From: Burkholderiales bacterium
GTDB taxonomy: Bacteria; Pseudomonadota; Gammaproteobacteria; Burkholderiales; Burkholderiaceae_C
Assembly (NCBI GenBank): GCA_947446855.1
Contig: CANFIH010000019.1
Location: 1-37,631, forward strand
Length of the DNA stretch: 37,631 nucleotides
Reading direction: 5' to 3'
Both the position numbers and the translations under genes were made by a program. Positions 1-37,631 of this stretch are shown here, piece after piece (position 1 is the stretch's first letter; the number at the start of each line of letters is the position of its first letter). Under the pieces are notes generated by a model that did no database searches, was not told where the DNA came from, and saw only the letters and a list, made by a program, of their open reading frames with translations.

Positions 1-137
1 CGAAATGCTGGGGAGTGCAGCAGTTCAAGCAGTTCGGCCAGTAGTGGGGTGGCACGGCATTTGCTCTTCGAGGTTCATTGAAAAAGCCTTATGAATCAAA
101 GAGTTACAGTTGCCATTTTACCGCAAAAGGGCTTAAC
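1..137. other. left-edge segment, no assignable gene
   Basis: Nothing here can be assigned. A plus-strand frame open from the window edge stops at a TAG at 42-44 and could be the last codons of a gene to the left, but 13 codons are too few to recognise. The rest is AT-richer spacer beyond the stop of the glutathione S-transferase gene. No hairpin followed by a T-run is visible that would end the minus-strand transcript. Confidence 0.3.
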
Positions 138-761
138 TTAATGGCATTGCGCACTCCCCCGCCCGTTAACCCGATCCCGCCAGCCCTGCAGCGCATGCAA
201 CCCCGCATCCGCAGGCACAAACTTCATCAGTCCCCGCGCGAACTCCAGGCCGCAGAAGGCGGTGATGTCGGCGATGGTGAAGCGGTCGCCGGCCATCCAT
301 TCCTGCTGTTGCAGTAACTGGTCGAGCACCGTGGCCGTGGCCAGCATCTTCTCGGCTTGTGACTTGCCAAAATCAGGAAACTGCGGCTGCTCCAGCGCGA
401 CGAGTCCCGGGTGGGTGTGGCGGATGGCGTTGGCGATTTGGAGCATCAGGGTGAGTTCCACGCGGCGATCGGCCATCTCGATGAAGGCTCGTTCGGTGGC
501 GTCCAAGCCCATCAGGTTGGGCTCGGGGTACAGGCCTTCGAGGTAGGTGCAGATGGCGCGCGTTTCGGTCAGCACGCGGCCGTCGTCCAACTCCAGTGCG
601 GGCACTTTGGCCAGCGGGCTTTTGGCCAGAAACTCCGGGCTGCGATGGGCGCCGGCGTTCAGATCGATGTTGCTCACTTCGATGCCGGTGATACCTTTTT
701 CGGCAATGAACATCAGCACGCGGCGTGGATTGGGGGCGCGGTGTGCGCTCAGGAGTTTCAT
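138..761 (-). CDS. glutathione S-transferase family protein
   Basis: This 207-residue protein has the two-domain layout of cytosolic glutathione S-transferases. The thioredoxin-like N-terminal domain (about 1-80) carries the cis-Pro segment KVPAL and the glutathione-contacting T-E-T-R-A segment; an all-helical C-terminal domain (about 90-200) contains the N-capping motif FTIADI. Such enzymes conjugate or reduce substrates with glutathione in the cytoplasm; the substrate cannot be read from sequence. The start ATG overlaps the stop of the upstream transferase gene by 4 bp (ATGA at 758-761), so the two are probably translationally coupled. The two proteins differ strongly and belong to different GST classes, so this is not a recent tandem duplication. 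The family call is sure, the class is not. Confidence 0.9.
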
Positions 762-1462
762 ACTTTGCTCTGCCCCATTTCAACCATGCTGCGCGCTTCC
801 AGAGAGAATTTGCGCGCCTGCTCTTCGTTGTCGTCGCGGGTCAGGTCGCGCGCCGAGGGCGGGGCCATGATGCCGCGCTGCACAGCGGGGCGCACCCGTA
901 TCGCCTCTATCCAGCGTTGCAGATGCGGCAGGTCGTCCACCGCCACGCCAGACCACTTGTGCGTGCGCACCCAGGTCCAGTTGGCGATGTCGGCAATCGA
1001 GTAATCACCGGCCAGGTATTCGTGGTCTTTCAGGTGGCCGTCCAGCACGCGAAACAGGCGTTTGCTCTCACCCTGGTAGCGGTCTATGGCGGCCTGGATT
1101 TTTTCCGGGAAGTAGCGGTAAAACACATTGGCCTGGCCCATCATGGGACCGATACCGCCCATCTGGAACATCAGCCACTGCAGCACGCGCGAGCGGCCCT
1201 TGGCGTCCGCGGGCATGAGTTGGCCGGTCTTCTCGGCCAGGTAGATCAGAATGGCGCCCGATTCAAACACCGCGAAGTCCTCAGCGTCGTGATCCACGAT
1301 GGCCGGGATGCGGCCATTGGGGTTGATGGCCAGAAACGCGGGTTGCTTTTGCTCGGTTTTGGCAAAGTCCAGAATCTTGAGCGTGTAGGGCAGCGCCAAC
1401 TCCTCCAGCGCAATGGACACTTTGTGGCCATTGGGTGTGGCGGCGGTATAGAGATCGATCAT
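758..1462 (-). CDS. yfcG: YfcG-like (nu-class) glutathione S-transferase / disulfide-bond oxidoreductase
   Basis: This 234-residue protein matches the E. coli YfcG/YghU type. The N-terminus reads M-I-D-L-Y followed by TPNGHKV, where YfcG-type enzymes use the Thr/Asn pair to hold glutathione. It continues with [12 protein letters not shown], then [15 protein letters not shown] (about 68-82), and the C-terminal helical domain has YSIADIA. Nu-class enzymes act mainly as glutathione-dependent disulfide reductases and poorly as transferases. The frame is open further upstream, but the ATG at 1462 is chosen because the family motif begins there and a purine-rich AAAGGCAG lies just before it. pyrF ends 55 bp upstream with no terminator between, so co-transcription is likely. 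The class is confident; the physiological substrate is unknown. Confidence 0.9.
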
Positions 1463-1517
1463 GGTCTGCCTTTTGTTTAGTTTGTCAGGGCGCTGCCTAT
1501 TCCACGCCAGCAGCGAC

Positions 1518-2360
1518 TCAGGCAGCCTGCGCAGCCCGCAACTGGTCGCGTGTGGCGATGGCTGCGTTGCGGGCAGCCTGCGCGAAGTCTGCCCCGCCCG
1601 ACGCGTACAGCACCGCGCGCGAGGAATTGACCACAATCGGCGCCGTGGTTTCGCCCTTGGCGGCACGGTAACCGGCCTTGACGGTGGCCACCGCATCACC
1701 ACCCTGAGCACCGACGCCGGGAATCAGCAGCGGCACCGTGGGCGCGACTTTGCGCACGCGCTCAATTTCCGTCGGGTAGGTGGCACCCACCACCAACCCG
1801 AGTTGGCCGTTCAGGTTCCAGGGGCCTTGCACCAGGGAGGCGATGTGTTCAAACAGTGTAGGGTGCCCTTCCAGACCGGCCAGGCGCTGGTTTTGCAAAT
1901 CGTCACCGCCGGGGTTGGAGGTGCGGCACAGCAGGAAGGCGCCCTTGCCGTGGTACTTCAGATACGGTTGCACCGAGTCAAACCCCATGAACGGCGACAG
2001 GGTGACGCAGTCGGCACCGTAGCGCTCGAAGGCTTCTTTGGCGTATTGCTCGGCGGTGCTACCGATATCGCCGCGCTTGGCGTCCAGAATGATGGGCACA
2101 TCGGGTGCGGTGCGGCGCATGTGCTCCATCAGGCGCTCCAACTGGGCCTCGGCACCATGGGCGGCAAAGTAGGCAATCTGCGGTTTGAAGGCAATCACCA
2201 GGTCGGCCGTGGCGTCGACGATAGCTGCGCAAAAGTCGTAGATCTTACTGACGTCGCCCTGCATGGCAGCGGGGAATTTGGCGGGTTCCGGGTCCAGCCC
2301 CACGCACAGAAGAGAGCCGTTGATGCGCTCGGCCGTGCGCAGTTGTTCAATAAAGGTCAT
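1518..2360 (-). CDS. pyrF: orotidine 5'-phosphate decarboxylase
   Basis: PyrF converts orotidine monophosphate to UMP, the last step of de novo pyrimidine synthesis, in the cytoplasm. The 280-residue length fits the longer type-2 subfamily. The catalytic signature DAKRGDIG is at 93-100, where the Asp-Lys-Asp charged network does the decarboxylation. The substrate-binding GLDPEP segment is at 21-26, and phosphate-binding segments PGVGAQGGD and [10 protein letters not shown] lie near the C-terminus. The ATG at 2360 has no Shine-Dalgarno sequence; instead a -10-like hexamer ends 6 nt before it, suggesting a leaderless mRNA separate from readthrough of the uracil-DNA glycosylase gene 48 bp upstream. 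The glutathione S-transferase genes follow on the same strand. Confidence 0.97.
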
Positions 2361-2366
2361 GGGGCA

Positions 2367-2372
2367 AGTTTA
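2367..2372 (-). promoter_or_regulatory. -10-like hexamer before pyrF (leaderless layout)
   Basis: On the minus strand TAAACT (4 of 6 to TATAAT) lies 6 nt from the pyrF ATG. A start site about 6-7 nt downstream of the hexamer would fall on the A of the ATG. No clear -35 hexamer was found. Confidence 0.35.
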
Positions 2373-2408
2373 GCGGCAGCAATCCCTGCCTGCTGTCTCG
2401 CATGCCCG

Positions 2409-3296
2409 CTAGATATCCAGCGCCGCAGCGGCAAAGCACAGGTCGGCCCAGGCTTTGGCCTTGTCGGCGCTGTTGCGCATCAATTGCCGCGGCGGATAGG
2501 TCACCACCACCGGTACGCCCTGGTAGCGGTGCAGCGCGCCACGCAGCTTGCCCAGGGGTTGGGCCGCCAGCGCAGGCGACCCGGCCAGCAGCAACTGGTT
2601 GGCAAAGCGGCCCATGGCCAGGATGATCTTCGGTTGTATCAGTGCCATCTCGCGCTGCAGGTAGGGCGCACATTGGGCCAGCTCGGCGGCCTGCGGCATG
2701 GCACCCGGGGCCGGCCGGCACTTCAGCACATTGGTGACATAGGCCAGCCGGGCAGCGGGCACAGCCTCTGACACGGCCGGCAGGCAGTTGGCCTGCTGCA
2801 GGCCCAGGGCGCGCAGCATGTTGGACAGCAACACACCATCCTGCCCGGCAAAGGGCGCACCCGCACGGTCCTCGTCCTCGTCCGGGGGATCGCCCACCAC
2901 CATCCAATCGCAGCGTGCGGGGGTGGGCACCAGCGTGGTGTTGCTGCGCCCGGCGCACATGCCACAGGCCTGGCAATTGCGCACGGCGTCGGTCAACGCC
3001 GCCCAGTCGAGCGAGGCCGTTTCCGGCACGGCTGCAGGTGTCTTGGGCGCCGCCGGTGGCGGCAGGCGCGACGGCGCTGCCCGGGTACCATCCACCGCCA
3101 CTGCCGGCACAGGTGCGAGCACAGCGGGGGCCAGCGGCCGGCTCGCAGGTGCCGGAGCGTGTGGCATGCGGGTCGGGGCTGCTTGCACCGGCGCTGACGC
3201 CGGCTCCAGAATGGCCACCCCTGTTTCGGGTAGCCAGACGTGCACACCCATCTCCTGCAGCATGGCGCGTTGGCGGGTGTCGAGTTCTAGTGCCAT
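2409..3296 (-). CDS. family 4-type uracil-DNA glycosylase with altered active-site motifs
   Basis: This 295-residue protein resembles the 4Fe-4S family 4/5 uracil-DNA glycosylases, which excise uracil from DNA. After an Ala/Pro-rich, probably disordered N-terminal region (about 35-95) comes a glycosylase domain (about 100-290). Cluster-type cysteines are at 108, 111 and 114 (CxxCxxC), at 193 in TNVLKCRP and at 209 in QCAPYL. The first active-site motif, usually GE(A/G)PG, reads GDPPDEDEDR (135-144). The second, usually YHP, reads TYPPRQLMRN (266-275), so the conserved His is replaced by Pro. The fold and cluster are therefore supported, but the catalytic mechanism may be modified or lineage-specific. 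rimI ends 15 bp upstream on the same strand, so they are probably co-transcribed. Confidence 0.8.
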   Translation of the reverse strand: MALELDTRQRAMLQEMGVHVWLPETGVAILEPASAPVQAAPTRMPHAPAPASRPLAPAVLAPVPAVAVDGTRAAPSRLPPPAAPKTPAAVPETASLDWAALTDAVRNCQACGMCAGRSNTTLVPTPARCDWMVVGDPPDEDEDRAGAPFAGQDGVLLSNMLRALGLQQANCLPAVSEAVPAARLAYVTNVLKCRPAPGAMPQAAELAQCAPYLQREMALIQPKIILAMGRFANQLLLAGSPALAAQPLGKLRGALHRYQGVPVVVTYPPRQLMRNSADKAKAWADLCFAAAALDI

Positions 3297-3311
3297 AGGT
3301 ATCCGTGGGGT

Positions 3312-3791
3312 TCAGAGCCGCAGGCTCATGACAATCGCGTCTTCGCGCTTGCCGTTTGATGCCGGGTAATAGTCTTTGCGCAGGCCTACGCGGCGGTAGC
3401 CGTGGGCCTCGTACACACCCAGGGCGCGCAGATTGTTGACGCGCACTTCCAGCCACAGCCACTCGGCCGCCTGTCCGCGCGCCCAGATCGCCAGCGCGTC
3501 CAGCAAGATGCGCGACCAACCCTGCCCCTGGTACTCGGGGGCCACGGTGATGTTGAGCAGGTGCACCTCGTCCACGCCCTTCATGGCCACGAAGTAGCCC
3601 AGCAGGAAACCGTCGGCCATCAACATCTGCGCCTGATAACCGCTGTGCAACGCGTCAATGAAGTTGGCGCGCGACCAGGGCTGCGCATACGCGCGCTGCT
3701 CCACGCGCATGACCTCTTCCACGCGATCGGCCAGCAAGGGCTCGAAGCGGGCCTCGATAACGCTACGGTCTGTATCCAACGATGCGCTCAT
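3312..3791 (-). CDS. rimI: ribosomal protein bS18 alanine N-acetyltransferase
   Basis: RimI acetylates the N-terminal alanine of ribosomal protein S18 using acetyl-CoA. The 159-residue product is a single GNAT domain. Visible features are an N-terminal RVEQRAYAQPW segment of the RimI type, the beta-strand LLNITVAPEYQGQGW with the acetyl-CoA pyrophosphate loop (Q-G-Q-G), LEVRVNN followed by ALGVYEAHGY, and the typical C-terminal RKDYYP. The frame is open upstream inside tsaB; the ATG at 3791 is chosen because it gives normal family length and lies 4 nt after the tsaB stop. The tsaB-rimI pairing is common in bacteria and supports the assignment over a generic GNAT. Confidence 0.9.
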   Translation of the reverse strand: MSASLDTDRSVIEARFEPLLADRVEEVMRVEQRAYAQPWSRANFIDALHSGYQAQMLMADGFLLGYFVAMKGVDEVHLLNITVAPEYQGQGWSRILLDALAIWARGQAAEWLWLEVRVNNLRALGVYEAHGYRRVGLRKDYYPASNGKREDAIVMSLRL

Positions 3792-3795
3792 GGTG

Positions 3796-4533
3796 TCAGG
3801 CGGCTGCAACCTGCGCAGCCTTGATGGCAGCGCGTTCGGCCGTGGTTTGGGCCACCTTGTCGCGCACATAAGTGGGCAAGGCATGTTCGGCAGCGACTGC
3901 TTTGCCGGCAGCCAGCATGTGCGGCGCCAGGCGCAGCATGGCAGCAGCCTGGGGCAGGGCCTGGATGCGGGCCGCAGCCGCCGGCAAACCAATCAGACGC
4001 TCACCATAGACGGCAAAGGCATTGCCCGCCGCGACCGACTCTCCCGCGCCTGGCACGGGCAAAGCCACCGCTTCGGGCTTCACCAGCATGGCAGGCTGCA
4101 ACTCGGTCCAGCTCCCCCGTTCAAAGGCAAAACTGGCCAGATAAATTTCGTCCATGCGCGCATCCAACAGCGCTGTGACCTGCCCGCTTTCAGCGGCGAG
4201 CAAGGCGCTGTGGCGCGCCTCTTCCGCCACCGCCAGCAAGGAGTTCACCGGCAGCACCGGCACATGGGCGCCAAAGGCCAGCCCTTGCGCGACGGCACAG
4301 GCGGTGCGCAGGCCGGTAAACGAGCCGGGGCCACAGCCAAAGCAAATGGCGTCGAGTTCACTCAAGGCCATACCGGACTGGCGCATCAGCTCCAGTACCC
4401 CGGCGATCAGGCCGGTAGACGCCTTGGCCCCGCCCACGCCCTGCTGTTGCCACAGACCGGCCGCTGCTCCGTCGTCACGCGAGACAGCGATGGACATCAC
4501 ATCGGTACTGGTATCAAAAGCCAATAGTTTCAT
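3796..4533 (-). CDS. tsaB: tRNA threonylcarbamoyladenosine biosynthesis protein TsaB
   Basis: TsaB is the ASKHA-fold scaffold partner of TsaD and TsaE in the complex that transfers threonylcarbamoyl from its adenylate to A37 of ANN-decoding tRNAs (t6A). The 245-residue protein has the N-terminal strand LLAFDTST (3-10) and the family signature GPGSFTGLR (68-76), followed by GLAFG and VNSLLAVAE. The substrate-making partner Sua5 is encoded nearby at 6264-7337. The ATG overlaps the stop of a 37-codon ORF as ATGA (4530-4533), implying translational coupling. rimI follows 4 nt downstream. Confidence 0.95.
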   Translation of the reverse strand: MKLLAFDTSTDVMSIAVSRDDGAAAGLWQQQGVGGAKASTGLIAGVLELMRQSGMALSELDAICFGCGPGSFTGLRTACAVAQGLAFGAHVPVLPVNSLLAVAEEARHSALLAAESGQVTALLDARMDEIYLASFAFERGSWTELQPAMLVKPEAVALPVPGAGESVAAGNAFAVYGERLIGLPAAAARIQALPQAAAMLRLAPHMLAAGKAVAAEHALPTYVRDKVAQTTAERAAIKAAQVAAA

Positions 4534-4643
4534 GGTTTCTTCACTCCGGCCTGGCGCACACCCAACACAATGCCGGCGGCCACCGGGGTCAGGCCGGGCA
4601 GCACATTCCAGGGCAGGGAGGCGGTTGAAGTGGTGGGTGACAT
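4530..4643 (-). CDS. putative 37-residue leader ORF coupled to tsaB
   Basis: I do not recognise this peptide. It begins M-S-P-T-T, has a mostly hydrophobic centre (VLPGLTPVAAGIVLGV) and ends in R-Q-A-G-V-K-K-P. Two features support it as translated: its stop overlaps the tsaB start as ATGA, and its ATG lies exactly 6 nt after a perfect-looking GATAAT -10 hexamer (4650-4655), the same spacing seen at other leaderless starts in this window. It may be a real small protein, possibly membrane-associated, or only a ribosome-loading leader that lets a leaderless mRNA deliver ribosomes to tsaB. Longer in-frame starts exist upstream but would precede the putative promoter. Confidence 0.4.
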   Translation of the reverse strand: MSPTTSTASLPWNVLPGLTPVAAGIVLGVRQAGVKKP

Positions 4644-4649
4644 ACCCTG

Positions 4650-4655
4650 ATTATC
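4650..4655 (-). promoter_or_regulatory. -10 hexamer GATAAT before the tsaB leader ORF
   Basis: GATAAT (5 of 6 to TATAAT) on the minus strand is separated from the leader-ORF ATG by 6 nt, which would place the start site at or next to the ATG. No Shine-Dalgarno sequence and no good -35 hexamer are visible. Confidence 0.45.
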
Positions 4656-4743
4656 GGGGCTAGCCCGGGCAGCGCATTCGGCGCCGCAATTGCCTCGCAG
4701 ACTACGGGACGAGCGCGGCGAGTGAACGACCGCAATGCGGCCG

Positions 4744-4749
4744 GATAAT
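4744..4749 (+). promoter_or_regulatory. -10 hexamer GATAAT before dacB
   Basis: GATAAT lies 6 nt before the ATG at 4756. The only -35-like match at suitable spacing is poor (GTGAAC at 4722-4727). Its position inside the longer reading frame that begins at 4735 argues that translation starts at 4756. Confidence 0.45.
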
Positions 4750-4755
4750 GCCCGC

Positions 4756-6267
4756 ATGCTGCTCCGTCCCTGGCTTTACGCCCTTCTCTACCTCCTGTCT
4801 TGGGGCGCAATGGCGGCCCCCCTGGGCGCGATTGCGCCCGAAGTAGAGGCCGCCCTGGCGCGAGCCAAGATTCCGCGCGAGGCCGTCGCCCTGCTGGTGT
4901 TGGACGCAGAAGCCAGTACCGCAGCTCCCCGCCTGAGCCACCGCGCCCAGGTGCCCATGAACCCGGCGTCGGTGATGAAGCTGACCACTACCTTTGCCGC
5001 ACTTGACCTGCTGGGCCCGGCCTACGCCTGGAGCACGCCGGTCTATGTGGACGGGCCGGTACGCGACGGCACGCTCACTGGCAACGTCTACATCAAGGGC
5101 CAGGGCGACCCCAAACTGGTGCTGGAAAAATTGTGGCTGCTGATGCGCCGCCTGCAGGGCCTGGGCATCAAGCAGATTGCCGGCGACATCGTGCTGGACC
5201 GCAGCGCCTTTGAGGTACCCGATGCCGACCCCGCCACCTTCGACGGCGAGCCGCTGCGCCCCTACAACGCCGCGCCGGACGCGCTCCTGATCAACTTCAA
5301 AGCGGTGGTGATGACCTTTGCGCCGGATCGCGCAGGCAGTACCGCGCAAGTGCAGTTTGACCCGCCACTGGCCGGCGTGCAGATGCAGACCTCCGTGCCC
5401 TTGGGCAGTGGCGAATGCGGTGACTACCGCGGCGTCCTCAAGGCCGATTTTTCGGATGCCAAACACATCCGCTTTGCTGGCAGCTACGCGGCCAGCTGCG
5501 GAGAAAAGGTGTGGCCCGTGGCCTACGCCGACCCGCGCAGCTATGGCGTGCGCGCGGTGCAAGGCATGTGGCTGGACATGGGCGGCAAGCTCAGCGGCAC
5601 GGTGCGCTACGGCACGGTGCCTGCCGCCCTGGCGGCGGGCAAGCCGGCACTGGAAGCAAGCTCTGCGCCGCTGGCCGAAATCATCCGCGACATCAACAAG
5701 TACAGCAACAACGTCATGGCGCAACAGGTTTTTTTGACGCTGGGCCGGGTGGTGCCGGGCGCATGGGGCTCGAACGGGGATGGCGCCAGCAACGAGTCAC
5801 CGGGCGCAACTGCCTCGGGCATGGGCGGTGCATCTGCTTTGAACGCCGGTAGCTTTGCAGCATCCCGCACGGTAATGCAGCGCTGGTGGAAGGAGCGCAT
5901 CAGCGCCGAAGAGATGCCGGTGTGGGATAACGGCTCCGGCCTGTCGCGCCAGGAACGCATCAGCGCGCAAGGCCTGGCCCGCCTGCTGCAGGTGGCCTGG
6001 CGCTCACCCTACATGTCGGAACTGATGGGTTCGTTACCGATTACCGGTGTGGACGGCACGCTCAAGCGCTTCAAGTCCAAAGCGGTAGGCAGCGCCCACC
6101 TCAAGACCGGCACCCTGAGCAACGCCCTGGCCCGTGCAGGTTATGTGGATGGCGCCAGCGGCAAGCGCTATGTGCTGGTGGCCCTGATCAACCACGCCAA
6201 CGCCAATACCGAAGCGGCGCGTGTGGTGATGGAGACGCTGGTGGATTGGGCGGCCAGAGACAACTAA
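4756..6267 (+). CDS. dacB: D-alanyl-D-alanine carboxypeptidase/endopeptidase (PBP4 type)
   Basis: This is a periplasmic class C low-molecular-weight penicillin-binding protein that trims peptidoglycan stem peptides and cleaves cross-links. From the ATG at 4756 it has 503 residues. A signal peptide (about 1-20) has a Leu/Tyr-rich core ending in G-A-M-A. The three active-site motifs are SVMK (72-75), SNN (317-319) and KTG (450-452), and between the first two sits the family's large inserted domain. A Gly/Ser/Ala-rich loop at about 336-370 looks like a species-specific insertion. An ATG at 4735 is also in frame, but a -10 hexamer lies between the two starts and the hydrophobic core fits either. 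The TAA overlaps the convergent sua5 stop. Confidence 0.95.
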   Translation: MLLRPWLYALLYLLSWGAMAAPLGAIAPEVEAALARAKIPREAVALLVLDAEASTAAPRLSHRAQVPMNPASVMKLTTTFAALDLLGPAYAWSTPVYVDGPVRDGTLTGNVYIKGQGDPKLVLEKLWLLMRRLQGLGIKQIAGDIVLDRSAFEVPDADPATFDGEPLRPYNAAPDALLINFKAVVMTFAPDRAGSTAQVQFDPPLAGVQMQTSVPLGSGECGDYRGVLKADFSDAKHIRFAGSYAASCGEKVWPVAYADPRSYGVRAVQGMWLDMGGKLSGTVRYGTVPAALAAGKPALEASSAPLAEIIRDINKYSNNVMAQQVFLTLGRVVPGAWGSNGDGASNESPGATASGMGGASALNAGSFAASRTVMQRWWKERISAEEMPVWDNGSGLSRQERISAQGLARLLQVAWRSPYMSELMGSLPITGVDGTLKRFKSKAVGSAHLKTGTLSNALARAGYVDGASGKRYVLVALINHANANTEAARVVMETLVDWAARDN

Positions 6268-7337
6268 GCAGCCGCGCGCTGCAGCCGATCGCGCACCCCA
6301 TCCCAGGCTACGTCGTCCGGCGGAGTCTCCACCCAGATCAGCTGGACGCGCAGGGCGTCGAGTTCGCGCAACACCGAGAACAACTCGTGCGCTGCCACCG
6401 CCGCATCAGACGGCATGCGGCGCAGCTCAATCTGGCGCGCAGCGGTCTTGAGCGGCACGCGGGAATAAATGGCAACCGTCTTGCCGGGCGTGGCGGTTTT
6501 ATCCACCTCCGTGCCCAACAAGTCCAAAGCCTGTTGCAAGGCCTTGGCATCCATCAGGCGCACGGTGGCATTCGGTGCGTAGTGCGACTCCAGCGTGCCG
6601 GAGGCGCGCGGTGCAGCTTGTCCTTGTGCCTCCAACTCTTCGGGAGATAGCAGCGCGCGACCACAGGCGGCGGCCACCTGTTCGCTGGTGATGGCGCCCG
6701 GGCGCAGCAACACCGGCGCGCCGCGCGTGCAATCGATGATGGTGGACTCGATGCCCACGTCGCAGGGGCCGCCGTCCAGTATCAACAAATCTGGCGTGTC
6801 GGCGAACTCACTTTGCACATGCTGCGCCGTGGTCGGGCTGACGCGGCCAAAGCGGTTGGCGCTGGGCGCCGCCACGCCCCAGACCACGGGCTCACCCGCC
6901 GTGGGTTGGCGCAGGGCGGCCAGCACGGCTTGCGCCACCGGGTGCGCCGGGCAGCGCAGGCCAATCGTGTTCTGTCCGCCGGCGGCGATCGCACCCACGC
7001 CCTCGCGGCGCGGCAGGATCAGCGTCAGCGGTCCCGGCCAGAAGGCCGACATCAGCTGCTGGGCAAACGAGGGCACGCGCCCCGCGTAATGCGCCACACC
7101 CGACATGCCGCCGTCAAACGCGGCCACGTGCACAATCAGCGGGTGGTCGCTGGGCCGGCCCTTGGCTGCAAAGATGGCAGCTACCGCCGCGGCGTTGTCG
7201 GCATCGGCTCCCAGGCCGTAGACGGTCTCCGTGGGCAGGCCGATCAGCTGGCCGGCGCGCAGGGCCTGTGCCGCCGCGCCAATCGCCTCGGGTGCGAACT
7301 CCACACCGTCGGCAAATACATAGGCGGACACGATCAT
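6264..7337 (-). CDS. sua5: L-threonylcarbamoyladenylate synthase (Sua5 type)
   Basis: This enzyme makes threonylcarbamoyl-AMP from threonine, bicarbonate and ATP, the first step of t6A tRNA modification, in the cytoplasm. The YrdC domain covers about 12-205, with PTETVYGLG (35-43), KGRPSDHPL (59-67), a later AAPSANRFGRVSPT segment and LLRPGAI. At 357 residues it is the long Sua5 form: a linker with SGTLESHYAP (near 245-255) leads into the C-terminal Sua5 domain. It is last in purE-purK-sua5, 34 bp after purK. The TAG stop overlaps the TAA of convergent dacB (shared bases 6265-6266). Together with tsaB this window supplies two of the four usual t6A proteins. Confidence 0.95.
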   Translation of the reverse strand: MIVSAYVFADGVEFAPEAIGAAAQALRAGQLIGLPTETVYGLGADADNAAAVAAIFAAKGRPSDHPLIVHVAAFDGGMSGVAHYAGRVPSFAQQLMSAFWPGPLTLILPRREGVGAIAAGGQNTIGLRCPAHPVAQAVLAALRQPTAGEPVVWGVAAPSANRFGRVSPTTAQHVQSEFADTPDLLILDGGPCDVGIESTIIDCTRGAPVLLRPGAITSEQVAAACGRALLSPEELEAQGQAAPRASGTLESHYAPNATVRLMDAKALQQALDLLGTEVDKTATPGKTVAIYSRVPLKTAARQIELRRMPSDAAVAAHELFSVLRELDALRVQLIWVETPPDDVAWDGVRDRLQRAAA

Positions 7338-7371
7338 GGTGCGGCCCTTTCAAGAAAAGTTAAAAGGCTTC

Positions 7372-8580
7372 TTAAAAAGCTTCGATGCCCAGAATGTGTG
7401 CCGCCTGCAGGGCGATGCGGCGCACCTGCTCGATGGTGCTGCCCGTGATGTTCAGGTGGCCCATCTTGCGCCCCTTGGCGGCGCGCAGCTTGCCGTACAG
7501 ATGCAGATGCGTGCCGGGCAATGCCAGCACCTGTTCCCAAGCAGGCACGCCACCTTCAGGCCAGATATCACCCAGCAGGTTGAGCATGATGGCCGGGCTG
7601 TGCTGGCGCGGCTGCACCAGGGGCAGGCCCGCCAGGGTGCGCACCTGCAGATCGAACTGCGAGACGTCGCAGGCGTCCAAGCTGTAGTGGCCGCTGTTGT
7701 GCGGGCGCGGTGCCATCTCGTTCACCACCAGACCGCCCAGCCCTTGTGCGGCCGGATTCGACGCGTCCAGCACAAAGAACTCCACGCACAGCACGCCCAC
7801 GTAGTTCAATTCCGCAGCAATCGCTTTGGCGGCGGCAATGGAACGCTCTGCCAGCGCCTCCGGCACATTGCCGGCATACACCTCGGTCACAGCCAGGATG
7901 CCCTCGCGGTGCAGATTGCGCTGCAGCGGCAGGTTGACGCAGTCGCCGTTGGCACCCCGCGCCACGATGACGGAGCACTCCAGTTGCAGCGGCAGCATTT
8001 TTTCCAGCACGCAGGGCAGGTGCTGCATGTCCGCCCAGGCCTGTTCCAGTTCGGCTGGGTTGCGCACACGGGCCTGGCCCTTGCCGTCATAGCCCATGCG
8101 GGCAGTCTTCAAGATGCCGGGCAGCAGGTTATCGGGCACGGCAGCCAGTTGCTCTGCCGTCTGAATCACAGCATGAGGGGCACAGGGCACACCACAGCGT
8201 ACAAAGTGGGCCTTCTCGGCAGCGCGGTCCTGGGCAATCGCAACCGATGCCGCAGCCGGAGACACCGGGCGGGTTTTTGCCAATTCGGCCAGCGCCGGAG
8301 CGGGCACGTTTTCAAATTCAGTGGTGATGGCCTGCGCCACCAGAGCCAGACGCTCCAGCCCCACCGGGTCGGTATAGCTGGTCTGAATATGGTGGTGGCT
8401 GACGCGACCGGCGGGGCTGAGCGGGTCCGGGTCCAGCACGGCGGTGAAGTACCCCATGCGCTGCGCGGCATGCGCAAACATGCGGCCGAGCTGACCACCG
8501 CCCATCACGCCTAGGGTCAACTCTTTAGAGCCGCCCAGCTTGATTTCCTCCGCACCACCAGGAGGCTGCAGCACCGCCAT
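7372..8580 (-). CDS. purK: 5-(carboxyamino)imidazole ribonucleotide synthase
   Basis: PurK carboxylates AIR at the expense of ATP to give N5-CAIR in purine synthesis. The 402-residue protein has an N-terminal pre-ATP-grasp domain with LGVMGGGQLGRM, an EFENVP segment, a central ATP-grasp domain with the glycine-rich GYDGKGQ loop, and VNEMAPRPHNSGHYS in the C-terminal half. The start is ambiguous: the sequence reads GTGATG, and the ATG at 8580 overlaps the purE stop by one base (TGATG), while the GTG at 8583 would overlap by four. I chose the ATG. PurK feeds PurE directly, and the two genes are translationally coupled. Confidence 0.97.
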   Translation of the reverse strand: MAVLQPPGGAEEIKLGGSKELTLGVMGGGQLGRMFAHAAQRMGYFTAVLDPDPLSPAGRVSHHHIQTSYTDPVGLERLALVAQAITTEFENVPAPALAELAKTRPVSPAAASVAIAQDRAAEKAHFVRCGVPCAPHAVIQTAEQLAAVPDNLLPGILKTARMGYDGKGQARVRNPAELEQAWADMQHLPCVLEKMLPLQLECSVIVARGANGDCVNLPLQRNLHREGILAVTEVYAGNVPEALAERSIAAAKAIAAELNYVGVLCVEFFVLDASNPAAQGLGGLVVNEMAPRPHNSGHYSLDACDVSQFDLQVRTLAGLPLVQPRQHSPAIMLNLLGDIWPEGGVPAWEQVLALPGTHLHLYGKLRAAKGRKMGHLNITGSTIEQVRRIALQAAHILGIEAF

Positions 8581-9083
8581 CACGCGGCACTGCCGGTAAT
8601 GGGCAGCACCATGTCGGTCGCGGCCTGGGTCTGGTCACGCCGGAAGGCATCAAGCTCCAGCCGCAAATCGCTATCGTGGTTGGCCAGCAAAGCCACAGCA
8701 AACAGGGCCGCATTGGCCGCACCCGCAGTGCCGATGGCAAAGGTGGCCACGGGAATTCCCTTGGGCATCTGCACAATGCTGTGCAGCGAGTCGACGCCCT
8801 GCAGGTGCTTGCTGGCCACCGGCACGCCCAGCACCGGCACCGTGGTCTTGGCGGCAATCATGCCCGGCAGGTGGGCGGCACCTCCGGCCCCGGCGATGAT
8901 GGCCTTGAGGCCGCGCCCCGCCGCGGCTTCCGCGTAAGCGAACATGGCATCGGGCATGCGGTGGGCAGAAACCACCTTTGCTTCAAAGCCGATGCCAAAC
9001 TGTTGGAGAATCTGCACTGCATGTTGCATGGTGTCCCAATCGGAACTGGAACCCATGACGACGCCTACTTGAATGGTTTTCAT
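8580..9083 (-). CDS. purE: N5-CAIR mutase, PurE class I
   Basis: PurE moves the carboxyl group of N5-CAIR to give CAIR. The 167-residue protein matches class I PurE in length. Signatures are GSSSDW (11-16, phosphate loop), SAHRMP (39-44, with the catalytic His) and GGAAHLPG (67-74), then [20 protein letters not shown] and [10 protein letters not shown]. It heads purE-purK-sua5. Only 35 bp separate its ATG from that of the divergent thioredoxin-like gene. A TAAAAT hexamer 6 nt upstream of the ATG, without Shine-Dalgarno sequence, suggests a leaderless message. Confidence 0.97.
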
Positions 9084-9089
9084 CCGCCA

Positions 9090-9095
9090 ATTTTA
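9090..9095 (-). promoter_or_regulatory. -10 hexamer TAAAAT before purE
   Basis: On the minus strand TAAAAT (5 of 6 to consensus) is 6 nt from the purE ATG. The -35 position would fall at about 9113-9119, touching the start codon of the divergent gene, and matches the consensus poorly. Confidence 0.45.
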
Positions 9096-9118
9096 CGTTT
9101 TACCCAGAGCCCCTACCC

Positions 9119-10072
9119 ATGATCAACGTCACTATTGAGAACTTCGAAGCCGAAGTCGTCGCCGCGTCGCACCAGATACCCGTGCTGCTGGACTTCTGGG
9201 CCCCCTGGTGTGGCCCCTGCAAGGTGATTGGCCCGCTGCTGGAAAAGGTGGAAGTGGACTACGGCGGGCGCTTCAAACTGGTGAAGATCGATTCCGACCA
9301 GGAGCAGCAACTCAGCCAGGCTTTCGGTATCCGCAGCATCCCCACCTGCGTCCTGATGATGGACGGCAAGCCGGTCGACGGCTTTATGGGTGCTGTGCCC
9401 GAAGGCCAGCTCAAGACCTTTCTGGACAAGCACCTGCCCGCAGCCGACGGGGAGGCCGCTGAAGCCGTGGATGAAATCCAGGCCCAGCTGTATGCAGGCG
9501 ACCCGCAGGCCGCGCTGGAGAAGCTGCACACCACACTCACGGAAGACCCCGGCAACGACGATGCGCGCTATGACTACGTCAAGCTGCTGATTGAAGGCAA
9601 TATGCTGGAAGACGCGGAGGCCGCGCTGGAACCTGCCCTGAAAGCCATTCCGCGCCAGATCCGTTTTGAGGCGCTGGAGCAGTTTCTGGACGCCATCCGC
9701 TTTGTGGAAAGCGACGAGCGCGGCACTTGGGCACCGGAACAGTTTGACACGCTGATTGCAGCCAACAAGCGCGACTTCGATACCCGCCTGGCCAAGGCGC
9801 GAGTCTTGATGGTGGGCGGCAGCTGGACCGCCGCCATGGACGAGCTGCTGGAGATCGTGATGCGCGACAAGGCCTGGAACAACGCCGTGCCACGCAAAAC
9901 CTTTGTCGCCATCCTGGAACTGCTGACGCCCCCGAAGCCCAAGGCCGACCCGTCTGCGGCTGGCAAAAGTGCGGGCGGCATCGAACTCATGGGCAAGGTG
10001 GTGGCCGAGCAGGACCCGCAAGCCCAGTTGGTGGCGGTCTACCGGCGCAAGCTCAGCATGGCGCTGAACTGA
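9119..10072 (+). CDS. thioredoxin-TPR protein (CnoX/YbbN-like chaperedoxin)
   Basis: This 317-residue protein joins an N-terminal thioredoxin domain (about 1-108) to a C-terminal helical region of TPR-like repeats (about 115-290), the architecture of YbbN/CnoX. The thioredoxin site WCGPC has Cys31 and Cys34, and the cis-Pro loop SIPT is at 73-76. E. coli CnoX has lost the redox CxxC (SQHC), so this protein should retain thiol-disulfide activity, as described for the Caulobacter protein. Characterised members protect unfolded clients from oxidation and hand them to GroEL. A Lys/Pro/Ala-rich segment near 270-290 is probably a flexible linker. It lies divergent from purE with only 35 bp between starts. 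The symbol is left blank because the subfamily is inferred from architecture. Confidence 0.88.
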   Translation: MINVTIENFEAEVVAASHQIPVLLDFWAPWCGPCKVIGPLLEKVEVDYGGRFKLVKIDSDQEQQLSQAFGIRSIPTCVLMMDGKPVDGFMGAVPEGQLKTFLDKHLPAADGEAAEAVDEIQAQLYAGDPQAALEKLHTTLTEDPGNDDARYDYVKLLIEGNMLEDAEAALEPALKAIPRQIRFEALEQFLDAIRFVESDERGTWAPEQFDTLIAANKRDFDTRLAKARVLMVGGSWTAAMDELLEIVMRDKAWNNAVPRKTFVAILELLTPPKPKADPSAAGKSAGGIELMGKVVAEQDPQAQLVAVYRRKLSMALN

Positions 10073-10080
10073 TTCGCCCT

Positions 10081-10133
10081 GAAATAAAAATCGGGTTCAT
10101 CAGGTCGCCATATGGCGGCCTGATGAACCCGAT
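10081..10133 (-). terminator. strong Rho-independent terminator of the fadL-type gene
   Basis: A 20-bp stem (10090-10109 with 10114-10133) has one G-U-type mismatch and a 4-nt ATAT loop. On the minus strand it is followed by five Ts and TATTTC, so it ends the transcript of the FadL-family gene. The hairpin would also form in the opposite transcript, just after the thioredoxin-like gene, but there it lacks a T-run. Confidence 0.85.
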
Positions 10134-10188
10134 GGGGACATTCGGGATGGATACGCCCGATTGCCCAGCCCATCCGGGGCTTATCGGC

Positions 10189-11526
10189 TTAGAACGGAAC
10201 CGAATACTGCAGGCCCAGCAGCCAGGCGCTACCGGTGTAATTGCCCTTCACCAAGCCACGCGCTTTTAACAATTGGTTGTTGTTAATGCTGGCATCAGCA
10301 AACATCAGGTAAGCCAAGCCCAGATCCAGCGTAGAACCGCCGCTGAGTGCCCATTGGGCACCAGTGGAAATTTGGGTGCGGTCACTGTCCGGCAGGGACA
10401 CCATGCGGGTAGCCTCACCCTTGACCGGTGTCTGGTCATAGGCCAGGCCAAATTTCAGCTTCAAGTCCTGTCTGTACTGATAGGTACCCCCCACAGCAAC
10501 GCGCCAGGTATCGCGAAAGTCGGTATCTAATGTTTGCGCAATGGCACCATTTTGAACGCCAGAGGTGCGAACGAGGTCGAGCTTGGGTACGCTGCTCCAG
10601 CCTGTCCAGGACACATCGCCCAGCAGTTGCCATTTGTCATTGAGCTGATGGGTCGCACTCAATATAGCCATATCCGGCAGCTTCAGGCTGGCCTTGGCGC
10701 CGCTGGTTCCCAAACTGTAGAACGTCGGCGCCAAGGGGGACGCTGACGCTCCAGTGACCGCGATATCTCCCGTCACATCCTGGGTAACTGTGGATCGGTA
10801 GGAGACGCCCACTTTGGTTGCGGGAGAGGCAGTGAAAAGACCGCCCACATTCCAGCCCCAAGCGTCTCCCTTCAGCGTAGCTGTCACCGTCGATACAGTG
10901 GTGAGCGCTTGGGGAAATGTGATGGGAATGGAAGGAACCGGAATATCAACCGCTCCGGCCAGTCGCTTGTATTTCGCGTCAATATGCTGCCAGCTCACGC
11001 CCGCGCCCAACGAAACCGTATCGCTCACGCGATAGGCAATAGAAGGGTTGATATTCATAGTCTCCACACTGAAGCTATTGGACTGCGCTGAGCCAATCCA
11101 TGGGCTGCTGTACTCCGTCTTCAGGCCAAAAGGTGCGCTCAAGCCGACGCCCACATACAAGTCTTTGTTCAACGCCCAGGACATATACGCATTCGGCACG
11201 GCAGCCCAACTGCCTGCATCCCCGCCATTGCCTGCATTGCCAAACCCGGTCGCACCGCCCACGCTAGAACCGTTGTCCGAAAACTTGAAACTAGGCCCAA
11301 TCGCTGCCACGCCAGCGGAGAACTCACGGTCCTTCAGCTGCGTCATGCCGGCCGGGTTAAAGAAGATCGTGCTGGCGTTTTCTGCCACCGCGGCAGAGCC
11401 CGCGTATGCGTTGCCAAGCCCGCTGACGTTTTGCTCCAACAATTGAAAGCCTGCAGCCGACGCGTACCCCGAAGACAAGCCAAGTACCAGAGCCGTGACA
11501 AGTTTGCTATGTTTTTTGTGTGCCAT
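10189..11526 (-). CDS. FadL/OmpP1/TodX-family outer membrane channel
   Basis: FadL-family beta-barrels carry long-chain fatty acids and other hydrophobic compounds across the outer membrane. The 445-residue protein has a signal peptide (about 1-24) cleaved so that the mature protein starts AGFQL, the FadL-type N-terminus that lines the lumen. NPAG at 57-60 is the family signature. Alternating amphipathic strands fill the rest, and the C-terminal Phe (Y-S-V-P-F) is the usual barrel-assembly signal. It has its own sigma70-like promoter (11569-11597) and a strong terminator. Divergent from it are a secreted GDSL esterase and an OmpW porin, suggesting uptake of products released by the esterase. 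The exact ligand is unknown. Confidence 0.93.
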   Translation of the reverse strand: MAHKKHSKLVTALVLGLSSGYASAAGFQLLEQNVSGLGNAYAGSAAVAENASTIFFNPAGMTQLKDREFSAGVAAIGPSFKFSDNGSSVGGATGFGNAGNGGDAGSWAAVPNAYMSWALNKDLYVGVGLSAPFGLKTEYSSPWIGSAQSNSFSVETMNINPSIAYRVSDTVSLGAGVSWQHIDAKYKRLAGAVDIPVPSIPITFPQALTTVSTVTATLKGDAWGWNVGGLFTASPATKVGVSYRSTVTQDVTGDIAVTGASASPLAPTFYSLGTSGAKASLKLPDMAILSATHQLNDKWQLLGDVSWTGWSSVPKLDLVRTSGVQNGAIAQTLDTDFRDTWRVAVGGTYQYRQDLKLKFGLAYDQTPVKGEATRMVSLPDSDRTQISTGAQWALSGGSTLDLGLAYLMFADASINNNQLLKARGLVKGNYTGSAWLLGLQYSVPF

Positions 11527-11963
11527 CTTTTTGTCTCTAACTAGTTAATGGGAACAGTCCCGCAAATAAGTCTAGAACTTAAAACTAGGACGGTCAAAGA
11601 CAACAGACAATTTAGAAGTAAGGCTACTTCAGCCCCTTTTCTGGAGCATGGCCCTATTTGTTCGAGATGGAACAATCAAAAACCAAGTCAATCCACACAT
11701 AGAACGATCGGCATTCTTCATGAAATCTGCCCGATTCATATGAAGTACGGATTTCATTGGCAAGAACCTGCTTTTCGGCTCAGAATTGACGCTGACCCGT
11801 CGGCATGGCAAGGCCTCCTTCGCTGTTGCTTTTTATCAAAAATCACCTCGATTTTTCGCCGCTTCGGTGTTTACCCTCTCTCCGAAGTTTGACGCGCATA
11901 GGATGATTAGCCACGCAAATAGCACGGTCGTTCTATTTTTTAAAATGAATTTGGAGACGTCGA
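11527..11963. other. 437-bp divergent intergenic region with inverted repeats
   Basis: No gene is visible between the divergent FadL-family and esterase genes, and the base composition is AT-richer than the flanks. It contains the fadL promoter on the minus strand and several operator-like inverted repeats. The clearest is 11716-11727 with 11733-11745 (CTTCATGAAATC against GATTCATATGAAG, 5-nt spacer), with a further GATTTCAT at 11750-11757. Others are AAAAATC/GATTTTT at 11838-11844 and 11850-11856, and CTTCGG/CCGAAG at 11862-11867 and 11882-11887. No convincing plus-strand promoter was found for the esterase gene. Confidence 0.5.
11569..11597 (-). promoter_or_regulatory. sigma70-type promoter of the FadL-family gene
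   Basis: On the minus strand TTGACC (11592-11597, 5 of 6 to TTGACA) and TAGACT (11569-11574, 4 of 6 to TATAAT) are separated by exactly 17 bp. The start site would be near 11562, leaving a leader of about 35 nt that contains a purine-rich AGAGAC before the ATG. Confidence 0.55.
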
Positions 11964-13163
11964 ATGAAATTCACGAAATCAACCTGGGCTGCTGTTGGCG
12001 CCTCGCTGGTGCTGGCCGCCTGCGGTGGGGGTGGCAATGGAGATCAGTCACCGAGAGTAGGCCTTACTTCAATGGTCAGCTTTGGAGACAGCCTTAGCGA
12101 CGTAGGCAACGCCAACGTCGGCACGGTGGCACTCCTTCACGGCGGCTTATGGACCGTTAACTCAGCCACTGCCAAGAACTGGACTGCCTATGTAGCGGCT
12201 CAATATGGGCTGCCTGCTCCCTGCGCCGCGCAGACAGGATTGACACCATCTTCGCTATTAACAGGCGCAGGATTTGTTGGCGCGGCGATTGCAAACAACC
12301 CGAATTGCTTGAACTACGCGCAAGGCAGTGCCCGAGTGACTAACGTCTTTGGACCGCACAGCGTCGCCCTGCGGAACTTCATCAATGCTGCGACTGCGTC
12401 CACCGCAGGTGATACCCAGGAACCTCTGGGATTGACTGCTCTACCCATAACGGCGCAGATTGACAACCACTTGGCTGCGCATACTTTCACTGGCAAGGAA
12501 TTGGTTACGGTTCTGGGAGGTGCAAACGATATCTTCATGAATCTCAATGGCATCAGTAGCGCCGCTGCCGGTGGCACAACGGCGGTGGGTGCGGCCATAT
12601 TGGCCGGTTGGTCAACTGTGGAGCAGACAGCGGTTTCAGCAGGTGGCTCGGCCGCAACGACGGCTGCGACCACGGCAGCCCTGACAGCGCTCACCACTTC
12701 AGCTGCGGAACTGGCCGGGTACGTCAAGACCAAAATTATTGGAAACGGTGCCAAATATGTAGTCGTATTGAACGTGCCCGATGTCAGCACTTCTCCGTTC
12801 GCTCTGGCGACACCCAGCGCGATACCACTAATGAACCTGATGGTGCGAACGTTCAACACTCGCTTGCAGAACGATCTTGCTGGAGTTGCCGGAGTGCATA
12901 TTGTTGACGCCTATACCAATGGGCGGGATCAAGTCGCAAATCCGGCCCAATATGGTTTAACAGACGTTACACACCCTGCGTGCAGCCCTACAAACCCAGC
13001 CAACCCACTTGGAGGTACATCACTGACCTGCACTGCATCGTCCACCATTACTGCTGATACGAGCCACTATCTGTTCGCAGACAGTGTTCACTTCACGCCT
13101 TTCGAATATCAATTTATTGGCGAATTGGTCAACAAAGAATTGCTTGTTGCTGGCTGGCTGTAA
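11964..13163 (+). CDS. SGNH/GDSL-family esterase/lipase, lipoprotein
   Basis: This 399-residue protein is a secreted serine hydrolase of the GDSL family. The N-terminus is a lipoprotein signal with lipobox LAAC and Cys20, followed by a Gly-rich tether. Block I is FGDSLSD with nucleophile Ser43; block II NYAQGSARV holds the oxyanion Gly; block III is GGAND (185-189); block V is DSVHF with Asp373 and His376. An Ala/Thr/Ser-rich stretch (about 195-245) probably forms a long helix or loop. A Shine-Dalgarno GGAG is 8 nt before the ATG. Such enzymes cleave acyl esters at the cell surface; substrate is not predictable. The neighbouring OmpW and FadL genes suggest uptake of released lipophilic products. 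Codon choice is less GC-rich than in flanking genes. Confidence 0.88.
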   Translation: MKFTKSTWAAVGASLVLAACGGGGNGDQSPRVGLTSMVSFGDSLSDVGNANVGTVALLHGGLWTVNSATAKNWTAYVAAQYGLPAPCAAQTGLTPSSLLTGAGFVGAAIANNPNCLNYAQGSARVTNVFGPHSVALRNFINAATASTAGDTQEPLGLTALPITAQIDNHLAAHTFTGKELVTVLGGANDIFMNLNGISSAAAGGTTAVGAAILAGWSTVEQTAVSAGGSAATTAATTAALTALTTSAAELAGYVKTKIIGNGAKYVVVLNVPDVSTSPFALATPSAIPLMNLMVRTFNTRLQNDLAGVAGVHIVDAYTNGRDQVANPAQYGLTDVTHPACSPTNPANPLGGTSLTCTASSTITADTSHYLFADSVHFTPFEYQFIGELVNKELLVAGWL

Positions 13164-13184
13164 AGAAACTAAGGAGCAATACTC

Positions 13185-13853
13185 ATGAAATATCAATTGA
13201 AACTAACTTTCACTGCCATCTTGGCTGTGCTGGCCCATACTGCTGACGCGCAATCTGCTGGCGACTGGATGGTTCGGGGTGGTTACAGTACGATTTCGCC
13301 GCAAGTTAGCAGCGGCAATTTAACGGCTCCCAGTCCAAGCGGCACAAAGGGTGATGTTGGCTCTGCCAGTCAATTGGGTGGGGGCGTGACCTACATGTAC
13401 ACCGACAACCTGTCTGTAGATGTTCCGGTATTCCTGCCCTTTGAACACAACTTATACGGTGCAGGAGCAATTGCTGGTGTCGGTAAAATCGGCAAGGTTT
13501 CAGCGTTGCCAGCGACCGTATTCCTGCAATATCGATTTCTTGAAGCACAAAGCGCCTTTCGCCCCTATATTGGCATTGGGGCGACCTACGCTTATTTTTT
13601 CGATGAAACAGGAAGCGGTGCTCTGACCGCAATTACAAACCCGGGCGGAACCCCTACGAAATTAAAAGTGGATAGTCAGTGGACTTACACAGTACAAATT
13701 GGGGCTACATACGCCTTCGATAAACATTGGTTCGCCGACATTTTCTATGCACAGACACCCTTGAAAACCAAGGAAACGTTGTCCACAGGCCAGAGTTTGG
13801 ACATCACATTGGATCCAACCACTACGGGTATCGCCATCGGATACAAGTTCTAA
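13185..13853 (+). CDS. ompW: OmpW-family outer membrane protein
   Basis: OmpW proteins are small eight-stranded outer-membrane barrels with a hydrophobic lumen, thought to pass small hydrophobic molecules. The 222-residue protein has a signal peptide (about 1-22, ending A-D-A before QSAGDW). Family-typical features are the early W-x-V-R-x-G-Y strand, VDVPVFLPF, PATVFLQYRF with RPYIGIGATYAYFFDE, and a C-terminal GIAIGYKF ending in Phe. AAGGAG (13171-13176) lies 8 nt before the ATG. It follows the GDSL esterase by 21 bp and the pair ends at a terminator, so they form a two-gene operon. Confidence 0.92.
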   Translation: MKYQLKLTFTAILAVLAHTADAQSAGDWMVRGGYSTISPQVSSGNLTAPSPSGTKGDVGSASQLGGGVTYMYTDNLSVDVPVFLPFEHNLYGAGAIAGVGKIGKVSALPATVFLQYRFLEAQSAFRPYIGIGATYAYFFDETGSGALTAITNPGGTPTKLKVDSQWTYTVQIGATYAFDKHWFADIFYAQTPLKTKETLSTGQSLDITLDPTTTGIAIGYKF

Positions 13854-13870
13854 AGCGGATCGTAAAGTTG

Positions 13871-13910
13871 AAAAGGACGCAGTCAAAACGAACTGCGGCC
13901 TTTTTCTTAT
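13871..13910 (+). terminator. Rho-independent terminator after ompW
   Basis: A 13-bp stem with one internal mismatch (13871-13883 with 13892-13904) and an 8-nt loop is followed by a T-run. The left arm starts with AAAA, so the structure is near-symmetric and may also end the purC transcript coming from the other side. Confidence 0.8.
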
Positions 13911-13921
13911 TGCGACCCCCC

Positions 13922-14827
13922 TCAACCCGTCAACCGCTCCAACGCCTCCTGGTACTTGGCCGCCGTTTTGGCAATCACCTCGTTGGGCACGCGCGGGGCA
14001 GGTGGCGTCTTGCTCCAGGGCTTGCCGTCGACCTGGGCCTGCTCCAGCCAGTCGCGCACGAACTGCTTGTCGTAGCTGGGCGGGTTGGTGCCTTCCTGGT
14101 AACTTTCCTGCGGCCAGAAGCGCGACGAATCGGGCGTCAGCACTTCGTCCATCAGCGTCAGCGTGCCGTCCTTGTCCAGGCCGAACTCGAACTTGGTGTC
14201 GGCAATGATGATGCCCTTCTTCAAGGCAATCTCGGCAGCGGTCTTGTAGATCTGAATGCTGAGATCACGGATTTGCGTGGCCAGGTCCAGGCCAATCATT
14301 TCCACGGTCTGCTCAAAGGTGATGTTTTCGTCGTGGTCGCCCACCGCGGCCTTGGCGGCCGGGGTGTAGATCGGTTCGGGCAGCTTGGAGGCATTTTTCA
14401 AACCGGCGGGCAGTTTGACACCACAGACGGCGCCGTTTTCCTGGTATTCCTTCCAACCGCTGCCCGCCAGGTAGCCGCGCACCACAGCTTCCACAGGCAG
14501 GGGTTTGAGGCGCTTGACCAGCATGGAGCGCCCGGTGACCTGGGCTACTTCAGACGGCAACACCACGCTCTCGGGCGCATCGCCGGTGAGGTGGTTGGGG
14601 CAGATGTTGGCGCCGTTAGGGCCCAGTTTTTCAAACCAGAACAAGGCCATCTGCGTCAGCAGCGCACCCTTGCCGGGAATGGGCTCGCCCATGATCACGT
14701 CAAAAGCCGACAGGCGGTCGCTGGCCACCATCAGGATGCGGTCGTCGCCCACCGCGTAGTTGTCGCGCACCTTGCCACGGGCGAGCAAGGGCAGGGAGAG
14801 AGCCGAGGTGTGTACTACAGAGTTCAT
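13922..14827 (-). CDS. purC: phosphoribosylaminoimidazole-succinocarboxamide synthase
   Basis: PurC joins CAIR and aspartate with ATP to form SAICAR in purine synthesis, the step after PurE. The 301-residue protein is the longer form of the family. Motifs are [10 protein letters not shown] (15-24), [17 protein letters not shown] (112-128), DTKFEFG (210-216) and [12 protein letters not shown] (227-238). It lies 90 bp after fba. A strong 12-bp hairpin ends 17 nt before the ATG, and no Shine-Dalgarno sequence is visible. In related genomes purC is, as I recall, directly followed by purE; here the FadL/esterase/OmpW/thioredoxin block separates them. Confidence 0.97.
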
Positions 14828-14844
14828 GGGTGTCCGAAAAGTAA

Positions 14845-14882
14845 GAAGGCCTGCCGCCCCATCAGGGATCCGGCAGGCCTTC
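14845..14882 (-). promoter_or_regulatory. hairpin in the purC leader (fba terminator or attenuator)
   Basis: A perfect 12-bp inverted repeat (14845-14856 with 14871-14882, loop 14 nt) lies between the fba stop and the purC start. In the minus direction the stem is followed by the pyrimidine-rich TTACTTTT, an imperfect terminator tail. A GATAAT hexamer just upstream (14884-14889) could start a transcript at the foot of this hairpin. It may be a partial terminator after fba, or a structured purC leader. It does not resemble a purine riboswitch that I know. Confidence 0.6.
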
Positions 14883-14917
14883 GATTATCGCAAAGCGCGG
14901 GCAGCGCCCGGCAAGCC

Positions 14918-15982
14918 TTATTGCACGACTTGCTTTAACTCACCCTTGGCGTAGCGCGCGGCCACCACAGCCAGGCTGTCGCCCTTGATCTTGCTGCCCT
15001 GGCCTTCGCAGCCGAATTCGACATAGCGCTGCTTGCAGATGCCCATGGCGGCTTCGCGGGCGGGCTTGAGCCAATCGCGGGCGTCAAACTTTTCGGGATT
15101 CTCGGCCATGAACTTGCGCACGGCCGCGGTCATGGCCAGGCGGATGTCGGTGTCGATATTGATCTTGCGCACGCCGAACTTGATGGCCTTCTGGATTTCT
15201 TCCACGGGAACGCCGTAGGTTTCCTTCATCTTGCCGCCGTACTGGTTGATGATGGCCAGCAGATCTTGCGGGACGCTGCTGGAGCCGTGCATCACCAGAT
15301 GGGTATTGGGCAGGCGCTTGTGGATTTCCATCACGCGGTCGATGGCCAGAATATCGCCTGTGGGCTTGCGGGTGAACTTGTAGGCGCCGTGGCTGGTGCC
15401 GATGGCAATGGCCAATGCGTCGAGTTGGGTGCGTTTGACAAATTCGGCGGCCTGCTCGGGGTTGGTGAGCATCTGTTCGCGGGTCATGGTGGCGTCGGTG
15501 CCGTGGCCGTCTTCCTTGTCGCCCTTCATGGTTTCCAGGCTACCCAGGCAACCGAGTTCACCTTCCACGGTGACGCCGGTGGCGTGGGCCATGTCGACCA
15601 CCTTGCGGGTGACTTCGATGTTGTATTCAAAACTGGCAATGGTCTTGCCGTCGCCTTCCAGGCTGCCGTCCATCATCACCGAGCTAAAGCCCAGGTTGAT
15701 GGCGCCTTGGCAGATGGCGGGGCTCTGACCGTGGTCCTGGTGCATGACCAAAGGGATATGGGGATAGGCTTCGACAGCGGCTTGAATCAGGTGCTTGATG
15801 AAGGCTTCACCCGCATACTTGCGGGCACCGGCACTGGCTTGCAGAATGACAGGCGCGCCCACCGAATCGGCAGCGGCCATGACGGCCTGCACCTGCTCCA
15901 GATTGTTGACGTTGAAAGCCGGAATGCCGTAGCCATTGACTGCTGCATGATCCAGCAATTCGCGCATGGAAACAAGTGCCAT
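14918..15982 (-). CDS. fba: class II fructose-1,6-bisphosphate aldolase
   Basis: This zinc enzyme interconverts fructose 1,6-bisphosphate with dihydroxyacetone phosphate and glyceraldehyde 3-phosphate. The 354-residue length and pattern fit the class IIB CbbA type. HQDHG (81-85) carries the catalytic Asp and a zinc His, VEGELG is near 139-144, GTSHG (195-199) and MHGSSSVP (from 231) supply zinc and phosphate contacts, and KINIDTD (273-279) binds phosphate. It lies between pyk and purC on the same strand, in a carbon-metabolism/purine block. GGGG in the leader may act as a Shine-Dalgarno sequence. Overlapping short palindromes lie 34-58 bp upstream of the start. Confidence 0.97.
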
Positions 15983-16015
15983 TGTTAACCCCAGGAAGTT
16001 GAAAATTGAGCGCGG

Positions 16016-16040
16016 CCACGCGTGGTAACCACTTGGTAAC
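16016..16040. repeat. overlapping palindromes upstream of fba
   Basis: CCACGCGTGG (16016-16025) overlaps GTGGTAACCAC (16022-16032), and GGTAAC recurs at 16024-16029 and 16035-16040. They sit 34-58 bp upstream of the fba ATG, in the 150-bp gap after pyk. The arrangement is operator-like, but no regulator can be named. Confidence 0.35.
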
Positions 16041-16132
16041 TTTTACCTAAACCAATTCTAACGCCGCCCCTGCAATCAGGCAGGCCAACTTCGCGTCGCC
16101 CTGCCTTAAGTCAACAATGCCTTTCTTACGGG

Positions 16133-17566
16133 TCACTCCACGCGGCAGATCTTGAGCATGTTGGTCCCGCCCGGTGCGCCCATGGGCTCGCCGCAGGTGA
16201 TCGCATACACATCACCGCTTTGCACAATGCCGCGTTCCTTGAGGTGCGCCTCGGCCTGCTGCAGCGCGGTATCGCGGTCGGCACTGGTGTCGATGAACAG
16301 CGGACGCACATTGCGGTACAGCGCCATCTTGCGTTGCGTAGCCACCTTGGAGGTGAGTGCGTAAATCGGCACACGGATCAGGTGGCGGCTCATCCACAGG
16401 GCGGTAGAGCCGCTGTCGGTCATGGCCACGATGGCCTTGGCGCCCAGGTGGTGGGCGGTGAACAGAGCACCCATGGCGATGGTCTGGTCAATGCGGCTGA
16501 AGGTCTTGCCAGTGAAGTCGGCCTCCAGCTCAAAGTTTTCTTCGCGCTCTGCGGTGTGGCAGATATTGGCCATCTCCACGATGGTTTCCAGCGGGTACTT
16601 GCCGGCAGCGGTTTCGGCCGACAGCATGACGGCGTCGGTGCCGTCCAGCACGGCGTTGGCCACGTCACTGACCTCGGCACGCGTAGGCACCGGGTTGGTG
16701 ATCATGGACTCCATCATCTGCGTGGCGGTGATCACCACGCGGTCGTGCTCGCGGGCCAGCTTGATCATGCGTTTTTGCAGACCGGGCACCAGGGCATTGC
16801 CCACTTCCACCGCCAGGTCGCCACGCGCGACCATGATGCCGTCGCTGGCCAGCAGAATTTCCAGCAGCTTGGGGATCGCCTCGGCGCGCTCGATCTTGGC
16901 GATCAGGCCGGGCTTGTGGCCATATTCGTGCGCTGCCACATTGCACAGCTGGCGCGCCATTTCCATGTCGGTGGCGTTCTTGGGAAAGCTCACTGCCACA
17001 TAGTCGGCCTGAAAACTCATGGCCGTGCGAATGTCTTCCATGTCCTTGGCGGTCAAGGCCGGAGCAGTGAGGCCACCGCCCTGCTTGTTGATGCCCTTGT
17101 TGTTGGACAGCTCGCCACCCAGCTTGACCGTGGTGTGCACCTGCTCGCCACGCACCGCATCGACGGTGATCACGATCAGGCCGTCATTGAGCAGCAGCAC
17201 GTCGCCGGCTTTCACTTCGCGCGGCAGTTCCTTGTAATCCAGGCCGACGGCGTCGATGTCACCGAGTTCGACACGCTGTCCGTCCAGAATGAACTTTTGC
17301 CCTGGCTCCAGAAAGATCTTGCCTTCGGCAAACTTGCCAACGCGGATCTTGGGGCCTTGCAGGTCAGCCATGATGGCCACTTCGCGACCGGCGCGTTTGG
17401 CGGCCTCGCGCACCAGGCGGGCGCGGTCGATGTGGTCTTGCGCCTTGCCGTGGCTGAAGTTCAGGCGCACCACGTTCACGCCGGCGCGGATCATCTGCTC
17501 CAACAGGGCGGGATCGCTGGAAGCTGGACCCAGGGTGGCAACAATTTTGGTGGCGCGACGTGACAT
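16133..17566 (-). CDS. pyk: pyruvate kinase
   Basis: Pyruvate kinase transfers phosphate from phosphoenolpyruvate to ADP, the last step of glycolysis. From the ATG at 17566 the protein has 477 residues. It begins with RRATKIVATLGPASSDP, then VRLNFSHG (33-40), the active-site segment LIAKIERAEAIPKL with Lys224 and Glu226, MVARGDLAVEVG (245-256), and the ATQMMESMI helix. The frame stays open to 17668, but AGGAG at 17576-17580, 9 nt before this ATG, and the family N-terminus fix the start. fba follows on the same strand; a weak stem without T-run lies between them. Confidence 0.97.
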   Translation of the reverse strand: MSRRATKIVATLGPASSDPALLEQMIRAGVNVVRLNFSHGKAQDHIDRARLVREAAKRAGREVAIMADLQGPKIRVGKFAEGKIFLEPGQKFILDGQRVELGDIDAVGLDYKELPREVKAGDVLLLNDGLIVITVDAVRGEQVHTTVKLGGELSNNKGINKQGGGLTAPALTAKDMEDIRTAMSFQADYVAVSFPKNATDMEMARQLCNVAAHEYGHKPGLIAKIERAEAIPKLLEILLASDGIMVARGDLAVEVGNALVPGLQKRMIKLAREHDRVVITATQMMESMITNPVPTRAEVSDVANAVLDGTDAVMLSAETAAGKYPLETIVEMANICHTAEREENFELEADFTGKTFSRIDQTIAMGALFTAHHLGAKAIVAMTDSGSTALWMSRHLIRVPIYALTSKVATQRKMALYRNVRPLFIDTSADRDTALQQAEAHLKERGIVQSGDVYAITCGEPMGAPGGTNMLKICRVE

Positions 17567-17659
17567 GGTTTCTGTCTCCTTGAAATAATCTTTCGATTTT
17601 CCCACGGAAGGGGCACGCGTGCGGTTACATCGCTGCATCAACTTGGCTGGCAGCCGTGC

Positions 17660-17665
17660 GACAAT
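17660..17665 (+). promoter_or_regulatory. -10-like hexamer before the hpt gene
   Basis: GACAAT (4 of 6 to TATAAT) lies 22 nt before the ATG at 17688, in the 121-bp divergent gap with pyk. No good -35 is present at the usual spacing, so this is only a candidate. Confidence 0.25.
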
Positions 17666-17687
17666 CAACGCCCAACATACAGACTCG

Positions 17688-18377
17688 ATGCATTCCCCTG
17701 CTCACACTCCCAGTGCAGGCGTCAACTCCCTGGCGCCGACAGTGCCTGCCTCGCAGACACTGGACTGCGATGGGGCACTGGAACTGCTGGACCACAGCAG
17801 TGTGCTCTACCTGGAAATTGTGCAAGGCTATTTCCGGGAGTTGGCCGATCTGCCGGCCCGCCTGGACGGCCTGTTGCGCAAGACCGATCTGCAAGAGGCA
17901 ACCCAGGCCCTGCACACCTGCAAGGGGGCATCCCTCACCGTAGGCGCCAAGCTGCTGTACGAAACCTGCCGCCAATCCGAAATGCAACTCAAAGCACTGC
18001 GCCAAAGCGGCCGGGCCCTGGACGACACCGCGCGCCAGACCATGCAGGCCGCTTTTGAGCGCGCTGTGGCCGACACCCGCCAAGCCATTGCCGACGTCAT
18101 GGTGAGCCTGGGCATAAAAGCCGCCGCATTCTCAGCCAAGGCCTTGGCAGGCGCGGGAGCACGGGCACTGGTAACGGATCTGCTGGCCCTGCGCAATTTG
18201 CTGGCGCGCTCAGACATGCGCGCCATCGAAAAGCACAAAATCCTTTGCACAAAACACAGTGCAGCCGCAGCGCAACTGCAAAGCGTGTCAGCCCCTCTGA
18301 AGGCTTTTGACTTTGCACAAGCTGTGGTTCAATGTGACGAACTCATACGCAACTTCAGCGCACCCCAAAGAACATGA
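17688..18377 (+). CDS. Hpt-domain phosphotransfer protein
   Basis: This 229-residue protein carries a histidine-containing phosphotransfer domain (about 28-145). The motif is LHTCKGASLTVGA, with His76 as the likely phosphorylation site (family consensus H-x-L-K-G-x-S). The C-terminal third is helical and not recognised. Its TGA overlaps the start of the REC-GGDEF gene as ATGA (18374-18377), so the two are coupled and probably function as a pair, the Hpt protein passing phosphate to or from the receiver domain. No histidine kinase is adjacent, though the phosphotransfer protein could draw on the chemotaxis kinase encoded nearby. A GTG at 17619 is in frame, but the ATG at 17688 gives a more normal N-terminus. 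Confidence 0.82.
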   Translation: MHSPAHTPSAGVNSLAPTVPASQTLDCDGALELLDHSSVLYLEIVQGYFRELADLPARLDGLLRKTDLQEATQALHTCKGASLTVGAKLLYETCRQSEMQLKALRQSGRALDDTARQTMQAAFERAVADTRQAIADVMVSLGIKAAAFSAKALAGAGARALVTDLLALRNLLARSDMRAIEKHKILCTKHSAAAAQLQSVSAPLKAFDFAQAVVQCDELIRNFSAPQRT

Positions 18378-19333
18378 TTGACCTTGAGACACCGGTGGCA
18401 GAGCTGTTGGACAGCACGCACGGCAAGCCCAAGCTGCTGCTGGTGGACGACCAGCCGATCAACATCCAGGTGATGTACCGCTGCTTTGCCGGCGACTACC
18501 AGGTTTTCATGGCCACCAGCGGCGAACAGGCCCTGAGCCTGTGCCGCAGCAACCCGCCGGACCTGATCCTGCTGGATGTGGTGATGCCGGGCCTGGACGG
18601 TTTTGAGGTCTGCAAGCTGCTCAAGGCCGACCCGATCACCCAGCACATTCCGGTGATCTTCGTGACAGCACACACCGACTCGGTACAAGAAACCTATGGC
18701 CTGAGCATTGGCGCCATCGATTTCATTGCCAAGCCCGTCAACCCGGACGTGGTGCGCGCCCGCGTAAAAACCCACCTGACGCTGAAATTCCAGTCCGACC
18801 TGCTGCGCAAGCTGGTGTTTCTGGACGGTCTGACCGGCGCCTTCAACCGCCGTTATTTCGACCAGCAAATTTGCACCGAATGGGGCCGGGCCGCGCGCAA
18901 CAACACGCCGATGTCGCTGATCCTGCTGGATGTGGATTTTTTCAAACTGTTCAACGACAGCTATGGTCACCAGGCCGGCGACGATGCCCTGCGTGCCGTC
19001 GCCAACGCGCTCAAGTCCTGTCTGCGCCGCCCGGCCGATCTGGTCGCGCGCTACGGTGGCGAAGAGTTCGCCTGCGTACTGCCCGAAACCTCGTACCTGG
19101 ACGCGCTGGCCATCGCCGACGAACTCGAGCGCAAGATTCGCAGCCTGGCTATTGCCCACAAAAATTCGAATGTGGCCGAGGTGCTCACCATCAGCCTGGG
19201 GCTGGCCACGCGTGTAGGCTCCAGCCCAAGCGAGGTGCAGGACCTGATCGCACTGGCCGACAACCTGCTCTACCAGGCCAAGCACAGCGGGCGCGGGCGC
19301 GTTTGCAGCAGCGTGCTGGCCACGCTGGCATAA
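18374..19333 (+). CDS. response regulator with GGDEF domain (diguanylate cyclase)
   Basis: The 319-residue protein is a PleD/WspR-like regulator: receiver domain (about 18-135) followed by a GGDEF domain (about 150-315). The receiver has the acidic pair Asp25-Asp26, phospho-acceptor Asp68 in LLDVVMPG and Lys120 in IAKP. The cyclase domain has DGLTGAFNRR, DVDFFKLFND and the active site GGEEF (228-232). RPAD at 219-222, five residues before GGEEF, is a complete RxxD inhibitory site, so product feedback is expected. Phosphorylation should switch on synthesis of cyclic di-GMP from two GTP, linking the coupled Hpt protein to the motile/sessile switch. It converges on cheB with 36 bp between stops. 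Confidence 0.93.
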   Translation: MIDLETPVAELLDSTHGKPKLLLVDDQPINIQVMYRCFAGDYQVFMATSGEQALSLCRSNPPDLILLDVVMPGLDGFEVCKLLKADPITQHIPVIFVTAHTDSVQETYGLSIGAIDFIAKPVNPDVVRARVKTHLTLKFQSDLLRKLVFLDGLTGAFNRRYFDQQICTEWGRAARNNTPMSLILLDVDFFKLFNDSYGHQAGDDALRAVANALKSCLRRPADLVARYGGEEFACVLPETSYLDALAIADELERKIRSLAIAHKNSNVAEVLTISLGLATRVGSSPSEVQDLIALADNLLYQAKHSGRGRVCSSVLATLA

Positions 19334-19369
19334 ACCCGCGCCAGCCCGGCGGCAGCGCCGGTGGGTTGA

Positions 19370-20431
19370 TCAAGCGCGCGAGTCGAACTGCAGAATCGCC
19401 CGGGCAATATGCTCCAGCGGCAGAATGTCGTCCACCGCCTGCAGCTTGATGGCCTCCTTGGGCATGCCGAACACGACACAGGTTTCTTCGTTCTGGGCAA
19501 TCGTGCGGGCGCCGGCCTCGTGCATCAGCTTCATACCGCGCGCGCCATCGTCCCCCATGCCGGTCATGATGATGCCCAGGGCGTCGCGCCCCGCCACGTC
19601 GGCCGCGGACCTGAACAGCACATCCACCGAAGGCTTGTGGCGGTTCACCGGGGGACCGTCCACCACGTGCACGTAATACTGGCCCGCCGCCTTGCGCAAC
19701 TGCATGTGCAGACCGCCCGGCGCAATCAGCGCCAGGCCGCGCTCCAGGCGGTCGCCATCCCTGGCTTCCCGCACCTGCATGGCGCACAAGCCGTTGAGGC
19801 GCTGGGCATACATGGCGGTAAATTTTTCTGGCATGTGCTGGGTAATGGCAATGCCGGGGGCATCCCCGGGCAGGCTGGTCAGCACCAGTTCCAGCGCCTG
19901 CGTGCCGCCGGTGGAGCTGCCGATCACCACCGGCTTGTTCATGGCAAAGGCATGCACCGACGACAGCACAGGCGTGCGGGCAGCGGCTGACTTGCCGGCG
20001 GCCACCTCGGGCACCGTGCTGCGCATGCGCGGACGGGCTCGGGCGGCCGTTTTAAGGGCCAGAATCATCTCGCGGCGGGAATCGTCCAGATACTGCTTGA
20101 GGCCCAGTTTGGGCTTGGCCATGACCGAGATGGCGCCCGCCGACAGGGCCTCCAGCGCCACCTTGCTGCCCTCGGTAGAAAGCGTGGAGCAGATCACCGT
20201 CGGAATCGGATGGGTCGACATGATCTGGCGCAGAAACGTGAGGCCGTCCATGCCCGGCATCTCGATATCCAGCAACAGCACATCGGGCGCCGTTCGCCGG
20301 ATGGCCTCCATGGCCAACAGGGGGTTGGGCGCGCTGCCCACCAACTCCACTTCGGCGTTACCCGCCAACATATGCGCCAGCGCCTGGCGCACGATGGCCG
20401 AGTCATCGACCACAAAAACCTTAACGACCAT
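19370..20431 (-). CDS. cheB: chemotaxis protein-glutamate methylesterase/deamidase
   Basis: CheB removes methyl groups from, and deamidates, chemoreceptors, counteracting CheR during adaptation. The 353-residue protein has a receiver domain (1-120; Asp9-Asp10, phospho-acceptor Asp55, Lys106) and a catalytic domain (about 165-350). The triad is Ser173 in GSSTGG, His199 in TQHMP and Asp295 in TGMGDDG. An Ala/Arg-rich linker of about 35 residues separates the domains. It is the last gene of the chemotaxis operon; its start overlaps cheD by 11 bp, a strong sign of coupling. Confidence 0.97.
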   Translation of the reverse strand: MVVKVFVVDDSAIVRQALAHMLAGNAEVELVGSAPNPLLAMEAIRRTAPDVLLLDIEMPGMDGLTFLRQIMSTHPIPTVICSTLSTEGSKVALEALSAGAISVMAKPKLGLKQYLDDSRREMILALKTAARARPRMRSTVPEVAAGKSAAARTPVLSSVHAFAMNKPVVIGSSTGGTQALELVLTSLPGDAPGIAITQHMPEKFTAMYAQRLNGLCAMQVREARDGDRLERGLALIAPGGLHMQLRKAAGQYYVHVVDGPPVNRHKPSVDVLFRSAADVAGRDALGIIMTGMGDDGARGMKLMHEAGARTIAQNEETCVVFGMPKEAIKLQAVDDILPLEHIARAILQFDSRA

Positions 20432-20939
20432 GGGCCAACCCTTGTTCCTGAAATACGGTTTCTACGACCGGGTCCCGCGACCCCACCGTCCAGCTGACTT
20501 TGCGGTAGCCGTGGCCACCCAGGCACTGGTCCAGCACGACCACGCCATGCACCTCGAGGTAGTGCAGCACCCAATCCACATTGCTGGCACCCACATGTTT
20601 TTCGCGAAACAGATGCGGAAACATATTGCCGCCGCCAAACACATAGGCCTGGCACATGGCCGGGTTGATGCCCATGGCACGCAGCCGGGTAAACATCTCG
20701 TGCATGGCGGCCAGGCCATAGGCGGTGTTGTGGCGGTTTTCGGCGTTGGGTGTGCCCACATGCACGATATGGCACATGCTGCCCACCGTGCGCCGCGGGT
20801 CGGTCAGCAGCACTGCCACACAGGAGCCCAGCAGGGTCTTGAACTGGTCACCGCTCTGCCCCACGGCCACGTCACCCGGCATCAGCTCGACCGGACCGGT
20901 CACCGCCCGGGGCGTGGAGTTTTTGATCAGCGTGGCCAT
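20421..20939 (-). CDS. cheD: chemoreceptor glutamine deamidase
   Basis: CheD deamidates specific glutamines of chemoreceptors and in some species binds the CheY-P phosphatase CheC. The 172-residue protein has catalytic Cys40 in LLGSCVAV and the partner His57 in MCHIVH, 17 residues later, the same spacing as in Thermotoga CheD. The PGDVAVGQ segment and YVFGGGNMF are also family-typical. No cheC or cheZ lies in the window. The gene sits between cheR (41 bp upstream) and cheB (11-bp overlap), so receptor methylation, demethylation and deamidation are encoded together. Confidence 0.96.
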   Translation of the reverse strand: MATLIKNSTPRAVTGPVELMPGDVAVGQSGDQFKTLLGSCVAVLLTDPRRTVGSMCHIVHVGTPNAENRHNTAYGLAAMHEMFTRLRAMGINPAMCQAYVFGGGNMFPHLFREKHVGASNVDWVLHYLEVHGVVVLDQCLGGHGYRKVSWTVGSRDPVVETVFQEQGLAHGR

Positions 20940-20979
20940 ATCAGCGGTGGCCGCAGCAAGGGGGCGTTGGTGTGCCGCA

Positions 20980-21798
20980 TCACACAGCTTTGCGGAAGGC
21001 GCCGGGAATCACGGTCTGCAGCGGCGTCTTGCAGGGCACGCGGCCCTCAGCGGTGCCCAGAAAGAACAGGCCGCCGGGCTTGAGCAGGGCCAGCACGCGG
21101 TCCACCACATCCACCTTGGTGGCGGGGTCAAAGTAAATCAGCACATTGCGCAGAAAGATCACATCAAACGGGCCCAGCCCGCCGAAGTCCTTGCACAGAT
21201 TGAGCTGGCCGAATTGCACGCGCTGGCGGATCTTGTCCTGCAGCAGCACCTGGCCCTCGGAGTCGCCCTCACCGCGCAGGCAATAGCGGCGCAGGCGCTC
21301 GGGCGACACGGCGCGCAGCCGGTCCTGCGGGTACACCGCCTCCTTGGCACTGAGCAGCACGCGGTGGCTGATGTCGGTGGCCAGGATGGACCAGTCCGGC
21401 CCGATGCGCCCGGCAATCTGCAGGTCGCTCAGCAGCATGGCAGTGCTGTAGGCCTCATCGCCAAACGAGCTGGCCGCGCTCCACACGGACAACGCAGCCT
21501 TGCCGGCACTGTTAGGCAACTCCTGTTGCAACAGGTCGTAATGCTTGGGCTCGCGAAAGAAATAGGTCTCGTTGGTGGTCAGCAAGTCCACAGCCATCTG
21601 GAACTCCGCCGCTTCCGACTCGTCTTCCAGAATCAGGATGTAGTCGGCAAAGCTGCCCAGGCCCAGCTTCTGAATGCGCGGCGCCAGGCGCGAGTGGATG
21701 AGCGACTTTTTGGACGCGTTGTACGACAGACCCACCGCCTGGTACATCAGGTCGGCAATGCGCTGAAACTCCGGGTCACTGAATGCTAAATTGGCCAA
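20980..21798 (-). CDS. cheR: chemotaxis protein methyltransferase
   Basis: CheR methylates glutamates of chemoreceptors with S-adenosylmethionine. The 272-residue protein has an N-terminal helical domain (about 5-75) and a methyltransferase domain. Family motifs are TNETYFFREP, SAASSFGDEAYS (usually SAxxSTGEEPYS), ATDIS, and RNVLIYF. The SAM-loop deviations (Thr to Phe, Glu to Asp, Pro to Ala) are noteworthy but leave the overall motif recognisable. CheR may dock on the pentapeptide-like C-terminus of the adjacent receptor. It lies 8 bp after cheW. Confidence 0.96.
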   Translation of the reverse strand: MANLAFSDPEFQRIADLMYQAVGLSYNASKKSLIHSRLAPRIQKLGLGSFADYILILEDESEAAEFQMAVDLLTTNETYFFREPKHYDLLQQELPNSAGKAALSVWSAASSFGDEAYSTAMLLSDLQIAGRIGPDWSILATDISHRVLLSAKEAVYPQDRLRAVSPERLRRYCLRGEGDSEGQVLLQDKIRQRVQFGQLNLCKDFGGLGPFDVIFLRNVLIYFDPATKVDVVDRVLALLKPGGLFFLGTAEGRVPCKTPLQTVIPGAFRKAV

Positions 21799-21806
21799 TC
21801 GGTGCC

Positions 21807-22307
21807 TTAGGTCAATGCAGCCATCTCGTTGATGTCCAGTGCGCGCTCGGGCGCCAGAATCACGATGAAATCACCACCCACCCGGCCCATGCCGTGGATA
21901 AAGTCGCGCCTGATGCTGGTGCCGAACTGGGGCGCCGGCTCGATATGCGACTGCGCGATGTCAATCACCTCGCTCACTGCATCCACCAGCAAGCCCAGCT
22001 CGACTTTTTCATCATCCACCGTACCGTCAAAGATCACGATGCAGGTCTTCTTGCCGACCTGGGCGCGCTCCCGGCCGAAGCGCGCTTGCAGATCGATCAC
22101 CGGCACCACCGCACCGCGCAAATTGATCACCCCGCGTACAAAGTCGGGCATCAGCGGCACCATGGTCATGCTGCCGTGCTGGATGATCTCGCGCACGCAA
22201 CGGATGTCCATGGCAAATACCTCACCACCCAACGAAAACGTCAGGTACTGCAGGGCCGGGCCCTGGTCCACCGGGCCCGGGGGCGTGGGAGCATTCTGGG
22301 TTTGCAT
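21807..22307 (-). CDS. cheW: chemotaxis coupling protein
   Basis: CheW links chemoreceptors to the kinase CheA in the signalling array. The 166-residue protein is a single CheW/SH3-like domain after a Pro-rich N-terminal tail of about 18 residues. Signatures are LTFSLGGEVFAMDIRCVREI, PDFVRGVINLRGAVVPVIDLQARFG with the conserved Arg of the receptor-kinase interface, and LGLLVDAVSEVIDI. It lies 12 bp after the receptor gene and 8 bp before cheR in the operon. Confidence 0.97.
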   Translation of the reverse strand: MQTQNAPTPPGPVDQGPALQYLTFSLGGEVFAMDIRCVREIIQHGSMTMVPLMPDFVRGVINLRGAVVPVIDLQARFGRERAQVGKKTCIVIFDGTVDDEKVELGLLVDAVSEVIDIAQSHIEPAPQFGTSIRRDFIHGMGRVGGDFIVILAPERALDINEMAALT

Positions 22308-22319
22308 GCTGCTGCGCGC

Positions 22320-24404
22320 TCAGTAGGGTCTGAAGTTGGAGGAGCCGCCACCACGCACGGCCGGCACCAGCGGCGCACTCAGGCGCGGTGCCGCGGCGCT
22401 GCGGCGCTGGTGGCTGGCGGGCTCATGCCGGCTGGGTGCCGCCGCCGCGGAGCCGCTGCCGGTATCAAAGAAGGCCACCGACTGCTGCAACTGCTCGGCC
22501 TGACCGCTTAACTCCTCACTGGTCGCGGCCAGCTCTTCCGAAGCCGAGGCGTTTTGCTGCGTGGCCTTGCTGAGCTGACCCATGGCGCCGCCGATCTGCG
22601 TTACCGATTCGCTCTGCTCGGCGCTGGCTGCGGCAATTTCCTGCACCAGCTCCGAGGTCTTCTGGATGCTGGGCACGATGGCGTCCAGCAGGCGCCCGGC
22701 GCGCTCGGCGGTAGACACGCTGTTGCTGGCCAGATCGCCGATTTCCTTGGCCGCCTGCTGGCTGCGCTCGGCCAGTTTGCGCACCTCGGCGGCCACCACG
22801 GCAAAGCCCTTGCCGTGCTCGCCGGCACGGGCCGCTTCGATGGCGGCGTTGAGCGCCAGCAGATTGGTCTGGTAGGCGATGTCGTCGACGATGCCGATCT
22901 TGGAGGCGATCTGCTTCATGGCCGACACCGTCTGGCTAACCGCCCCGCCGCCTTCTTGTGCCTCTTTGCTGGTCTTGGTCGCCATGCCATCGGTGACGCG
23001 GGCGTTGTCGCTGTTCTGCGAAATGGAGGCCGACATCACATCGATGGAGGCCGTGGTCTGCTCCACGCTGGCGGCCTGTTCGCTGGCGGCTTGCGACAGT
23101 GACTGGGCCGTGGAGCTGACCTGGTTGGCAGCGCCTGTAAGTGCGTCGGCCGCACTGCGCACCTCGTCAATGATTTCACTGAGCTTGGCGCAGCTGGCAT
23201 TGGCATCGACCTTGACCTGGTCGAAGGCGCCCTGCATGTCGCGGGTGATGCGCCGCGTCAGATTGCCTTCGGCCATGCTGGAGAACATGAGCGCCATATC
23301 CTCCACCACGGCGCCCAGCTTCTCGCTGGTGCTGTTGGCATCGCGCTGCAGTTCGCCAAAGGTGCCCACGTACTCGCGCGTGATGCGCTGACTCAGATCG
23401 CCTTCGGACAGGCCGCCCATGACACGCGCCACATCAGAAAACAGGACGGCGGTGGTTTCCACCAGGGTGTTGACGCCGGAGCACAGTGTCTCCACCGGCC
23501 CGCTCAGGCCCTGCATGACGATGCGCTGGCTCAGGTCCCCGGCCTGCGCGGCAGAGGTGACGCGGTTGGCCTGCTCCACCGCCAGGTGCAGCATCCGGCT
23601 GGCGCTCACCTCGGCGGTCACGTCGGTGGCGATGTGCACAATTTTGACCACACGGCCCATTTCGTCGGTGACCGGCGCATACACCGCTTGCAGAAAGACT
23701 TCCTTGCCGGCCTTGCTGAGGCGCTTGAAAACCTCGCTTTGGGCCTTGCCGGCATTCAGGTCGGCCCAGAACTGCGTATAGGCCCCCGCGTTGGCCAGCT
23801 CCGGCGCACAGAACATACGGTGGTGCTTGCCCTGGATCTCTGCCAACGTGTAGCCCATGGTCTGCAGGAAGTTGCTGTTGGCATGCGTCACGCTGCCGCC
23901 CAGGTCGAATTCGATATAGGCAAAGGTTGCGTCGATGGCGGCCAGAATGCCTTTGGCGTTCTGGCGCTCGGTCTCGGCTTCGGTGATGTCATAGCGCACA
24001 CCCAGGTATTTCATGGGCTTGCCGTTGTCGCCGAGGATTGGCGCAATCACTGCATCCACATAGTAGGGCGTGCCGTCCTTGGCACGGTTCTTCACCACAC
24101 CGCGGAAGATCTCGCCCCGCCCGATGGTGGACCACATTTCCTTGAACACCGCCTTGGGCATGTCCGGGTGGCGCGTGGTGTTGTGGCCAAAACCGATCAG
24201 CTCGTTTTTGGGGTATTTGGAGACCGCCAGAAACTTCTCGTTTACGGTGAGGATGTCGCCCTTTTTATCCGCCTCGGAGACGATGCTGGTGAGGTTCATG
24301 ATGTCGGTGCGCACCTTGAGCTCGGCTTCAAGCTGTGCAATACGCTGCTCCATTGCCTTGCCGTTGAACAGGCGCCCCAGCCAGGTTGTTTGTGTGGATT
24401 CCAT
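22320..24404 (-). CDS. soluble PAS-PAS-HAMP chemoreceptor
   Basis: This 694-residue methyl-accepting chemotaxis protein has no hydrophobic segment long enough for a membrane helix, so it should be cytoplasmic. In order: a short coiled coil (about 15-35), PAS domain 1 (about 35-145, ending [10 protein letters not shown]), PAS domain 2 (about 150-270, ending IVHIATDVT), three HAMP-like repeats with cores [16 protein letters not shown] and EGNLTRRI (about 290-430), and the signalling domain with the conserved tip [21 protein letters not shown]. The tail is a flexible Ala/Ser/Pro/Arg-rich linker ending in N-F-R-P-Y, which fits the loose CheR-docking pattern x-aromatic-x-x-aromatic. No heme- or FAD-binding residues were assigned, so the ligand (redox, oxygen or metabolite) is unknown. 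A strong AGGAGA precedes the ATG. Confidence 0.93.
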
Positions 24405-24437
24405 TCGCTTGTCTCCTCTGATGTAGTGCGTGATTGC

Positions 24438-26612
24438 CTAAACGGCGGCTTGCAGTGCGTCTGCGCCGGTAATGAGTTCGCCCAGCGAGGCCACATCCAG
24501 AATCAGCGCCACCTCGCCGTTACCCAGGATGCTGGAGCCGGAAATGCCCCGCAGGGTCTGGAACAAGCGCCCCAGGGGCTTGATCACGGTCTGGTTCTGG
24601 CCCAGCAGCGCTTCCACCTCGATGCCATATTTGCCGCGCGGTGAATGCACCACCACCACGCTGACGCGTGCGGGCAGGCCGGACTCCACCGCGTACAGGG
24701 TGCGCAGGCGCACCACCGGCAACAGCGCACCGCGCAGCTCCACGCAATGGCGCCCGCGCGCGTCCACGCGCACGTTGTCGCCACCGGACTCAATCACTTC
24801 CACCACCGCCTCCAGCGGCAGCACAAACTTGGACTGGCCCACGCCGACCAGAAAGCCGTCAATGATGGCCAGCGTCAAAGGCAGCCGGATATCCACCTGC
24901 AGACCCTGACCGGGTGTGCTGTTGAGGCGCAGGCTGCCGCGCAGCGCCTCGATATTGCGGCGCACCACATCCATGCCCACACCACGGCCCGACAGGTTGG
25001 TGATCTGCTCGGCCGTGGAAAAACCGGGCTCGAAGATCAGCATGTGGATGTCGTCATCCGAAGGCACGATGCCGGGCTCCACCAGGCCACGGTTCCAGGC
25101 GCGCTGCAGCACGCGCTCCCGGTTGATGCCGCGGCCGTCGTCTTCAATGCGGATCAGGATGGCGCCGGTTTCATGGCGCGCGCTCAAGGTCAGTTTGCCG
25201 ACCGGGGGCTTGCCTGCGGCGATACGCTCCTGCGGTGGCTCCAGGCCATGGTCCAGCGCGTTGCGCACCAGGTGCATGAGCGGATCGGCAATCTTCTCGA
25301 CCATGGATTTGTCGAGCTCGGCATCGCCGCCCATGATCTCGAAATTGACTTCCTTACCCAGATTCGACGCGGTGTCGCGCACCACGCGGCGAAAGCGGCT
25401 GAAGGTCTCGCCCACCGGCACCATGCGCAGGCCCAGCGTGCCGTTGCGAATTTCTTCGATCAGGCTGTTCATGTGCAGATTGGCTTCGATCAATGCCTCG
25501 CCATGCGTCTCGCGCGCCAGCAGCGTGGCACCGGCACCGGCAATCACCAGCTCGCCCAGCAGGTTGATCACGGCGTCCAGGCGATCGGCCTGGACCCGGA
25601 TGTAGCGCTCCTCGGTGGGGGCGAATTCACGCAGCTTTTGCTGCTTGCCCAGGGCCGCGTCCACCACCTCGGGCGCGACACCGGCCTGGGTTTCCAGCAG
25701 GCTGCCGATCTTGGGCTTGGCGAGCTCGGGCGTGGCACGGCTGGCCTGCTGATTGCTCAGCACCTGCACCAGCTTGTCCTGCGACACGGCACCCACGGAT
25801 ACCAGCATGTCACCCAGGCGCGGCGTGCCGGGTATTTCGTCAATGGCGCGGGTCAGCTTCTGGTCGGAGGTCTCGGGCGCCACCACGTCGAGTTCGCAGT
25901 CGTCCAGGACAAAGCTGAACGCGCCCTCAATGTCTTCCCGGCTGGCCGTGGTTTGCAGCTGCATGACAAAGCCGAGGTAGCAACTCTCCGGGTTCAGGTT
26001 GACCAGCGGCGGCACGCTGTCTGAGCCGCAGTGCATCGACAGCACCTGGCCCATGCCGTGCAGATAGCGGGCAATCGACAGCGGGTCCATGCCGTTGCGA
26101 AAGGTCTCCGTGCCGAAGCGCGCCGAGATGGTCCAGATGCGCAGCGCACCGGCGTCTGCTTCAGCAGCTGCGCCGCCTTCGGGCAGCGCAGGCTGCGCAT
26201 CCTCTTCGGTCAGGGCGCGCAGCTGTATCACCAGGTCGGCCCGCAGGTCTTTTTGCGCCGGCGTGTCGGCACGCTCATCGGCCGCGGTGTCGACCAGAAA
26301 GCGGATCTGGTCATTGCACTGCAGCAGCAGGGTGCTGATGCCCGGGGTGAGCACCAGCTCGCCCTCGCGCATCTTATCCAGCAAAGTTTCTACGTGATGG
26401 GTGAATTCCACCACCCGGTTCAGGCCGAAGATCCCGGCCGAGCCCTTGACGGTGTGGGCGCAGCGAAACAGCGAGTCCAGCAGTTCGCGGTTGTCGGGCT
26501 GCTCTTCGAGTTCCAGCAACAGGGTCTCAATGGCTTCGATCTGTTCGGCCGCTTCGCTGATAAAGGCCGGCATGGCCTGCGCGATAAAGGCCAGGTCGGC
26601 ATCCAGGCTCAT
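24438..26612 (-). CDS. cheA: chemotaxis histidine kinase CheA
   Basis: CheA autophosphorylates in response to receptors and passes phosphate to CheY and CheB. The 724-residue protein has an N-terminal Hpt domain with phospho-acceptor His53 in CAHTVKGSAG. In the place of a classical P2 domain is a different region (about 155-330). The dimerisation helices are near 335-395, and the ATPase domain has HLVRNALDHG (447-456), DDGRGI (491-496) and GRGVGMD (542-548). A CheW-like domain (about 585-715) completes it. The frame is open upstream to 26675, but the ATG at 26612 overlaps the STAS gene stop as ATGA and gives the normal N-terminus. Confidence 0.96.
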   Translation of the reverse strand: MSLDADLAFIAQAMPAFISEAAEQIEAIETLLLELEEQPDNRELLDSLFRCAHTVKGSAGIFGLNRVVEFTHHVETLLDKMREGELVLTPGISTLLLQCNDQIRFLVDTAADERADTPAQKDLRADLVIQLRALTEEDAQPALPEGGAAAEADAGALRIWTISARFGTETFRNGMDPLSIARYLHGMGQVLSMHCGSDSVPPLVNLNPESCYLGFVMQLQTTASREDIEGAFSFVLDDCELDVVAPETSDQKLTRAIDEIPGTPRLGDMLVSVGAVSQDKLVQVLSNQQASRATPELAKPKIGSLLETQAGVAPEVVDAALGKQQKLREFAPTEERYIRVQADRLDAVINLLGELVIAGAGATLLARETHGEALIEANLHMNSLIEEIRNGTLGLRMVPVGETFSRFRRVVRDTASNLGKEVNFEIMGGDAELDKSMVEKIADPLMHLVRNALDHGLEPPQERIAAGKPPVGKLTLSARHETGAILIRIEDDGRGINRERVLQRAWNRGLVEPGIVPSDDDIHMLIFEPGFSTAEQITNLSGRGVGMDVVRRNIEALRGSLRLNSTPGQGLQVDIRLPLTLAIIDGFLVGVGQSKFVLPLEAVVEVIESGGDNVRVDARGRHCVELRGALLPVVRLRTLYAVESGLPARVSVVVVHSPRGKYGIEVEALLGQNQTVIKPLGRLFQTLRGISGSSILGNGEVALILDVASLGELITGADALQAAV

Positions 26613-26908
26613 ACAGCGGCTCCGGTGGCGAGATAACGGCGGTCCAGCCAGGCCGCAAAACCCAGGGTACGGCAAGCTTCGGCAAAAACACTGCTGGCCT
26701 CCACCAGATGCCAGCGCTGTTCGCCATGGCCGAGTGCAGCCAGCAGTTGCAGGCCTGAGCCGTCCACCTCCTGCACATCACGCGCCGAAATCTCCAGGAA
26801 TTCACGGCCCTTGGGCGCCTGCTCGGCCACCCAAGCCAGCAGGGCGTCGCGGGTTTCCAGCGCGCTGTAGATATTCAGTTCGGCAGGCAATTCAAACCGG
26901 TCGTCCAT
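26609..26908 (-). CDS. STAS-domain protein in the chemotaxis operon
   Basis: The 99-residue protein is a lone STAS domain (anti-sigma-factor-antagonist fold). The signature is VDGSGLQLLAALG (48-60). In SpoIIAA-type antagonists this reads D-S-S-G, with the first Ser phosphorylated; here that position is Gly50, so control by Ser phosphorylation is doubtful, although Ser51 remains. Its stop overlaps the cheA start as ATGA, and AGGGAG precedes its ATG. Small STAS proteins occur in several proteobacterial chemotaxis operons, but their role is unclear; a structural part in the array or a partner switch is possible. A long hairpin separates it from cheY upstream. Confidence 0.85.
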   Translation of the reverse strand: MDDRFELPAELNIYSALETRDALLAWVAEQAPKGREFLEISARDVQEVDGSGLQLLAALGHGEQRWHLVEASSVFAEACRTLGFAAWLDRRYLATGAAV

Positions 26909-26930
26909 GTTTTCTCCCTGTTGCAGTCGC

Positions 26931-26964
26931 GGACTCTGTGACCCTGCAGTGGGTCACAGAGTCC
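26931..26964 (-). promoter_or_regulatory. perfect 14-bp intercistronic hairpin between cheY and the STAS gene
   Basis: GGACTCTGTGACCC (26931-26944) and its exact reverse complement (26951-26964) flank a 6-nt loop in the 66-bp gap. No T-run follows in the minus direction, so it is not a standard intrinsic terminator. It could protect the 3' end of a processed cheY mRNA or lower expression of downstream genes. Confidence 0.7.
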
Positions 26965-26974
26965 TGTGGGCACC

Positions 26975-27340
26975 CTAGGTGCAAAGCTTGGAAACGGCGT
27001 TCACGAGTTGGGTCGGGGCAAAGGGTTTGACCATCCAGGCCTTGGCACCGGCCGCCTTGCCCTGCTCTTTCTTCTCTTCCTGGCTTTCGGTGGTGAGCAT
27101 CAGGATGGGCAGAAAGCGGTAAGCCGGCAGCGCCTTGGCGGCCCGGACAAATTCAATACCGTTCATCACCGGCATGTTGACATCGCAGACCACCATGTTG
27201 ATCTGGCGCCCGTCCAGCAAGCCCAGGGCCGCTTTTCCGTCGCCCGCCTCCAGCACGTTGTAACCGGCACCGGCCAAAGCCATCTTCACCACCTGGCGCA
27301 GGCTTGCAGAATCGTCCACCACCAATATCGTCTTTGCCAT
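26975..27340 (-). CDS. cheY: CheY-like response regulator
   Basis: CheY-P binds the flagellar switch to change rotation sense. The 121-residue protein is a lone receiver domain with Asp9-Asp10 in VVDDSAS, phospho-acceptor Asp53 in VCDVNMP, Thr83-Thr84 in MLTTES and Lys105 in MVKPF. The frame runs on to 27580, but the ATG at 27340 is preceded by GAGGGTGG and starts the domain correctly. It is the first recognised gene of the operon; the STAS gene, cheA, mcp, cheW, cheR, cheD and cheB follow. It could be CheY proper or a paralog acting as a phosphate sink, since other che loci may exist outside the window. Confidence 0.92.
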   Translation of the reverse strand: MAKTILVVDDSASLRQVVKMALAGAGYNVLEAGDGKAALGLLDGRQINMVVCDVNMPVMNGIEFVRAAKALPAYRFLPILMLTTESQEEKKEQGKAAGAKAWMVKPFAPTQLVNAVSKLCT

Positions 27341-27350
27341 ATCCACCCTC

Positions 27351-27669
27351 TTAGAAAAAAGTCGCCACGCTGCTGCAAGCGGCAGGGGCACCCGCATCAC
27401 CAGCTGCCGGCGCGTACGGGCGCACGGGGGCGGGGTTTGCGGCGCAGCCATGGCGCAGGGCCTGGGCATCCTGTCGGGACGGGCCTCGGGTCGATTGCAG
27501 GTAGGGGACGATGTTGAGAAAGGACAGCACCGTGTGCGATGCCGCCGCTGGGCGTGCCCACACCGGTATGACAACCGCACACAGCTTGAACAGTGTGTGT
27601 GCCGCTTGCGCTACGGCTGCAGTATCTGAGGTGGTGGACATCCAGATTGAAATAGTATTTTTGACGCAT
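27351..27669 (-). pseudogene. possible frameshifted gene remnant upstream of cheY
   Basis: I do not recognise a complete gene here. An ATG at 27669 has an excellent Shine-Dalgarno sequence (GGAG at 27675-27678) and opens a frame beginning MRQKYYFNLD, which then becomes Arg/Pro-rich and unconvincing. A second frame, shifted by one and starting with an ATG at 27641, reads on to a TAA at 27351 and contains the more protein-like stretch AAHTLFKLCAVVIPVWAR. Joining the start of the first frame to the second would need one frameshift. A short functional protein of 96 residues from 27641 cannot be excluded. Position (10 bp before cheY, same strand) suggests a chemotaxis-linked gene that has decayed. 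Confidence 0.35.
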
Positions 27670-27801
27670 GTTAGCTCCAAAAACCACTTCAGTGGAACGC
27701 GGACCGTCGATTCAGGAAGCCGGTGGCCGCTTTTTTTTGATTATTGAGACAAGCCGGTCAAAGGCGGCTGGTTGGTCGCCTTCGCCGGACTGCCAGCCGA
27801 G
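27670..27801. other. AT-rich spacer before the chemotaxis operon
   Basis: This spacer holds a run of eight Ts (plus strand, 27731-27738), an AT-rich AATAAT (minus, 27740-27745) and a TTGACC (minus, 27756-27761). The last two are only 10 bp apart, too close for a normal sigma70 promoter. A 7-bp stem (27765-27771 with 27793-27799) lies just after the pgk stop but lacks a T-run. No convincing sigma28 flagellar-type promoter was found. Confidence 0.3.
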
Positions 27802-28995
27802 CTACTGCGCGGCGCGCTTGCTCAGAATTTCAAAGGCCGGCAGGGTCTTGCCTTCCAGCACTTCCAGGAAAGCGCCGCCACCGGTGGAGATGTAGCCGAT
27901 CTTGTCTTCGATACCGTACTTGGCAATGGCCGCCAGCGTGTCGCCGCCACCGGCGATCGAGAAGGCGCTGGACTCGGCAATCGCATGCGCGATGGTCTTG
28001 GTGCCGTTCTCAAACGCGGCAAATTCGAACACGCCCACCGGGCCGTTCCAGACAATGGTGCCGGCCTTCTTCAGTTGCTCTGCCAGGGCCTGGGCCGTGA
28101 CCGGGCCGATGTCCAGAATCAGGTCATCGTCTTCCACTTCGGTGGCCAGTTTGGTGGTAGCCACGGCGTCAGGCGAGAAGCTCTTGGCGGTCACCACGTC
28201 GGTGGGGATGGGCACGGCCGCACCGCGCGCGCGCATGGCCTCGATCACGGCGGTGGCCTCGGCCAGCAGATCGGGCTCGGCCAGGCTCTTGCCGATCTTC
28301 AGACCGGCCGCCAGCAGGAAGGTGTTGGCAATGCCGCCGCCCACAATCAGCTGGTCCACATTGGCTGCCAGGGCCTTGAGGATGGTCAGCTTGGTGGACA
28401 CCTTGGAGCCGGCAACGATGGCCACCAGCGGGCGCTTGGGTGCCAGCAGGGCCTTGGAGATGGCGTCCATTTCAGCCGCCAGCAGCGGGCCGGCACAGGC
28501 AATGGGCGCGAACTGGGCGATGCCGTAGGTGCTGGCCTCGGCGCGGTGGGCGGTGCCGAAGGCATCGTGCACAAAGATGTCGCACAGGGCGGCCATTTTT
28601 TGGGCCAGCGCTTCGTTGTTCTTCTTCTCGCCCTTGTTGACGCGGCAGTTTTCCAGCATCACCAGCTCGCCAGGTGCCACGCTCACGCCGTCGACCCAGT
28701 TGGCCAGCACCGGGATTTCGCGGCCCATGAGCTCGCCCATGCGGCGGGCCACCGGGGCCAGCGAGTCTGCGGGTTTGAATTCACCTTCGGTCGGGCGACC
28801 CAGGTGCGAGGTAACCATGACGGCAGCACCGGCCTTGAGGGCCACCTCAATGCAGGGCACGCTGGCACGCACGCGGGTGTCTTCGGTGATGTTGCCGGCA
28901 TCGTCCTGCGGCACGTTCAGGTCGGCACGGATAAACACGCGTTTGCCGGCCACTTTGCCTTGGGCGCACAGATCAGAAAAACGGATAACGTTCAT
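27802..28995 (-). CDS. pgk: phosphoglycerate kinase
   Basis: Pgk transfers phosphate between 1,3-bisphosphoglycerate and ADP in glycolysis and gluconeogenesis. The 397-residue length is typical. Motifs are RADLNVP (23-29), TSHLGRP (62-68), the HDAFGTAHR segment, [18 protein letters not shown] and the nucleotide-binding GGGDTLAAI. The frame extends upstream, but the ATG at 28995 is chosen because AAGGTGA lies 5 nt before it and the family N-terminus MNVIRFSDL begins there. In the Burkholderiales order I recall, pgk is next to pyk; here about 10 kb of chemotaxis and signalling genes lies between them. Confidence 0.97.
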
Positions 28996-29033
28996 GGAAT
29001 CACCTTCGGTTGAGATCAAAAAGAGTTGCGCGG

Positions 29034-29039
29034 ATTGTA
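29034..29039 (-). promoter_or_regulatory. -10 hexamer TACAAT before pgk
   Basis: On the minus strand TACAAT (5 of 6 to TATAAT) would start transcription near 29027, giving a leader of about 32 nt that includes the Shine-Dalgarno sequence. The -35 position is not convincing. Confidence 0.35.
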
Positions 29040-29101
29040 GAAGCCGCCACCTGCCGGGATGCTGATGCCGATCAAGCCCGGTACGTAACCCCCGGCGCAA
29101 G

Positions 29102-29464
29102 TTACCAGCCCAGGCCTATGTGCAAGGGCAGGTACACGGCCATGCCGCAGACGATGGCGCCCAGCACCACCTGCCCGGCGCCGCGGCGCAGGAAGAAATA
29201 CGCCATGCCGGCGGCCACGCCGTAGAGCCGCGCATCCTGCAGGCTGTGAATCAGATGGCCCTGGCTCATCACCACTTCCGGCGCAATCACCGCCGACAGG
29301 GCCGCCATGGGCGCGTATTGCAAGCCGCGCCGGGCCCAGTCCGGCAGCGTCCACTCCCGGCTGGAGAGAAAGAAGAAGCAGCGCGCCAGCACCGAGACGC
29401 AGGCGAGCGCCGCAATCGTGGCCATATGACCCAGGTTGACGTCTGCGCTGAACAGGGCGCCCAC
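29102..29464 (-). CDS. azlD: AzlD-family transporter subunit
   Basis: AzlD is the small membrane partner of AzlC in branched-chain amino acid export. The protein has about four hydrophobic segments, with the family-typical [31 protein letters not shown] and MAYFFLRRG. The start is uncertain: the GTG at 29464 lies 1 nt after the azlC stop and gives 120 residues, while the ATG at 29425 gives 107. I chose the GTG because the family usually has about ten residues before the first membrane helix. It follows azlC directly, in def-fmt-azlC-azlD order. Confidence 0.85.
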
Positions 29465-29465
29465 G

Positions 29466-30209
29466 TTATTGCGCCGCCTTGGAAGGTGCTGCAGCACCCC
29501 AGGGGGTCTTTTCTAGCAACAAGCACAGGGCTACCGCTGCCGCAATCGCCACCAGAATATTGAGCTTCATGGGCAGGGCAAAGGCCGCCACCCCGGCGCA
29601 AGCCGCCACGCCGCCGGCGACCCAACGCAGCCGGCTGGAGGCCAGCGAGCAGGTCATGCCCACCAGCGCCAGGATGCCGGCAAAGCCCAGCCCCCAGGTG
29701 GTAGGAATGAAGTTGGCCAACACCACGCCGATCAGGCTGCTGCTGGTCCAGCTGAACCAGTTGATGCTGCCATTGCCCAGCAGATAGGCCATCTGTGCGA
29801 AGCGGCCTGCCTCATCGGTGGCGGGTTGCGGATGCTGCTTGATGAACAGCACATAGGTCAGGTCTCCCGTCAGGTAGCCGGTGAGCAGGCGCAGCCGCAG
29901 GGGCAGGTGCATGACGTAGTGCCGCATGTGGGCACTGAACACCACAAAGCGCAAATTGACACAGAAGGCCGTGGCCAGAATCACCCACACCGGCGCGCCG
30001 CCCAGCATGAGTGGAATGGCAGCCAGCTGTGCGCTGCCGGCAAACACGGTCGCCGCCATGAACAAGGCCTCCACCGTTCCCATGCCCGACTTGACCATCG
30101 CCACGCCGGTCATCAGGCCCCAGGCGGCAATGCCGGGGGCCACGGCTGCCATATCGGCAAAGCCACGGCGAAACTGCGGGTGCCGGATCAGGGCGCGTGG
30201 CGAAAGCAT
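29466..30209 (-). CDS. azlC: AzlC-family branched-chain amino acid exporter subunit
   Basis: AzlC is the large inner-membrane subunit of the AzlCD branched-chain amino acid exporter. The 247-residue protein has several hydrophobic helices and the family motifs FAGSAQLAAIPLM, NLRFVVFSAHMR and TGYLTGDLTYVLF. The start reads GTGATG; I chose the ATG at 30209, which overlaps the fmt stop by one base (TGATG), although the GTG at 30212 is possible. Coupling to fmt looks like operon packing without functional link. The transported substrate is inferred from the family only. Confidence 0.92.
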   Translation of the reverse strand: MLSPRALIRHPQFRRGFADMAAVAPGIAAWGLMTGVAMVKSGMGTVEALFMAATVFAGSAQLAAIPLMLGGAPVWVILATAFCVNLRFVVFSAHMRHYVMHLPLRLRLLTGYLTGDLTYVLFIKQHPQPATDEAGRFAQMAYLLGNGSINWFSWTSSSLIGVVLANFIPTTWGLGFAGILALVGMTCSLASSRLRWVAGGVAACAGVAAFALPMKLNILVAIAAAVALCLLLEKTPWGAAAPSKAAQ

Positions 30210-31246
30210 CACAGAGCGGCCGCGCCGCCAGGCTGGGCAATGGGTTCACATTGCATGCCGGGCTGGACTGCAAAGCCGCGCAAGAAATCCTCCACGGCCA
30301 AGCGCTTGCCCCCGGGACGCTGCAATTCCTGCAACAGCACCGTGCCGCCCGACGCAGCGACAGCAATACCCGCAGGCGTCACAGCCATCACGGTGCCGGC
30401 GGCGGCGTCACCGCCATCGGGCCCCGGCGCGGCACGCCAGATCTTGATGGTTTCGCCATGCAGCACGGCCGTGGCACCGGGAAAAGGATTGAAGGCGCGC
30501 ACACGGCGGCAGATCACCTGCGCGTCAAGGCGCCAGTCGATCGCAGCCTCGTGTTTTTCGATTTTGTGGGCATAGCTCACACCTTCTGCGGGTTGTTTGA
30601 CGGCCGGCAAGGCCTGCTGCACGGCCAAGTCCAGGGCATTGACAATCAGGCTGGCACCCAGCTCCGCCACCTTGTCATGCAAGGAAGCTGTGCTGTCATC
30701 CGGCGCAATGGCCAAGGCCTGCTGCAACAGCATGTCGCCGGTATCCAGCCCTGCATCCATTTGCATGATGGTGACGCCGGTATGGCTGTCGCCGGCCTCA
30801 ATAGCGCGGTGAATCGGCGCCGCACCGCGCCAGCGCGGCAGCAGCGAGCCGTGGATATTCAGGCAACCCAGGCGGGCACGGCCATCGGCATGCGGCGCTT
30901 GCATCGCGTCCAGCACCCATTGCGGCAGGATCAGGCCATAGGCCGCGACTACCATCACATCGGCATCGGCGGCCAGAATGGCTTCGCGCGCGGCGGCGGC
31001 ATCGGCGGCGTATTTGCCATCCAGCCGCAGCCCCTGCGGTTGCGCCACTGACAAGCCCTGGTCCAGGGCAAACTGCTTGACGCTGGAGGCCTGCAGCTTC
31101 ATGCCGCGTCCGGCCGGGCGGTCGGGCTGGCTCAGCACCAGCACGATGTCTGCGCCGGCAGCATGCAGACGCTCCAGGGCCAGCCGGGCAAATTCCGGCG
31201 TACCGGCAAAAATGACTTTGAGGGCGTGGTCGGCGACCGGGCTCAA
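30209..31246 (-). CDS. fmt: methionyl-tRNA formyltransferase
   Basis: Fmt formylates initiator Met-tRNA using 10-formyltetrahydrofolate. The 345-residue protein has [10 protein letters not shown] (11-20) and the catalytic residues Asn130 and His132 in [17 protein letters not shown] and Asp168 in [13 protein letters not shown]-terminal tRNA-binding domain covers about 240-330, with AFNPFPGA. No ATG or GTG lies in frame before the family core, and the best start is a TTG at 31246 that overlaps the def stop as TTGA, so synthesis is probably by coupled reinitiation. def and fmt act at the two ends of the same N-terminal formyl cycle and are commonly paired. Confidence 0.95.
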
Positions 31247-31752
31247 CGCGATTCCTCGCGCTGCAACTTCTGCATCTTGGTCTTGATGCGGTTGCGCTTG
31301 AGTGGCGAGAGGTATTCCACGAACACCTTGCCCAACAGATGGTCCATCTCGTGCTGCACACAGACGGCCAGAATTTCCTCGGCTTCGATCCTGCGACTTG
31401 CGCCCGTTTCGTCCAGCGCCGCCACGTGCACGGCGTCATGCCGCAGCACACCGTCGTAAATGCCGGGCACCGACAGACAACCTTCCTCGTTGAGATGGGT
31501 GGCTTCACTCTTCCAGACGATTTCCGGGTTGATCAGCACCAGGGGTTGGTTGCGTTCCTCCGAGGTATCGATGACGATGACGCGCTCATGCACATCCACC
31601 TGGGTGGCGGCCAGGCCTATGCCTTTGGCCTCGTACATGGTTTCCAGCATGTCGGCAACCAGCGTCTGTATGCGTGCATCCACGGCCACAACCGGCTTGG
31701 CGACCTTGTGCAGCTTGGGATCGGGATAACAAAGAATGGAAAGTAAGGCCAT
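31243..31752 (-). CDS. def: peptide deformylase
   Basis: This metalloenzyme removes the formyl group from the N-terminal Met of new proteins. The 169-residue protein has all three family motifs: GIGLAATQ (44-51), EGCLSVP (90-96, metal-binding Cys92) and QHEMDHL (133-139, His134, catalytic Glu135, His138). Length and motif order match the type 1 enzyme of Gram-negatives. The stop overlaps the fmt TTG start. The divergent LysM gene begins 157 bp away. No Shine-Dalgarno sequence is obvious before the ATG. Confidence 0.97.
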
Positions 31753-31896
31753 GGTTTTCGTAGAGAGATGGCGCTATTTTCGCCACTTTTACCCGCGCCG
31801 GTCTGGCGACCTCTGCAAAAACGTTGCTGCATCAAGGGCTTGAGCGCAAAATCGTGCGTAAACTATCAAGTCACACCCGGGACGGCTGCACGATAT

Positions 31897-31902
31897 GACA
31901 AT
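31897..31902 (+). promoter_or_regulatory. -10-like hexamer before the LysM gene
   Basis: GACAAT (4 of 6 to TATAAT) lies 7 nt before the ATG at 31910 and overlaps the earlier in-frame ATG at 31895. This favours 31910 as the start, with a leaderless message. No clear -35. Confidence 0.35.
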
Positions 31903-31909
31903 ACACCTG

Positions 31910-33109
31910 ATGGCGAAATCCAAAGCGGCGCTGGCTGTACTGGCTGCAATTTCCTGCACGATGGCACCAGCCTTCGCCCAGGAGCTCCCCATCACCAGCG
32001 CACAACAGGCAACCGCCAAAGACGTGGCGCAAAAAGGCGTGCCGCTCAGTGAACTGGCTCCCAACGCCCCGGAGCGTTACACCATCGTCCCCGGCGACAC
32101 GCTGTGGGCCGTCTCCAAACTGTTCCTCAAAACACCCTGGCGTTGGCCCGAGCTGTGGGGCATGAATCTGGAGCAGATCAAGAATCCGCACCGCATTTAC
32201 CCCGGCCAGGTCCTGCTGCTGTTGCGCAGCAACGGCATGGCCACGCTGCGCATGGAAGACGGCAGTGGCGGGCTGACGGACTCGAACCTGAGCACGGTAC
32301 GCGTCTCGCCTAAAAACCGCTACGCGGCCATGTCGGAAAATGCACTGCCGACCCTGCGTCCCAGCGCGATCGAACCTTTTCTGGCCGAGCCCATCATCGT
32401 GGATGCGGCAGAGTTCGCAGCGGCACCGCGCATTGTTTCGGCTCAGGAAGGCCGCGTCCTGCTGACCCGCGGCGACCGCGCCTATGCGCGCGGCCAGGCC
32501 GGCGCGCCACTGCTCGACGATCAGGACCAAGAGAAAATTTACCGTGTCTTTCGCAGCGCCACGCCTCTGAAGGACCCCGGCACCGGCTTGGTTCTGGGCT
32601 ACGAAGCGATCTACGCCGGCAAGGCCCGACTGATGAGCAGCGAGACCACCTCTGAGGAAGTGGATACCGAAGGCAAGACCAGCACGGCAATTGTCCCGGC
32701 TCGCATTGACATCATCCTGGCCAAGGAAGAAATCCGGGTCGGCGACCGCCTGCTACCCGAACCGCCACGCCAGGTCAGAACCTATACGCCCCATGCACCG
32801 CGTGACGCGGTGAGCGGGCGCATCGTGTCGGTCTACGGCACTGCCGTCGAAAATGCCGCACAAAACCAGGTTGTGGTCATCAACAAGGGCAGTCTGGACG
32901 GGATCGATGCAGGAACGGTGCTGGCGATTTTGAAGAACGGCGCCCGCGTCATCGACAAACAGGACGAAACCCGGCCGCTGCTCAAACTGCCCGATGAACG
33001 CAATGGCCTGATGATGGTGTTCCGCAGCTTCGAGCGCCTTTCCTACGCACTGATTCTGGACATCACCGACGGCGTGCGCGTGGGCGACCGACTGGCCTCG
33101 CCCAAGTAG
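31910..33109 (+). CDS. exported LysM-domain protein
   Basis: This 399-residue protein has a signal peptide (about 1-24, ending P-A-F-A before QELP) and one LysM domain (about 56-104) with RYTIVPGDTLWAVSKLFL and IYPGQVL, so it should bind peptidoglycan in the periplasm. The rest (about 110-395) has no motif I recognise apart from short repeats of the form G-R-I-V/G-D-R-L. The family is common in Betaproteobacteria directly upstream of dprA, as here (25 bp gap). No hydrolase motif is visible, so a structural or scaffold role is more likely than enzyme activity. The ATG at 31895 is also possible but precedes the signal-peptide core and overlaps a -10-like hexamer. Confidence 0.88.
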   Translation: MAKSKAALAVLAAISCTMAPAFAQELPITSAQQATAKDVAQKGVPLSELAPNAPERYTIVPGDTLWAVSKLFLKTPWRWPELWGMNLEQIKNPHRIYPGQVLLLLRSNGMATLRMEDGSGGLTDSNLSTVRVSPKNRYAAMSENALPTLRPSAIEPFLAEPIIVDAAEFAAAPRIVSAQEGRVLLTRGDRAYARGQAGAPLLDDQDQEKIYRVFRSATPLKDPGTGLVLGYEAIYAGKARLMSSETTSEEVDTEGKTSTAIVPARIDIILAKEEIRVGDRLLPEPPRQVRTYTPHAPRDAVSGRIVSVYGTAVENAAQNQVVVINKGSLDGIDAGTVLAILKNGARVIDKQDETRPLLKLPDERNGLMMVFRSFERLSYALILDITDGVRVGDRLASPK

Positions 33110-33120
33110 CAGCCCTGGGG

Positions 33121-33126
33121 CACAAT
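33121..33126 (+). promoter_or_regulatory. -10-like hexamer before dprA
   Basis: CACAAT (4 of 6 to TATAAT) lies 8 nt before the dprA ATG, which has no Shine-Dalgarno sequence. Readthrough from the LysM gene is also possible. Confidence 0.3.
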
Positions 33127-33134
33127 ATTGCCCC

Positions 33135-34301
33135 ATGGACCACCCAGAACTCGCAGCCTGGCTGCGACTATTGCTTACCCCCGGAGTCGGCAACACCAGC
33201 GCACGCAAGTTGTTGGCGGCGTTCGGCCCGCCCGAGACTGTGTTTGCGCAGTCCGAAGGTGCCCTGTGCGCCGTGGTCAGCAGCAACCAGGCCGCAGCCC
33301 TGCGGCAAGAGCCACCCGAATATGCGGCCCTGCTCGCCACCACCTGGGACTGGCTGCAGGCCGCACCCGATTCCCGCCGGGTACTGCCGCTGGGCGACCC
33401 CCTGTATCCGCACCGCCTGCTCCACACCGAAGACCCGCCCCTGCTGTTGTATGGCATGGGCATGCCCGAAGCCTGGAGCGGCAACCTGCTCAACGCCGCC
33501 ACCACCCGCTGTCTGGCGCTGGTCGGCAGCCGCAACCCCAGCCCCCAGGGGGCCGCCAATGCACGGCAGTTTGCACAGACCCTGGCCGAGGCCGGCCTGA
33601 CCCTGGTGTCCGGCCTGGCCCTGGGCGTGGATGGCGCTGCACACGAGGGTGCATTGGCCGGCGCTCGCGCCGGCCAACTGGCCACGGTGGCGGTGGTGGG
33701 CACCGGCCTGGACCGGGTCTACCCTGGACAACACCGCGCCCTGGCACACCGCATAGCGCAATACGGCCTGTTGCTCAGTGAGTACCCGTTGGGCACATCC
33801 CCTCTGGCCGGTAATTTTCCGCGGCGCAATCGCATTATTTCGGGCCTGTCGATCGGCACCCTGGTGGCCGAAGCCGCCCTGCAATCAGGCTCGCTGATTA
33901 CCGCGCGCATGGCGCTGGAGCAGGGACGCGATGTGTTCGCCATTCCCGGCTCTATCCACTCGGCCCAGTCGCGTGGCTGCCATCTGCTGATCAAGCAGGG
34001 TGCCAAGCTGGTGGAAAGCGCGCAGGACATTCTGGAAGAGTTAGCGCTGGAACTGGCTCCCGCACCGGACCTGGATACCGCGGTGAGCGCCATCCCGGCC
34101 CAGGCTCAGTCCCCGGCTGACGCCACCCCGGAGTCGGCCTTGCTGCGTGCTTTGGGCTTCGAGCCAACGGGCCTGGACGCCCTTCAGGCCCGCACCGGCC
34201 TGCCCACCCCGGAGCTGCTGGCGCAGCTGATGGCACTGGAACTGCAAGGCCAGGTGGCTCGCTTGCCCGGCGGCCGGTTTCAGCGCATGGCACAGGCCTG
34301 A
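33135..34301 (+). CDS. dprA: DNA-processing protein DprA
   Basis: DprA binds incoming single-stranded DNA during natural transformation and loads RecA. The 388-residue protein has an N-terminal helical domain with LLTPGVGNTSARKLL and a Rossmann-like core. The core contains VGSRNPS (130-136), SGLALGVDGAAH (159-170), VVGTGLDRVYP and FPRRNRIISGLS, where the Arg residues contact DNA. A C-terminal winged-helix domain covers about 325-385. All domains are intact, so the gene should be functional, although competence in this organism cannot be judged from the window. An intrinsic terminator lies 45 bp downstream. Confidence 0.96.
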   Translation: MDHPELAAWLRLLLTPGVGNTSARKLLAAFGPPETVFAQSEGALCAVVSSNQAAALRQEPPEYAALLATTWDWLQAAPDSRRVLPLGDPLYPHRLLHTEDPPLLLYGMGMPEAWSGNLLNAATTRCLALVGSRNPSPQGAANARQFAQTLAEAGLTLVSGLALGVDGAAHEGALAGARAGQLATVAVVGTGLDRVYPGQHRALAHRIAQYGLLLSEYPLGTSPLAGNFPRRNRIISGLSIGTLVAEAALQSGSLITARMALEQGRDVFAIPGSIHSAQSRGCHLLIKQGAKLVESAQDILEELALELAPAPDLDTAVSAIPAQAQSPADATPESALLRALGFEPTGLDALQARTGLPTPELLAQLMALELQGQVARLPGGRFQRMAQA

Positions 34302-34346
34302 TCGGCCCGCGCACAAACACGTGAAAGCAAGATAAAGGGGGGAAGT

Positions 34347-34373
34347 CCGGCCGCGCCCCGGCTGGCATTTTTT
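34347..34373 (+). terminator. Rho-independent terminator after dprA
   Basis: A 7-bp GC-rich stem including one G-U pair (34347-34353 with 34359-34365) has a 5-nt loop and is followed by CA and six Ts. The smg -10 hexamer begins only 7 nt later, so the terminator occupies the smg -35 region. Confidence 0.7.
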
Positions 34374-34379
34374 CCGCGC

Positions 34380-34385
34380 TATAGT
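34380..34385 (+). promoter_or_regulatory. -10 hexamer TATAGT before smg
   Basis: TATAGT (5 of 6 to TATAAT) is 6 nt from the smg ATG, with no Shine-Dalgarno sequence. The -35 region is taken up by the dprA terminator and does not match the consensus. Confidence 0.45.
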
Positions 34386-34391
34386 GACTCC

Positions 34392-34859
34392 ATGTTTGAA
34401 GTGCTCACCTTTGTTTACGAAAACTACGACCCCGGCGAATCCTGCCCCGAGCCCGCACATTTGCAGCGCAAGCTCAGCGCGGTAGGCTTTGAATCCGATG
34501 AAATCGGAGACGCGCTGGCCTGGCTACAGGGTCTGGAGGGGGCCGCCCATCCGGCAGCGCAACTGCCGGCACTGATCGCGCCGCAGCCCGGCAGCATGCG
34601 CATTTACCCACGCCATGAACAATTCCACCTGGGTACCCAGGCCCTGGGATATCTGGGCTTTCTGGAAAACGCCTGCGCCATGCCGGCGCAGATCCGCGAA
34701 GTGGTAATTGAGCGCGCCCTGGCGGCACCGGGGGGACCGGTGCCACTGGCCGACCTCAAGATTATTGTGCTGATGGTCTACTGGCGCTTCGGCCAGGAGC
34801 CCGACGCGCTGCTGCTGGACGAACTCTGCGGCGACAGTTCCGACCTAGTGGTGCATTAG
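34392..34859 (+). CDS. smg: Smg/DUF494 family protein
   Basis: Smg (DUF494) is a small cytoplasmic protein of unknown function conserved in Gamma- and Betaproteobacteria, typically next to dprA. The 155-residue protein starts MFEVLTFVYENY, the family hallmark, continues with LSAVGFESDEI and ALAWL, and has the C-terminal DLKIIVLMVYW typical of the family. Neighbourhood and length agree. topA, which often follows smg, is not here; a convergent DUF1631 gene begins 47 bp further on. The ATG lies 6 nt after a -10-like hexamer. Confidence 0.93.
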   Translation: MFEVLTFVYENYDPGESCPEPAHLQRKLSAVGFESDEIGDALAWLQGLEGAAHPAAQLPALIAPQPGSMRIYPRHEQFHLGTQALGYLGFLENACAMPAQIREVVIERALAAPGGPVPLADLKIIVLMVYWRFGQEPDALLLDELCGDSSDLVVH

Positions 34860-34906
34860 CACCCACCCGGGCGATGCACCTCACGCGCTGAGCGGCCTGG
34901 GGCTTT

Positions 34907-37354
34907 TCAAGCCAGCAGGCGTTCGGGATTGGCTTCGATCTTGGCCAGCGCGTCGCGCGTGGCACGCACGGTCAGGGCCTCTTCCTCCTGCGGCAACAAC
35001 AAACCGGCCTGCAAATAGGCGGCCAGGCGGCCGGCCTGGATCAGGTAACTCACCCCATTCGACGAGGCGAACAGATTCAGATGCTTGCGCTCGCTGCGCC
35101 AGGCAAATTGCACCTGGGTGATCTGGCGGTTGTGGTCCAGCGTAAACCACGCGCCCGTTTGCAACTCGGCCGCCCAGGCCAGCATGGCAGCCGTGGGCCT
35201 GGAGCCTCCGGCCGACACCACTTCGATGGCAGAGGCATCGATTCCCAGCATCATCTCCAGGCTTTCCGAATCCAGCGGCAAATCGCCCATGATGTCGTCG
35301 CTGACGAAGTCTTCCAGATTGCTCAGGCGCTGGGCCATGGCATCAATCTTCTCCTGGGGGATCGCTTGTGTTTTCGACAAAAACGCATCGGCCAGGGTGT
35401 CACTGATCTTTTTGACGTGCCCCTCCTGCTCGCTAGGTGCCATGGCCAGCAGGGTCATGCCCGCGCGCAGGCGCAACAGCAGGTTGGGCAAATCCTGGAT
35501 CACCCGTGCGCGTTCGGTCCGGCCGGGCTTGGCGCTGGCCGCCCAGACCAGGTCGGTGGCGCATTTTTTCAAGTTCTGAGTGTCGTCATGCTTGGAGCCC
35601 TTGCGCAACGCGGAAACCGCCAGCACCTCGGCCCAGACCTTGAACAGAAAGTCGCGAATGTCGTCGCGCACCGGCATGTCCCGCAACATGTTGCGCATTT
35701 CGATGGTGTACTGAATGGCCAGGGTTTCCTTTTGCTCCACCTGCTGTGCGACGCTCACCACCTTCTGGTTCTCGCCCTTGTCGGTCAGGAAACGGGACAG
35801 GAACTTCTGGAACTCCTCGTACACGATCTGGTAGACCTTTTTGCCGGTCTCCGGGTACTGCTCGATCACCTGCACGATGCGCTTGACCTCGGTCTCCATC
35901 GCACTGTTTTGCACACCCGTGCCGTCAAAGCCCATCACGCAGGTGCCCATGCGGTCAATCAGCAGGCGTGCCGGGTGGTCGGTGGTGCCCAGGAACTCGG
36001 CGTCTTCCAGGGCCACGCGCAGCACCGGCATTTGCAGCCGGGCAAACCAGACCCGGATACCCGGTGGGATACGCTCTTCGGCCAGAATCGCCTGGAACAT
36101 CAGCGCCACGATTTCGATCGTAGCCTTCTCGCCCTTGGTCTCGGCTTTTTGTTTGAGTTCAGCGGTGCGCTGACGCAACTCGCCGGCAACACGGGCCACA
36201 CCCGCGGGGCTGTAATCCTCGTAGAGCGTGCCACCCGCTGCGTACTGGGCCGCCAATACCTGCGGCGAAATCGCATGCGCCAATGCCGGCGACTGCGCCT
36301 GGTGCACGGTACCGGCAAAGTCACTGCCGGCATGGCTGGAGAAAATGCGCTTGAGCTGGCCCAGCACGCCCTGGGCCCGGCTCCTGGCGCGCGCCAACGG
36401 CGTGCCGGCGGTGAGCATGCGCGTCTCTTCCGCAGCCCCATAGGCTTGTCCACGTTCCGTGCCGGCGCCCTGTTTCCAGAACGGCTGGGAGCCCGTACCG
36501 GGACCGGATGCCGGAGGGGGGGCGTCGGGCGGTGTCGGCTGGGCCGCATTGCTGCGCCAGGGCAGGCGACCGCCAAAAAAACCGCTGCCGGATGGCCGCT
36601 CCAGCGCTGCGGCGCCTGAGTGTTGGGCGCCCGACTGCAACGCACCGCTGGCGGTAGAACCCGCCTCGCCCGGACGTGCGCCAGGGCGGCCGGTGCCTCC
36701 ACTGGAACGCTGTGCCCGCACGCGGTCTTTTAACTCGATGACGGGCAACACGCCCTTGTTCATCAGCACCGTATTGGCAACCTTGTAGGCCTCCAGCATG
36801 CCCTCGATCAGGCAGCGCTGCACCACCTCGCTCACCAAGCCCCAGAATTCCGGCTCCATGCCGGATTTGGGCCATTGCTCCACCAGCAGCAGCACCAGCA
36901 CCTCGGGGCGAATCAAATCGCGTTCATCCAGCTCATCCAGGGTTTCCAGGAATTTGATGCGCACGCGCAGATCATCGAGCTCGCCAATGACGTTGTCATT
37001 GACCGTACGCACCATGCGCGAGGCCACAATCTTGTTTTCGACCACATCGGTGCCGACCAGCTCCATGCCACCCAAGTCCTGTGAGCGGCTGTCCTTTTTG
37101 AGCGGGTCCAGGCAGGCGCGCCACGCGGCGACGGTGAGATCGATCCAGCGTTGCCGTGCTGGCTTGTAGGCGCTCCAAGCATCACGCCGGAGTTGGGATT
37201 CACGGGCCAGACAGGGCTCGACAACGAGCTCGGTCAGACGCACCGTGACGGCCTCGCCAATCTTGGCCATGGTCTGACCCAGGTCGGCCAGGTAGCGCTC
37301 GCGCAGCGCTCTGCCGAGCTGCAAACGGGAGGCCAAACTAGACGACGAAACCAT
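34907..37354 (-). CDS. DUF1631 family protein of unknown function
   Basis: This 815-residue protein belongs to the DUF1631 family, whose members are sometimes mislabelled thymidine phosphorylase; I see no such active site. It consists of an N-terminal helical region (about 1-210), a long Gly/Ala/Pro/Ser-rich linker without predicted structure (about 210-325), and a mostly helical C-terminal part (about 330-815) with segments such as IVALMFQAILAEERIPPGIRVWFARLQMPVL and LIDRMGTCVMGFD described here only in outline. There is no signal peptide or membrane helix, so it is probably cytoplasmic. It starts 12 bp after secF. No function is assigned. Confidence 0.85.
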   Translation of the reverse strand: MVSSSSLASRLQLGRALRERYLADLGQTMAKIGEAVTVRLTELVVEPCLARESQLRRDAWSAYKPARQRWIDLTVAAWRACLDPLKKDSRSQDLGGMELVGTDVVENKIVASRMVRTVNDNVIGELDDLRVRIKFLETLDELDERDLIRPEVLVLLLVEQWPKSGMEPEFWGLVSEVVQRCLIEGMLEAYKVANTVLMNKGVLPVIELKDRVRAQRSSGGTGRPGARPGEAGSTASGALQSGAQHSGAAALERPSGSGFFGGRLPWRSNAAQPTPPDAPPPASGPGTGSQPFWKQGAGTERGQAYGAAEETRMLTAGTPLARARSRAQGVLGQLKRIFSSHAGSDFAGTVHQAQSPALAHAISPQVLAAQYAAGGTLYEDYSPAGVARVAGELRQRTAELKQKAETKGEKATIEIVALMFQAILAEERIPPGIRVWFARLQMPVLRVALEDAEFLGTTDHPARLLIDRMGTCVMGFDGTGVQNSAMETEVKRIVQVIEQYPETGKKVYQIVYEEFQKFLSRFLTDKGENQKVVSVAQQVEQKETLAIQYTIEMRNMLRDMPVRDDIRDFLFKVWAEVLAVSALRKGSKHDDTQNLKKCATDLVWAASAKPGRTERARVIQDLPNLLLRLRAGMTLLAMAPSEQEGHVKKISDTLADAFLSKTQAIPQEKIDAMAQRLSNLEDFVSDDIMGDLPLDSESLEMMLGIDASAIEVVSAGGSRPTAAMLAWAAELQTGAWFTLDHNRQITQVQFAWRSERKHLNLFASSNGVSYLIQAGRLAAYLQAGLLLPQEEEALTVRATRDALAKIEANPERLLA

Positions 37355-37366
37355 GTTGGCTACATG

Positions 37367-37631
37367 TTAAACGGTAGCACCTGCATTGGGATCGTTGGGG
37401 TCTTCTTCTTTTTTCACGCCGCCTTTGATCAGGTCTTCGCGCTTGATGCCCAGCCACATGGCAATGGCAGCCGCCACAAAAACCGAGGAGTAAATACCGA
37501 ACAAAATGCCAATCGTCAGAGCCAGCGCAAAGTAATGCAGGGTGGCGCCGCCAAACAGCAGCATGGACAACACCATCAGCTGCGTGCAACCGTGGGTGAT
37601 GATGGTGCGGCTGATGGTGGAGGTGATGGCG
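37367..37631 (-). CDS. secF: protein translocase subunit SecF (partial, runs off the right edge)
   Basis: Only the last 87 or so codons lie in the window; the frame is open to the edge. SecF, with SecD, uses the proton motive force to help complete Sec-dependent export across the inner membrane. The visible part holds STISRTIIT, typical of the loop before the fifth membrane helix, followed by two hydrophobic helices (MVLSMLLFGGATL and FALALTIGILFGIYSSVFVA) and a charged cytoplasmic tail with KREDLIKGG. The SecF call rests on TISRTI, the IG-x-x-x-G-x-YSS motif and the length of the tail. secD should lie just beyond the edge. Confidence 0.9.
   Translation of the reverse strand, partial: AITSTISRTIITHGCTQLMVLSMLLFGGATLHYFALALTIGILFGIYSSVFVAAAIAMWLGIKREDLIKGGVKKEEDPNDPNAGATV

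Follow-up and report, generated by a model that had tools for sequence, protein, structure and literature searches.

Leaderless genes are predicted for 21.6% of bacterial species, according to an estimate from Lomsadze 2018 cited in PMC9581028. In the beta-proteobacteria, the passages of Zheng et al. 2011 that deal with this group report TA-led genes in 9 of 71 genomes, with a mean of 6.8% (2.8-10.6), and describe them, as here, by a TANNNT element approximately 10-12 nt before the start and by the lack of a Shine-Dalgarno (SD) sequence (PMC3160421). The same passages give an identical anatomy for the leaderless genes of Actinobacteria and Deinococcus-Thermus, which reach about 20% and 40% of the genes there, whereas about 5% of transcription-unit heads are affected in the genome described below. 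The text of Zheng et al. names no Acidovorax, Rhodoferax, Polaromonas or Comamonadaceae, and gene-by-gene conservation within one genus is added here (PMC3160421). Burkholderia cenocepacia J2315 is likewise a betaproteobacterium with leaderless transcripts, detected by dRNA-seq and, in the part of the report that treats them, enriched in regulators, whereas the cases in our locus are housekeeping genes (PMC4603805). For Cupriavidus metallidurans CH34, the corresponding section gives 4.67% of primary start sites with a leader shorter than 5 nt, close to the 5% found here (PMC7563307). Both of these sets were measured on RNA, with other genes named in the case of C. metallidurans, whereas ours is predicted from sequence.

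Leaderless starts are already known, at approximately 3-11%, in some betaproteobacteria, and the finding reported here is ordinary in kind and scale. What is added is the gene-level detail and the conservation of the predicted starts for particular housekeeping genes. The term 'leaderless' together with 'Comamonadaceae' was not found in the open-access literature, most subscription journals lying outside the search, and, judging by their titles, the open-access papers that combine 'leaderless' with 'Acidovorax' include no start-site study.

The window, that is, the whole stretch of 37,631 nt that was analysed, is contig C19 of a draft assembly whose 334 contigs add up to 4.48 Mb. The host is a Rhodoferax-like betaproteobacterium, the nearest relative of the window's dacB being a Comamonadaceae record (L022, 89%), followed by a second record and Rhodoferax lacus (78% each). 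An earlier note on this DNA had claimed that at seven heads a -10-like hexamer ends 6-8 nt before the ATG, with no SD sequence, and all seven hexamers lie at exactly those distances. Six of these cases correspond to the following features, the seventh being a LysM-domain gene discussed below:

1518..2360, minus strand: pyrF, orotidine 5'-phosphate decarboxylase (Pfam OMPdecase)
2367..2372, minus strand: -10-like TAAACT, 6 nt before the pyrF ATG (2360) (sequence and relatives)
3796..4533, minus strand: tsaB, a name taken from the earlier note (orthologue in 71 of 80 family loci)
4530..4643, minus strand: 37-codon ORF, remnant of an EamA-family gene, its TGA overlapping the tsaB ATG (comparison with relatives)
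4650..4655, minus strand: -10-like GATAAT, 6 nt before the start of the ORF that precedes tsaB (sequence and relatives)
4744..4749, plus strand: -10-like GATAAT, 6 nt before the dacB ATG (4756) (sequence and relatives)
4756..6267, plus strand: dacB, D-Ala-D-Ala carboxypeptidase, S13 (Pfam Peptidase_S13)
8580..9083, minus strand: purE (Pfam AIRC)
9090..9095, minus strand: -10-like TAAAAT, 6 nt before the purE ATG (9083) (sequence and relatives)
33121..33126, plus strand: -10-like CACAAT, 8 nt before the dprA ATG (33135), weakly supported (sequence and relatives)
33135..34301, plus strand: dprA (Pfam DNA_processg_A)
34380..34385, plus strand: -10-like TATAGT, 6 nt before the smg ATG (34392) (sequence and relatives)
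34392..34859, plus strand: smg (Pfam DUF494)

The absence of SD sequences also held, since six of the seven sites have no 4-base match and in smg the sole match, GTGA, shares bases with the end of the hexamer. The genes that the note had set against them as SD-led (pyk, cheY, the STAS gene, mcp, pgk, the esterase gene and ompW) all carry matches of 4-6 bases; the names of the esterase gene and ompW were tested with Pfam, the others being those of the note. When all the ATGs of the window were taken on both strands (n=1155), 24 had a hexamer match at 6-8 nt, including these seven. With the seven excluded, about 0.5 matches would be expected among the approximately 36 gene starts of the window (a rounded figure of ours), giving a probability of about 1e-5 for at least six, which is indicative only, because the sites had been picked by eye; the fair test is the genome-wide one.

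For this test, 60 stretches of 20 kb were joined to the window and contiguous ones merged, giving 1.24 Mb (28% of the genome), in which a simple, purpose-built gene finder based on codon usage called 869 genes. This program misplaces some starts, and it called dacB and dprA too short. A gene was counted as a head if its upstream neighbour was divergent or if 50 nt or more of space lay upstream of it (540 of the 869 genes), and a hexamer match was defined as TANNNT, or as four or more agreements with TATAAT, A2 and T6 among them. At 4, 5, 6, 7, 8 and 9 nt before the start, 5, 7, 27, 14, 7 and 4 heads have a match, the mean over 12-79 nt being 6.7 per position. The count at 6 nt is the highest anywhere in 0-79 nt, and that at 7 nt is equalled only at 25 nt, the distance where ordinary promoters would lie, followed by 12 matches at 28 nt and at 48 nt. 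Altogether, 41 heads have a match at 6 or 7 nt, whereas 300 dinucleotide shuffles gave 12.9 and a maximum of 22, a positional excess over shuffled sequence that refers to the 28% sample. The earlier note had named the lack of a genome-wide peak at 6-8 nt as the result that would count against its reading; in this sample, the peak is there, at 6 nt.

A version of the test with candidate starts gave an excess of 28.4 among 569 heads (5.0%; Poisson p 1e-9), and adding more start candidates brought more noise, the excess being 5.2% and then 3.8%. Consistent results were obtained with TANNNT only and mono-nucleotide shuffles (28 observed against 11.5, with a maximum of 22 in 500). When 17,280 combinations of pattern and position were tested exhaustively in heads without an SD, TANNNT at 6 nt came seventh, and the patterns above it were all C-rich and touched the start codon. 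The claim that many mRNAs of this organism are leaderless is supported in so far as the excess is real beyond the window, and has to be reduced in scale to about 5% of head genes. The starts of the 41 sites are 37 ATG and 4 GTG, against 377 ATG in the 499 other heads, and an SD match of at least four bases precedes 8 of the 41, against 190 of the 499. Among the 86 heads whose SD match spans at least five bases, a hexamer at 0-12 nt never occurs, a result that is partly trivial, because the SD occupies the same place.

The peak is not created everywhere by the pipeline, since, of the three genomes profiled singly (the host, G007 and G025), the genus mate G007 also shows the excess (18 matches against 5.3) and G025, from another family, shows none (4 against 7.2). 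A pool of 80 dacB loci of the family inflates the peak through repeated orthologues; with one gene per cluster (174 clusters), the count at 6 and 7 nt together is 10.9 against 4.2 expected, which is still raised.

It could be argued that the hexamers are A/T-rich segments before the start that aid ribosome binding, for instance by protein S1, on longer leaders, and that they are no promoters at all. Heads mostly lack a strong SD (342 of the 540 have no 4-base match), inner operon genes also match (5 of 233 at 6 nt, 1 at 7 nt), and no -35 element was found, all of which would fit. The signal, nevertheless, is TANNNT at 6-7 nt and no overall enrichment in A and T: of the 41 sites, only 3 have A or T at the fifth base behind the box and only 2 at the sixth. 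The same type of box is found 21-32 nt away in leadered genes. This explanation is consequently judged improbable.

Gene by gene, the seven cases fared differently. A match at 5-8 nt is present in 11 of 15 smg orthologues, among them, with the box at 6-7 nt and varied flanks, all ten same-genus relatives in which smg was found (18 searched); in L154, from another family, the smg ATG is preceded at 12 nt by GAGGAG instead of the box. For pyrF, 29 of the 37 family loci containing an orthologue (among the 80 loci given) have the match at 5-8 nt. Among 75 distinct dacB orthologues, 44 match at 5-8 nt of the nearest start and 52 when any nearby ATG is allowed, 31 having no box at the nearest start. 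In purE, the least conserved of the five supported cases, 22 of 51 orthologues match at 5-8 nt, and the conservation of its box is weaker evidence, because purE and a divergent thioredoxin-like gene have a 35-nt gap in common, so that the surroundings of the box are themselves partly conserved. Together with the ORF before tsaB, these genes make up the five for which the claimed spacing is conserved, whereas dprA is weak (4 of 28 relatives match at 5-8 nt).

The LysM gene has to be removed from the list, none of 24 relatives having a match at 5-8 nt. The earlier note had placed its start at ATG 31910, behind GACAAT (31897-31902); the true start is ATG 31895, in frame 15 nt upstream, and therefore GACAAT falls inside the coding sequence and the case is invalid. 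In L202, L209 and L216, the 31910 ATG is missing from the LysM gene and an in-frame ATG matching 31895 is retained. The features of this region are:

31776..31781, minus strand: GAAAAT, 23 nt upstream of the ATG (31752) of the peptide deformylase gene; a contrast case, the promoter being of the ordinary leadered kind (relatives; Pfam Pep_deformylase)
31859..31864, plus strand: TAAACT, 30 nt before ATG 31895 and likely the true -10 of the LysM gene (sequence and relatives)
31895..33109, plus strand: LysM-domain gene from its true start (Pfam LysM)

Among 23 relatives of the LysM gene, a match lies at 25-28 nt in 8 and at 29-32 nt in 13, the two bins being counted separately, and for peptide deformylase 15 of 23 relatives have a match at 21-24 nt.

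A reading in which A/T-rich hexamers were simply picked by eye among approximately 36 genes agrees with the LysM case, perhaps with dprA, and with about a third of the 41 genome-wide sites, which are expected by chance. Faced with the genome-wide excess, and with a spacing conserved amid diverged flanks for smg, pyrF, dacB and the EamA gene or tsaB, chance as the whole explanation is extremely unlikely.

To go beyond the window, six of 39 candidates outside it were drawn at random with a fixed seed and compared, gene by gene, in 61 genus genomes, of which the best loci (at most 30, own genome counted) were used. The match at 6-8 nt is found in 30 of the best 30 loci of an MFS gene and in 29 of the best 30 of murJ, the last having it at 5 nt and all 30 starting with GTG. 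It is found in 12 of 29 loci of a histidine phosphatase gene, many others reading CTTAAATC, which falls narrowly outside the pattern, and in 10 of 23 of the L011 gene. Lower counts were obtained for a gene that we take to be UPF0016-like (5 of the best 30) and for the L119 gene (1 of 4). In this small sample, four of the six picks look real, wholly or in part, and two do not, in agreement with the two thirds or so predicted from the excess over chance.

In the murJ and MFS sets every orthologue has a match, so that no selection of sequences was involved. Pairwise identity in the murJ set is 0.27-0.28 in the flanks, 0.63-1.0 in the hexamer columns and 0.87-1.0 in the GC before the box; in the MFS set, the values are 0.31-0.33 for the flanks, 0.40-1.0 for the hexamer and 0.87-0.93 for the four bases before it. 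Columns A2 and T6 of the hexamer are forced by the pattern and were not counted as evidence. The flanks are less diverged in the purE (0.36-0.42) and smg (0.38-0.51) sets.

The caution about weak -35 regions given in the earlier note was well placed, and the canonical sigma70 arrangement, with a -35 at a spacing of 16-18 bp, was not seen. Genome-wide, the mean number of matches to TTGACA is 2.32, against 2.40 in controls, with no signal, and six orthologue sets anchored on the box showed no clear preference at -35. In the sets of murJ, MFS and smg, a conserved GC immediately precedes the box and may act as a stand-in of the extended -10 type. Unsupervised learning of two motifs over the start candidates, a method that proved too flexible, missed the -10 box from three random seeds, and a run seeded with TATAAT drifted to an A-rich motif.

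RNA polymerase starts approximately 7 nt after the -10 box. We infer that the hexamers are -10 boxes of sigma70-type promoters placed directly before the start codon, that the message would begin with the A (or G) of this codon or no more than a few nucleotides away from it, and that such SD-less messages would be translated as leaderless mRNAs. For the heads of the window, this positioning applies with LysM failing and dprA weak. Leaderless or nearly leaderless transcription is, with high probability, the best reading of these data; transcription from the A of the ATG, which the earlier note had called the simplest reading, is favoured by the spacing excess and the conservation and fails for LysM, and it is a prediction made on DNA. 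This mode would serve about 5% of the promoter-proximal genes, and selection would keep it for smg, dacB, the EamA gene before tsaB, murJ and the MFS gene within the genus, and for pyrF in the wider family.

Taking into account that starts were called by sequence alone, promoters as described could also produce RNAs with 5' ends a few nucleotides to either side of the ATG, with translation from a downstream in-frame start. Against this stand the orthologues of smg and murJ and nearly all those of pyrF, which align from residue 1 or 2, and the many dacB orthologues in which box and ATG stay together while the signal peptide diverges. A downstream start is very unlikely on these grounds.

The 37-codon ORF before tsaB, whose sequence has no Pfam match and hence no intact EamA domain, corresponds to the first ~9 and last ~28 codons of a gene for an EamA-family transporter, the codons between having been lost in frame; in L022, the counterpart is intact and matches Pfam EamA. 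A search for tsaB in 103 genus genomes gave a match in 91, and the best 30 of these 91 loci, own included, were read. In all 30, the EamA gene, its remnant or tsaB itself has a hexamer match at 6-8 nt. In 26 of the best 30, a full EamA-family gene lies 6-7 nt behind GATAAT and reaches tsaB, on the strand opposite to dacB wherever the locus contains dacB, its stop overlapping the tsaB ATG in 13 and lying 9-30 nt before it in the other 13. Two of the best 30 carry a short in-frame remnant (the window's own and L419), and in two tsaB itself is 8 nt behind the box. The remnant of L419, of 81 codons, is identical to that of family locus L027, and both may belong to one species. Among the 71 tsaB loci of the wider family, 31 have no box before the EamA gene or tsaB. 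Short ORFs before tsaB in L067, L083, L085 and L093 were left unused, as no identity with an EamA remnant was established. The dacB and EamA genes stand back to back, both leaderless-like, with 33-39 nt between their start codons in some relatives.

At positions invariant in the eight nearest relatives compared, the window's remnant differs (L to P, T to A, F to L), which suggests that the deletion is an old event and not an assembly error. The deletion kept the predicted leaderless start of the EamA gene together with the stop/start overlap with tsaB. Probably, tsaB is read by coupling from the short ORF; GGAG lies 10 nt before its ATG, so that coupling can only be surmised and weak independent initiation of tsaB is possible. 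As a tentative proposal, to which we give somewhat less than even chances, promoter and start codon would form one inseparable unit, selection would have kept start, frame and overlap, and the 37-codon ORF would load ribosomes for tsaB, the loss of EamA having been solved elsewhere by the in-frame deletion that leaves 81 codons or by tsaB directly behind the box.

Leaderless starts alter the assumed beginnings of genes, as well as their response to conditions and to antibiotics acting on initiation. A genus with about 5% of leaderless heads, in which named housekeeping genes would keep or lose this state from one relative to another, may allow one to test the causes of switching between the leadered and the leaderless state.

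In the 1.24-Mb sample of the genome to which the window belongs, C is strongly favoured immediately 5' of start codons. The motif CNCC was found abutting the start codon 68 times, against 15.3 expected, among 540 heads (genes with a divergent upstream neighbour or at least 50 nt of upstream space), and 37 times, against 6.4 expected, among 233 inner genes. Outside the window, murJ (L132:9992) shows a leaderless-like arrangement with a GTG start, which is retained in 30 of the 30 genus loci examined.

Three features of the window were compared with relatives:

4643-4756, both strands: back-to-back GATAAT boxes, one belonging to dacB and the other to the EamA gene or what is left of it
4530-4643, minus strand: EamA transporter gene remnant with an in-frame internal deletion
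31752, minus strand: peptide deformylase start, with box spacing compared across relatives

At the first of these, GATAAT lies 6 nt before the ATG on both sides. In some relatives the two start codons are just 33-39 nt apart, and therefore any -35 element would overlie the box of the opposite gene.

The internal part of the EamA gene appears to have been deleted in frame, with its putative leaderless start retained, and the TGA of the remnant still overlaps the tsaB ATG. A distinct in-frame EamA remnant, of 81 codons, occurs in a family locus (L027) and a genus locus (L419). In loci L083 and L093, tsaB is preceded by a 34-codon ORF that starts 6 nt after GATAAT, and whose origin as an EamA remnant is not obvious.

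As regards peptide deformylase, the box lies 21-24 nt upstream of the ATG in 15 of 23 relatives, but 8 nt upstream of it in loci L206 and L214, an apparent switch from a leadered to a leaderless mRNA in these two loci.
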